Source: Sphaerolaimus hirsutus (lineage: Eukaryota > Nematoda > Chromadorea > Monhysterida > Sphaerolaimidae). From it: DNA of 64,000 bases. Position 1 is the first letter of the stretch, and each line of letters starts with the position of its first letter. The position numbers and the translations under genes were made by a program. Where the stretch lies: contig OZ038459.1 in assembly GCA_964036195.1 (NCBI GenBank), positions 5,205,206-5,269,205 on the forward strand. The letters are read 5' to 3'. Below are positions 1 through 64,000 of the stretch, piece after piece. The notes beneath the pieces were generated by a model that saw nothing but the letters and a program-made list of their open reading frames with translations, did not search any database and was not told the origin of the DNA.

Positions 1-1628
1 AACGAAGGATTTCGGTGTTCTTTGTGAGACACACGCGTGACACAATATAATAAATTATTCCACGCGTCCCATTTGAGCATGTGGTGTTTGCCAAGTTGCG
101 CTTGTGAAATGCAACTGGCACATTCCTCTGCCTGTGAAATGCGCAATACATGTCTAAATGCTTCGTTTAAATCAGCTTGTGTGATGGGTTTTGATAAATA
201 TTCGCTTTCGCGCTTTGCAGCTTTATGCATGGAGCGATTTAGCCAATATGTTTTGACACGAAGTAGATATACGACAGTGCGCAACAATTTTGACAGTGTT
301 GAAAATCGTCGAATGTCGATTTCGAATGGATTTGAAGGGATGTGACGTTGTCGACTTTCGACAAACGGATTTTGAGGAGTGACATTTTGTGACAAATTGG
401 GGTCCAAATTGACAGGTACTTGCTGTGCAAGAGCATTAGCTGGTTGTGAATCAGGCTGTGAAACAGGCTGTGAAGTTACTGCTCCAGCATATAAAGGTCG
501 ACTGATGTGAGTATCGCCTTTCGCAAGCTCTTCGGTGACAGGTTGCGCTTGATATTGCGAAATGTCAAGCATGGTTGATGTGAGAGGTTCAGCTAAAAAT
601 GTGGGTCCGGTAAACCACATTGTTTCGATCATTAGTTGATCAAAAGTACAACCCCGTGACGCGATGTCGGCTGGGTTGTCTTTTGTAGCAACCTTGCAAA
701 TTTGAATGCAATGTTTTGACATTAGTGAATGGATTTTTGTGACCCGATTGTTGACAAAAGTAGCCAGCGGCTTTGCGGTATATAGCCAGCCGATGACAAC
801 TGTGCTATCGGTCCAAAGGAAATTACTGTGAATTTTCCATCCACCCAGCTCAACGAGTTCATGATGTAAATAATCGATGAGCTGTGCACCAATTGTGACA
901 CCTAGCAATTCCAAGCGTGTGATTGTGAGGGGTTGACCTTGTTTTGACGGAAGTGGGGCTAGTTTTGTGCGAGCTGTGAGAAAACCACTAAAGTATCGGT
1001 CATCTTCATAGCCATATTCGTCGGGTGAAATCGCTTTTTGACGCAAATAAGCGCAAACGGCGTATCCATCTTTTGAGGCATCACAAAACACATGTAATTC
1101 TAATGGCCGTGTGACGGCTTTGACATCGATGCCAAAAGAATGAAATGAGCGCGGGAATTTGATTTGACTTATGGACGAGAGATGTCGTTTTAAATCGTCC
1201 AGTAAGTCATCCGCCTCTGGGTCTTCGATGAGTTCATCCCAGGTTGTGATATTGCACCTTTGAATTATTTGTGACACGCGAAATTTCAACCGAAATAACG
1301 CGGGTGCTGTGACGCCAATAGGATCGTATGTTGAAGCCAGCAATTTGTTTAAATTGCGGCGTGTGGCTGTGACAATGAGCGTGAAATCTTTCTTGGGAGC
1401 TGGCACCGCAATGGTGTCCTCAATGTGATCGTAAACGAGACCCATTACTTTGATATATTGTGACTTTTTTGGGTTGAGGTCATCAGGTTTGATTTTCTCC
1501 GAAACCATAGGCGAATTTGTCATCCATTCGCGCATGTTGAAATTTGCTCTTGCAAAAACAGCTTTAATTAAACGATAGAGCTGTATTGCATATTTGTCAT
1601 CATCTACGCTGATAACTAAATTATCAAC
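1..1628 (-). pseudogene. Downstream pol of the same BEL/Pao element (RT end, RNase H-like)
   Basis: The reading frame of the upstream polyprotein continues after the single TAA without another stop that I could find to the window edge. It begins with 'VDN', the rest of the RT catalytic box, then gives motifs seen in BEL/Pao pol, including a 'DPIGV' block that also occurs in the second BEL fragment at 10.35 kb, 'FCDASK' and 'WTDSTVV' (RNase H-like). Integrase has not been reached by position 1. Because translation would end at 1631, I call this part of a broken copy, unless the stop is read through. Confidence 0.7.
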
Positions 1629-4600
1629 TTAAATGCTGTTGAGCAACAGCTCCAGTTTCATTCGTTCATTGGTCTCAGCGGGATGCATGTGAGCTAATTC
1701 CGCTTCCAGGTGATATTTGATAACAGTTGACAAAATGGATGGACTGCATGTGAGACCAAACAGCACCCTTGTGAATTGCATCATTTGAATATTGTCTTCA
1801 TGAGATGGAATAGTGTCATCACGCAGCCAGTAAAATTTTGTGAAAGCGCGTGATTTTGGGTGAAGAGCAATTTGTAAAAATGCTTTCTCAATATCTGCTA
1901 ATAACACTACTTTTCCGGCTCTGAAGCGAAGCATTAATCCGAGCGCCAGTGGTGTGAGAACTGGGCCTCGAAATAAGCAATTGTTGAGACTTGGTTTGCC
2001 TGCAGAACCATCATACACTATTCGACATGTTGTTGATCTGCCAGGTGTGATGACAGGTTGGTGAGGTAAGATGTGTTCTTGCAAACCATCTTGTGAACCA
2101 TAGACGGGTTCTATGACACCCTTGTGAAGTTGATCTGAAATGACTTTCGCGTATGTGGCAAATAAATCGGGATCTTTTCGAAACCGTTTCAACAGTGACA
2201 GAAAGCGGCGAAATGCTTCTGCATTGTTGGTTGGCAATTCTTGAATTGTTGATTTGAATGGCCAATCTACGCTATAGCGACCAGTTTCTGGATCGAGAGT
2301 AATTGATTCCAGAATTAACTGTTCAGCTATATCGTCATCATGTGATAATGGATCATCTGTGATACCTATTGACTCGAGACTGTGAAATTGAAATAATGTC
2401 TCTTGGCCAACAGCAACAGCTGATGAAGCATGTGAACTGCATGAAACCATGAATTGATGTGGTGAAATGTCGGGTGTTGTGACAAATGACTGTGATGACG
2501 CATTTCTGCCAAGCATCAATCCAAGTATTGATTCGACTATGATCAATCCAGATGGGAGTTCGATTTCTGTTGGTCGAATGTCGAACTTCCAATAATAGTC
2601 TTGACCAATGACTAGATCTGGTTGACATAGTTTGTGACAAAACTCATCAGTCATTTCTGTCAATTCAAGCGGTTCCGCGAATTGTTCTTGTGCGTGTTCA
2701 CCGTACACAATATAAATGACTGTTTTGTCATCTTGTGACAAAGGAGGTGGGCATGCATATGTTGCCAAATTATCCACTGCACGTAAAGTGAGCGGAATTT
2801 GTAACATATTGCCCTTATTGTCGACGTGTTTGTAAATAGGCATGACAGCCTCGACCAAAAACGTATTGACTGTGACAGGCGTTTTTGTCGCAAACACGTT
2901 CATTTGAAGAACAACATCTCCTTTGTTTTCAAAGTTATACTCATTTGCCACGGATGCTTTAATGTATGAATATTCGCATCCAGTGTCAAAGAATACTAAC
3001 AAAGGGTCTGTGACTCGATTTAATTCAGCGTCTTTATTAATTAATGAAGCCTGGGCCACTTGCAAACGAACAATAGGTGCAAAATCGAACTCACATTCTT
3101 GTTCTGCCTGTTGTCTGGTAGCGGTGTTGGGATTACCGTAACCCGCTTGTGCGCTCAGCACCTCCACCGTGGGCCTGTGACTGGGTTGAAGTGGCACCGA
3201 CGATGACATTTGATTCGGATTGAGGTGTGGGTACACCTCGTACCGTTTCTGCTGGAAGCCGCGGATTTTGGCTTCGACGGTCTCCATATCTGTGCCGTCC
3301 TGGATGAGGTTGGCACGGAGCGTCGTCCACAGCTCGTTTTCGCTGTGATACTTGCGGGCTTCCTCTTGAGCTTTCGCCTGTAGCTCGTTAGCGGGCCTCG
3401 GCCATTCGCCCATGTCTAGCGGGCCGTCCATGTCCAGTTGATACAGCGTATTCTGTCTCCACCGGAAATCGTTCTCGTCCGGGGGGATGACACACACGCT
3501 CATCGGTTCCGTGTGTGAAGGCGGATACGATGGCGGTGCATGTGACGAAGCCGCGCCCGTTGTGATTACCTGAGCGTTGACAAAATTAGCGCTCGTTGCT
3601 TTGACAAAGGCTTTATTTTGTGAATTGTTTACCTGACGCCTAGCGGGTGCCTGTCTGGTAGGACAGAACGCCCCGTGATGCTGACCAATCTGGCGACAAT
3701 AGTAGCAACTCAGTCGTTGAGTGCACTGTGCCGCTTGATGACCTCTGCGTGTGCAGCGCGTGCACACGTCGCCCAAAGCTTCCAACCATTCAGTGCGCTC
3801 TCTCGGTGTGACGTATTGAGGGCAGTCGGTTGTGTAGTGCTCTTTGATGCCGCAGAACAAGCACTCGAATTTCGGCTTGCGATAGTCAGCAGCAGGTTGT
3901 GAGGACTGCTTTTGACTAATCGCTCCGATCGCCGGAGTTCTGGGAGGTTGAGTGGAATTTTTATTTTTTCCTTGTGATTTACCAACGTTAGCGTTGGTAC
4001 CAGCAAAAGCAACCGTATTGTGAATAGGTTTTGGTTTTGAAAAGGTATTTTGTGATTTATTTCCTTTTTTCTTTTGCTGTTGCCAACCTCCTCCATTTTG
4101 TGGCTTTTTTAACGATGAATTTTGTGATTTCTGAACAACCGTTGAAGATTGTGAACTTTGTTGTTCAGTTTTCATCGCATCTAACCGAGCACGAGCAATG
4201 GTAGTTAATGCATCAACAAACCTGACGACTGTGAGTTCTGTGTCGCCGGTTACTGCGGTGTGCATCGAATTCCGGTGTTCTTCTGTGACGGCAAGAACAA
4301 TATTATCGGGAAGATAACCACGAATTATTCTTAACACTGCACCAGAATCGACACTTTCACCCCTTTCTTTAAGTTGATTGAGAGTTGACAAAAGGGTTCG
4401 TGTGAAATTTGTGAGAGAGTCTCCTCTTGACGAAGGCTTTTCGAGTGAATACAATTTATCCCAAAGGGCTGCTTGTACCCGATGCGTTTCACCAAAGTTT
4501 GATTGTAACATGGTGACCGCTGTGATGTAATCTCGACCATCACCTTTTAATCCAGCCAGCAGTTCTGCTGCTGGACCGATAAGGCTGAGCTTAAGGTATG

Positions 4601-5336
4601 TATATTTCATACCAGTTGACAAATTAGCTCGGTCGTGAATTTGAGCTCGAAAAATCTCCCACCAAGCTGCCCATTCTAACGGATCACCGTTATATTTAGC
4701 AAGCTCGATTTTAGGTAACTTTAACAAAGTTTCCGGTTGTGAAGGTTGAGAACTACTTCCCATATTTACATTGTTGTAAGGGGGTTGTGAAGGGGGTTGA
4801 GTAGTTAAATCAACATTGACATTTGACTGACCTTTCAAGGAAAGTATCAACCTTTCCGCGGATTTGATTTGCGCTTGGGCGGTCGCCATCCTCGATTCCA
4901 GCTCATCCATGAGCATCATCGCGTTGTTCGAGCCCGAGTAGAGCGCGCGCTCCAATTTTGCGTTGGCGCTCTTTATCTCTTCGGCCACTCCGTCTTCGTC
5001 TCTGTCCAGGCTTGTGATGTAATCTTGGACAATAGTTGTGAATTTGTCCATAGCCGTAGACAGGTCCGAGCGTTTCATCTCGGCTTGGTAGCCGTAGGCC
5101 TGAAGTAATTCTAATACTTCCTCCGCCGCTCGTATGTTTACGGCGGCGGGTTGTGACTCGTCTTTGACGATTTTAGGAATCGGTTTGGATGTGAAACGTA
5201 GCACTCCGTTGCGCACTCCAGTCAACGCCCGGCTATGTTGAGTCAACGGATGAGTTGTGTCGGACTCATCTACGTTGCCCACAGGCATAGCTGCGGCGGC
5301 GGCAGCGCCTCGCTGAGCGCGTACGCGTTCCTCCAT
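1629..5336 (-). CDS. BEL/Pao gag-protease-RT polyprotein, interrupted at RT
   Basis: A 1235-codon frame. Residues of about 30-170 are charged and helix-prone. A DUF1759-like gag core follows (about 200-330, with 'LPKIELAKYNGDPLEWAAWW'). Three zinc-knuckle-like motifs lie at about 490-560: two are C-x2-C-x4-H-x4-C, and the third has five residues before its His. A retropepsin-like site 'FFDTG' sits near 790. RT blocks follow ('CRIVYDGSAGKPS', 'DIEKAFLQIALH'). BEL/Pao polyproteins are made as one gag-pol chain that assembles particles and copies the RNA in the cytoplasm. The frame stops at 1629-1631 with TAA exactly where the tyrosine of the RT catalytic motif is expected; the frame stays open beyond. 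The start at 5336 is the first ATG of the frame, followed by an Ala/Arg-rich stretch. Confidence 0.85.
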   Translation of the reverse strand: MEERVRAQRGAAAAAAMPVGNVDESDTTHPLTQHSRALTGVRNGVLRFTSKPIPKIVKDESQPAAVNIRAAEEVLELLQAYGYQAEMKRSDLSTAMDKFTTIVQDYITSLDRDEDGVAEEIKSANAKLERALYSGSNNAMMLMDELESRMATAQAQIKSAERLILSLKGQSNVNVDLTTQPPSQPPYNNVNMGSSSQPSQPETLLKLPKIELAKYNGDPLEWAAWWEIFRAQIHDRANLSTGMKYTYLKLSLIGPAAELLAGLKGDGRDYITAVTMLQSNFGETHRVQAALWDKLYSLEKPSSRGDSLTNFTRTLLSTLNQLKERGESVDSGAVLRIIRGYLPDNIVLAVTEEHRNSMHTAVTGDTELTVVRFVDALTTIARARLDAMKTEQQSSQSSTVVQKSQNSSLKKPQNGGGWQQQKKKGNKSQNTFSKPKPIHNTVAFAGTNANVGKSQGKNKNSTQPPRTPAIGAISQKQSSQPAADYRKPKFECLFCGIKEHYTTDCPQYVTPRERTEWLEALGDVCTRCTRRGHQAAQCTQRLSCYYCRQIGQHHGAFCPTRQAPARRQVNNSQNKAFVKATSANFVNAQVITTGAASSHAPPSYPPSHTEPMSVCVIPPDENDFRWRQNTLYQLDMDGPLDMGEWPRPANELQAKAQEEARKYHSENELWTTLRANLIQDGTDMETVEAKIRGFQQKRYEVYPHLNPNQMSSSVPLQPSHRPTVEVLSAQAGYGNPNTATRQQAEQECEFDFAPIVRLQVAQASLINKDAELNRVTDPLLVFFDTGCEYSYIKASVANEYNFENKGDVVLQMNVFATKTPVTVNTFLVEAVMPIYKHVDNKGNMLQIPLTLRAVDNLATYACPPPLSQDDKTVIYIVYGEHAQEQFAEPLELTEMTDEFCHKLCQPDLVIGQDYYWKFDIRPTEIELPSGLIIVESILGLMLGRNASSQSFVTTPDISPHQFMVSCSSHASSAVAVGQETLFQFHSLESIGITDDPLSHDDDIAEQLILESITLDPETGRYSVDWPFKSTIQELPTNNAEAFRRFLSLLKRFRKDPDLFATYAKVISDQLHKGVIEPVYGSQDGLQEHILPHQPVITPGRSTTCRIVYDGSAGKPSLNNCLFRGPVLTPLALGLMLRFRAGKVVLLADIEKAFLQIALHPKSRAFTKFYWLRDDTIPSHEDNIQMMQFTRVLFGLTCSPSILSTVIKYHLEAELAHMHPAETNERMKLELLLNSI

Positions 5337-6670
5337 AGCAAATCTCGATCGATTGATTGCTTATTAGCAAAGTGGTAGCTAGCTGTGAACGAAATAAAAT
5401 AATAAATATAAATATTTCGTTTCTTGTGACTTGTACTTGTAAAATCGTAAGTAAATATGCACGCGCTACTAACGATTTTGCATCCAAAACCGTATTACCG
5501 TAACCTCGTGCGTGTGACTCAGGCTGTGAAAAACAATTTCCAATGAAATTTCGCGCGAGACGACTTAATTAGAGTGACCAATTAGTTTAATTAGTCACCC
5601 TGCTCGCTGCGCCATGTAAAATAATACGGAACTTGTTGAAGTGACTTGTGAACCAGCTCCTATTCCTAACCGAGGAAGAGGACAAATGTGAACGTATGTA
5701 AGTTGACGTGAAGCGTCGTCTCTAGTTGACGTTCCGTTATTTTATCAAATGTGATTAGTTGAGTTGAAGTGAATTGACGTGAGTTAGTGTGAAGCAAATT
5801 TAGATTGTTTACCAAAGGTTTTGACGAACGTTTTTATTTAGACAATTAAATACAAAGAAATAAATGTAAATAAAATATATATAAAAATATACGTAAACAA
5901 GGGAATTAATTTACAACTAAATTAATTACTTAAATAAAACGTAAAAGAAGCTCTAATTACCGGAGAAATAAGGCAATTTAAAGAAGGCACTTAATTACGA
6001 CAAAAGGCGACAATTAAGTGGCGCGGTTGTGAATAAAGCACCTCAAACAGCGCAGGTGTGAAATAAAGCACTGAGGTGACTTTAAAGCACCAAGCGTTAA
6101 ACTTAGCACCAAAAACAAGCGACTTAATAAAGTGACTACGGCGCTTATTTAGATCCTAGGAAGAGATTCGTGTGAAGTTGACGAGGTTGCAAACACTGCC
6201 GATTTTAGCTGTGAAATCGGCTTTTAAGGGCCAGACCGATGGCGATTGGTTTGGCGCCAATCGGTCGGCTCTAATCTCCGATTTTTACCCAACATTTCCA
6301 ATTGTGAAAGTTCAATCCTTGCCCGCTTGCTTCTCCGATGAAAAGCGAGCTAAACTGACAAGATAGTGAAAATGTGAGCCAAGCCAGACAGCATTTGAAA
6401 TGGCGCGCGGGCCCGGCCCCCCACTCGGGGCGGGCCCGCCGCTTAACATAAACATGACGGCGTATTTGCGTGCTGCTTGTCAAGGAAATGTGGCGGAATG
6501 TGAGCAATGACTAAGATCTAAATATGTGAGCGATGTGAAGCGCACGTTGTAAACAACATCGCTTGAGATATTAAATGGCGAATGTGAAGATGTTAAAATT
6601 GGAATGTAAATATGAATGAAATCTTGATAAGTTGAATTAATTAAATATAAAAGAGAACATAAGAACGTCA
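5337..6670 (-). other. BEL/Pao 5' untranslated region and possible LTR
   Basis: This non-coding stretch lies upstream of the gag start and shares the dense TGTGA/TTGAC vocabulary of the coding part. No primer-binding site or LTR end could be assigned with confidence. At 6390-6450 there is a short very GC-rich block (GGGCCCGGCCCCCC). No other gene is visible here. Confidence 0.4.
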
Positions 6671-6706
6671 ACTTAAATATTATAAGTTTTTACATTTTAC
6701 GATAAT

Positions 6707-7548
6707 GTTACACACAGGGTGTACAGTGTGCTCGCTTGCGGGCAAGTGGTTTTAAAAGATTTCTGATCGGTGGTGCGGGCACTTGTTTTGGGTTTTTTTT
6801 TATCTCACTTGATGTGTCTGTTTTACGCGTACCGGTACAATGTCGCAGGTATTTTTGTTTGATTTTTGTCATGGTCTCCCCCTAGTGGGCATTGTCGAGA
6901 TTTTCGTTTTATGGCCAGACGGCCGGTGTTTTGGTCCCAATTATGGGTAGCCGGCGCCGTTTCAGTGGGCGAAGAAAACCCGACCCCTCGTTTTTTGCGG
7001 GGGGAGGAATGAGGTGACTTCGGTCGCCTTGAGTATCAGGGCTTTGGCGCGATTTCGAATAAGTGGTCCGTCACGGAGATAGTGCGGCCACTTGGCTAAT
7101 CACGATTAAGCTCGGGGATGCAAGCTCCGCCCACTGAAGCCGGCAGCGGCTTGCGCATAAAAGGGACGCGTAAAGGCCGGCTGGCCTCTAGTTGGAGTTT
7201 TGGAAAAAGAAAGTAAAGTTTTTTGGCCGCTTGAAGTTTTTGATTTTCGTATTGGCTTTTTGGCTTTTGGTCATCTCGGCTGCTCTAAGGATCAACTCTC
7301 GCGTGCTCAGCCTGCATGGGTAAGTTGCTTGGCTTGGTTCGAACCGTCCCGCTGGACGTTTGCTTTCTTGCTTAGGCATCGCTTTGCCTCTCTGTGGTTG
7401 TTGGCACGCTGCCAACAACGTTCAAAATACCCCAGTCGCTTCTGGGCGTTCTTGATTAGGGAATTTGCCGTCTACACGACAGCGCATACTTTGCGGTCCG
7501 CGGAGTATATGTGATAATTGTGCGGTAAGTTCAGTCAACTACCACAAT
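6707..7548 (+). mobile_element. Possible solo LTR, plus orientation
   Basis: The segment begins TGTTACACACAGGG and ends near ...CTACCACA, so it has TG...CA termini. It is more GC-rich than its surroundings and holds a TATA-like ATAAAAG at 7157. That fits an LTR with promoter and leader. I could not match a target-site duplication (GATAA to the left, ATATG to the right), and no second copy is visible. It could also be the far end of the neighbouring BEL element. Confidence 0.3.
7157..7163 (+). promoter_or_regulatory. TATA-like box in candidate LTR
   Basis: ATAAAAG in a GC-rich context (GCGCATAAAAGGGACGCG), about 35 bp before a change to A-rich sequence. It supports a plus-strand promoter in the candidate LTR, but no transcript evidence is available. 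Confidence 0.3.
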
Positions 7549-7692
7549 ATGTTTGATCTGTCCCCAAAGTAGAGAGACAACATTGAAATCAAGTTACTAT
7601 AGGACTGCCAAAATATTACTGGGTATTGTTTAGGTAAATATTGTTCAGAGTTGTTAAAAGTACCTTTCAAATATTCTTGCCAAACCCCACAG

Positions 7693-10600
7693 ATGTGATT
7701 TTGGGTGATGCGGATAAGTATGACCAATGGATAAAAGATATTGATGTCATGATGGGCTGGCTGACAGATAAAACTAGTGATGTTGATCTTCTACTTTATT
7801 ATGTCCCAGAACCGGATGAATCACAGCACCATACTGACATTTACAGGTAAAGTTTTAACAAATCTGAATGCTTAAGTAGGTTTTATTCAAGGGAATTGAA
7901 AGACATTCAGATAGGCTGTTGATAATAGCAATTGCTGATGAAAGGATCTTATACTTAGTGATGGAAAAGCGTCATGGCGCTAGCGCCAAATTAAAAAGCG
8001 CCACGGCCATTTGCTGTGCCACCATTTGCGCTAGGCGCTGGGGTTCGAAAAAGCGCCATGGTACCTTTGGTGCTTGGCGCTATTTTTGCCTGGCGCCAGG
8101 AACAAATTGCCTGGCGCTGGCGCCAAAGCAAAAAGCGCCATGTCGCTTCTGGCGCTTGACACCATTGGCGCTTGGCGCTGGGGTCCGGAAAAGCGCCATG
8201 GCGTTTTTGGCGCTCGATGCCAAAGCCCTGGCGCTTTTTCCGTCACTACTTTTGCTTCCTTCCTTATCTACTTATCTTAAATATTTTACAACCAGAAAGT
8301 ACGAAGTGCGGCACACTTCTTGTTCTAAAGCTCCAACCAGCTTGCAAGATACAGATGATTCCTTATACCGCATTTCCTCGAAATACCCCCAGGGGGTTTA
8401 TTATTAAGCCAGCAAATTCGACCTCGGGGGAGACTTATTAGGGGGGACTTATTCGACGGGGGGCTTAAGCTTTTCCATACTCAAAACTTGTAATATACGT
8501 GAGAAAAAAAACAGGAAAACTATATTTGCACACGTATAGGTATATATTTATCTACACAAACTGGGATTTATGTGTTCTTTACACAAACTGCACTTTGGCA
8601 GCGAATATAGCATACATGATGTACATCATTCAAGACGGGGGATATTGGTAGGGGGGTCCTCAGTTCGCTCAGACCTGGGGGTGTTTCGTGGGGGGGGGGG
8701 GTCAATTCGAGTGGGGGGGGGGGAATCGCGGTAATATAAACCAACCAGTCAATATGCCAACAGGGATCAACGATTTTGCATTAATGTAAATCAAAACGGA
8801 TTTTTCAGTTGACTGCTGACAGATAGTCAACTCGTGTGTAGTCACATAAATGGGTATACACACTATCCTGGTCAAGATAACAAAATTTACACATCCATCC
8901 ACAATTCCACCACTCAAATTTCAGCGACAAAAATCTAAAGAAACTCCACAATTTGGACAAATCAGTATACCACATGTTTCTGAGACTGATAGAAGCACAA
9001 ATGCTGGGAAACGTGGATATAATTTTCCTTGCCGATCACGGTTTTGCAGACCTGCCAGCAAGCACTGGACCATTTTACTTGGGAAATTACACCAAAAATC
9101 TGACATGGGTTGATAGTGAATTCAGCATGTTTCCTACTGGCAATACGACCACTAAACAGCTGTATCAAGGTAAAACATTTAAAAATTATATTAGTGACAA
9201 TATTTGTGAATACAATACAATGTGAATCCAAAATAACAGGCGGGCACCACCCCCATAACATGACATGAAGTGTAAAATGTCTGACAATCTTTTTTACTTA
9301 GAAACGTTTTTTTAACTGAGTCGTCGAAAGATACGTTTTTTATCTCTAGATTAATAATTTTTGCAAAATTATCGAACAGCACACCAAAAATTACGATTTG
9401 GCGCAACATATTGTAAATTTCTAACTTGAACATTATCGTTATATCAAACTGCGTGTGCGCCGCTTTAGCTGATTTCCCAATTGCACGTGCAATTTGATTT
9501 GCACACCGGCTTTCTAATCGCTTTTAACATCTACACAGCAATAAAAACTGCATGCTACAGAGAACCAAAACTTGAAGTTTACCTGAAAACCGAAATGCCA
9601 GAAGAAATGCACTACAAACACAACAGGTAAAATCAAAAATATTTGAACACATTTGATGGTATTAATTCAGGTGTCAACAATGTGCCTACACACACTAGTT
9701 TTCACCGTGACTTCGTGGGAAGACTAATTTTTTCAAATGCATATTAATCAACATGGTTGCATGATTTTATTTAATTTTAATGTGAATTTCAATTCATGAC
9801 AGTTAAAATTTGAAAATTTGAAAACTAAAACACAATTCAGTTTTCACAGAAGTCATGGTGAAAACTAGTGTGTAGGGCCAATGTAAAAATGTCAAATGAC
9901 ATGCAGTGTCAAAAGAAATATAAATTGCCCTGTAACATGCAAAAATTTCTTTCATTTTTTTCTGTATGTTTGACATTTTCCACAACGTTAGACACTTCTC
10001 ATGACATTTTACATCTTAAAGGTATTTTACACGTTCTTTAAGTGGCACCAGGGGTTGATTACTCAAGCTGTCAAGTGATGCAAATTGGGTCAAGCCTAGG
10101 GTGTCAAATTTCCGTTTCCGTTTTCCGTTTCCGCCTTTCCGCAGGAAAATTTTTTACCTTTCCGTTTTCCGTTTTCCGGCAGCCGAAAATTTTTTACCTT
10201 TCTGTTTTCCGTTTTCCGGCAGCTGAAAAATTTTTACCTTTCCGTTTTCCGTTTTCCGGCAGCTGAAATATTTTTACCTTTCCGTTTCCGTTTTTCCGGC
10301 CCATTTTTCCGTTTTCCGGCTGAAAAATTTTTACCTTTCCGTTTCCGTTTTACCAGGCCATTTTTCCATTTTCTGGCTCGATTTTCAGTATTCTGGCATT
10401 TTTCCATTGTTTTTCCAATCTGTATTTATCTTCAATTGGCTCATCCCATTGTGTTGTTTTTGTCTCTTGGAGCAGCATTGACAACTGGGATTTCAGGGTC
10501 AGTGAAACAGGTGCTGTGAACCCAATTGGGTCATATGCTGACACCAATAATTTATTCAAGTTTCATCTGGTTGGTGTTGTGATGCTGTCAATTTGCAATT

Positions 10601-13334
10601 TTGGTGTTGATATTGCCAGCATGTCCGTGGTGATGTTATTTCATGCCCATTACTGCAACAATTTTATTCACCTTTGGACTCCTGTCGTTTTCTGCTATTT
10701 CATTCATGACTGATCTGGAGTTTGACAGCCATTCCCTCATGTTCATAGAACATTGGTCAAATAACGCTTTGACTTTGTAATATAGTTCTAAAGCTTCAAC
10801 TTCATTCGTTACACTCATGATGAAGTTATCGACGTAAATGTTGTTTATTATCATCGCCAACTGGTTTTGTTCCCCTTCATTTTCTTCATATTCATTCATG
10901 TTGTTTATTGTCACATTTAAATGGTATTTTATGACTGCTCCCAAAATTGCTGGGCTGCAAACAAGTTCAAACAGTACGCGTTTAAAACAAAGTACTATTA
11001 AGTTATTTTCAGTTACTGGTTTTGAGGCATCTTTCAACCAGAAAAATTGTGTGTAAATAGTCTCTAGCTTGGTCATGCAATCCTATTTGCAAAAATGCCT
11101 TTTCATTATCGGCAATTAATGCTAGATTGCCTGCCCTGAACCTCAGGAGTAGGCCCAGTGTTAATGGTGTTGTAATTGGTTGTCTAAAAAGGCACTCGTT
11201 GAAACTGGGCTTACCTGCCGACCCATCGTACACAATTCTGCATGATGTCGATTTGCCCAGCGTGATTACTGGCTGGTGTGGCAGGTAATGAATCCCCTTG
11301 TTGTCTGTTTTGTTGTCACAGATCTCAATTATTCCCTTTTCTAGTTGGTCATCCAAAACTTTCCGGTATTGTTCGAATAAGTTTGGATCTTTGTTGAATC
11401 TTCTTATCAGTGATTTAAACCACACCAAGGCTTCTGCTTTTCCCCTGGGGAAGGTTACTGATACTCTCTTTATACGACCAGTCAATATAGTATTGTTTGT
11501 TGTTGTCATTGAATTTTATGCTATTTATTATCATCTCCTCTGCAATGTTGTCATCAATTGCATAGGGGTCATCAGTGACTCCCACTGCTTCTAGACTGTG
11601 AAATTGTCATAGTGTTTCCTTTCCTATGGCCACTATGGCTACTTTTTGATGATTTTTTGTTGGTTCAGTTAAGCTTGAACTACAAGTGAAGTTACAGGCA
11701 TGATCCATAGTTGCAGAATGTACAGCTACCACAATCAAAGCCAAATAGGCAAACCTGCATGCAGGTTTTCCTTCTGCAAATTTGTCTATTACCGTGCTAA
11801 TTTCACTTTATTTTTTTCCGTTTCCGTGAAAATTTTGCTTTCCGTTTTCCGTTTTCCGGCATTTCATTTTTCCGTTTTCCGTTTTCCGGCCAACAATTTT
11901 TTTTTACCTTTCCGTTTTCCGTTTTCCGCTGAGTGAAATTTTTTTACCTTTCCGTTTTCCGTTTTCCGGCAGAAATTTTTTTTTTACCTTTCCGTTTTCC
12001 GTTTTCCGTAAAGTGAAAAAATTTTACCTTTCCGTTTTCCGTTTTCCGTAAAAAAAATTTTTTGACACCCTAGTCAAGCCTATTACGCATCTAAACCCAT
12101 CACGCATATAGACCCGTTAAGACAAATACCCACAGGGGTAAGAAAGATTAACCATAAATAAACGATACCGTCGAAGGCGCATTGGCGACGTGGTTGTTCT
12201 ACCAAAACTTGGCTTCTGGCCATACTACAGCGTTGGATACACGCAACAATCAGATAAACAGGCACTGTTCGAGCTAGCTGACAATGATGGCGGTAAGCAG
12301 GGGCGTATCCAGAAATTTATGACGTGATGTAAATATAGGATCGGGGCATTTATGTGAAGTTGGCTTATGTCCAAGTTTGTATTTGGATAACGTTAAGTAT
12401 TATAGAACGAGAGCGAAAAACAAGATTTCCGTCCGAGTCGCCGAAAATGGGCCACACACAAACACGCCGCGCCACTTCGCCATCGTTAACGGCGGTATAC
12501 AAACAGGTGTATCCAAAAATTGTTGGACAGCAGCCAACTTCAGATAAGGGCCCTCCCAGCAAATATACGATTTTTCCTGGCTTTTCTCGCCAACAGAACA
12601 TGCCAAACTGGTGCCAGTGATTTGATAAACACCACTGCCTAGGACAATCATAAAATTTCGTAGATATTGTAATTACGCAACTCCAAGGAAAAATACTGAT
12701 TTTCTTGCAGTCAGGATTTACTGGGGTGTTCTATGCAGCATCACGACAAAATGTAAATGACAAAAAAATCTGACTTTCTTCCGGGACAAAAACCGTGAGG
12801 ACGCGTCCCAAATTGTGCCTACACACACTAGTTTTCAGTGACTTCGTCTGAAAACTGATAAAAAATTCAAATGCAAATAAATGAACACGGTTGAATGATT
12901 TTATTTAATTTGAATTGGAATTTTAATTAATGAAACTTGAAATTTAAAAATTTCAGAATTAAAACACAAATAGCATACAAAAAGAGTAGGCTGGATGTCG
13001 CCATGTGGCCATTTCAGTTTTCACAGAAATCACGGTGAAAACTAGTGTGTGTAGGGCCAAAAAACTACCTAACCATCTAAAAAAGCTATTTCAACACTCA
13101 GAAAATGGCCCTCTGCTGGCGCACGGCACCCACGGCTACGACAACGCGTATCCAGAAATGAACCCGCTTTTTGTGGCTTACGGACCAAGTTTCAAAAAGC
13201 GCTTTAAACTGTCGAGGTTCTCAGCCGTGGAAAATATCGATGTTTATCCATTACTTTGTCATTTGCTGAATGCGGACTGCCCAAATGGAACCTATGATGG
13301 TGATTTCGATAGAATCAAGGACGTTTTGGCGTGA
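7693..13334 (+). CDS. Ectonucleotide pyrophosphatase/phosphodiesterase (ENPP family), 3' five exons
   Basis: Exons 7693-7846, 8925-9169, 9539-9626, 12177-12292 and 13102-13334 (stop TGA) join in consistent phase. The protein has the ENPP metal-binding motifs: 'EPDESQHHTD' (Asp and His), 'FLADHGFADLP' (Asp-His) and 'HGTHGYDN' (final His). It also has the family's 'RRIGDVVVL' segment and ends '...DRIKDVLA'. ENPP enzymes hydrolyse phosphodiester or pyrophosphate bonds of nucleotides or lipids, usually at the cell surface or secreted. The N-terminal exons with the signal or membrane anchor and the catalytic threonine are not found in 1-7690, which is filled by retrotransposon DNA; they may lie left of the window. 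No C-terminal nuclease-like domain or GPI-type tail is seen. The acceptor at 12176 (TCGAAG) is weak. Each intron carries transposons. Confidence 0.85.
7956..8248. mobile_element. hAT-like MITE, GGCGCC family
   Basis: Termini are TAGTGATGGAAAAGCG and ...TTTTTCCGTCACTA, in an ENPP intron. The interior is a dense array of GGCGC, GCGCCA and AAAGCGCCATGG. The flanks CTTATACT and CTTTTGCT match at 6 of 8 bases, a decayed 8-bp duplication. Related copies lie at 47114-48405 and 53052-53154. Confidence 0.7.
8368..8731. mobile_element. TA-flanked hairpin MITE, CCGTATTTCC family
   Basis: Begins TA|CCGCATTTCCTCGAAATACCCC and ends GGGGGAATCGCGG|TA. The ends are a decayed inverted repeat with a TA duplication, as in Tc1/mariner-type elements. 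The interior is rich in runs of G. Confidence 0.6.
9676..9890. mobile_element. MITE with ACACACTAGTTTTC inverted ends
   Basis: GTGCCTACACACACTAGTTTTC at the left is inverted at the right as GAAAACTAGTGTGTAGGGC, with a second inner inverted block (GTGACTTCGT / GAAGTCATGG). It lies in the ENPP intron after 9626. Relatives are at 12813-13066 and 44968-45226. Confidence 0.6.
10097..12072. mobile_element. hAT-like element, TTTCCG family, carrying a BEL/Pao fragment
   Basis: The termini TAGGGTGTCAAA and TTTGACACCCTA are perfect inverted repeats. They are flanked by a perfect 8-bp duplication, GTCAAGCC (10089-10096 and 12073-12080), the hAT signature. Subterminal arrays of TTTCCGTTTTCCG(GCAG) fill about 10100-10380 and 11810-12060, in the same orientation on both sides. 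Between them lies a degraded BEL/Pao RT fragment. No transposase frame is visible, so it is non-autonomous. It sits inside the ENPP intron 9627-12176. Confidence 0.85.
10350..11640 (-). pseudogene. Degraded BEL/Pao reverse transcriptase fragment
   Basis: Three overlapping or adjacent minus-strand frames (11009-11509, 10636-11076, 10350-10559) give a BEL/Pao RT colinear with the element at the left of the window. They include 'CRIVYDGSAGKPS', 'YVDNFIM' (the RT active-site box with its tyrosine intact) and 'YDPIGFTAPV'. Frame changes and stops separate them. There are no LTRs. Both sides abut TTTCCG arrays of the surrounding hAT-like element, so this is cargo and not an independent insertion. 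Confidence 0.8.
12813..13066. mobile_element. MITE with ACACACTAGTTTTC inverted ends, second copy
   Basis: Left end TGTGCCTACACACACTAG, right end CTAGTGTGTGTAGGGCCAA, with AT-rich interior. It sits in the last ENPP intron, ending some 35 bp before the final acceptor. It is related to 9676-9890. Confidence 0.6.
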
Positions 13335-13381
13335 AGTTTGGGTGATTCCATTTACTCGATTGTACTCTGATTTGTACATTA

Positions 13382-14384
13382 CCTTATTTGCTCGCAATAC
13401 CCCCCTTGAATAACACCCCCTCCCTCAAAATACCGCAGGTGTTTTGGAGCTAAGGAATAAAACCCCCCCTCGAAATACCCCCGTCTTGAATGATGTACAT
13501 CATGTATACAATGTACATGATATATTTATTGGGGCCAAATCTCATCGCAGCTATACATCGAGTATTTAGTGTGTATAGCTATCTACGTTTGTATATTCTA
13601 ATATGTCCCGTTTGGTGACGTTCATAACCAGTTTTGGGTATGTAAAAGCTCATTCTTTACTATGACATTTACGAAAATTTCTGCCGAAATAATAAACTCC
13701 CCTCGAACTTAGGGTTCAAACGGGATTGACTTTTCGGGATCGGGATCGGGATCGGGATTCACTTTTTGAGATTTCGGGATCGGGATCGGGATCGGGATTG
13801 GGGTTTCGGGATCGGGATCGGGATTGGTTTTTTGAAATTTCGGGATCGGGATCGGGATTGGCCGGGATTGGGGTCACGGGATCGGGATCGGGATTGGGAT
13901 AGGCATTTTTCCGGGATCGGGATTGGGTTCTAGGGATAGAGATTTTGGCCATTTTTCTGGCATTCACAGTTGTTCATAAAGGTCTCAAAACACTGTTGGA
14001 TGCCAGAAAAGTGCATAAAATTGACGCTGGGGGTTTGCATCCACTTTTTTGCATGCAAAAACCTCATTATTTGACTTTTTATAATTTCCACTAATTTTTC
14101 CGGGATCGGGATCCCGGACTTAGGAGTTTCTCGGGATCGGGATTTGAAAATTTTCGGGATCGGGATCGGGATCGGGATTGGTCTTTTTGAGATTTCGGGA
14201 TCGGGATCGGGATCGGGATTGGGGTTTCGGGATCGGGATCGGGATCGGGACTGGTAAATCCCGGAATTTCACGGGATCCGGGATCGGGATCGGGATCCCG
14301 TTTGAACCCTACTCGAACTACCCCCCCCCCCGAAAAATTTCCACTCTGAAAAAAAAACCGTGGAGTTTTTTCGAGGAAATACGG
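13382..14384. mobile_element. TA-flanked CCGTATTTCC-family MITE split by a hAT-like element
   Basis: The left end TA|CCTTATTTGCTCGCAATACCCCCC and right end TTTTCGAGGAAATACGG|TA are the decayed inverted ends of this family. The 602-bp element at 13710-14311 has inserted inside it, duplicating CTCGAACT. It lies between ENPP and RPLP0. Confidence 0.65.
13710..14311. mobile_element. hAT-like MITE, CGGGAT family
   Basis: Termini TAGGGTTCAAACGGGAT and ATCCCGTTTGAACCCTA are a perfect inverted repeat, flanked by a perfect 8-bp duplication CTCGAACT (13702-13709 and 14312-14319). The interior is mostly tandem (ATCGGG)n or CGGGATTGG motifs in several blocks with a short non-repetitive centre (about 13940-14100). 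No coding capacity. Confidence 0.9.
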
Positions 14385-14911
14385 TATCCAGGTTTGGCAC
14401 GATATCGCTTTTAAATTATTTTTCTGAAGCTCAATATTCAATATCGATACGGACCCTCAATATCGATATTGAATAGGAGACAATTGGTCGATATCTGAGA
14501 TGAGATAATTAATTTGGTGGTGTCGCAACACTGATATTGTTTTTCGATATCGATATTGTATAGTGATATTTTTTCGATTTTCTCAAATTTCATTTAATCA
14601 TTCCATCTATCCAAAACCAACAACGAACAGACAAAACTCAACAAAAACGGAACATTTCGGTTGGGGGACAAGATCTAATCCCAATAAGCTCCAAAGAACT
14701 CAATTGCCCATGCAAAATGGATGTGTAAATTCATATAAATATTGAAACTGAAATTTGAAAATTCACCACACTTACGGGGTGAAGCGCAAAGAAATGTTCA
14801 ATTAAAATGTTTAATCTGCACATGCAAATCGATTTACACATCCAGCGCCAGCCGCATCTAAATTCTCTGAAAACATCTTCAAAAAAAAGTCCAAATTCCA
14901 TCCACTCAATT

Positions 14912-17900
14912 CTAATCAAATAATCCGAAGCCCATATCATCATCTTCGCTCTCACTTTCCTCTTTTTTAGCTTCAACCTTTTCTTCAACTTTTTCCGCTT
15001 TTGCGGCACTCGGCGCCGCCGCGGCTGCGACAGCGGCAAATTTCGACGGGTCGGCCAGAAATTCTTTGAGCTGCGGAGACGATTAGATTGTCATTTTTGC
15101 GATTTTTAGAGTTCCAAAATTTAATTTAATTTTTCCTGATTAGTGCACTTATATGATCTGCCGCGAGATTAATTCGGGAAATCACGAGTGGCGGGATAAG
15201 CGACAGACTTGCACGTGAAAAACATATTTTCGTCTACAAATTTATATGCTAAAAAGCTTAGTTGACCATTCGTTACTTCTCTTGCCACTCAACACTTGAG
15301 CCCATACCAAAAACTTCCCTGAAAGCAATGTTCACAATAAATCAGTTTTCAACCCACTCAAATTTGTCAGGCTAAACCATTTGTCGTTCTCCATCAACAG
15401 CAGTCAACGGACTCTAAATTCCAGTCAACTCAAATACACTCAAAGCAAATAAATCAGTTGCCAAATTTCAACCGTCAACTAGCGTTCGTCAACTCAAGAC
15501 AAACCGTCTCAGCCTCCTTAAAAGTGACATCGGTCACGGCGGCGATAGCCATTAAATTGCGCATGCCATTCGCAAGCAAATGGGGCGCGCTCGCCGCAGT
15601 TGGATAGTTGATGGCCAGGCAAATCGACGCGAAATTGGCCACGCCCTAAAAAAGGGCAGATTTTTATCGACTTTGTTGAATTGTAACTGATTGGTTTGTT
15701 TTTGAAGAGTGCAGTTAGGATTTGATACAGGGGTCTCCTAGGGGGGGGGCTGGGGGGGGGGGGCTGCCCCCCCCCAAATCGGCCAGCTATCTATCTATCC
15801 CGGAGGCCCCTCAGCTATCTATCTATCCCGAGGCAAAATTTTTGGCTACTACCCCCAAAGACCCCCCCAAATCGCTCAGCTATCTATCTACCTGGAGTGG
15901 TTTTTGAGAAATTTTGCCCCAATTTTCGCTCAAAATCACAAATTTTCGCACCTTTTTATAGTTTTTCACCTTCAAAATTGTGCTTTCCAGTTATATACAT
16001 ACTTATATACCTATTTTGAGCCATTTTATACCTACTTTTGGCTACTTTTAACTTATTATTAGCGATTTTTTCTCCTTTCTGCCTTCTTAACCTTCAAAAA
16101 GCCTATATATTGTGCCCCCGCGAGCCCCCCCCCCCAAGCCCCCCCCAGAAAAATTTTCCAGCTATATATCCCTCCGGAGGAGCGATTTGCTATCTATCCA
16201 GCCCCCGCGAGGGCCAAAATCCTGGAGACCCCTGATTTGATATGATTTACCTATTTTAACGCGTATTGAAAAAAGCGTTTCGGACTGATTTAGCTTCAGA
16301 CTCAGTTTCAAACGTCGGCTCATTGTACACAAACTTCAACTTAAACACAAATTGTACACAAACTCGAGTATAGAAGCCATAGGGTTGCAACGATGAGTTT
16401 TCGATATCGATAATCAATAGGTAAAATGGTCAATATGTAATATTCGATACAAAAATTAGTCGATATTCGATACGATATATTGGCACCACACACGCTGGAT
16501 GCCAACTGAAATTCCTGTCAAATAAATTTTAGTGAATTATGTGATATCAACCTTCCTATCTAATAGAGCAGTCAATAAACTCATCATGACACTTAATTTT
16601 TTATTGTTTCTGACAAAGAGTGATGCTTTTCAATTTGTCATATTATTCAGTTCACACGAGTTCGCAATGTCAACTAGCGCGTGCGAGCCCACTCTCCCAA
16701 ATGTCAACTCCACCCACAAATCTACCTGCAAAAACTTGGTCCTGACGTCGTCCTGGGTGATGTCCAAGAGACTGGGCGAGTACATGGAGCCGTTGTCGTA
16801 CACCATTTTTACAATCAACCCATAGGAAAACGGGCGGATGTTCATCATGTTGAGCAGGGTCGCCTCGCTGGCGCCCACCTTCTCGTTCGCCTTGATCAGG
16901 TGCACCTCGTTCTGAAAGTTGGCAGCAAAGGAGTTGGGTGTAGGGAGGGAAAAATGTGTTTTTAATAAACTTCGTATTTAGAAAATAAGTTTGAAAAACG
17001 ATTTTAAAAAAGATGGAACTTCTGGCACTAAAAATACTATAAAACAATAGACTTTTTAAATTTGCGTCTGAAATTGCATGCTAATTTCCAGTTAAGTTTG
17101 TTCGAAACTAGATTGCGACTCTCATTATTACACACATTGGGTGTCAACTGGTTTCCATGTCAATTCAGATTTTAGTTGACGGGTTGCAGGCCAATCCCAA
17201 GTGCACATGCGGCAATGTGGAAAAGGAATTAACATTGTCGTGTGCATTTGAACATGTTTGCGCGACCCGTCAACTAAAATCTAAATAGAAACCAGCCAGC
17301 CCAGTTGACACCCGATGCCATTGTCAACTGGTGTGTTCATAACGCGCCATCGCCCCAAAACCGACCAAAATTTCAATAGTGCCCTTGGAAATCTTAGTCG
17401 GAATGGCGAGCGCCTGAAAGAAGCTCGTCTTTTCCGGTCCCATTCCGGTATTTTGCGGCGGCAATTTCACGTCGATAGGCGCCAGGGCGCCGGCGCGCGC
17501 CGGGGCCGGTTTCCGATTTTCCAACAATTTGTCCCGAATATCGGAAAGATCTTCGTGCGTGAACACGAAGCCCACGTTTTCCACGATGTGCGGCAGGATT
17601 CTGAGGGTTTGAATCCGAATTTGCGTGGTTTGAATGGGTGGGAATTTAGGAAAAATACGAAAGTGGCTTTTTTCACTAAAAAAGGGGTCTCTAATTAGGT
17701 GCTGGGTGTATGGGTCAGGTTTCTGGGTCTTTCATACATAGGGTTGGAAAAAAACGTTTTTTTAACTCGATGTTTTTTTTAAAAAGCTCCCAGATATGAT
17801 CTTGTGTCAACATATATAGGAATATCAGACATACTCTGTGGCAATACTCTGTGATGTTATATATAGGGATGGCCAGCGCCCTTTTTTTTAAAAACGCCAA

Positions 17901-20900
17901 TTTTTTTTAAAATAGCGCTGGCAAATTTTTTTTAGTTCTTATGCACTAGGTATTTTGCAAAAGTTTTGCGCGCAAGCGCGCAATTTCACACACAAATTGA
18001 CATTGGTGGTTGCTTTTCATTGGTCTTGTTATATTTTTAGTGTCATTGCTTCTATTCCTGCATGCTACCAAGGACGTAGGCGGGGNNNNNNNNNNNNNNN
18101 NNNNNNNNNNNNNNNNNNNNNNNNNNNNNNNNNNNNNNNNNNNNNNNNNNNNNNNNNNNNNNNNNNNNNNNNNNNNNNNNNNNNNNNNNNNNNNNNNNNN
18201 NNNNNNNNNNNNNNNNNNNNNNNNNNNNNNNNNNNNNNNNNNNNNNNNNNNNNNNNNNNNNNNNNNNNNNNNNNNNNNNNNNNNNCGTCCGAAATGTTTT
18301 TTTTTAAAAAAAACATCGGCCAAAATTTAAGTACTAAGCACTAGGTATTTTGCAAATTTTTGCGCGCAAGCGCGCAATTTCACACACAAATTGACATTGG
18401 TGGTTGTTTTCATTGGTTTTGTTGCATTTTTAGTATCAAAACATCCATTTCTATGTGCTACCATGGGTGAATAAGCCGACATATGTTGCTGTAACTCCAC
18501 TGGCTCCACAGCCATTATATGGTCATATTTAACATCACAGAGTATTGCCAGTGTCTGATATACCTATTTATGTTGACACTAGGTCATATCTGGGAGCTTT
18601 TAAAAAAAAACGTTTTTTTTTTTAAAAACATCGAGTCAAAAAAAACTTTTTTTCCAACCCTAGGCGCCCCCCCCCTAAAATTTTACCCCTGTTGTAGGGG
18701 AATGGCGCCATGGCGCTGGCGCCATTCGTACGCGCCACGCCATGGCGCCACTAGCGTTGGCATTGGCGCCAAAACAGCAGTATCTACATTTTACAGGCAT
18801 ATACAGCGACATGGACAGAAATTGAGTCCATTTTCACTGGCTTTTAGGATGCGGAGACTGGTCAGCCAAAAATGTTTTGAAGGGAGAATGCGGGCGCACA
18901 ATTTTTCAAACTGTCAACAAAATCGTCGTCTGAAAATGCCATTTCTGGTACATTTTTTGGTCCGGCCCGGGAAGGGGGGGGCGGCCGCCCCCCTCCCCCC
19001 CGCCCCCCCTGGCTACGTTCTTGGCCAACGCCAATACTGCCATGGCGCTGGCGCCTACAAATGGTGCCAGCGCCATGGCTCTATTCCTTTACTATATGGC
19101 AAAATTATAGGGGGGTGGGGCCGCCCCCCCCCGTTCGCCGGGCTCTGTATACAATCCGCCCCCCCCCCGTTCGCCGGGCTCCGTATACAATCCGCCCCCC
19201 CGCTCAAAAATCCTGCATACGTCCCTGCATGCTATCATGTAATAATAAGTTGTGATATGTTAGTGTAGTATTGAATATTCAGCCAATGTGCTCCCACATA
19301 CTTCTACAGTGGGAAACATTAGTTTCAATGTATTAACCTTGTCTTATAGCCTTATTTATAAGCACTATTTCATGCCTAATATCACTTGAAGTCACGAAAC
19401 ATTCACAAACAGCAATATACATAACGAGTCAACATAAAAGTATTTTTTTTGCACAAAAACACCACTTATCATGTCATCCCATGACTACACAGCCATTCTA
19501 TGGCTCTATATCATCACAAGTACTGCCACTTGTCTGATATACCTGTATATATTGATACAGAACCATATTTGGGAGCTTTTTAGGGAACATCTTGGCATTT
19601 TTTGGAAAAAAGCAAAAAAAGCGCAGTTTTTAAAAAGGCGCTTTTTTTTAAAAAGCGGGGCCGTAAAAAAGCGCTTTTTTCCATCCCTAGTTAAATATGA
19701 CCATATAATGGTTGTGGAGCCATGGGATAGCATTATAAGTGGTGATTTCTGTCAAAAATATTCATTTTTTGTCAACATGTTCATATATCGCCTTATAGTC
19801 AAATGTTTGTGACTTCAGATGAAGTTTGGCACGGAAAAGTGATCAAACAAGGTTATAAAAGGAGGTTGTTACTTTGGGAGTGAAGTTACACACTGTGGAG
19901 GTACATGGAAGCACATTACCTCAATATTATATACTACAGCAACATATGTCGGCTTATTCACCCATGGTAGCACATAGAAATGGATGTTTTGATACTAAAA
20001 ATGCAACAAAACCAATGAAAACAACCACCAATGTCAATTTGTGTGTGAAATTACGCGCTTGCGTGCAAAAATTTTGCAAAATACCTAGTACTCAGGGGTA
20101 TCTTGAATTTTGACCCTCCGAGTGGTTGGATAGATAGCAAATCGCTCCTCCGGAGGGATAGATAGCTGAAAAATTTTCTGGGGGGGGGGTTTGGGGGGGG
20201 GTTGTGGTGGTTCGATATATAGGCTTTTTCGGGGCATAGGAGGAAGAAAAGGGAGAAAAATCGCTAAAAGTAGGTGTAAAATAGCTCAAAATGGGTATAC
20301 AAGAGCATATAGTACTTAAAATAGCTGAAAATAGGCAGTTAGATGCATGAACCAGTGATTTTGGAGGTGAAAATCTATATATAGGTATGAAAAATAGCGA
20401 TTTTGAGCAAAAATTGGGGTATAGTTTCTGAAAAATCGCTCCAGATAGGTAGATAGCTGAGCGATTTGGGGGGGGGTTTAGGGGGTAGTAGCCCAAAATT
20501 TTGCCTCCGGGATAGATAGATAGCTGAGCGGCCTCCGGGATAGATAGATAGCTGGGCGGTTTGGGGGGGGGGGTAACCCCCCCCACCCCCCCCCATTCGA
20601 GACCCCTGCTAGTGCTTAGTACTAAAAATTTTGGCCGATGTTTTTTTTAAACATTTCGGACGTCATGTTTTAAAAAAAAAACGTTTTTTCAATAAAAAAC
20701 GTTTTAAAAAACATCGGCCAACCCTATTCATACATGGTTGTATTCATCACATATATACTTTATACACGGTTATATCTAAAACAAATGTCGGTCAAAATCA
20801 TGTCCACACGCGAACGTGTTTGGTTCTACGTTCGGAAATTAATTCGTTTTTTTTAGAAAGTTTTGGAAACAGAGACCAATCACGCATGTAGGCCCAACTT

Positions 20901-21631
20901 TTGTCCTTGTACAGATTTCCGTTCGGAAGAATTTGTATTACCGCAAAAACGCTCGGAACGAGGTATTTATACAAAATCTCAGCGTACAAACGCTCCATAA
21001 AATCCAACCAGACTCTCAAAAAACAAACTTCTCCAGGGCCGGGTTTTTGGACACCTGCCCTCTCAAAGCCTTCCTAATCATGGTATTTTTGCCCATCAAA
21101 ATTTCCGCGTGCCCTCGCATGGCCTGGCGAATTTCCTGCATCTGCCTGCTGCCGACATTGTCCACGCCCACTATGAAGACTTTTTGGTACTCGTCGAAAC
21201 GGGCCTTAAACGGGCATTTAAAGGTGGAATTGTGGGTTTAGTTTAGGTGAGATTGGAGCTGTGCAGTTGACTGGTGTCAACTAGTTTCCATGTCAATTCA
21301 GATTTAAGTTGACAGAAGATTGAAAAATTTTCGCGCGCACATGCGTCACGTGGAAAGGTATATTGGTAAGCGTCTTTGAACGTGGTTGCGCGACCCGTCA
21401 ACTAAAATCTGAACGGAAGTGTGCCAGTGGACAAGTAAGAGTTATAACGGTACAGTAAATTCGTTCATTTTGAGTACTTTTTAGCCCATACAGTGCAATT
21501 TTGAGCATCAAAATTTCAACGCCGAGCCCGACACCTTTTCAAAAATAGGTCCGCCCAAAAAGCGCACAAAAACTCACGATCAACTTCTCGAAATAGTTGG
21601 CCTTCCACGCAGCTTTGTCTTCCCTGACCAT
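14912..21631 (-). CDS. RPLP0: 60S acidic ribosomal protein P0
   Basis: Six exons on the minus strand: 21631-21578 (start ATG), 21204-21029, 17600-17366, 16911-16726, 15645-15505 and 15070-14912 (stop TAG). They sum to 951 bases, 316 residues, close to P0 elsewhere. The protein starts '[18 protein letters not shown]' and contains the conserved '[12 protein letters not shown]', 'RAGALAP', '[10 protein letters not shown]' and '[11 protein letters not shown]' blocks, ending with the acidic stalk tail '...[13 protein letters not shown]' that recruits elongation factors. P0 anchors the P1/P2 stalk to 28S rRNA on the large ribosomal subunit. All junctions are GT-AG and in phase, and no frame breaks are seen, so the gene looks functional. 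Intron 2 (17601-21028) is 3.4 kb, almost entirely nested transposons with a 200-base assembly gap. Confidence 0.95.
15728..16234. mobile_element. hAT-like MITE, TATCTATC family, copy 1
   Basis: Termini CAGGGGTCTCC and GGAGACCCCTG, flanked by perfect 8-bp duplications ATTTGATA (15720-15727 and 16235-16242). The interior has AGCTATCTATCTATCCCGGAGG-type blocks near both ends, runs of C or G, and a TATA-rich centre. It lies in RPLP0 intron 4. Confidence 0.88.
17139..17310. mobile_element. GTCAACT-type inverted-repeat MITE
   Basis: GGGTGTCAACTGGTTTC, then ATTTTAGTTGACGGGT at the left are inverted at the right as ACCCGTCAACTAAAAT, then GAAACC...CAGTTGACACCC. It lies in RPLP0 intron 3. A related, more decayed copy is at 21262-21430. 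Confidence 0.6.
18069..19227. mobile_element. hAT-like element nested one level deeper
   Basis: Ends CAAGGACGTAGGC and GCATACGTCCCTG are an imperfect inverted repeat, with flanks CATGCTAC (18061-18068) and CATGCTAT (19228-19235), 7 of 8 matching. The interior includes the assembly gap, a partial poly-T/A hAT-like arm ending CCAACCCTA at 18663, and a GGCGCC block at 18690-18780 and 19020-19090. Confidence 0.6.
18086..18285. other. Assembly gap (200 N)
   Basis: Two hundred undetermined bases inside the nested repeats of RPLP0 intron 2. The round number suggests a placeholder length. Reading frames that cross it are meaningless. Confidence 0.99.
20093..20608. mobile_element. hAT-like MITE, TATCTATC family, copy 2
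   Basis: Termini CAGGGGTATC and GAGACCCCTG, flanks CTAGTACT (20085-20092) and CTAGTGCT (20609-20616), 7 of 8 matching. The interior is colinear with 15728-16234 in reverse orientation. The paralogous arm at 18325-18345 shows the uninterrupted site with a single copy of the target octamer. Confidence 0.88.
21262..21430. mobile_element. GTCAACT-type MITE, decayed second copy
   Basis: GGTGTCAACTAGTTTCCATG at the left and CCGTCAACTAAAATCTGAAC at the right match the element at 17139-17310. It lies in RPLP0 intron 1, and the terminal repeat is eroded on the right. Confidence 0.5.
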
Positions 21632-22454
21632 TTTGTCCGACTATTTCGAAACACTGGCGAGGGAGAGCCGGTAAAATTTCCGGTTTAAAGACTAAAGTGC
21701 GGAAAATCCTGTAAAATTTGCGGAAAAACTTTTGATTCAATTTTTGCGATTGTAAAATGTGGAAGGGTCCGTTGTAGCTGAGCGGAGAAAACGTGAAAAT
21801 TAGTCGACCAATTTAATTCCAACTGTTAACTCGAATTTTAACGGGGAAAAAAATGTTAATTTTAACAGGAATGAATGTTAATTTGAGACTTTTTCGGAAA
21901 AAAACAGGTTCACTTTAAACGCAATTTGCGTTATTTAAGTCAATTTTTCTCCGCGCAGTGCCATTTCTGACGTCCAACTTCCACGGTGCAGCATTATTGA
22001 GAAATATCTTTCAGAGAAAAAATAACGTCCGACAGTAAAGAAATTATTTCGTTTAATTTTATTTTCTTTTACACAGCGCCAAGTCAGAAACACAACTATA
22101 CCGTAACCGGATCGGAACTTATCTACCCTTTATCTGATTTTTAATGAACTTTAGACACAACCAATTAGTCAGCGTTACAAAATCTCTTAGAAGCTCTCAC
22201 ATCAAACACTACGACTCGTTCGTAATCCAAAATTGGACAATTTTCCTCTTATTTACCGGTCATATTCCCGCAGCAGCGGAACGAGTGTTCAATATACCGT
22301 ATCCTAAACACATAATCACTGATTGGATAAACATGACGTCATTGAACTAGTCCAATAAAATGTTTCGCAACAAAATGATAGATTTTGTATTTACACCCAA
22401 AAATTCCAGAGACAATTTTTATAGCGTGATCACTGCACACATTGCATTCAAACC

Positions 22455-22814
22455 TGTAGCCCCCTCAAAATACCCCCTCAAAATGGCCATTATTAATTAA
22501 TAAGCCCCCCCTCGGAATAACTCACCCCCAAATTGAGTGTAAAGAGGATGTAAATGACAAAAGCTGCGGTTTGTGATCTGGGCAAGGTAGAACCCACGTT
22601 AAAACAATGACTGTGTTACGTTAGAGCAGGGTTTATAGCAAAGAACACAGTCACTGTTTTAACGTGTGTTCTGCATTGCCTGGATAACAAACCGCAGGTA
22701 TTGTCATTTACGTTCTGTTTACACTCAATTTGGGGGGGTATTTCGAGGGGGTCTATTAATTCAGTGGTCATTTTGAGGGTGGTATTTCGAGGGGGGTATA
22801 TCGAGGAAATACGG
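22455..22814. mobile_element. CCGTATTTCC-family hairpin MITE, left end decayed
   Basis: The right end ATCGAGGAAATACGG|TA is typical. The interior is a long imperfect palindrome centred near 22625: the left arm has GTAAATGACAAAAGCTGCGG and the right arm CCGCAGGTATTGTCATTTAC. The left terminus is only recognisable as CCCCCTCAAAATACCCCC. Confidence 0.6.
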
Positions 22815-22993
22815 TAATTGGGCACCGATTTTTTTGCCTGAATTTTTCCCCTTTATTCATCACATTCTGATAACGTTAGTGTGCGGTTCATCACGTATAG
22901 AGAGTGGCAACCGTCCTGTGTTTGTAATTTTATGATGATTTTTGTTGGAAAAAATGAACCTTCCCCTGGCATAATGCGCCAAATCAACACATA

Positions 22994-23637
22994 CCGGATT
23001 TCCTCAAAATACCCCCCGGGGGGTGATTGTTTCATAGTGGTCCCGAGAGGGGGGGGGGTTAAACGAGGGGGGGGGGTATTTCGAGGGGGGGTTATTATTT
23101 CACAAGAAAATTTTTGAAAACCAAGTATACTCGGATGACATTAGGCCGTACATTTTTCCGGAGGAAACACTCCATCATGACGTCATCACTTTCGTCCCAA
23201 TCATCATCTCTCGCCATCACGTGGCCAGCAGCACGTCTTCCATAAGTTCTCGGCTGGCCGTCTGCCAGCTGAAGACATAACTCCTATCTGTTTGTAGAGT
23301 ATCGTGTCTGCCGAGTATACGAAATTGTCGTCTGAAACGTACGCAGACGTCGAAAAATGCAACAAAAACCGCCATTTATAAGGTTCTGTAGACTAATATT
23401 AGTACGTATATGGTAAAAACACTGTTCTAACGTGATGCCGACATTGTTTTAACGTGTGTTCTGCACTACGCAGAACACAAACTGCAGTATTTGGCATGTA
23501 CGTTCTCTTTACACTCAATCTGGGGGGGGGGTATTTCGAGGGGGGGGGGGTGATTGTTTCATAGTGGTCTCGAGAGGGGGGGTGGTCAAACGAGGGGGGG
23601 GGTATTTCGAGGGGGGGGGTATTTCGAGGCAATACGG
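22994..23637. mobile_element. CCGTATTTCC-family hairpin MITE
   Basis: TA|CCGGATTTCCTCAAAATACC at the left and TTTCGAGGCAATACGG|TA at the right. G-rich blocks of GGTATTTCGAGGGGGG repeat inside it. Confidence 0.65.
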
Positions 23638-23960
23638 TAGTTCCCAGCATCCACAAACACGTGAACAAAAAGAGGTAGTTATAAATATTTTCAATATACC
23701 TAGGTAAAACCTACGGTAGTTATAAATAAAAACACTTACTTAATTTATTTTTTTTATTATAAAAATCAAACGGTCTTTTTTTCAATTGCTGTTTTTCAAA
23801 CATTTTTTTCAAAAATCATCTTTTGTTTGTTTGTGCATCGTTCACTCATTCCTAATCCCGGAAATAAAACGTAACCGCCACATTTTCAAAAGTTCTCTTT
23901 GATGCACATATGAATAAACGTCCTGCGGAATCGAAATGCTGCACATCGAGAATAAATATA

Positions 23961-24525
23961 CAGGGTGGATCAAAAATATGTTTAGAAAATGTCTTGAAAG
24001 TGTTGTCGAAAACACATTTTTGTTGACAAAGCAATCATCTAACAAATTTTGGATGTGGTGGAAGTTTGTGTGTTTCATTCATTGATGGCTGTTTTGAAGT
24101 TTTTCGAAGAAAATGGGTTCGTGAAGTGAGTGGAAGCGCGCTCTGTGTGAAGACATTTCCACTCACTTCCACACACTTCACGAAGTTTTCGGTGAAGTGT
24201 CTTCCACTCACTTCACCTAGCTTTACGAAGCCCGCAGTTTCCTGACGCGCGCTTCCCGACGCTGACACATTGAAGACACTTCACAAACATTGTGCAGTGT
24301 GGTGACACATGTGTCTGTGATGTGAAGTGCCTTTACGACAATATCCGTGATGCGCTGGGAAGCGCCACCAGCTTCGTGAAGCGTCGGGAAGTGTCGGCGT
24401 GAAGACACTTCAAGACGCTTCACGACGCATCACACACCCATTTTTGGCTGTGATCTCAAATACGAAATTGCGGACAGTTCGCAAACACACAAAGCTCACT
24501 CAACATAATTTTTTGAACCACCCTG
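23961..24525. mobile_element. TA-flanked element with GAAGTG/CACTTC interior
   Basis: Ends CAGGGTGGATCAAAAA and TTTTTTGAACCACCCTG, with TA on both sides, resemble mariner-type non-autonomous elements. The interior at 24110-24430 is dense in GTGAAGTG, CACTTCAC and ACTTCACGAAG, and can fold on itself in many registers. Confidence 0.7.
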
Positions 24526-24759
24526 TAACCAACTTCATCAGAGTAAATATTTGCTTGTCAAATTTTCTGTTTCAAGTGCGGCATCATAACCGAACTGAAA
24601 TGCCAAATGATCGATATTCAGCCATTTGAGTTGATCTGCGAATATTTACCGTAAATGCTCGAATAAGTCTCCTGGGATTTTTTTCTAGTTGATAATTGAA
24701 GCGTCCACTCCACACGAAGTCGACAACTCGAAAAATCGGGTTAAATACGGAAACGGTTA

Positions 24760-25204
24760 CCGTATTTCCTCGAAATACCCCCCTCGTAATACCCCCCGTC
24801 TCGAAATACCCCCCCACCCAAATGGAGGCTATGAATTTATTAGCCCACCCTCGAAATACCCCCCAAATTGAGTCTAAAGAGAACGGTAATGACAAAACAT
24901 GCGGTTTGTGATTCGGGCAATGCAAAACACATGTTAAAAACAATGAATTGTTACGTTAGAACAGTGTTTATGCCATCTACATACTTACCTATCTATATAA
25001 GTCCATAGACTCTTATACATAGCGGTTATTGTTGCATTTTCCTACGTCTGCGTACGTTACAGATGACAATTTAGTACTGGAAATTCAAAAAATTTCTGGC
25101 AAAATTATAAGCCTCCCTCGAAATACCCCCCCCCTCGTTTACCCCCCACTCAAAGTTCTCACTCTGAAACAATCACCCCCGGGGGGTATTTCGAGGAAAT
25201 ACGG
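24760..25204. mobile_element. CCGTATTTCC-family hairpin MITE
   Basis: TA|CCGTATTTCCTCGAAATACC and GGTATTTCGAGGAAATACGG|TA form a near-perfect terminal inverted repeat with a TA duplication. A solitary right end (GGTATTTCGAGGAAATACGG) follows at 25243-25262. Confidence 0.75.
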
Positions 25205-25262
25205 TAGGTATCTAGAATTTTTCACACTTTTTTCCACTGAGGGTATTTCGAGGAAATACGGT

Positions 25263-27856
25263 AGGTGTGAACTTTAATAATAACTGAACACCAATAAAAT
25301 GGTAAATTTATGTGTAAAATACCCAGGTATTTGCCGATATTTTGTAAAATGGAAATAGAAGTTCACGATTTGTCCATTTTTGATATTTACAGATCATAGT
25401 TGTTAAAACGTATTTACGTAATACAGATTATCGAAATCCGATCATTTTGGTACCGTCCAAAATATCTACTCGTATGATATTTTTTCCATTTTTGTCTTGC
25501 AAAGTTTTGTACACACACAGCCCAATTATTTAGCTTAATATTTACATTCATCTCTAAAAAAGAGGTGTAATAAAATTCAATGAACTTGCTTTTAGAATGA
25601 CCAGGAATGAGCTATTTTAATATTGAAATTTTTCGTCATTTACGCATCGCTTATGGATGTCAACAAAACAAAGCTATATTTATAATATATCTATTTGAAG
25701 AAAACTTTTGCTTCGCGCCCAGTTTTTTTGGATCCATCCACAGAAAAGGCCGATTTGATTTTTTTGTTTGTAAATCCTTCGGAGGCTATTTTAACCAAAA
25801 TAAATATGTTGTCCTTCGTCATAAGTGGTTAAGGTATAGCAGAGTCGCAGTTTCGAATGAAAAACGGTTGAATTGCACCTCACCTGTAAGCCATGGGAAA
25901 ACACGAGAGTTGTTTATATTGCGGGCTGGGTCGCGTTTGGCCGTTCTCGTTACATTTTTCTCACAGCAATAAAAAGTATTTATTTCTGAAGCATGTGGAG
26001 GCTGCATGCAGTGTAATATAATCAATCAAAATTTTCCACCGAGATCCTAAGATTTTACCATAATTCTTCTAATAGAAGGGCAGATCACCAATAGAAGGAT
26101 GTCACCAGTAGAAGGGCATCTTTCAAGGTGATTTTAGGTAAGATTTTAACATACTTCATTTAACATCATGAAGAATCCAGCACTTGCAAACTATTAGCTG
26201 TAGCGGACTTCACATGCAATGCAGCTTACTTTGAGTGGTTTTGGAAGCGGCACAAAGTGTGTTGGCACTCAATGATGTGTATTCGCAAGATGGCATCCAC
26301 CCACAGCACCTGAAGCTGCATTGTCATCTTCACCATACATTACACTGCAGTTTTTATAATCATTTTTTTGTGACAGTCACAGTAATTTTAGTATGGATTG
26401 AATGTGTTGATTGTTGGCAGACTGTAAATTATAAACTATACTCCAGTGACTTTCCAACTTGCACATATGATTCTCCCTGAAAGCACGCCAAGGATCTTCT
26501 AACACATTTGATTTTCATACAAAGTAGTAACAAATTCACTGTTGTTATAAAATTACACAAAAAATTCACAATGATAAATTATTTCACTTTTTGTAAGAAT
26601 TGCATATTTTTATTAACATTGGCAAGTTTCCAACATGAGATATAATTCAGTGTGAGTGCTAAGTATCAAGTTCATGTAGTATACTGTTATAAAGTCAGCA
26701 TGTCTTTATGATGAAAATTGTTTTGAACATTGTTTTTCTCTGCAAAAAAACAAACATTTTTCCAGCTCAGTGAAAGTAATGAAAATCATGAAGAATCATG
26801 CATGTCATCAGAAATTTCATGTGAATGTTTTTAGTAAGTTGTCATTTTTTCCTGTTGCAATTAGCACTCAACAGGATTTCTACTGCCTTGTGCTCGCTTT
26901 GTTTTTCAGCACGATTTTGCTATGATGCCAAGCAATCATCTGGCAACATTTTGTCAGTACTTCTCATAAATCTCAATTCTCAGTGTGTTGTGCATCATGG
27001 CATCAGCATTTGAAAATTGTTCGAAAAATCATGCTGCTTTCTTTTCTGTTCTAATAATCAAACAAATGTCAAAACAAAATAAGGTGATAAACAGCTTGAT
27101 TTTTATCAAAAAGTGACAAAAACTATTTTGGTTATGTTCGGCACAAAAGTGTCCACACGCGGCAAACAGCGCAACGTCGCGCTCGGACCATTTCGCAATC
27201 TACACAGAATTCACATAGGCGAATTTAAATGTATGTATTTTACTGACATCATCGCAAATTTGTGGCACTAAGTAAAATGGTACAAACTTTTGAGTGTCTA
27301 TACTGGATTTTGTAAATGCGATTTGCAATTGAACACATATTTGAAGCTGGGAATCGTTTTCTTTTAGCGGTGTGACTTACAGCTTTATTTACTAATGAAA
27401 GCTCCTATTTTTGGCATTTTTCCGACGTGAAGATTTTTTATTTAGTGTATTTTTAGATTAATAAAACCAGGCATAAAACGTTTTTCATTGCGACAAAAAA
27501 ATAAATTCTCGTCGCACGTTTTGTAGTGATTTGTTGCATTCTTTACTCTGGATCCATTACAAAGTTTGTTTGATTTAGTTTTTGCAGTGGCTTTGTGAAA
27601 AACATAAAACATTTTTTGCTCAATATGCCAGCGCCAATTTTGGAACAAACCACAAGAATAGCTCTATTGTTACTTAAATAATGCATAGGTAGGTATTTAG
27701 ATAAAAGATATGTAGATGGTCTAAAATTGGTAAGCAGTAAAGTTGGGTTTGAGATTTTAATATCCGTTTCGTCACACAGAATTTAGTCATAATGTACACA
27801 AAATATTGTTGTATCAATTATAGTATCAGTTAATATGGTCAATATTGTTATAAAAC
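25263..27856. other. Gene-free AT-rich stretch
   Basis: I see no convincing coding region, RNA gene or terminal repeats here. Reading frames are short and of low complexity. It may be unique intergenic DNA or old repeats. Confidence 0.5.
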
Positions 27857-27858
27857 TA

Positions 27859-28302
27859 GCAGGATTCTCTCCGACCTTCGGTCGGGTTTTGTGGTTCTCT
27901 ACAATTAATACCATTGGAGAAAATATGATACTTTAGTTAAGTTTGCCCACATGCTAGGCATGTGTTTTGAAATGCGGTATGTAATCTACCAACAATAACA
28001 AGACCAATACCAAAGATGCAATGTTTTGGAATGGATTTTTGTAAACTTCTGTAAAATGGTTGGGCATGAAACTCGGTAGTAAAATGTAGACAGTTTGCGA
28101 TTTGGTATGATGGTGTGCAGTGTGCATTCTGTGTGGTATAGGTTTTGTGATATGATAGTGTGGTTTTTGCAAGGTGTCAAACTTTGTTGTAATCTTCAAT
28201 TGGTTACATTTGTGCTTTGCTGTTCTTTTTGTGTTTGTAAATCCTTGTGGTATAAATTGTAGAGAACCACAAAACCCAACTGAAGGTTGGAGAGAATCCT
28301 GC
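27859..28302. mobile_element. TA-flanked MITE with GCAGGATTCTCTCC ends
   Basis: The left end GCAGGATTCTCTCC and right end GGAGAGAATCCTGC are inverted repeats that continue inward through CAAAACCC and TAGAGAACCAC, about 45 bp with few mismatches. TA flanks both sides. No coding frame is visible. Part of the right end is duplicated at 28630-28670, linked to the following minisatellite. Confidence 0.75.
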
Positions 28303-28329
28303 TATAGGTACCCACTACTCAGAGGCTTG

Positions 28330-29230
28330 CAAAAACTGACACCCCAATGGGGACCCCCCTCCAAATGGCACCCCCTGGGGAACCTCCCAAAAGTGGCACC
28401 CCCTGGGAACCGCCCAAAAATGGGACCCCCTAGGGCCCCACAAATATGGCACCCCCTGAGGACCACCAAAAAATGGCACCCCTTAGGGACCCCCCAAAAA
28501 TGGCACCCCTTAGGGACCCCCCAAAAATAGCACCCCTGGGGACCCCCCAAACATGGCACCCCCTAGGAACCCCCACAAAAATGGCACCCCCTGGGGACCC
28601 ACCCAAAGTTGGCTCCCCCTGGGGACTCTACAAAACCCAACTGAAGGTTGGAGAGAATCCTGCTTTAGGTACCCACTTCTCAGAGGCTTGCAAAAACTGA
28701 CACCCCAATGGGGACCCCCCTCCAAATGGCACCCCCTGGGGAACCCCCCAAAAGTGGCACCCCCTGGGAACCGCCCAAAAATGGGACACCCTAGGGCCCC
28801 ACAAATATGGCACCCCCTGAGGACCACCAGAAAATGGCACCCCTTAGGGACCCCCCAAAAATGGCACCCCCTTGGGACCCCCCAAAAATAGCACCCCCTG
28901 GGGACCCCCCAAACATGGCACCCCCTAGGAACCCCCACAAAAATGGCACCCCCTGGGGACCCACCCAAAGTTGGCTCCCCCTGGGGACTCTCCAAAAATG
29001 GCACCCCCCTGGGGACCCCTCTCAAAATGGCACCCCATATGGACCCCCCCGCAAAAAAAAATATAGCACCCCCCTGAGGACCACCAAAAAATGGCACCCC
29101 TGGGGACCACCCAAAAAATGGCATCCCATGTGGACCCCCTTTAAATGGCACCCCCATATGTACCTCCAGAAAATGGCACCCCCTGGAGACCCCCCAAAAA
29201 TGGCACCCCATGGGGACCCCCTCTAAATCC
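28330..29230. repeat. GGGGACCCC...AAATGGCACCCC minisatellite
   Basis: About thirty imperfect copies of a roughly 28-30 bp unit, consensus near AAAATGGCACCCCCTGGGGA plus CCCCCC. A block of about 362 bp including the right end of the upstream MITE is duplicated in tandem (for example CTTGCAAAAACTGACACC at 28326 and again about 362 bp on). The open frames on both strands (up to 233 codons) follow from the repeat and have no coding features. Confidence 0.9.
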
Positions 29231-29299
29231 TGTAAACACAGCCCCTAGTTTGGAAACTCCTGTAAACTCAGCCCCTAATTTGGAAAATGGTATGAATAT

Positions 29300-31860
29300 T
29301 TCAAAAAATCACTATCATCAATCCACAAATGCATCAATTCACAATTTTCAATTTTTTAGCCCCAGGGGTTAGACTTAAAAAGTTATGGTAATGTAGAGTA
29401 GAAATGGAGTGCACATCTCAAATCAGTGCAATAAAAAACCCACAAATGCATCATTTCACAAATTGAAAGTTTTTGTGCCCAGGGGTTCATTATCAGGGTT
29501 TTAGTAATGTGGTGTCAAAATGGAGTGCATATTTGAAATCGCTACAATCAGAAACCCACAAACACATCATTTTATGATTTGAAAATTTTTGGCCCTGGGG
29601 GTTCATTTTCAGGGTTATGGTAATGTAGTGTCAAAATGAAGTGCATATTTCAAATCAAGGCAATCAAAAAGCCACAAATGCATCATTTCACAATTTCTAA
29701 TTTATTAGCCCCATGGGTAGAGTGTACAGTGCAATACAGTAATGTAGAGTTGAAATTGAGTCATTTCAAATCAGTGCAATTAGAAACCTGCAAAATGCAT
29801 CATTTCACAATAAGAAATTTTTGGGTCTAGGGGTTCAATTTCAGGGTTTTAGTAATGTAGTGTCAAAATGGAGTGCATATTTGAAATCGCTACAATCAGA
29901 AACCCACAAATGCATCATTTTATGATTTGAAAGTTTTTGGCTTAGGGGGTTTATTTTTATGGTTATGGTAATGTAGTGTGAAAATGAAGTGCATATTTCA
30001 AATGAGTGAAATCAGAAACCTGAAAATTTATGATTTCACAAATTGAAAGTTTTTGGCTCCAGAGGTTCATTTTCAGGGTTATGGTTATGTAGTTTTCAGG
30101 GTTATGTAGTGTCAAAATGGATTGCATATTTCAAATCAGTGCAATTAGAAACCCACATCAAATCATTTCACAATTTCTAATTTTTTAAGCCCTGGGCATA
30201 TTTGAAATTGCTACACTCAGAAACCCACAAATCCATCATTTTATGGTTTGAAAGTTTTTGGCCCAGGGGGTTCATTTTTAGGGTTATGGTAATGTAGTGT
30301 CAAAATGAAGTGCATATTTCAAATGAGTGCTTTCAGAAACCCGAAAATGCATCATTTCTCAAATTGAAAGTATTTGGCCCCATGGGTTCATTTTTAGGGT
30401 TATGGTAATGTAGTGTCAAAATGGAGTGCATATATCAAATTGGTGCAATCAGAGACCCAAATTTGAAATCAGTGCAATCAGAAACCCAAAAATGAATGAT
30501 TTCACAAATTGAAAGTTTTTGGCTCCAGAGCTTCATTTTCAGGGTTATGGTTATGTAGTTTTCAGGGTTATGTAGTGTCAAAACAGAGTGCATATTTCAA
30601 ATCAGTGCAATTAGAAACCCACATTGAATCATTTCACAATTTCTAATTTTTTAAGCCCTGGGCATATTTGAAATCGCTACACTCAGAAACCCACAAATCC
30701 ATCATTTTATGGTTTGAAAGTTTTTGGCCCAGGGGGTTCATTTTAGGGTTATGGTAATGTAGTGTCAAAATGAAGTGCATATTTCAAATGAGTGCTATCA
30801 GAAACCCAAAAATGCATCATTTCTCAAATTGAAAGTATTTGGCCCCATGGGTTCATTTTTAGGGTTATGGTAATGTAGTGTCAAAATGGAGTGCATATAT
30901 CAAATTGGTGCAATCAGAGACCCAAATTTGAAATCAGTGCAATCAGAAACCCAAAAATGAATGATTTCACAAATTGAAAGTTTTTGGCTCCAGAGGTTCA
31001 TTTTCAGGGTTATGGTTATGTAGTTTTCAGGGTTATGTAGTGTCAAAACAGAGTGCATATTTCAAATCAGTGCAATTAGAAACCCACATTGAATCATTTC
31101 ACAATTTCTAATTTTTTAAGCCCTGGGCATATTTGAAATCGCTACACTCAGAAACCCACAAATCCATCATTTTATGGTTTGAAAGTTTTTGGCCCAGGGG
31201 GTTCATTTTAGGGTTATGGTTATGTAGTGTCAAAATGAAGTGCATATTTCAAATGAGTGCAATCAGAAACCCGAAAATGCATCATTTCTCAAATTGAAAG
31301 TATTTAACCCCATGGGTCCATTTTGAGGGTTATGGTAATGTAGTGTCAAAATGGAGTGCATGTATCAAATCAGTGCAATCAGAAACCCAAATTTGAAATC
31401 AGTGCAATCAGAAACCCAAAAATGCATCATTTCACAAATTGAAAGTTTTTGGCCCCAGTGGTTCATTTTCAGGGTTATGGTAATGTAGTGTCAAAATGAA
31501 GTGCATATTTCAAATGAGTGCAATCAGAAACCCAAAAATGCATCATTTCTCAAATTGAAAGTATTTGGCCCCATGGGTTCATTAACGGGTTATGGTAATG
31601 TAGTGTCAATGGAGTGCATATATCAAATCAGTGCAATCAGAAACCTAAATTTGAAATCAGTTCAATCAGAAACGCAAAATTGCATCATTTCACAAATTGA
31701 AAGTTTTTGGCCCCAGTGGTTCATTTTCAGGGTTATGGTAATGTAGTGTCAAAATGGAGTGCATTATATATCAAATCAGTGTAATTAGAAACCCACAATG
31801 CATCATTTCACAATTTGAAAGTTTTGGCCCCGGGGGCCTCACTTAAGGATTATGGTAATG
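29300..31860. repeat. Satellite array, about 115-bp monomer with 460-475 bp higher-order repeats
   Basis: The monomer includes GAAACCCACAAATGCATCAT, AAATTGAAAGTTTTTGGCCC, GGTTCATTTTCAGGGTTATG and GTAATGTAGTGTCAAAATGG. Multi-monomer blocks recur: the variant with a doubled 'CAGGGTTATG' occurs near 30060, 30535 and 30995. AT-rich and not coding. Confidence 0.9.
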
Positions 31861-31869
31861 TTATTGTTA

Positions 31870-32920
31870 ACTCCCATAAACTCAGCCCCTAATTTGGCAA
31901 ACACCCATCAACTCAACTCCCATAAACTCGGCCTCTAATTTGTGAACTTGTGTCAACAGCCCCTTATTTTTAAACTTCTGTCAACTCAACCCTAATTTAT
32001 AAACACCCATCAACTCAACCCTGAATTGTAAACTCAGCCCCTAAAAACTCAAGTCAACCCCCTATACATGTGCAATTGCATTCTTGGGAAGCAACTTTGC
32101 CATCTACTAACCCTGTTTGTCAAGATTGTGGATCGTGTTTGTAAAGGGCATTTGTACTAATAAATAGTGACTGCATTGTGTGCAAAAACACACACGAATT
32201 GGGCACAATGATGCCTGTGATTGTGTGTCCTATCTTTTACATTAGGCATACCTAGCACGCAATTCTTTCACAATTGTATATGTTTTGATGATAAGTTTAA
32301 GAATGCCAAAGGCTTTTAGTTTGTGTGTTCAGTATCATTGTTTTCCAAGACAGTTGAGTTAGACACTTTTTCCATGTTAAACTGTCTTTGTTGCTTAACT
32401 CTTCTTAGATTCAAGTTTTTCAATTCAAGACTCGTATAAATATTTTTAGTTTTCATTGTTTTGTTTCTTGGTTAAGACATCTATTTTTCATGTTTGTTGG
32501 CACTCAACTGTATGATGATTTGTGCAGAATATGTAGTCTGTATACTGATACTGATCAAATATTTTATGTGCATAAAAAGTGTTTCTGACATCACTTGCAC
32601 CTTTTAAAAAGTACCATGTGTTGACATTTTTTACAAATTTTTAATTAGCTGAAAAAATAGCTAAGATGTCAATAAGTTTACTCTTGCAAAAATCTTGTAA
32701 GAGTAAACTACATTATGATGTGAAATAATATTAAGAATCCCAATAAGTCCATTATGAGAACTGAATTCTAAAAGTCAATAAGCCTAAAAAATTGTCAAAA
32801 ACTTAATTTTATGAGGCCAGAAACAAAATTTGTGTCATGGCATATACAAGTAAATAGTTACTAACTACACTTGTTTACTGGAGTTGCTGCAACTTGTTTA
32901 AACAAATTTATGTGTTTTTT
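31870..32920. other. AT-rich stretch with CAACTC-type short repeats
   Basis: 31870-32050 carries a degenerate repeat (CTCAGCCCCTAATTTG, AACTCAACCC) related to 29225-29285, so it resembles the other flank of the satellite. The rest is AT-rich with no recognisable feature. Confidence 0.4.
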
Positions 32921-32929
32921 ACAGTTTCA

Positions 32930-33330
32930 GTGGTGTGGATGGCCTCTATGCATCCACCATCCTCTATGTTTACCTTCCATTACAATTTGAGTTAAAACTG
33001 AAAAGGGCTAAAATCACCTCCTCTGCAGTGTAACCCCCTGGAAAATTTGTATCCTGGCATAAGGGTAAGGTATTCACCAACAAGGCACACCCTGAATCAA
33101 AGAAAAGCACTATTAAGTCCCACTACACCTGAGTATTATGCATTATGTCACCATCTTCCTCTGAGTGGGAAGCCACTTTTGTGCACATAATGCCAGCTAG
33201 TCTGTCACTTGGCATGGCATGTTTGCGTGGAATAGTAAAGTTTGCCAGTCTGGAAATGATAGTGAATTTGTTCATGTCAAACTACTGGGAGTAAATATCC
33301 AGATCCTCCGTTGTGATAACATGCATGTAT
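32930..33330 (-). pseudogene. BEL/Pao protease-region remnant
   Basis: Minus-strand reading near 33085-33120 gives a short 'FFDSGC'-like match to the retropepsin-like 'FFDTGC' of the BEL/Pao element at the left of the window, with further weak similarity around it. Frames are broken. It is probably an old fragment. Confidence 0.4.
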
Positions 33331-33335
33331 TTTAA

Positions 33336-33885
33336 GCGGGAATTAGAGCTCAGCGTCGATTCGACGTGAAATGATGACGTGAAATGATGTCGTGAAATTA
33401 ATTACACAAGTGTGGATCATGCTACGGCTCTACAATTTTCTAAGGATAATATATGAATCAATACCTTAATCGTGTCCAATACTGAGTGTTATCAGCCACA
33501 ACTAGAGCGAATTGAAAAATTCAATTTTTATCATTTCACGTCATCATCATTTCACGTCACAGTGTCAGGGAACAACTTGACATTTCATGTCAGACTATTG
33601 CAAGCAAAAGTCTGACGTGAAATGTCAAGTTGTTCCCTGACACTGTGACGTGAAATGATGATGACGTGAAATGATGATGACGTGAAATGATAAAAATTGA
33701 ATTTTTCAATTCGCTCTAGTTGTGGCTGATAACACTCAGTATTGGACACGATTAAGGTATTGATTCATATATTATCATTAGAAAATTGTAGACCCGTAGC
33801 ATGATCCACACTTGTGTAATTAATTTCACGACGACATTTCACGTCATCATTTCACGTCGAATCGACGCTGAGCTCTAATTCCCGC
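33336..33885. mobile_element. Full-length palindromic element with TTAA flanks
   Basis: Starts TTAA|GCGGGAATTAGAGCTCAG and ends CTGAGCTCTAATTCCCGC|TTAA. The two arms of about 270 bp are nearly identical inverted copies meeting near 33610. TTAA duplications are typical of piggyBac-type elements. Inside, ACGTGAAATGATG repeats. No coding frame. Confidence 0.85.
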
Positions 33886-35186
33886 TTAAGAGCCAGTTTG
33901 TGCACACCAAATTTTGAATAGATTGCGATTGAAAATCATTGTTTTTATTTCACAATACAGTAATTTTGCACATAAATCTTTGTCAAAAAAACAGTATTTA
34001 CCTTTTAAATAACAAATTATCCAATTTTGTTAAAAATATACAAAAAATAAATACAATACCTCTAAATACCTCTGCCAGTTTGTAAATGGGCAAAAGTTGC
34101 CATCGTGACAAAATTTACATCGACAATTTACACTGTGACTAAAAACGCCATGACCAAATGACTGTGACAAGATGAAAATGAGCCAAACTGTAAAAATGAC
34201 GCCATAAGTTATTGAGAGGATACCAGACTCATTCACATTCCGTGTGCAAAACTAATGCAAACAAAGCCATAATATTTATTTGGAATACATTCCTAAAATG
34301 TTATGTTTATTGTGAATCACCAAGTTATCTGCCAACGCTGAGAGATAGCTAAATGTGTGGGATGACCGACTTTGTTTTGAAATTGAGCGATTTTTGATGT
34401 TCATTTTGCTAAATAGGCAATAGTTTTTAAAATTTCAATTTTTATGACCTGTTTTGTGAGGCATGATTTTGTTTTAAAAACTGTTCAGACCAGACAAATA
34501 CTGATGCTCATTCCTAAATGTTCTAAGTATCAAGTAAAGTGACAAGTGATAAGGAGAATCATAAATGGGGAGTCAAGTGTCAAGAAGATAACTTTTCTAG
34601 TATTTAATCTTGTTACTGGAGATAAATGTTAATATTTACTTGCCAGTTTACTTGTCACTTGAATTTCCTTGTCATATGTAGACCTGCAAAATTTATTTTG
34701 TTGGCACGCGTCCAAGTCGAAGCGCCAATTACATCACCTTCTCAAGACTCTCAAAAACAAATGTTGCAACTTTGCTCAAGGTAAAAAAAGAGATTCATAG
34801 TTTCAAATGTCCAGTAGAGTTCTGTGAGAACACTTTTTCTAACTGGTCATGGTCAATTGACACGCTAAGCTTTATGTGATTTGTGAACGCTTTTCCAATG
34901 TTTTTAGATAACTAGATTTGCGCGAAAGAGAATTAAGACGAGCTGCAAAAGAAAGAAGCTGCGTAGAATAACCCACTATTTTGTAAAAAAATGTGGACTT
35001 TCACAATTTGAATTTATAAATACAAATTTGTTTTCCTTGAGAAAGTTATCATGCAACTTACTCAGTAACTGTAATTGTAACTGGTCAAAGTTTATAAATT
35101 AGTATTTATAATTGGTTTATTATCGCATTGTTCAATGTTTTAATATCATCTTTATGCGACAAATGTGTCATACAGATTCGAGCATT

Positions 35187-35250
35187 ATGAAACCTTTGAT
35201 CGCCATCAGTTCTACTCTATTTTTACTCAACTACGTAATTCTTTCTAAAG
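35187..35250 (+). CDS. Signal-peptide exon, assigned to the cysteine-module gene
   Basis: ATG then Lys-Pro and a hydrophobic run ('LIAISSTLFLLNYVILS'), ending at an AAAG|GTGAGT donor. It leaves phase 1, which matches the exon at 43822. Upstream in-frame ATG codons exist (35154), so the start is a choice based on signal-peptide shape. The 8.6-kb gap to the next exon makes the link an inference. Confidence 0.5.
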
Positions 35251-38200
35251 GTGAGTTTTTTGAACAAATATTTTTTTGCATTATGGTTAAAGAATTTTTG
35301 AATACCTAGTCATTTGAGAATTTCTTTTGTGTGCGAAAAATAGACTTTTAAATGCACACACAAACAAAAAACCGCAATATAGTTGAAAAAATGTGTTTTC
35401 GGTGCAAACTGGTACTTTTCTATACTTTTTGACACTTATCGTAAATATTAGCAGCAAGCCAAACAGTTTTTCTCTCCTAAAAACGGATAATATTCATCAA
35501 AAATTGTAGAACAAATTGTTTTATACACAAGTTCCATCCAGCCGTCACAAAAAATGTAGGTATAGTCGGCGGACATTTCACCCTACAAAATCGGATAGTT
35601 ATGTACGTATATTTTATTTCCCCCGGTTTTTACGCGCAACAGCACAACACTAGTTGTATGCCCATGCAATCGGCGCCAGTAATGTACCCACATCATTGCT
35701 TTGAATCGAACTGGAGTAAAATCACAACGCCACGCGTGAAATATATGTGATACATTAATTGCGTGCACGGAGAAAATGAGAAAGTTATAATCGTTACGGC
35801 GACGAGTGCGCTCAAAAATATTAAAAAGAAAATAAAAATAGAAAAAGTTTGCTCCAAGCTCCAACCCAATTTTGGCTTATTCCGACGCTGCAAGTTTCAA
35901 CCAAATCTGTCTAATCTAACTTATGTTTGAAACTATTATTGGTTCAACTTGAAGAGTAATTCTTCCGGTTCAAATCTACCTAAGTGCATGTCCTCTAAAC
36001 GCGTTGAATGAAGCAGTGTATTTTTCCTGTTTCATTTTCGCTTTTTAAGGACTCATAGAACCCATTAATGTAGAAACATCTATTCCATCTTAACAAAAGA
36101 AGAACAGAGTACAAGGTGAGTCGAGGATTCCCGCTTCTTTTCATTATTTTGCAATTGCTGTTCACAGGATTTTGCTTTGGCATCATGCCAAAGAACTCAA
36201 TTTGAACTTCGATTCGTTGGGTGAGATGTTCTGTCGCGATTGCAGAGGGGCAAACCTGTAAAAATCGGGTCAAGTGTGGAGTCAACAACCACGTCAATAT
36301 GAAGGGTGTGCTTCTAAAAGTACCGATCTACAAATTTGTCAATTTTGAGTTAAGACCATTTTCGGGGTCCCCATAGGAAAGTCCTTCAAAAAAAATTTAA
36401 AAAAGTGGGGGGTGTGAAAATGCATTTTGAGATACGGGGGGTCGAAAAATGCCAAAAAACAGCAAAAAACAGTTTCTGAAATTTTAAAAGTACCGATCTA
36501 CAAGCTTTTTCAGGTTTTGTATCTTACAAAGTACCGATCTACAGACTTTTTCCAAAATTGTTCTTTTAAAAGTACCGATTTGCACATTATTTTTTGTGCT
36601 TCTGAATGTACCGATGTCAGATCGGTACTTTTAAGAGCACAAACTCGTTTTGTGCTTTTTTTGTATGGGTAAAAGTACCGATCTACATAGAAATAATTTG
36701 TGCTTCTGAAAGTACCGCTGTTAGATCGGTACATTCAAATGCACAATTTTTTTTGGTAATTCTTAAAGTACCGATCTGCATGTAGATCGGTACTTTTATT
36801 TGCACAAATTTCGGAATTTTAGTCTTTTGTGTTGTAGATCGGTACTTCTTGAAGCACAATCTTGAATAGTGAATTTAGATGGCAGATGGGTACTTCTTGA
36901 AGCACATTCTTGAATAGTGAATTTAGATGGCAGATGGGTACTTCTTGAAGCACAATTTTGAATAGTGACTTTCGATTGCAGATTGGTACTTCTGGAAGCA
37001 CAATCTTGAATAGTGACTTTCGATTGCAGATCGGTACTTCTTGAAGCACAATCTTGAAAAAAGAATTTAGATTGCAGATCAGTACTTCTTGATGCACAAT
37101 CTTGAATAGTGACTTTCAAGTGCAGATCAGTACTTCTTGAAGCACAATCTTGAATAGTGAATTTAGATGGCAGATGGGTACTTCTTGAAGCACAATCTTG
37201 AAAAGTGAATTTAGATTACAGATCAGTACTTCTTGAAGCACAATCTTGAATAGTGACTTTAGATTGCAGATCAGTACTTCTTGATGCACAATCTTGAATA
37301 GTGACTTTTGAGTGCAGATCAGTACTTCTTGAAGCACAATCTTGAATAGTGACTTTCGAGTGCAGATCAGTACTTCTGGAAGCACAATCTTGAATGGTGA
37401 CTTGAGATTGCAGATGGGTACTTCTTGAAGCACAATCTTGAATAGTGAATTTAGATGGCAGATGGGTACTTCTTGAAGCACAATCTTGAATAGTGAATTT
37501 AGATTGCAGATCGGTACTTCTTGAAGCACAATCTTGAATAGTGAATTTAGATGGCAGATGGGTACTTCTTGATGCACAATCTTGAATAGTGACTTTCGAG
37601 TGCAGATCAGTACTTCTGGAAGCACAATCTTGAATAGTGAATTTAGATTGCAGATCAGTACTTCTTGATGCACAATCTTGAATAGTGACTTTTGAGTGCA
37701 GATCAGTACTTCTTGAAGCACAATCTTGAATAGTGACTTTCGAGTGCAGATCAGTACTTCTGGAAGCACAATCTTGAATGGTGACTTGAGATTGCAGATG
37801 GGTACTTCTTGAAGCACAATCTTGAATAGTGAATTTAGATGGCAGATGGGTACTTCTTGAAGCACAATCTTGAATAGTGAATTTAGATTGCAGATCGGTA
37901 CTTCTTGAAGCACAATCTTGAATAGTGAATTTAGATTGCAGATTGGTACTTCTTGAAGCACAATCTTGAATAGTGAATTTAGATTGCAGATCAGTACTTC
38001 TTGAAGCACAATCTTGAATAGTGACTTTCGAGTGCAGATCAGTACTTCTGGAAGCACAATCTTGAAGAGTGAATTTAGATGGCAGATGGGTACTTCTTGA
38101 AGCACAATCTTGAATAGTGAATTTAGATTGCAGATCGGTACTTCTTGAAGCACAATCTTGAATAGTGAATTTAGATTGCAGATCAGTACTTCTTGAAGCA

Positions 38201-41200
38201 CAATCTTGAATAGTGACTTTCGAGTGCAGATCAGTACTTCTGGAAGCACAATCTTGAAGAGTGAATTTAGATGGCAGATGGGTACTTCTTGAAGCACAAT
38301 CTTGAATAGTGAATTTAGATTGCAGATCGGTACTTCTTGAAGCACAATCTTGAATAGTGACTTTCGAGTGCAGATCAGTACTTCTGGAAGCACAATCTTG
38401 AATAGTGACTTTAGATTGCAGATCAGTACTTCTTGATGCACAATCTTGAATAGTGACTTTTGAGTGCAGATCAGTACTTCTTGAAGCACAATCTTGAATA
38501 GTGACTTTCGAGTGCAGATCAGTACTTCTTGAAGCACAATCTTGAATAGTGACTTTCGAGTGCAGATCAGTACTTCTGGAAGCACAATCTTGAATAGTGA
38601 ATTTAGATTGCCGATCGGTACTTCTTGAAGCACAATCTTGAATAGTGACTTTAGATTGCAGATCAGTACTTCTTGAAGCACAATCTTGAATAGTGACTTT
38701 TGATTGCAGATCGGTACTTCTTGAAGCACAATCTTGAAAAAAGAATTTAGATTGCAGATCAGTACTTCTTGATGCACAATCTTGAATAGTGACTTTCAAG
38801 TGCAGATCAGTACTTCTTGAAGCACAATCTTGAATAGTGAATTTAGATGGCAGATGGGTACTTCTTGAAGCACAATCTTGAAAAGTGAATTTAGATTGCA
38901 GATCAGTACTTCTTGAAGCACAATCTTGAATAGTGACTTTAGATTGCAGATCAGTACTTCTTGATGCACAATCTTGAATAGTGACTTTTGAGTGCAGATC
39001 AGTACTTCTTGAAGCACAATCTTGAATAGTGACTTTCAAGTGCAGATCAGTACTTCTGGAAGCACAATCTTGAATGGTGACTTGAGATTGCAGATGGGTA
39101 CTTCTTGAAGCACAATCTTGAATAGTGAATTTAGATGGCAGATGGGTACTTCTTGAAGCACAATCTTGAATAGTGAATTTAGATTGCAGATCGGTACTTC
39201 TTGAAGCACAATCTTGAATAGTGAATTTAGATGGCAGATGGGTACTTCTTGATGCACAATCTTGAATAGTGACTTTCGAGTGCAGATCAGTACTTCTGGA
39301 AGCACAATCTTGAATAGTGAATTTAGATTGCAGATCAGTACTTCTCGAAGCACAATCTTGAATAGTGAATTTAGATTGCAGATTGGTACTTCTTGAAGCA
39401 CAATCTTGAATAGTGAATTTAGATTGCAGATCAGTACTTCTTGAAGCACAATCTTGAATAGTGACTTTCGAGTGCAGATCAGTACTTCTGGAAGCACAAT
39501 CTTGAAGAGTGAATTTAGATTCAAGAAGTACCCATTCTTGTGCTTCAAGAAGTACCCATCTGCAATCTAAAGTCACCATTCAAAATTGTGCTTCAAGAAG
39601 TACTGATCTGCAATCTAAAGTTACCATTCAAGATTGTGCTTCCAGAAGTACCCATCTGCAATCTAAAGTCACTTTTCAAAATTGTGCTTCAAGAAGTACC
39701 CATCTGCAATCTAAAGTCACCATTCAAGATTGTGCTTCAAGAAGTACTGATCTGCAATCTGAAGTCACTATTCAAGATTGTGCTTCCAGAAGTACTGATC
39801 TGCAATCGAAAGTCACTATTCAAGATTGTGCTTCAAGAAGTACCCATCTGCAATCTAAAGTCACTTTTCAAAATTGTGCTTCAAGAAGTACCCATCTGCA
39901 ATCTAAAGTCACCATTCAAGATTGTGCTTCAAGAAGTACTGATCTGCAATCTGAAGTCACTATTCAAGATTGTGCTTCAAGAAGTACCCATCTGCAATCT
40001 CAAGTCACTATTCAAGATTGTGCTTCAAGAAGTACCGATCTGTAATCTAAACTCACTATTCAAGATTGTGCTTCCAGAAGTACTGATCTGCAATCAAAAT
40101 TCACTATTCAAGATTGTGCTTCCAGAAGTACCGATCTACTTCTTGTACTTCAAAAAGTACCGATCTGACTTAAAAATGTGTTTTTAAAAAATGTGCTTTT
40201 AAAAGTACCGATGTACATGAAACGCAACAATTTGTGCTTTGATAAAGTACCGATGTACAATTTGTGCTTTTAAAAGTACTGATCTGCATGAAAGTTTCCC
40301 AATTGTGCCTCCAAAAGTACCGATCTACAGTAAATTAAGGGTATCACTATCACAAAATTTTATATAGCTAGTGTTATGTGTATAATCAACAATTATACCC
40401 ATGCATGTGGATACCCAACAATATACCCTAAATACCCATACCCAAAATACCCATACCTGATACTCATGTATGGGTATTGCATACTCCAAACATTCAATTG
40501 CGATTATCTCAAAATCGATTTTTCGTAGATCGGTACTTTTAGAAGCACACCCTTCATATGTGTTAAAAGTTTAGGGGAAGATAAGCGATATAAACCCCGG
40601 TCAAAAGTTCGTGCGCGACGATTTTTGTCCGTTTTTTATTCGCGATTCATGATGATGACAAGCTAGGGGGCTAACATCGGTATCAAAATTTGGCCCATAC
40701 ATTTCTCTACCAACGTGAAATTTCAGCCCCCTAGCTCTTTTATATCCTGTTGAGAGCTCCCGAGAACAAAAACACGATAAAGAGTTCATGCGCCAGGAAC
40801 AAAAATCCTTTACTAGGAACTTCCTGGGAGTTTTTGTTGATGATTCAAGAGGTTCTTCTAGATTTCGACCCTCCGGGGGGTTGGATAGATAGCAAAGTCA
40901 ATCCCAATCCCGAAAAAATGCCAAACCCGGCCCGATCCTGAAAAGTCAGTCCCATTTGAACCCTAGTCCCAAGCCCTGTAAAGTGTAAAGTAAAGAGTCA
41001 AATGTAAAGTCAAATTTTAAATCAAATGTCAATTGTCATGCAGAGTGTCAAATGTAAAGTAAAGTGTCAAATGTAAATGGTTTCGTAATTGTAAATGTAA
41101 ACCACTGTAAATGATATTGCATTTGACACCGCCCCCAGGAGGCACTTTTTGTTCCCGTCGCATGAAATTTTTATCGCGGTTTTTTATTTCAGGAGCTCTC

Positions 41201-44200
41201 AACGGGGATATAAAAGAGCTAGTGGGCTGAACTTTCACACGTTGGTAGAGAAATGTATGGGCTATTTTTTGAAAACGATGTCAGCTAGTCATCATCATGA
41301 ATCGCGATTGAAACAGAACCCGACTAAAATCGTCGCGCACGAACTACCCCAAAAATCATAAAATTTTACTTTATTTCGCTTATTTTCACCTTTAAAATCG
41401 CTATTTTTGTCTATATACATGGTTATCTACATATTTTTAGCCATTTTTTATTTATAGCGATATAGAAATTTTGGTCGGCCGCCAAGTTTAAATATGGGTA
41501 TCCCCGCTGGCACTGAGCCAAAAATAACATAAATATCCTGTTTTTAAACATAAAAATCCAGACTGAATAAACACGGAGATACCTTGTATGGCAATTTGGC
41601 AGCTGGCCAAAAATTTCGAAATCGCTAAAAATATAGATAAAATACGCTCGATATAGGATATATAGACAAAAATAGCGATTATGATGGTGAAAATTGGCAA
41701 AATGAAGGAAAGTTTTAGTGATTCTGAGCGAAAACTTGGGGAAAATCTCTCAAGGTACATGCGCAACCGGTAACTTGGACGTGGGCCAACTTTTCATACG
41801 TGACCAGATCCAATAAGTGATGAATGATGACAAAATATTGAATGATCGAATATGGGAAGTCTAAGACGAATTACGTTTTCAGACGTGCAAGTACGCTTTT
41901 TCCTTGTCATTCTTACTGTTCAACGATTTCTCCGTTTTTATCGTTCACCTTTATTTTTATTTTCTGCTCTCAAAATTCCAGTGGGTCAGATACGGTAGTT
42001 ATGTACGTCATGACACTCTGGTGGAGTGGTTCATACAAATGTTTGTAGGGCGATACGTCCGCCGACTTTATTTAGAATCAAAAACGTAGGTGTTTTACCG
42101 TAATCAATACAAAATTTCTGAAGAAAAGCAAGCATTCAAAAAGACCTCTTGAAGTTTATTTCATCAGATATCGGACACCATTTAATTCCGAATATCGACT
42201 ACCTTTATAGACAACGGTAATTTCCGAAAATATCGAATATCGACAAGGGAATGCCGCTGCACACAGTACACCAGCTTACCAATCAACTCACAAATCAGCC
42301 TTGGTGGCATTCGAGTTTGCTGGAATGAGTTATTTTTACTCTCCGTCAACTGCAGTTGACAAACACCTAATTCGAGTAAACTCAAATGCCATACAAATTT
42401 GAATTTTGAGTTTGCCAAATTTTTAATTTACCAAACTGTGCTAGTAAACTACTGCGTGCAGCGCCAATATAGTCCCAAACCCAAAATCAACACTACCTCA
42501 AATAACCCCCCCCCCCCCCCCACCCAGCTCAATCGCAGTCAATTTTCGCGCACCGAAAGCCCCCCTCAGTCTATTATGTAGTGTCAGAGGCGAGAGAAAA
42601 TGCGCCCTGCGACATAGTCAAGGATGCACTTTTGATGCCAGCAGACCAAAATGCTGGCCCAGCTGGCTATTTGAGATGTCAGCCGACTGGTGATGGGTTG
42701 GTGGTGGGAATGAGTTGACATTTTGAGTTGACATGAATGTTGGTGGGATTGCCGAGGCACCGACGAGCGATCGTTTGAAGCTCACGCGTGGTGTCGAGAT
42801 CTTTTTTTGGGATTGGTCCTCTCTTACATTTACACACCTCTCAATTCAATCTACCATATTCCATCTGAATAAAAAACTCCAAAACGAAGTTTCACCTCGT
42901 ATAGCATCGCTCTCGTTATGTGTGAATTTGATGAACAATTATTCACATGAATTCATCAGAATACGGTAACCTTTTTGCATAGCGCTCAGCTGCCACTCTC
43001 AGATCCTGTAAAATGTAGTGTCATGATAAGCTCAAGTAAAATGACTTTTCCCCGCAAAATGTCCCTGTAAAATGACTTTTGACACTTTGCTTGACATTTT
43101 ACATTATTTACGAGATTTTGGGGCAGTCCCAAGCCCTGTAAAGTGTCAGATGTAACGTCAAATGCAAAGTCAAATGTAAAGTAAAGTGTCAAATGTAAAG
43201 TCAAATGCAAAGTCAAATGTCAAACGTAAAGTAAAGTGTCAAATGTAAAGTGAAGAGTCAATTGTGTATCGAAATCTTTATTTTCGATCCAAATCTTATG
43301 TTTTTGTATCCAAATATTATCTTATGTCGAAAAATAAGATCTGGATACAAAAACATAATATTTGGATATGAAAAAATAAGATTTGCATACACAATTGACA
43401 CTTTACTTTACATTTCACTTTGCATTTGACTTTGCATTTGAGTTTACATTTGTGTTTACATTTGACACTTTACTTTAGATTTGACATTTGACTTTGCATT
43501 TGACTTTACATTTGGCACTTTACTTTACACTTTACAGGGCTTGGAATTGCCACCTGGGGGCAGTCCCAAGCCCTGTAAAGTGTAAAGTAAAGTGTCAAAT
43601 GTAAAGTCAAATGCAAAGTAAAGTGTCAATCAAAACAAAAAAGAAAAGATTTCATTACTGAACTTTGCATGACAATTGACACTTTACTTTGCATTTGACT
43701 TTACATTTGACACTTTACTTTACACTTTACAGGGCTTGGGATTGGCACCTGGGGTAGGGGGTGCCCAAAATCAAGTAAAATACCTTAACAACAAACCCCC
43801 AACACTGTCGCAGTTCGCAAGGCCACTGGCAGTTGTCGCAGTGCGGCAGCGGCACCCAGTTCGATTTCATCGCGCAGCGCTGCGTGCCGCCGGGAAACAG
43901 CCAGGCCCTGCCCCCCGATGTGGCCGATTATAAATTGGGTCGGTTTTGTTGTTGTTTTTTTATTTTTTGTTTTAGTGATGGAAATGAAAATGACACTTTT
44001 TCTGTGTGGGTTAATATTTTTCTAGTTTAAATTTTTTAAGATTAGACATTGATGCAGAGGCATGTTTAATTTAAGTAATTTTCGACTCAATTTCTTGTAA
44101 ATTGTGCACACTACTAATAAAAATATTCTAAACTGAAGGAATATTACACAATATTTTTCAAATCACCCTCCCCTTGCAGCACTAATAGGTCACGGGTGCG

Positions 44201-47200
44201 CCACAGGGGAAACCTGTCTCGGAGGCTCAATTTGTCATTTAGAAGCATTCAGATGCATTTGCCCAGATGGCACAGTGCCAAATATGAACACATTCACTTG
44301 TGAACCTGTAAATGGTGTTGTTCAAATGTTTGGCAAAAAGACTAATGTGATTTATGTGGACGGTGATCAAGATGCGGCTGGAAATTCATTTCACATCACC
44401 AGTGGTCAGCAGAGGGTCACAGCTACTTTTCCCAGGATTAGTTCCGAAATTACTGAGCCGCCCAGAGTTACTGTCACTGTACCCAGGCCTAGAAGTGGTT
44501 TGTTTGTGGCTTTTTTCCTTGGATTTTTTCCAATTTTTACAAAAATTATTGGAAAAAATTTATTTTTAATATTCCAGTCAAACTCGGTGCCAGCTGTAGG
44601 CCAATTGATCACTGTCAGAGTGGTGGAATTTGCTCAAATGGAAAGTGTATCTGTCATGATGGATTTGGACAGAGGGGAGATACTTGCATAGAATTTGGCT
44701 CAATTCAAGGTTTGTCATATTAACTTAGACATTAAAATTCAATTTTTTAAATAAATATTTTAACAAAAATTTCAGTTGACGTCGGCCTGACATGTGACAT
44801 TTTCACAAAATGTCTTGGAGGGTCACGCTGCACACAGGGCAGGTGTACTTGTCCACCACCTTTGGAACAGGTGTGTTTTTGTTATAACATTTTCCAAATG
44901 AACTGCATAAGAAATCAGATGATTTTATGATATGGTAACATTCACGTATGGTAACATTCATGCTGGTTTATCCACACAAGCTAGTTTTCATAGTTCCAAT
45001 TTGAAAACTCAACTGAAATCTTGTCGATCTCCTTACACATGGTAGTTCATGAACTGATAATTTCAGTGAACTAATAATTGCATCCTAATTCTAGTGTGCT
45101 AATTCTAAGTGGTCAGTTATGGGATGGTGGAAGGTTCAATCAGCATTCACATTGCCATTCAGTTTTTGAACAGGTTTTCAAATTGGAACCATGAAAACTA
45201 GTTTGTGTGGCCACACCCACATTGGTTGAAAAAATCTTTGCAAAAATTTAAAATGCAACAAAAACTTCTCTCCGCCAGGCAATTTTTAAAACAAAGCCAA
45301 ATAAAAACCTGAACACCCCCCATGAAGATTGGTTCCCGTTGTGTGGCGATGCGATTGACATCTAGCCCAAGCCCGCCCACAGTTGGTGCTGGACACAGCT
45401 GTGCAAAAGGTAAGGGGATTATTTGAATGTAATTGAAGGTCTCTTCTGAAAGTTGTGGGACAACAAATTTATTACCGTATTACCTCTAATATAAGGTATA
45501 CATTATATTGTTTTCGTCAGATTTTTAGAGCCAAAAGTTATACCTTATATTAGAGGGTACCTTCAATTTTTTGGCCAGATTTTGCATAAATTTAACATGC
45601 ATAAATTCAATACAAAACGACCTGATCGGTATTGAGTTATCGCCGAAGAAGTCGACGAAGAGTGATCGCAGTGCCTTTCGGCACCATTATCATCATTTTC
45701 CGCCATGTTTAGCAACCGTTTTTAAGATTTTGTGCGGTTTGGCACGCAGCCAGCTGTATTAAATTAGAGGTGTGCCTTATATTAGAGGGTACCTTATATT
45801 TATTTCGTCACGTTCAATATAGCCAAAAGTTATACCTTATATTAGAGGGTACCTTATATAAGAGGGATGCCTTATACTGGAGGTAATACGGTATGTGTGT
45901 GTGTGGATGTACATGGGTGCGGTTATATACTTTTACAGAACCATTTTAAATACAGTCAGATTTAATTGCTGCAACCGAGTATCCCATGAATTGTGGAACG
46001 GACTAGTAAATATATCTTACAGATGCACAGATAAACAAACCATTTTAGTGGAACATATGTAGACAGAAATGTGTCGATAAAATTAAAGATAGAAAAAACT
46101 CACACACTTCATCAATTCACACATTACACATCAGTAATTTTTCCATGTTTTTTAATGACGTGTCTATACACGGACAATTTTAAGCATTATTTCCTCAACT
46201 TTAACGTCAAAAAATTCTCCTACACTGACTTTTTCCAAGGTGAAATTTGCGGCCACGGTTCAGTATGCAACGCGTTTGCCAAAAGATGCATGTGTCCAAT
46301 TGGCACAGTGCTGAAAGTGGACAGATGCGTGGATAGAAGCGACGTGCGGGGACAAAGTTGGTTGGGGCGAAATGTTGTTGTTGCCGTGTTGGGTGGGCAC
46401 AAAAAGTGAAACGTTGAAATTCTAAATTAGAAAACGTAAATACCGTATTTCCTCGAAATACCCCCCGGGGGTGATTGCTTCAGAGTGGGAATTTTGACGA
46501 AGGGTTAAACGAGGGGGGATTTCGAGGAAATACGGTAGATAGATGTGCGATGAATAGTCTTCCATCATTTGAAATCAGTATAATAAGGGGTTTACGCTTG
46601 AACGCTTCCCTTTGCTCGTGCTTTATACTAGTGAAACGAAATTTCATACAGAGTTTTTTATATTCTAACGAAACAAATATCTGAAACAGTAGCGAATTAC
46701 AGCGCACAGCATATAATAATACACGTTTGGAACACACAAATCTCCAATCCGATTCTAACCTTTGCGAAACAAAAACACAATCCTCAAAACAAACACAGAA
46801 AAAACACAGAAAAACACATTTAACACAGAAAAACACGTGGGCGACGCGTGCATCGGGGACGAGTGCGCCAGCGGTGCCTACTGCGACCGGAGCGTGTCCA
46901 ACGCCCGTTGCAGATGTCTAGCGACCCATGTCAGGGTGGACAGGCAGTGCTTGAAGGGTTAGTGATGGAAAGTGGCGCTTTTGTGTTTGTGATGCGAGCT
47001 GGCATGGAGCCAGGGAAATGATCATATTCGATTTTTCATAACTCTACTGAGCGGGAAGGTTTTACGCCGGGTGTTTAAGATCAAAGTTCGCGTCGTGGCC
47101 AGTGACATGCGCTTAGTGATGGAAAAAGCGCCAGGACTTTGGCGCCAAGCGCCAAAAGCGCCATGGCGCTTTTCCGAACCCCAGCGCCAAGCGCCAATGG

Positions 47201-50200
47201 CGCCAGAGCAAAATGGCGCCGAGCGCCAAAAGCGCCATGGCGCTTTTCTAAACCACGGCGCCAAGCGCCAATGGCGCCAAGCGCCAATGGCGCCAGAGGA
47301 TATTGGCGCCAAGCGCCAATAGCGCCCGCGCCAAAAAATTTTTGCTTCTCATATATGCAGCCATGCTGATGCACTGCTATCAATTTGTTTTTGGCGCAAG
47401 ATACAAGTCAACCGCGGTCACTTTTCTTCTTTTTGTCTTGATATTTTGCAGCTGGGTGTTTGGGCTTAGGTATAGCACACCATCTGTAAAAAGTACTAAG
47501 ATTTTTTAGGTGTTTTTTTTAAATTTACTTTTGGAATTTAGTTGTTTTTCCCAAAAAATAATTTTCAAATGAAGTTTTCAATTTTTTGTGGAATACTTTC
47601 GATTTTTCTACAAGAATATTGCAGTTTCGAGTTTTGCTAGTCACTTTTGAACATAGGATTTTGAGGTTTCAAATTTTGGATTGCCATTGTTGGAATGGCT
47701 TCAGAAAGTGATTCCACACCCTGTAAAATCAAGTGTCAAATGTCAAGAAGTAAATGTGATGTAAAATGACAATCAAAATAAAAAAATAAAAAATTTTGAT
47801 TGAACTTTTGACATTTCGCATGACACTTAACAAAGTTGTATTTATGAAATATTGGATGATGTTTATTACTCAACTTCACACTTTTCAGGGTCCTTTGACC
47901 CTGCTCAAACAAAACTGCAAGGAACGAGCTCAGTATAGCGATTGAACTAAAACCTATGTGAAGAGTGTTACGAGTCCGATGAATAGTCACATAAAGTCTT
48001 ACATAATTCTGATTAGATGGGACAAATGTTGAATACCCATGCAATCACAAGGAAATTGTTTATAAAGTAATCAAGAACAGGGTATATTGATCCGGGAATA
48101 CACTGACAGTAGCATTTATACTTATGTAAATTATACTTAACGGGTCTTTCTGCATAAAATAATGATGAATTTTGAGTAAACTTCTTGGCGCTTTTTTGGC
48201 GCTTTTTAAAACACTAGCGCCAAGCGCCAATGGCGCCACGGCATCATAGCGCCAAGCGCCAAAAGCGCCATGGCGCTTTTCCAAACCCCAGCGCCAAGCG
48301 CCAATGGCGCCACAGCAAAAAGGCGCCAAGCGCCAAAAGCGCCATGGCGCTTTTTGCTTTGGCGCTAGCGCCAGGCGCCAGCGCCATGGCGCTTTTCCAT
48401 CACTACATGCGCTATTACATTAACATACAGATTTTCGTAGCGACTCATTGCGTAAAATACCGTTTGTATTTTGTAATCTACCTAGTTGACATTGAAAATG
48501 CAAACACCAAAACGGCCGTGAAACGTGCAACTTTATATCCGTCCAATTTTAAGCTCACTGTACACATTCCATACCATGTACTACGTACACATTCTACTCA
48601 CGTTTTACGCAGTCTAAAAGTAAAAAATTCCTTTTCCTTTTCTGTACTCAGGCGTGAGTAGAATACAAATACTTTACGTTAACGTTTACATTGAAAAAGT
48701 TCAGTATTTTCAACAACTCTGTTCCGTACACAGTAATTCTACCCGGCGAGCAAGGGTGCGTATCGTCGCTGCAATGCTCGGCAGTCCAGTCGGATGCAAA
48801 GTGCACACTGGGCAAGTGCCAGTGCCCAGATGGATTTCTGTTGGAAGCTGCCACGAGAACCTGTGTGCTGGACAGAGATACAACCTTGGCTGTGAATATG
48901 CCCATTTCTGTACAGTATAGGTGGGTGTGCGGTGTGCCTTGCGAATGTTATTCGAGTTTTTTTTAATTATTTTTAATTTCATATTGTAATTGCTGATAAA
49001 TATGTCACAGGACAACGACAACGATGCAAGCGTCAACGACGAGCAGTAGCACAACGACAATGAGTACCACACCATCGACCAGCGCAACAACCACGCCAAC
49101 CACTACAACTACGACAACAACTGTGCCAACTACGACAACAACTGTACCAACTACGACAACAACAGTGCCAACTACCACAACAACAGTGCCAACAACCACA
49201 ACAACACTGCCAACAACCACAACAACACCACCAACAACCACAACGTTGCCAACAACCACAACAATGCCAACAACCACGACAACAATCCCAACTACGACAA
49301 CAACAGTGTCAACAACCACAACTACAACCACACCTACCACGACCACACCACAGACAACACCTTTAACACAGAGCGCAGGTACAGCTGTGGACACTGTGGT
49401 TGGCAGTATGGTAGACTCTGGGCCTGGACCTGGGCTGGATATTGATGGAAATAGTGAGAATGGAGGTAAATTGTTGTGTTTACCAGGAGTTTGAATTTGG
49501 AGGTTTTTGGATTGGACTCACTTTTGATGGATTGATTTATGATTATTTCATTGGCGAGTCGAAAATGCAGCGTGCATGTCGGTTAATCATTTATATTTAA
49601 ATGGTAAATGGTAATTATCTAACAACAAGTAACATAACTCACACTTATTAACCCCATTAACCCCTTTAATCAACATCCTACTGACACATTCATATAGGAA
49701 TAAATCTCCAGTCAATTTCTGAGCACACGCGAATAGCGAGATCTAGCGACAATGATCTGAAAAAGCGTCGACCAATTTTTTCGGACGTAAGTTTTTGATA
49801 CATTATTTCGTTTTTCACCAGCCTTCTCCCGCGACAAACCGAAAATTTGACACATTTTAGATGATGGCAAAACCGACAGATTGGCAAAGATTAGCAGTAG
49901 CTGATCCACTGAGAACGCCGGCCGGCCATTTTTGTGTCGCTAGCCAAGGGAAATGTGCCGCCGGGTATGGAATTTGCGACGACAATAGTTTCTGCAGGTT
50001 TGGTGGTCGATATATTTACACTTTACAGGCGCCAATTCCGCAGGTGTAGAAGTAAAAGAAAAGCGATTCAGAAGTGAGAAGTGTTTAAAAAGTTATAGGC
50101 AAAGTTAATTTAGGTGTAAGAAGTTTAAAGACGTTAAAAGTTTACCATGCGATTGACTTTTTACTTTCATTTTACTTCTTACTTTTGAATTTACTTTTCT

Positions 50201-53200
50201 TTTCACTTTTCAGTTCTCACTACAGATCTCACTTCTAAAATTACTTCAGCTTTACTTCAACTTTTTACTTCTCATTTCAAAAATGGTTTTTGTCCTCTCC
50301 ACTTGGAATTGACCCCAGATTCTCAAAACAATTGACATTCAATTTCGACACTCAGATGCATCAACAATTTGATACCAGTGAATGGAACCTGCGTCGATCC
50401 ACTGAGTTCATTCAATCAGCAACATTCGACATTGCTCGGCCAACTATCTGGTGCCAGTCCCAGACCCTGTAAAATGTCAAAAGTCATGCAAAGTGTCAAA
50501 AGTCATGTAATATGCCCTGCAAAATGACAACGGTTGCCATTTTGCAGGGCATTTTCATGACTTTTGACACTTTGCATGACATTTGATATTTTACAGGGCA
50601 TTTACAGGGTCCGGGACTGCTCCCTGGCCTTTTTTTGCCTCGCGCCAGGGCGTACAATCCCATGCCAAAATCGATGACATCTTTGGATGGCAGGAAGGGG
50701 GCACACGACCAGAATCAGAGCAAAGCTGACAGGCCAATCCTGGTCCAAACTGGTGAAAATGGCCAGTTATTTGATAGGAACGTGTCAGCCACAGCAATGC
50801 CCGCATTGACTCCACTGTGCAATGGGACTGACAAAGCTTGCCCTCCATTGGCTCAATGTATGGGTGGAATATGCATTTGTCAGACTGGGTGGTTTATGTA
50901 TCAGGTTCGCCAGGCATTGGGATCTTTGTTGATGGCTGTCAGAGCTTTGGAGTTTCAAATTTCGGATTTAGACGTATTTATGCACCGCAGACAGCGCAGT
51001 TTTACGCAACAGCGTGCCAACGCAACACATGTAATGTAGCAAAGTGCGCCGCGCCATAGTGCCATTTGCGCTTGGCGCCCTTTTCCCGTGGCGCCATTGG
51101 CGCCTCGCGTACTACTTCCATGGCGTCCTTGGCGTTTGGCGCCTGGCGCGCAATCCTAAAAGGGCGCCATAACGGCGCCAACATGGTTTCAGGGTGAGTC
51201 GTGTAAAAACGACAAAAATGTTCAAATGAGTGAATCGGAAATCGATTTTCGACTCATATGGCTAACTAAAATGGCTAAAGACAGAAGTCTTGTGTAAACA
51301 GAGTGTGTAAATTGTAAAGTGTCATAAAAAGTGTCAAAAGTCCCGTAAAATGTCAATTATGTTTATTTTTCAATTATGTCAAACATACAGAAATATTTAA
51401 AAAATATAAATATAAAAAAGATTTCATTTTATAGGGCTTATGACATGGCTTTTAACACTTTACAGGCCCTGAGAGTAGCCCCCTGATGTATCCAGTTCTT
51501 TGTTTAATGAGAAGCATAGTTTTCCACTTGAAGCTTTTGAAAAGAATGTCAGCTATAATCAACTTAGGTACTATGCACTTTACACTAAAATCTAAAACAT
51601 ACCATCTGAATAAAAAAACTTAATATTTAAAAACCACATAAATAACACGGCCCTGGACAAAATATAGCCCCCTGCCCACGCACAGGGCGCTTGCCACAAT
51701 CGCTCGGAAGCCTCCAAACTAGCTAGACCCTGTCAATCCACCAGCGACTGTATCCAGCCCAAGATCTGCCTGTCAGGATTGTGTCTGTGCCCAGGTGCCA
51801 CCCCCGGACCCTGTAAAATGTTCTGGAAAATGTTAAATGTCATGTAAAGTGTCAAAAGTCGTGTAAAATGCTCCGAAAATGTCAAATGTACGTAATGCAG
51901 TGTCATAAATACTGTAAAATGCCCACGTTAGCCATCTTCCAGGGCATTCTACATGACTCTCGTTTTGACACTGAACGACATTTGCCATATTTCAACCGCA
52001 TTTTACATGACTTTATACACTCTACATGACATTTTCCATTCCACATGGCATTTTACAGGGTCCGGGAGTGCCCCCAGCTGGCACCTCTGATGGCAAAGTA
52101 GAGATCGGTGCCAGTGATGCCCAGTGCGCCAATGGCCCGCCCATAGCCAGGCAGATTCCTGTGGGCGGTAGGTGCAGCCCGTTTGAGAGTTGCGCTGGCG
52201 GAGCTCAGTGCGTCAATAATTATTGCGCCTGCACTGCTGGTTTGCTTTGTTTTTTGTTGTTGTTTTTTGTCAGAAAGTAACGATGGGAAATCATCCCCCA
52301 GAAAAAAGTGTTTAAATTTTCAAGTGTTTTTTTTCTAACACGACTTTTTGAATTCTTCCCAAAAATTGTTCTATTTTGGATTTTTTGAATCTTCGATTTT
52401 TTCCACTAAATTATTACATTTACGAATTTTTTCGCTGATTTGTTTATTGAGTTTTTGCGGGCTTTCAAAGCTATTACCGCAGGCAAATTTTTGTTCTGTC
52501 ACTGCCATAGATCCATGTGAAACTTATGGTTTGAATCGTGTTTCTGCATTTTACGTGCATTTTTACCAAAAATACACTGAAAACTTTCCAACATTCGAAA
52601 ACGTTTTCGATTTTTTTAGAAAACCATGGATTTTTAGGCGTTTTCTCGGTGGTTAAGCATCAATTCGAATTTTTGTTCGCAATCGTTATCGGCAAGTGTG
52701 ACGAAAATGCACACTGTATTTACAGATACTGAAATAGGTCACCCTGCTTTGGTGACATTTCCTTATCATTTCTTTGCCTTGGGATATCCATTCAAAGGGG
52801 GGGGGGGTATTTCTCACCATTTCCACAACCTTCCACCTCCAATTTTCCTGTTGAAAAAACGTGATTTGTTGTTGCAAATTTACAGTTGGTCATTTCAACG
52901 CTCAGGTTCCGTGGTAAACAGGGGCGTCTGCGAGCAGTCGCCAACGAAATCTTGCCTCGCCGGTCAGGTTTGCGTGGGCGGAGCTTCCTGTCAGTTTGGT
53001 GCGTTCAACTGAAACACTTCACGTTGAGTATTTTACAGCCAATGTGCAATCTAGTGATGGAATGGCGCCATGGCGCTGGCGCTCTTTAATGGCGCCAAAA
53101 GGCGCCAGCGCCCAGCGCCATGGCGGCATTTTCGCTGGCGCTTTTCCATCACTAGTGCAATCCCACAATGTGACAGGAGTGATTAAAATGATGACGAAAT

Positions 53201-56200
53201 TGATAAACCTTGTCACAACCCAGTTCGTCACTTATGCATCCACTTCAAATGTCGGTGGCAAACAACCGAATAGACCACATCAAACAAAAACCACACTCAC
53301 CCCAAACCCCCAGGCATCTGCACGTGTCCCGGCGGCGAGGCACCTATAGCAATCCAAGGCTCTACAAACCTTCAGTGTCCCAGCGGGATCCGACAAAGGG
53401 CCCGACCCGGGGAAAGATGTCTAGAGGGACAGGTGTGCGTGGGCGGCAGCGCGTGCTACATGGGCGTGTGCATGTGCGGCAAGGAACAGAGCATAGTTGC
53501 TGGGTTTTGCAGACCCACTGGTGGACAGGTGTACCCTGGGCAGGCGTGCAATGGGTTAGTTTGGCGGTGGGGTTGCTTTTGGTGGGAATGTTTGGGTTTT
53601 GGGATATTGAGAAATCTGATTTGAGATTTGGGATTGGGAGAAATCAAGACACCCTGATGCTCCATTGTTACTGGGATTTTGGCTCGGTGCCAGTGGTGAA
53701 AGAATGATCAGTTGCTAGTTGCACTCCAGCAAATCATTGGTCCAAATTTCGTGATGAACCACAGCTGCGGAACACAGATTACCTCTAACAAAACCACCAC
53801 AAAAAAACACAACCCCCCAACCCAGGGGCCAAATCTGCCAAGGGGGCTCTTACTGCTCGCCCAGCCTGCAAACCTGCGTATGTCCATCGGGCATGCTGGC
53901 GATCTCTGACAAGTGCACCTCGCCTGACAGCTTGGGCAAGCCGGGCCAATCCTGTGATATTGGAGCAGTGTGCACTGGGGGTGCCACCTGCGACACTGCC
54001 ACTGACAGTTGCGTTTGTAGCTATGGGCAGGTCATTGTTGCTGACAGGTGTGTCACTACTGGCAGCCCAGCTCCTGGCAGTGTGTGCAAGGTGGGTCGGG
54101 TCTGTGGGATGGGTATAGTGAGTTTACTGATCAAATAAAATTGAACTCTGGAGTTTTATTACTCGTTCTTTGAATGAGGCGCTTTAATTTTATATTTTTG
54201 GCAATCAATACATACTGGCAGGGAATTCCATGCGAAAATCCCCCTTCCACTATTCAATAATGAATGATGGAATAAATGATTCTTATTCATATGACAGATA
54301 TATATAATCATTTCATTTTAATTCAGAAAAATAAAATAGAACAACTATACCTACATATTTTCCATCAATCACATCGCAACCTTAAACCTCCAAAAAAAAC
54401 CCTCCACACCCTCCACACAGTCTGGCGAAACCTGTAGCGGGGGTGCAGTGTGCGCCTTTTCATTGTGCCGCTGCCGCAGAGGCCAGACAATCGACGCGGC
54501 CACGATGCAGTGCGAATCCGCCAGCAACCCGGTGTACCCCGGCGCCAGGTGCGGCGGCTCTGTCAGCGGCGCGGCGCAGTGCAGCGGCGAGAGCTTTTGC
54601 GTAGATGGATTGTGCAGGTGTAGGCAAGGTTAGGGTGCTGGTAGGGTTCGAACGGGATCGCGATTCCGGATCCCGAAAACAATCCGGGATTTTGTGGTTC
54701 CGATCCCGATCCCGAAACCTCTATCCCGATCTCAATCCTGAAAGCTCAAAAAAACGATGCCGATCCCCATCCCGAAACCTCAATCCCGATCCCAATCCTG
54801 AAATCTAAAAAAAGAATCCCGATCCCGAAAATCAATCCCATTTGAACCAGGGGTTTCGAATGGGGGGGGGTGGGGGGGGGGTTACCCCCCCCAAACCGCC
54901 CAGCTATCTATCTATCCCGGAGGCCGCTCAGCTATCTATTTATCCCGGAGGCAAAATTTTGAGCTACTACCCCCTAAACCCCCCCCCCCAAATCGCCCAG
55001 CTATCTACCTATCTGGATCGATTTTTGGAAACTATACCCAATTATCGCTCAAATCACTATTTTTCATACTTTTTATAGATTTTCACTTCCAAAATCACGG
55101 TTCTGGTCCCTATTTGCCTATTTTCAGCTATATATGCTCGTGTATTCCCATTTTGAGCCATTTTACACCTACTTTTAGCGATTTTTCTCCCTTTTCTTCT
55201 CTCTATGCCCCGAAAAAGCCTATGTATCGAACCACCACAACCCCCCCAGAAATTTTATCAGCTATCTATCCCTCCAGAGGAGCGATTTGCTATCTATCCA
55301 ACCACTCGGAGGGTCAAAATTTTAGATACCCCTGGTTTGAACCCTCGGCTGGGTTATAAAAATCATTCATTCCATTGATGTGATTGACTATCGCGAGTGA
55401 CTGCATGCTCGCTTTAACGAGATTTACCGGAATCACACATTTGGAGCGGTCTCACGAATGTTTTCCCAAATATTCTTCGACAGTTTTTGGGCAGGAGGGG
55501 GTAAGTAGGGTTCAAACGGGATCCAAATCCTGAGATTTCAATCCTCACAGAAACTTGAAACCCCGATCCTGAAGCAAAAAGTTTAAAAAAAACAATCCTG
55601 ATCCCGATCCCTAAAAGTGAATGTCGTTTAAAGAATACGGGAAGGGTGAGTGGAAACTGGCATTCAGCCAGCAGACACACCATGGCGTTTTTAAAAACTA
55701 TAATTTTCTCTCAACTTGTCCACGCAGGCTTAATCATTCTGAACCGGCAGTGCAGTGTAAAAGAAGACACTGGAGACACAGTGACCCCTGGACAAAGTTG
55801 CGCAGCGGGCCAGAAATGTTCTGGTGGTGCAACCTGTGATGGCAAGTCGTGCGTCTGCCCCCAAGGTTAGGTTTGAAGGAAAACTGTCCTGTGAATTCGT
55901 CCAGGTGCCACTTCCAAACAATGTCAAATGTTATGCAAAGTGTCAAGTAAAATGCCTGTAAAGTGTTTACTGCTCCTTTTATATTTTTCATGACATTTCG
56001 TATGACTTTACACACTTTCCATGGCATATTGCAGGGTCTTGAAGTCCCCTCACTCCACAACCATGCTATATAAATTCATATACATTTGCAGGTTCAATCA
56101 TAGTGGACACAATGTGCATGCGAGCGAAATCCCCAGGGGAACGGTGTTCCCCTGGCACAGACTTTTGTTCTGGCGGCGCCGCCTGCGATGGCCTGTCAGG

Positions 56201-56238
56201 CATTTGCATTTGCCCTCCGGGGACCAGACCTCTGACAG
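35187..56238 (+). CDS. Secreted multi-domain protein with EB/EGF-like cysteine modules and a mucin-like region
   Basis: Exons: 35187-35250, 43822-43938, 44180-44497, 44578-44709, 44776-44870, 45328-45409, 46240-46355, 46829-46957, 48734-48920, 49011-49465, 49698-49786, 49861-49997, 50649-50904, 51668-51794, 52078-52239, 52906-52998, 53314-53554, 53826-54090, 54421-54628, 55728-55865 and 56092-56238. Exon 1 encodes a signal peptide ('MKPLIAISSTLFLLNYVILSK'-type). Most exons encode six- to eight-cysteine modules of the form C-x-C-P-x-G, e.g. 'CSGGATCDGKSCVCPQG', matching EB/EGF-like units of extracellular proteins. One exon is Thr-rich. A basic 'LKKRRP' stretch follows it. Phases fit at nearly every junction; the exon 1 link and the acceptors at 43821 and 45327 are the weakest. 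The 3' end is not defined. Ligand and function are unknown; an extracellular adhesive, receptor or cuticle-associated role is inferred. Confidence 0.75.
36298..40558. mobile_element. 4.26-kb foldback element made of 48-bp repeats
   Basis: The ends are inverted repeats of about 33 bp, beginning TGAAGGGTGTGCTTCTAAAA at the left with the complement at the right; TA flanks both sides. From about 36835 to 39520 there are some 55 tandem 48-bp units (core CAGATCAGTACTTCTTGAAG). From about 39530 to 40140 about 12 units run in the opposite orientation, giving a hairpin. Spaced AGTACCGATCTAC motifs fill the outer parts. The array shows higher-order structure: blocks recur at 384 bp (8 units) and 1680 bp (35 units). 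No transposase. It lies in intron 1 of the cysteine-module gene. Confidence 0.85.
40575..41370. mobile_element. Inverted-repeat element with arms of about 210 bp
   Basis: The left arm (about 40590-40805) includes GTTCGTGCGCGACGATTTT, TTTCTCTACCAACGTG and CTCTTTTATATCC. The right arm (about 41145-41350) has their complements. Between them lie scraps of the TATCTATC and CGGGAT hAT-like families (40861-40970) and a GTGTCAAATGTAAAGT block (40970-41130). Target-site duplication not identified. Confidence 0.6.
41370..43120. other. Intronic AT-rich stretch
   Basis: Inside intron 1 of the cysteine-module gene. There is a C-run at 42507-42522 and no convincing coding or repeat structure apart from short TTGAC motifs near 42710. 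Confidence 0.4.
43130..43556. mobile_element. MITE, CCAAGCCCTGTAAAGTG family
   Basis: GGGCAGTCCCAAGCCCTGTA at the left, inverted TACAGGGCTTGGAATTGCC at the right. The arms are built from GTCAAATGTAAAGT units and their complements, with a second palindrome at 43262-43395 (AAAATAAGATCTGG / TTTCGATCCAAATC). A second, shorter element of the same family follows directly. Confidence 0.75.
43556..43756. mobile_element. MITE, CCAAGCCCTGTAAAGTG family, adjacent copy
   Basis: GGGGGCAGTCCCAAGCCCTG to CAGGGCTTGGGATTGGCACC, same interior vocabulary. It ends about 65 bp before the exon at 43822. Confidence 0.75.
44968..45226. mobile_element. MITE with CTAGTTTTCAT inverted ends
   Basis: ATCCACACAAGCTAGTTTTC and GAAAACTAGTTTGTGTGGCC are inverted, with an inner inverted block (TTCCAATTTGAAAAC / GTTTTCAAATTGGAA). 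It lies in an intron of the cysteine-module gene and is related to 9676-9890. Confidence 0.6.
45475..45891. mobile_element. TA-flanked MITE, CCGTATTACC variant
   Basis: TA|CCGTATTACCTCTAATATA and GGAGGTAATACGG|TA, with interior repeats TACCTTATATTAGAGGG in both orientations. Intronic. The termini resemble the CCGTATTTCC family. Confidence 0.75.
46443..46535. mobile_element. 93-bp TA-flanked MITE, CCGTATTTCC family
   Basis: TA|CCGTATTTCCTCGAAATACC and TTTCGAGGAAATACGG|TA. It is the shortest complete member in the window, intronic, and shows the minimal structure of the family. Confidence 0.8.
47114..48405. mobile_element. hAT-like element, GGCGCC family, long copy
   Basis: Termini TAGTGATGGAAAAAGCGCC and GGCGCTTTTCCATCACTA with perfect 8-bp duplications CATGCGCT (47106-47113 and 48406-48413). 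Subterminal arrays of GGCGCCA / AAGCGCCATGGCGC lie at 47120-47335 and 48185-48400. The 850-bp centre is AT-rich without a transposase and includes an inverted CCCTGTAAAAT-type MITE at about 47715-47900. It sits between two exons of the cysteine-module gene. Confidence 0.88.
49061..49350 (+). repeat. Thr-codon minisatellite encoding a mucin-like segment
   Basis: Imperfect ACAACNACNACTGTGCCAAC repeats (about 30 bp) encode 'TTTTTVPTTTTT' units within the exon 49011-49465. This is a plausible heavily O-glycosylated linker. The complementary strand is open as a Val-rich frame, which is a shadow. Confidence 0.85.
50450..50632. mobile_element. MITE, GACCCTGTAAAATG family, near a splice acceptor
   Basis: GTGCCAGTCCCAGACCCTGT and ACAGGGTCCGGGACTGCTCC form the inverted ends, with TGTCAAAAGTCATGC arms. 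It lies in the intron 49998-50648, with its right end about 16 bp from the acceptor. Confidence 0.7.
51050..51185. repeat. Decayed GGCGCC-family block
   Basis: A cluster of GCGCCA, TGGCGCC and CATGGCG motifs without clear termini, intronic. Confidence 0.5.
51795..52077. mobile_element. MITE that coincides with a whole intron (introner-like)
   Basis: The intron begins GTGCCACCCCCGGACCCTGT right after the exon end and finishes ACAGGGTCCGGGAGTGCCCC CAG right at the next exon. The inverted ends are thus the splice junctions. The arms hold GTGTCAAAAGTC and complements. Removing it joins 'CCA G' to 'CT GGC' in phase, giving the cysteine-module ending 'CLCPAGT'. CCAG on both sides may be the target duplication. 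Confidence 0.7.
53052..53154. mobile_element. 103-bp hAT-like MITE, GGCGCC family
   Basis: TAGTGATGGAATGGCGCC and GGCGCTTTTCCATCACTA with perfect 8-bp duplications GTGCAATC (53044-53051 and 53155-53162). It is the shortest complete copy of the family, in an intron of the cysteine-module gene. Confidence 0.9.
54642..55346. mobile_element. hAT-like MITE, CGGGAT family, split by another element
   Basis: Starts TAGGGTTCGAACGGGATC; its right end GTTTGAACCCT is displaced to 55335-55345 by the 487-bp element inserted at 54848. Interior is ATCCCGATCCCGAAA repeats. The outer duplication (about GTGCTGGT / CGGCTGGG) is weak. Intronic. Confidence 0.7.
54848..55334. mobile_element. hAT-like MITE, TATCTATC family, copy 3
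   Basis: Ends CAGGGGTTTCGAA and GATACCCCTG; flanks ATTTGAAC (54840-54847) and GTTTGAAC (55335-55342), 7 of 8 matching. The target is the terminal repeat of a CGGGAT-family element. The interior is colinear with the copies at 15728 and 20093. Confidence 0.85.
55506..55616. mobile_element. Truncated CGGGAT-family hAT-like MITE
   Basis: Begins TAGGGTTCAAACGGGATCC and carries AATCCTGATCCCGATCCC motifs, then stops without the opposite terminus near 55616. Intronic. Confidence 0.6.
55900..56046. mobile_element. GACCCTGTAAAATG-family MITE remnant filling an intron
   Basis: CAGGTGCCACTTCC and GCAGGGTCTTGAAGTCCCC ends with TGTCAAATGTTATGC arms occupy most of the 226-bp intron 55866-56091. Its ends are 35-45 bp from the splice sites, unlike the exact fit at 51795. 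Confidence 0.55.
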
Positions 56239-57424
56239 GTTAGGAGGTTTGGAGTGCTATTCAATTCAATTCAAATGTTTTATTTGGGAGTGGAAGAGAG
56301 AGTCTTAATTTCAGATCATTCTCCGCCCACGGCTATCCTGGTATCGACGTGCCGCTCCCTCGTGATAGATTTTCTCACGCCTGGAAGTGATAAAAATAAA
56401 AATGGTGTGAATTACATATTATAATGCGTGAGAACAGCATGCGATTCCTCAAGTTTACATGTCGTTTTTCGATAATTCCATGTCGGGCATAACAAGATTG
56501 TTTATATGTTTTTGTGTGAAGTTTTGTAGAGGTTTTGTGTTTTATTGGTATTGTTGTATAATAAATATGTTTAATATGTTTTTGACGATTCTAATGGATT
56601 TGGAAAATAAATGTGAAAGTTGTCGGAAATTTGGGTGGATCATTTACACAAAACAACATGACAAGTTTACCCTTGGTAGTTGGCTGTCCAGTGGTTTGCC
56701 TTCGGGTTTACGGCTCGTCACGTATGCGGCACAACACCACCGTCCTTGACGCCTCTCAGCGCATCGTGCAGTACAGATTCAAGCATGAGCTTGAGTTGTC
56801 CAGCAGTCTACGAGAGGGTGTCTTCAAATTGATCGATTTAGGTGTTCCAGGAAGGTGATGTACCAGTAACAATAATTCTAAATTCCAAATTGACGGGAGA
56901 TGTCATTTATCCCTTTTTACACAGACTGCTACAATTGCACAAAACTGGCGATACATCTGCGATGTATATTTCTGCGCATCTTATACGCCATCCGTCAATC
57001 CGGTATGAGAGTGGCCATGAATTGAAGGTTTGACAGAAGATGGCAGAGTGCCTAATCCTAGCTTCCGATAATGGTTCAGTCTCCCCCCTGATTCAGTACG
57101 TTACACAACCAACCCCAATGGAAATCGACCACGTGCTGGCCGATGACGTGGCCGAGGCTGCAGCAGTAGTGCAGTTACCGCTGTTCACGCAAGACCTCGC
57201 CCAATACGCCACAGTCGAGTTCTCCTGCGGGCTGAGTGATGCTCTCCTGACTGTGCATTTTTTGCCCAGTTGCTAAATGAGCAACAATTCACAGGTTCGA
57301 TTATTTTATACTATCGCTTTTTACGTGGACTTTACTCAAGTGTGTAGCTGGGAAGATTTCCAGCCATTGATCATCACTTTAAGAGCAGAGAACACGTGAA
57401 TTGGTGCACATTTCAACACCCATT
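56239..57424 (+). other. Unassigned stretch with possible exons
   Basis: After the last assigned exon, plus-strand frames at about 56675-56858, 56842-57033 and 57040-57276 look more protein-like than the background ('RIVQYRFKHELELSSSLREG', 'DVPVTIILNSKLTGDVIYPF', 'FTQDLAQYATVEFSCGLSDA'). An acceptor at 56674 would continue the preceding exon in phase 1. I do not recognise the family. They could be the 3' end of the cysteine-module gene, another gene, or a decayed one. Confidence 0.3.
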
Positions 57425-57466
57425 CGGATAGCGATAGGGAGATAGATAATTTTCAAAAGCCGAATA

Positions 57467-58474
57467 TTACTCCACGCTCATAAATTGCTTAATCCCATAT
57501 TGTAACATATCATTAACCATTTTCCGATGTTGTGCACATGTTTTATAGTGAAGCCAATCACCTTGCTGGCTACATTGGGAAACACATTTTCTCTTTAGTA
57601 TCTCAGTACGCTTCTTATCCAATCCTGGGCATAGGTATAGCAGATGTGTGACCGAGCATGGTATTTTCACATGGATCGAGCTGCACAAAGTGCATGTTTT
57701 TCTACCTTTAAGACCATATTGCCTTATTGAGTTGTGTCTGGCTGCCAGCCAGGTCAATTGATTGTAGTGCAGATGAATTGGGTGTGCTTGTTTGCCCAAA
57801 TCGGACCTAATCAAGGCGACATTTTGTTCCTTCGTTTTCATGGTTGCCAAATGTTGTCTGTTTTGGCTGGTTGCCAACTTAATATTCTTCTTTGTTAGTA
57901 TTGCAGCATGTTCTACAGGTATATTGGTTTCTCTTGTACACTGTAGATATCTATTATAGATTATTGAGTGTGGTGTGACACGTGCATTTGTACTTAGCGA
58001 CTTGTCAATTAATATTGCTCTTTTAACTAGCCGGCTTTCATCTAGTTTATTGGCATAATTTGTGAATGTAATTGTCATCTGGCGGTATTTATCAGAGGGG
58101 AGTTCTCCACCGAGATCTAATAGAAGACTAGCTGAGCTTGTTGATTTGGGCAGATGAACTGCTTTTTTCATTGTTTGTAGGTATAGTTGGTCCATTTTCA
58201 TAAGACTGTGCTTGTCAGCACCAGTAACTTCCAAACCATACATACTTGCAGGTTCTATGTATGACTTATATGTCATTTTTGCATATAACATAGGTTTGGT
58301 TGTATTATTAGATGAAAGTATAGCTAATGAGCTATGTTTCAGCATTTTAGAAACACAATTTTTTATGTGTATCTTAAATGGATCTTTATTGTCACAGATT
58401 GTGACCCCTAAGTACTTTGTTTCTGTACATTCAGCTATTGTACCCATTTGTTTGTTTTGATCATATCCTAATGA
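57467..58474 (-). pseudogene. LINE C-terminal region beyond an in-frame stop
   Basis: The frame continues directly after the TAG at 58475, first ATG at 58447, and ends with TAA at 57467. It starts with the typical post-RT 'TKYLGVTI' motif. It ends with a Cys/His region ('CTLCSSIHVKIPCSVTHLLYLCPG') like the zinc-binding tails of many LINE RT proteins. That the two parts fit end to end in one frame suggests a single nonsense change in an otherwise intact protein. Confidence 0.8.
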
Positions 58475-61400
58475 CTAAGTCTTCCCTAGCTTATTTTTAC
58501 CCCACCTGAGTATGTGTGATTTGGATTGGTTGATAGTAATGTTCCATTTCCAAGACCATTCTGTAAATTTGGTCATTAGATCCTGTAGTTCAGATGCTGT
58601 ATTTGCCATAAGTACTATGTCATCTGCAAAAAATAATGCAGGTAATTTATGTTGCCCTCTGCCTAACTTGGCACCTAGCCCTGTTGACATTAGCTCTTCA
58701 GCCAAGTCATGCATATAAAGAGCATATAAAGTAGGGCTTAGGGCACATCCCTGTGCTACTCCTATTGGATAGCTCAAGTCTTCACTTATATAGTCACCAT
58801 ATGTCATATTAACTTTTATGTTTGAGTATGCTTGTGATATTGCATTAACTAATTTTGTAGGGATACCTATGTCCATAAGTTTTTGCCATAACTTATCACG
58901 GTTAACTCTATCAAAGGCTTTTACCGCATCGACAAAACATGTAAAGTAGTCATTGCCGTTTGCTGTAGCATAGTTGTAGCAAGCATTGAGAATTAGTACG
59001 TTGTCGCATGTACGTCGATTTGGCCGGAAACCCCCTTGCAATTCAGTAAAAATATCTTCATCTTCTGCTAGCTTAATCAGTCTGTTATTTAACATTATCA
59101 TGTACACCTTTTTTACATTGCAAGAAATTCCTAATGTTCTATAATTATCCATTTTTGATTTGTCTCCTTTTTTGTGCAGTAGTACCATTTTACATACTTT
59201 AGCTTCAGAGGGAATTTCAGCCCCACTTAACCATTTGTTGTACATGTCTAGGAGTGCTAGATGAAAGTTTGTTGGGAGCATTTTGAGTGTCTCGTGATGT
59301 ATACCTGTTGTCCCAGGGGATTTATTGTTTTGAAGCTGTTTTAGTGCCTTACTTAATTCATCATGTGTAAAGTCTGCAATTAGGTCGTTTTTGATATCTT
59401 GACAAAATTGTTTAGAGCCCAATGTATGATATGTGGGGGAACCTGGATTACTTGTCATGATATTACCCCAGACTCTAGTCATTTCCATATTCATTTTATC
59501 ATCAGATTCTATTATGTTCCCTTTATTGTCTGTCATTTCTGTTATTTGTTTTGAGCCATGCCAGTTTTTGTTTATGTGCTTATATACCATATTTAATTCT
59601 CTGGTTTTATTATCCAATAGTTTTTCGAGTTCCATGTCTTTATGTTTTTTGTTTAGTTCTTTTTTTTCTTTATTCAATTTATGTTGATATAACCTAAGTT
59701 CTTTTCTCAGTGTTTCTGTCTTTCCATGTAATTGTATTTTTCTTCTTACTTTAGCAATATTTCTATGCAGTTTTGTGATGGATTTATTGACAGATGGACC
59801 TCTTGGTATTATGATGGTTTGCTTACCTATATTTTCCATTTTAATTTCATTGCAGGTATCTTGTATTGAGCTCAAAATATCATGATATGATCTAGGTTCC
59901 ACCTCACACAATTTTTCTTTCATTATTAAGAGTTCAGCCTTGGACATTTTCTTACCAATTTTATATTCTGTTTTGTTGTGTAGTTTCTGAGTGCATGCAA
60001 ATCTCACAAAAATGGCATGATGATCAGAGACCAAGGGGCATAGTGTACCAGTACTATCTATCCAGCCTGATACATGTTGAAGTTCTCTATTTAAGAAACA
60101 TAAGTCAATAACAGATTTGGCATTTGACCTCTCATATGTCCACAGCTCATCAAAGTTTCTATTTAAGAGATGGGGACCATATTTAGCCTGCCAATCTCTA
60201 ATAAGTTTGCCATTTTCATTTACTGTGGGATCATTACCTATGAGACCTAGTTCATCATTACCTATGTGCCCATTAAAGTCACCTAGTATTATTGAAAGAT
60301 GTCCCTTTTTGTCTAGACTGGACATCTTTGCACCCAATTCACTTAATATATTTTCATTTAGATCTTGTACTTTTTTGGATTTCTTGGCTTTAGTATTATT
60401 CAAAAGATAGCAAGTTGTAATATTTAATTTCTTCTCGCCTGTGTGCACTAGTATGCCCATAATATTGGCACAATTAGTATAATCAATTATTGTGTATTTT
60501 ATAGAACGCTTTACGTATACCGAGATACCACCTGCTTCCGTATCTTTTTTGTACGAGTGTATCCCAATGTAGCCAGGAATGTCAATTGCTTCCGTTAGAC
60601 ACCTAAAATGCGTTTCCACAAAACACATAATATCACATCCACTATTTACAATTGCTGCCAGTAGTTCGGGTTTTTTCCATCTCAAGTATCTAGCGTTTTG
60701 ATATAAAATAAGTAGCGGTATGGAGTGTAAATACTCGGTGTCGGATAAAGCATTTTCAAATCCTGTCTCACCGTTTATTTTTGTGAACATCGAAATAATC
60801 GATATTAGCAATAATTCATATTTCATATTTTTCAAGATGGTCGTTTTTGTAATTATTTGCACTAGAAAATGTACCATTATCAAGATATGAGTTATTTTGT
60901 TCAAAAGTAGATTACCTCTAATTAAATGTTGACATATTTCAGTTATGAATGTCATATTGCTAATATCGAATAGTAAAAAGGCAAACTCAAAATGAAAACG
61001 TAGTAAAATAATCCAATCGATCGCATAAAACGCCACGAGGTCTATAATAGTATCAAACGTATTTCCGTTATTAGCCCTCAAGCAAACAAAAAACGAAGAA
61101 AAAGTACCAGTCTTCACCACACCCCATTTCATATCCACATAAAAAGTTTTGCAGATGTATAAAGATTGAACATTCATTTTCAATACATAAAAGCGGTCAC
61201 CCGTGTCAGTATTATACGGGGATGAAGTGTGAAGTACCATATAATCATTTAATAAAAACCACTGTAACCACATGTGACTTCCATTTTTCAGGATTTTACA
61301 AGTGAAATTTACATCTATAAGTTTCTTTGTTGCTATCAAGAAATTTTTATTTAAAGTTTGGTATTTCATGCTACATCCACGGAACCCAAATATAGCCATC

Positions 61401-63976
61401 TGGCTAACCTTACGTAAAACATTTGACATTCTAATGTCAAAACCATACTGAGTACCTAAAACAAAACGTTCAGTACCCAAAAGTATCGGAAAAAAATAGA
61501 TAAAAGTACGAGTCACGTCGGCGTTCACATCTCTGCAGAAATTACCCTCACTTAATACAAAATTTATTTGCGCAAACGTTGGAAATGGTTGGTCAGCGGT
61601 GATTGGCCAGCCATTACTTGTCCTGAGTTTCCGGCGGTTCGTCCAGTAGCCTGGCTGCTTCTCGCCTGAGAAGTGATATTTGTTGGATGTGTGCCAAACG
61701 AGTATTTGTAAATACCGCGTGTAATTAGTAACTGACATGGTGTTCAACTCTTTTCTAATCAGGTGACAGAACAGTCGGTTGCCATTTTCAGACGTGTGCA
61801 GACCATCCTTTGTCATCAACGCCAGAAAAGCATCGTATTTACTATCAAAACCTAAGGTGGAAGAATTACAGTCCAAAAAGTCAAACAAGCGTATCACAAT
61901 AACGTTTTCGAGGCTAGTAGCAGCCAAATTCACAAGCGCGTTTTCAAGCGTGTACAAGAACAAAAAGGTTTCCTGAATTCGCGCAATTGACCAGGAACTA
62001 GAAAAACACATGGGCATTGTCGGCCCCACAATGCACAAGGCGAATTTTCCAAACGGCTGCAATTTCAAAGAATTATTCGATTGAATAAACTCAACGTGTT
62101 TTTTTACGCCATCCAAAAAAAATACATCAACACCTTTCGCATCAAAGACACAAGCTTCAAATAACTCGGCATCGCATGCATTCAAAACTGAGCGTAAAAC
62201 AACCATGTCATACACAGTAGTAAACTTGACGTCATGAATACCCGCACAAAAAGTGTTCATGCGCCGGCCGGAAAACAATCCCTTGCTGCCATGCACCGTC
62301 ACCGGCATTTGCGCCCTAGCACAGTCTCTCGACAACATATCATACAACGAAGCACTAGTAGAATCGCCAAGAATTAACACAGAGTAAAAGTATGCGTACG
62401 GGTCGACAACTGTTTCCGTGGGCAACAAAATTTTCCGAGTGGAAACCGGGGTGTGGTCAGAAGGGCGGAACCCACACACCGGTCCCATATTAATGCCAGT
62501 ATTTAGGAGCCGAACTATGCCGTTAATTGCATGGCATTTGGTGCCAAATGCCTTGTCCCTAATCATTGTGTCTTCGGGGTAGTACGCATGCGACTGCAGG
62601 AAGTTGCCCAACGACCGTGCACACTTTGCAGCGTTCGATTTTTCCAGATGGGATAAAAGCAGTTGGCGGCAGTGTATCGACCTTGGCAGTTCGCGACCGC
62701 GTGTGCGAACCTGTTTAGAAAAGAGTTCTATCACCATTTTGTACCCTAAGCACCTGTCTAAACTTGCCTGCGCCACACCGGTGTACGAGTTGTCCCCCGC
62801 GCGCGTCGCTGCAGCCACCGTCGATGTGACCGCATCTATAGTGTTTTGCAAAATGTACATGTAATTATCATTCGATCTGTCAATTTTTACATACAGTAAT
62901 GTCGATAGATTTAGCCGTTGCAGGTCAAGCTCCAGTAATTTAACAGAGTTTTTCTCATTCGAGATGTCTATTTTTCTGGCCGTAATCGCTAAAACAGTTG
63001 AAAATCCGTGTGACTCACTTGGCATGTTGTCAAAGTCTTCGTCGTCGGACACAATGTCCTCGTCGACCAACTGTTGCGCATTTTGCGTCTGCTGGCGCGC
63101 CAAAATTGTCGACAATTGTTGGGCATTTACGGCCCCAGAAGTGCGCTGCCCCCCGCTCGAACTAGCTGAAACAATATTGTAATATGCACCATTTATTGTA
63201 AATTTCAAATTTAAATTCGTAATTTGCAAAATACATAATTTTCTTACTATCTTCAATTTATATTTGCAATAATTTACAGGAATTCTCACGCCCGCCCCCT
63301 GGTACACATAAAAGAATTGCAGCTTACCTTGATAATTCCCGGTGGGTGTGTGATTTTGCTCTCCGCCCGCACGCGCCTCGGTCAGGGGTTCCGGCTCAAA
63401 TTGTAGGACATTTTGGGTCAGATCGTAAGCAGTCTGTTGTCCTGTTTTCGCCGGGGCGATCCCCCGACCTGTGTAGGTATTTTGCCATTTATGAATTGTT
63501 GAATTATTATTTAAATGGATACTATCCTTATATTCACACATATTGAATAAATGGGCATGATGCCAACAACGTTCTTTGGCACGGTGCCAACAACATGAAT
63601 CAGCAAGGTGCCAACATGTAGAAGCATTGTGCGGTAGGTGTACTTGAGTGGTCAACGCAGATGTATACATCAGAATCAACATACCCGCAAAGCTACCCCT
63701 TTGTGCCAAGAATTGTCCCCTCGCGCGACCACGTGCATTGTAGGGTTGTCGACCCCGATACGAGTTGAAGCCGCGTCCGCGTTGAAAATTCTGCGGTGGT
63801 TGCGATACTTGGCCATCGGATTGTGCCGCCGGTTGGCTCTCGGTATTCTGCCAGCCATTTCGCAGCGCGGCAATTCGGCGTGCCTGAGTTTTCAAGCTAC
63901 CGTAATGTGTGGTAAATGTTAGTTCTAAGAAATCTATTGGTGTTCTATGAGTATTTTTCTGTTTAATGGACCACAT
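58475..63976 (-). CDS. LINE polyprotein: SGNH-like, endonuclease and reverse transcriptase
   Basis: An 1833-codon frame. Residues 60-95 hold an RGR-rich stretch ('RGRGFNSYRGR'). The SGNH-type blocks are 'LILGDSTSA' (about 537) and 'DGLHTSENGNRLF' (about 723), i.e. the catalytic Ser and Asp-x-x-His. The endonuclease runs from about 1085 to 1325, with 'NARYLRWKKPEL', 'LGDFNGH' and 'SDHHAIF'. RT runs from about 1590 to 1800: 'LLHKKGDKSKMDNYR', 'FVDAVKAFDRVN', 'GVAQGCALSP' and 'FADDIVLMA'. CR1/L2-type LINEs are known to carry an esterase-type ORF1, but as a separate frame; here both are in one. LINE proteins nick target DNA and prime reverse transcription from it. Three in-frame segments near the N-terminus carry intron-like borders (see findings). 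The true start is uncertain. Confidence 0.8.
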   Translation of the reverse strand: MWSIKQKNTHRTPIDFLELTFTTHYGSLKTQARRIAALRNGWQNTESQPAAQSDGQVSQPPQNFQRGRGFNSYRGRQPYNARGRARGQFLAQRGSFAGMLILMYTSALTTQVHLPHNASTCWHLADSCCWHRAKERCWHHAHLFNMCEYKDSIHLNNNSTIHKWQNTYTGRGIAPAKTGQQTAYDLTQNVLQFEPEPLTEARAGGEQNHTPTGNYQGKLQFFYVYQGAGVRIPVNYCKYKLKIVRKLCILQITNLNLKFTINGAYYNIVSASSSGGQRTSGAVNAQQLSTILARQQTQNAQQLVDEDIVSDDEDFDNMPSESHGFSTVLAITARKIDISNEKNSVKLLELDLQRLNLSTLLYVKIDRSNDNYMYILQNTIDAVTSTVAAATRAGDNSYTGVAQASLDRCLGYKMVIELFSKQVRTRGRELPRSIHCRQLLLSHLEKSNAAKCARSLGNFLQSHAYYPEDTMIRDKAFGTKCHAINGIVRLLNTGINMGPVCGFRPSDHTPVSTRKILLPTETVVDPYAYFYSVLILGDSTSASLYDMLSRDCARAQMPVTVHGSKGLFSGRRMNTFCAGIHDVKFTTVYDMVVLRSVLNACDAELFEACVFDAKGVDVFFLDGVKKHVEFIQSNNSLKLQPFGKFALCIVGPTMPMCFSSSWSIARIQETFLFLYTLENALVNLAATSLENVIVIRLFDFLDCNSSTLGFDSKYDAFLALMTKDGLHTSENGNRLFCHLIRKELNTMSVTNYTRYLQILVWHTSNKYHFSGEKQPGYWTNRRKLRTSNGWPITADQPFPTFAQINFVLSEGNFCRDVNADVTRTFIYFFPILLGTERFVLGTQYGFDIRMSNVLRKVSQMAIFGFRGCSMKYQTLNKNFLIATKKLIDVNFTCKILKNGSHMWLQWFLLNDYMVLHTSSPYNTDTGDRFYVLKMNVQSLYICKTFYVDMKWGVVKTGTFSSFFVCLRANNGNTFDTIIDLVAFYAIDWIILLRFHFEFAFLLFDISNMTFITEICQHLIRGNLLLNKITHILIMVHFLVQIITKTTILKNMKYELLLISIISMFTKINGETGFENALSDTEYLHSIPLLILYQNARYLRWKKPELLAAIVNSGCDIMCFVETHFRCLTEAIDIPGYIGIHSYKKDTEAGGISVYVKRSIKYTIIDYTNCANIMGILVHTGEKKLNITTCYLLNNTKAKKSKKVQDLNENILSELGAKMSSLDKKGHLSIILGDFNGHIGNDELGLIGNDPTVNENGKLIRDWQAKYGPHLLNRNFDELWTYERSNAKSVIDLCFLNRELQHVSGWIDSTGTLCPLVSDHHAIFVRFACTQKLHNKTEYKIGKKMSKAELLIMKEKLCEVEPRSYHDILSSIQDTCNEIKMENIGKQTIIIPRGPSVNKSITKLHRNIAKVRRKIQLHGKTETLRKELRLYQHKLNKEKKELNKKHKDMELEKLLDNKTRELNMVYKHINKNWHGSKQITEMTDNKGNIIESDDKMNMEMTRVWGNIMTSNPGSPTYHTLGSKQFCQDIKNDLIADFTHDELSKALKQLQNNKSPGTTGIHHETLKMLPTNFHLALLDMYNKWLSGAEIPSEAKVCKMVLLHKKGDKSKMDNYRTLGISCNVKKVYMIMLNNRLIKLAEDEDIFTELQGGFRPNRRTCDNVLILNACYNYATANGNDYFTCFVDAVKAFDRVNRDKLWQKLMDIGIPTKLVNAISQAYSNIKVNMTYGDYISEDLSYPIGVAQGCALSPTLYALYMHDLAEELMSTGLGAKLGRGQHKLPALFFADDIVLMANTASELQDLMTKFTEWSWKWNITINQSKSHILRWGKNKLGKT
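63166..63327 (-). other. Candidate in-frame intron in the LINE frame
   Basis: On the minus strand the segment starts CAAG|GTAAGCTG and ends TTGTTTCAG|CTAGT, both strong splice signals. It is 162 bases, divisible by three and without stops. The predicted residues are AT-driven (Leu, Ile, Asn, Lys, Tyr), unlike the Ser/Gly/Gln-rich flanks. Confidence 0.5.
63469..63684 (-). other. Second candidate in-frame intron in the LINE frame
   Basis: GCGG|GTATGTTG at the start and CCTACACAG|GTCGG at the end, 216 bases, also divisible by three and stop-free. It contains four imperfect copies of GTTGGCACC, read as 'CWHLADSCCWH', a repeat unlike normal protein. A third acceptor-like AACTCAG|GCACG is at 63884. 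Confidence 0.45.
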
Positions 63977-64000
63977 ATAATCACCAATGTTGGCCGCAAA

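Follow-up and report, generated by a model that had tools for sequence, protein, structure and literature searches.

Elements of the hAT superfamily have short terminal inverted repeats (TIRs) of the form (T/C)A..G, that of maize Ac starting TAGGG/CAGGG, and their targets are biased towards nTnnnnAn. According to excerpts of the published accounts, the Ac transposase binds subterminal AAACGG, and Ac/Ds elements combine 8-bp target duplications and short TIRs with short derivatives, some of which carry transposase fragments (PMC3260210). Comparable excerpts state that the transposase of Herves, also a hAT element, binds a short subterminal CG/AATTCAT motif at both ends (PMC3143072), and that hAT-derived BED domains favour CGG, GCGC or AT-rich words, which are matched in their own subterminal regions (PMC8097297). 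In Hermes, as covered by part of the report, the BED domains bind oriented subterminal repeats (STRs), LE STR2-7 being antisense and RE STR1-5 sense, and end asymmetry is required for activity; making the STRs of the first 50 bp asymmetric again does not rescue LE/LE ends, and the right-end STRs lack BED contact in the structure (PMC10368747). In the P superfamily, Galileo is described, again in an excerpt, as having multiple transposase (THAP) sites in long, internally repetitive TIRs (PMC3688188).

The window studied here, namely the whole 64-kb stretch of DNA that was analysed, had been predicted to hold hAT-type MITEs with one subterminal array per transposase lineage. We find instead that one TIR lineage bears several array words, the word being uniform within an element and not within the lineage.

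Elements of the window and their link to hAT

The six octamers named in the original prediction all flank facing ends. For five of these elements (10097, 13710, 15728, 47114 and 53052) full end matches had been claimed; their octamers are perfect and their TIRs match at 12, 12, 11, 12 and 11 of 12 bases respectively, that is, completely in three and at 11/12 in two. A blind scan for an octamer with a 10-of-12 TIR match returned eight matches, which are exactly these five elements and three with palindromic octamers; its k=6 run gave 172 raw, uninspected matches, and the length control on facing pairs given below is cleaner.

The F1 element (10097..12072, + strand) has the TIR TAGGGTGTCAAA, the duplication GTCAAGCC at 10089/12073 and TTTCCG arrays at ~10103-10410 and ~11813-12060, both on the + strand; a BEL/Pao pol fragment is carried inside it. 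The F2 element (13710..14311, +) has the TIR TAGGGTTCAAACGGGAT, the duplication CTCGAACT at 13702/14312 and CGGGAT arrays at ~13734-13925 and ~14100-14295 on the same strand, and the F4 element (15728..16234, +) has the TIR CAGGGGTCTCC, the duplication ATTTGATA at 15720/16235 and CTATCTATC units on the + strand only. The F5 element (17739..20726, +) is bounded by the 9-bp TIR TAGGGTTGG (length judged by eye) and the duplication TTCATACA at 17731/20727, and shows T/A runs around ACG. Within it lie an assembly gap, an additional facing end at 18662 and a nested F4 copy (20093..20608, -; duplication CTAGTACT/CTAGTGCT, 7/8 match), for which the paralogous site without the insertion, the empty site called for by the prediction, is present in locus L020. 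Three F3 elements, all on the + strand, comprise 7956..8248 (TIR TAGTGATGG, GGCGCC units), 47114..48405 (TIR TAGTGATGGAAA, duplication CATGCGCT at 47106/48406, GCGCCAAGCGCCAA units oriented alike at its two ends) and a 103-bp mini-element at 53052..53154 (duplication GTGCAATC at 53044/53155), which departs from the one-way rule described below. An F2 copy at 54642..55346 (-; ends TAGGGTTCGAACGGGAT ... TTTGAACCCTC) is interrupted by a nested F4 copy (54848..55334, +; duplication ATTTGAAC/GTTTGAAC, 7/8 match). Where at least eleven elements had been proposed, ten are thus two-ended: six have perfect duplications, the two nested copies match at 7/8, 7956-8248 at 6/8, and 54642-55346 lacks a duplication (3/8). 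A further facing pair, 17137-17315, has flanks agreeing at 2/8 only, and a lone end of the CAGAGTTG family, for which we coined the label Kap, has its tip at 48721 (-, one mismatch). The window has 37 listed ends with at most one mismatch, some possibly due to chance; its inverted-repeat listing was dominated by satellite.

Of 89 pairs of facing ends from the same group over 264 kb (the window plus 200 kb), 45 are flanked by a perfect 8-bp duplication, and perfect duplications of 6, 7, 9 or 10 bp are absent (the 10-bp count covering 87 pairs). Among the 45 duplications T is found at position 2 in 27, A at position 7 in 20 and both in 11. The end forms TAGGG, CAGGGG, TAGTG and CAGAG fit the hAT form and TAACG less well, the end scan itself having required T/C followed by A. 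The genome-wide search with element ends, covering F1, F2 and F3 in the 348-Mb assembly, yielded thousands of copies: 3576+3499 F1 ends (3+2 in the control), 2368+2300 and 1581+1631 F2 ends (control 0) and 5033+5215 F3 ends (control 0). The elements are MITEs in being short, non-coding, TIR-bounded and, for the three families counted, of high copy number; some copies are larger, with transposase or BEL fragments. When two long F1 and F4 words were sought in viral contigs, exact matches were absent.

At 17 of the 20 loci examined, PF05699 (the hAT dimerisation domain) sits within the innermost element that has TIRs and a target duplication matching at 7 or 8 positions of 8; the loci were drawn from 28 PF05699 matches and hence chosen for this domain. 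These placements fall in F1 (8), the TAACGATGG lineage (5), F2 with CGATAT units (2) and Kap (2). The three loci outside the 17 carry similar domains (L011 44/67 and L019 39/52 identical to L012; L016 47/54 identical to L017), and two of them have a Kap end on one side. Four TIR lineages, among them F1 and F2 of the window, are therefore linked to hAT by domain remnants, and for these the predicted affiliation stands; F3, F4 and F5 appear hAT-like by their ends alone. Links of F3 (via L022/L026), F5 (via L012) and F4 (via L015) to the domain were dropped, because in each case the domain is that of an F1 or Kap copy nested inside. The PF05699 loci examined yielded no intact transposase, the transposase sequence recovered consisting of short C-terminal fragments, and an exon-by-exon search gave eight BED matches, none near a PF05699 match and six in one cluster on C1. 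As 8-bp duplications are not exclusive to hAT, the elements might belong to another superfamily that makes them, such as P or KDZ. The lineages assigned by ends leave some room for this, but with PF05699 inside four TIR lineages we regard it as improbable in the extreme.

Direction and wording of the arrays

Although the TIRs are inverted, the left and right arrays of an element are mostly in direct orientation, a point absent from the original prediction. On one strand, left and right arrays have 20/21 TTTCCG units (opposite strand 0), 21/19 CGGGAT units (opposite strand 3), 5/1 TATCTATC units and 5/4 GCGCCAAGCGCCAA units (opposite strand 0 for both). The plain hexamer GCGCCA is less clean, with 17+15 against 9+8 in the element at 47114 and a mixed arrangement in those at 7956 and 53052. 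In 45 of the 50 elements compared, the two ends are more similar in direct than in inverted orientation; the window has three of the five exceptions. When each of 61 F1 ends is compared with its closest facing end, up to 3.5 kb away, the partner is unlike in 49 cases, like in 1 and absent in 11; for 78 F2 ends the partner is unlike in 48, like in 2, of the other class in 1 and absent in 27 (random placement 1.1).

Each end of an F1 copy has ~10-20 units, with all units of the copy lying on the same strand, and AAACGG itself occurs within these arrays. A putative TGGAAA class of F1 (L027 2709-3197) was rejected as a decayed copy mixing TGG and CAG. Ends of the F2 type (TAGGGTTCAAA) have either CGGGAT or CGATAT units; by eye, none of 100 among the matches listed mixes both, and ten of these 100 have a unit altered by a stray substitution. 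The two classes share the TIR, the first unit, a GACTTTT-like spacer and two units, diverge beyond, and are alignable only over the first ~40 bases. The word CGGGAC was seen in a single F2-type copy.

Rewriting of units in the Kap family

In the Kap family, of which 3843 ends were counted, one alignable backbone has dispersed sites towards both ends, and these same sites are filled by AAGCGTAA, AAGTGTAA or AAACGTAA. Of the 16 unit sites, 13 are fixed or nearly fixed for different letters in the T and C classes, compared with 15 of the 308 remaining columns (P 3e-13); with the three sites used to select copies removed, the figure for unit sites is 11 of 13 (P 7e-12). Both P values are nominal, as copies within a class share descent and each class may represent one event. 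Both ends of the classes can be aligned over ~120-145 bp, the spacers being mostly preserved, and mean divergence outside the units is 7.8% between T and C and 2.7% and 5.1% within them. Many units stand isolated between unique, conserved spacers, and the change is identical on both strands and at both ends. Among the matches listed, 85 of 100 rows have uniform unit triplets, against 23% expected under independence; allowing any dinucleotide, they are uniform in 86 of 100 of the matches listed (39 AC, 25 GC, 22 GT), the two lists having copies in common. The rewriting is not all-or-none: among nine T-class copies, four still have C or A at unit 3; at one unit, T is common to both classes; one GC unit survives in two of the six AC-class copies; and L036 and L038 have mixed units.

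Could such differences have arisen without selection on the units? Neutral tandem repeats might have expanded by slippage inside hAT MITEs, the subfamily differences being founder accidents; F1 and F2 arrays are indeed partly head-to-tail, array length differs among copies, and each class could trace to one founder. Slippage cannot, however, homogenise isolated Kap units between unique conserved spacers or change them alike on both strands and at both ends, and a founder accident needs more than ten like changes against a net spacer change of ~4% (7.8% between less ~3.9% within), which makes this account quite unlikely. An exchange of whole arrays between families by recombination or by template switching in gap repair, aided by direct orientation, is simply unlikely. 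The shared outer parts and divergent interiors of the F2 classes agree with it, and direct arrays would favour internal deletion, facing F2 ends lying 58-169 bp apart in 4 of 48 pairs; for Kap we reject it, since both ends align with spacers largely intact and nothing has been swapped.

The derivation of AAGTGTAA from AAGCGTAA by loss of C through CpG decay is highly improbable. Such decay does occur, as in the old copy L027 mentioned above, and C-class copies have TG or CA in 13 of their 150 unit cells; since T retains the 5-methyl group of 5mC, a methyl-reading enzyme might, speculatively, tolerate TG. Yet decay on C-class copies gave 5 TG and 8 CA, against 125 TG and 1 CA in 135 T-class units, and on these counts we reject it as the origin of the T class. 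Neither AAACGTAA nor CGATAT is a product of CpG deamination, and CpG depletion is slight (observed/expected 0.84 in the window, 0.91 over 264 kb).

A proposed coevolution and its relation to known systems

We consider it probable that these are non-autonomous hAT elements whose arrays are putative transposase-binding sites, rewritten as the DNA-binding domain changes. The elements would be MITE-like and Ds-like deletion derivatives of ~0.1-3 kb, and each subterminal array would be the set of binding sites for the DNA-binding domain, a BED zinc finger in known hATs, of the mobilising transposase. The predicted reading of the arrays as amplified binding sites is in this respect upheld in part, by analogy with known hATs and by the coordinated unit changes, and the sites remain putative. 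If a transposase lineage shifts its specificity by one or two bases, copies with the new word at their sites would keep moving well and others would not, so that the array would look rewritten while spacers and TIR tips stay unchanged. One-way sites would also give the element a polarity, being met forward on the way inward from one tip and reversed from the other, which might let the enzyme tell left from right; such arrays may set which ends pair. This step is weakened by the failure of restored STR asymmetry to rescue Hermes LE/LE ends, which together with the missing right-end BED contact disfavours a simple role for polarity.

More tentatively, and with slightly greater doubt than belief, we suggest that the lineage repeatedly re-keys itself: a dozen or more dispersed putative sites per element would switch to one word with a changed transposase while the backbone is kept, and subfamilies (AAGCGTAA, AAGTGTAA and AAACGTAA; CGGGAT, CGATAT and CGGGAC) would cease to cross-mobilise. 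If so, there is a natural record of protein-DNA coevolution within one genome, in which part-way copies (units T,T,C) possibly persist. It has long been asked how a DNA-binding protein and its many sites change jointly without loss of function; a single genome in which copies number thousands, and in which one backbone has three array versions, makes the order of changes, the part-way states and cross-mobilisation directly testable. One-way sites under inverted tips likewise allow the asymmetric-end model proposed for Hermes to be tested widely on natural elements. We found no mention of whole-array unit switching in hAT elements in the literature searched, including the portions available of PMC10368747, PMC3143072, PMC2872659, PMC3260210, PMC8097297, PMC8978399 and PMC3688188.

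As far as the excerpts allow comparison, the elements resemble Ac/Ds in their 8-bp duplications, short TIRs, short derivatives of which some contain pieces of transposase, and subterminal hexamers, including the AAACGG of the F1 arrays, but the F1 units are massed on one strand and other lineages here use other words. The Hermes STRs have a one-way arrangement like that seen here if both ends are written tip-inward, which is our own interpretation; unlike them, the present arrays recur, dense and uniform, in copies that number thousands, and one backbone occurs with several unit words. Herves shares the short subterminal motif at both ends, whereas the excerpt of its description mentions neither motif arrays nor unit classes. 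Galileo is similar in its repetitive ends with many sites and differs in belonging to the P superfamily, site orientation being undiscussed in the part of the account consulted (PMC3688188). The words bound by the domesticated hAT-derived CGG-binding proteins recur here, those of F1 and F2 containing CGG and those of F3 GCGC; to judge from the excerpt, that work surveys the protein, while the elements described here present the rewritten DNA side.

Target duplications and hAT domains

The original prediction had named six octamer pairs as target duplications of hAT-like elements, and all six are present, each flanking facing TIRs. In 264 kb of sequence, made up of the window plus twenty 10-kb stretches from its genome, we surveyed ends of known TIR groups, at up to one mismatch, and took every facing same-group pair less than 3.5 kb apart. 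Among these 89 pairs, 45 have a perfect 8-bp duplication and 50 have one with at most one mismatch, while perfect duplications of 6, 7, 9 or 10 bp number zero (87 pairs at 10 bp). Many of the remaining pairs probably combine ends that belong to separate copies. Two copies of the TIR-defined family F4 sit inside other window elements, with duplications of 7/8 each; for one of them the joined flanks correspond, bar single bases, both to the empty site that a paralogue of the host element carries (fetched stretch L020) and to a mirrored window copy of the site. Genome-wide, F1 ends number 3576+3499 (3+2 for the reversed control pattern), F3 ends 5033+5215 (control 0), and F2 ends 2368+2300 for one end type and 1581+1631 for the other (control 0). 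An F5 element of the window contains a 200-N assembly gap at 18086-18285.

The genome contains 28 matches to the hAT dimerisation domain (PF05699), located in open frames 43-148 residues long. At 17 of the 20 loci fetched with flanks the domain falls between the two ends of an element whose duplication agrees at 7 or more of 8 positions; TIRs were accepted at up to two mismatches and the innermost element was scored. The innermost hosts are F1 (eight), TAACGATGGCAA elements (five), F2 with CGATAT units (two) and a further TIR family, Kap (CAGAGTTG; two), both of these Kap copies having AAACGTAA units. Loci L011 and L019 each show a Kap end on one flank, and their domains are identical to that of L012 at 44/67 and 39/52 positions; the L016 domain matches the F2 domain of L017 at 47/54. 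F3, F4 and F5 are termed hAT-like from their ends and duplications alone. Same-strand frames listed near the PF05699 domains are at most 193 residues long, and therefore no complete transposase was seen; none of the eight BED zinc-finger matches in the genome is near PF05699. Six BED matches lie in tandem on one strand at 7466186-7488779 of contig C1 (L070-L074), far from any PF05699 match, and may represent a cluster of host genes that arose from a hAT BED domain. The TAACGATGGCAA elements (L020, L021, L023, L028) are about 1.1 kb long with a frame of 111-115 aa bearing the dimerisation domain, open in four of five copies and interrupted by a stop in L027; the open frames possibly encode a retained dimerisation-only product.

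Passenger and neighbouring sequence

The F1 element at 10097-12072 contains a BEL/Pao-like pol fragment (10636-11515, minus strand), which shares 61% identity across 132 aa with the window ORF at 1629-5360. Three further F1 copies about 1.97 kb in length were compared (L067-L069), and the mid pieces of all three match the fragment at 94.7-95.4%; thus a captured retrotransposon piece has multiplied as an F1 passenger. It is absent from L009, L014 and L024. Elsewhere in the window, a 48-bp satellite (36832-40137) has 56 copies and adjoins a block of 12.5 inverted copies with 91-92% complementarity, and a satellite at 29323-31861 has 116-bp units with longer periods of 145, 258, 348 and 465 bp. 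EB modules (PF01683) occur at 44137-44691 and 53758-54138, within the stretch 44137-54138; the F3 elements 47114 and 53052 are located between the two module stretches, and a threonine-rich frame occupies 49000-49494.

One-way arrays under inverted tips

The short units of the subterminal arrays run predominantly in one direction through both ends of an element. TTTCCG occurs in the F1 element 10097 20 times on the left and 21 on the right of the plus strand and never on the other. In further window elements, CGGGAT shows 21 + 19 on one strand versus 3 on the other, GCGCCAAGCGCCAA 5 + 4 versus 0 and TATCTATC 5 + 1 versus 0; the plain hexamer GCGCCA is merely biased in 47114 (17 + 15 versus 9 + 8) and of mixed strands in 7956 and 53052. 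By 6-mer similarity the two ends are more alike in direct than in inverted orientation in 45 of 50 elements, the exceptions being the window elements 15728 (0.30 to 0.32), 17739 and 53052, together with two TAACGATGG copies, which have the palindromic unit TTCGAA. Judged from coordinates alone in the first 5 Mb of C1, 49 of 61 F1 ends with TTTCCG reading inward are paired with a facing end of the opposite type and 1 with an end of its own type, while 11 have no facing end; 78 F2 ends in the first 8.2 Mb face the opposite type in 48, the same in 2, another class in 1 and none in 27 (random expectation 1.1). As copies within a family share array direction by descent, it is the agreement from one family to the next that counts as independent evidence.

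Replacement of units and comparison with known hATs

A given TIR is found with more than one word. The TAGGGTTCAAA TIR is found with CGGGAT, CGATAT or, in a single copy (L024), CGGGAC units, and the TAGTGATG TIR with GGCGCC or CCGGTGCC. The units of an F2 end share one state, as do those of Kap (below): among 100 F2 matches listed, 78 ends are of CGGGAT type and 22 of CGATAT type; ten of the ends contain a unit with a stray base change, and none mixes the two types. The F2 classes align poorly beyond about the first 40 bases, and arrays may therefore have been exchanged between them.

The clearest case of unit rewriting is Kap. With the dinucleotides left free at three adjacent units, a search pattern matches 1943+1900 ends genome-wide (control 0); among 100 matches listed, read by eye, all three units are AC in 39, GC in 25 and GT in 22, and 14 are mixed (AC with GC in two, AT with GT in one). 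A narrower pattern, whose list has copies in common with the first, gives TTT 45, CCC 40 and mixed 15 among 100 matches listed, uniform triplets being expected at 23% under unit independence. Twenty Kap copies were fetched by unit state, 12 of them deliberately mixed; L035, L037 and L039 lacked a clean second end, and the remaining 17 were aligned at both ends with four earlier copies. With mixed L036 and L038 omitted, and a site called fixed if its class letter is present in at least 8/9 T and 8/10 C copies, the T and C classes are fixed for different letters at 13 of 16 unit sites versus 15 of 308 other columns (11 of 13 unit sites once the three used in copy selection are excluded). Of the three remaining unit sites, one is T in both classes, one is divided five T to four C among T-class copies, and one is partly deleted. 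The T class retains L029-L032, with C or A at unit 3, which may be part-way forms or products of later exchange. Six of eight fetched AC-class copies have both ends, with 12 AC units each, two keeping one GC unit, and their spacers are still alignable. Mean divergence outside units is 2.7% (T), 5.1% (C) and 5.3% (AC) within classes, and 7.8% (T vs C) and 14.6% (C vs AC) between them. An origin of the T class by CpG loss was rejected: such decay on the C class has yielded CA in 8 and TG in 5 of 150 unit cells (one site omitted), unlike the T class, with TG in 125, CA in 1 and CG in 3 of 135.

hAT MITEs bearing subterminal repeats are a known kind of element, and those described here belong to it. 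Two of their features were not found in the portions of the hAT literature searched: the dense one-way arrays that lie beneath inverted tips as a rule shared across families, and the replacement of the units of a whole array while the backbone is conserved. The left end of Hermes has STR2-7 in antisense and the right end STR1-5 in sense orientation (PMC10368747), which, read from the tip inward, would be the same one-way arrangement. Hermes ends that have been made symmetrical are left with little or no activity and are not rescued by restored STR asymmetry within 50 bp (PMC10368747). Short subterminal words are bound by the hAT transposases of Ac (PMC3260210), Herves (PMC3143072) and Hermes (PMC10368747), and the simplest account of the arrays and their rewriting would be that each unit is a putative BED site, rewritten by selection through a changed transposase. 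hAT-derived BED domains have varied preferences, commonly CGG and sometimes GCGC or AT-rich (PMC8097297); here, CGG lies within the F1 and F2 words and GCGC within those of F3.
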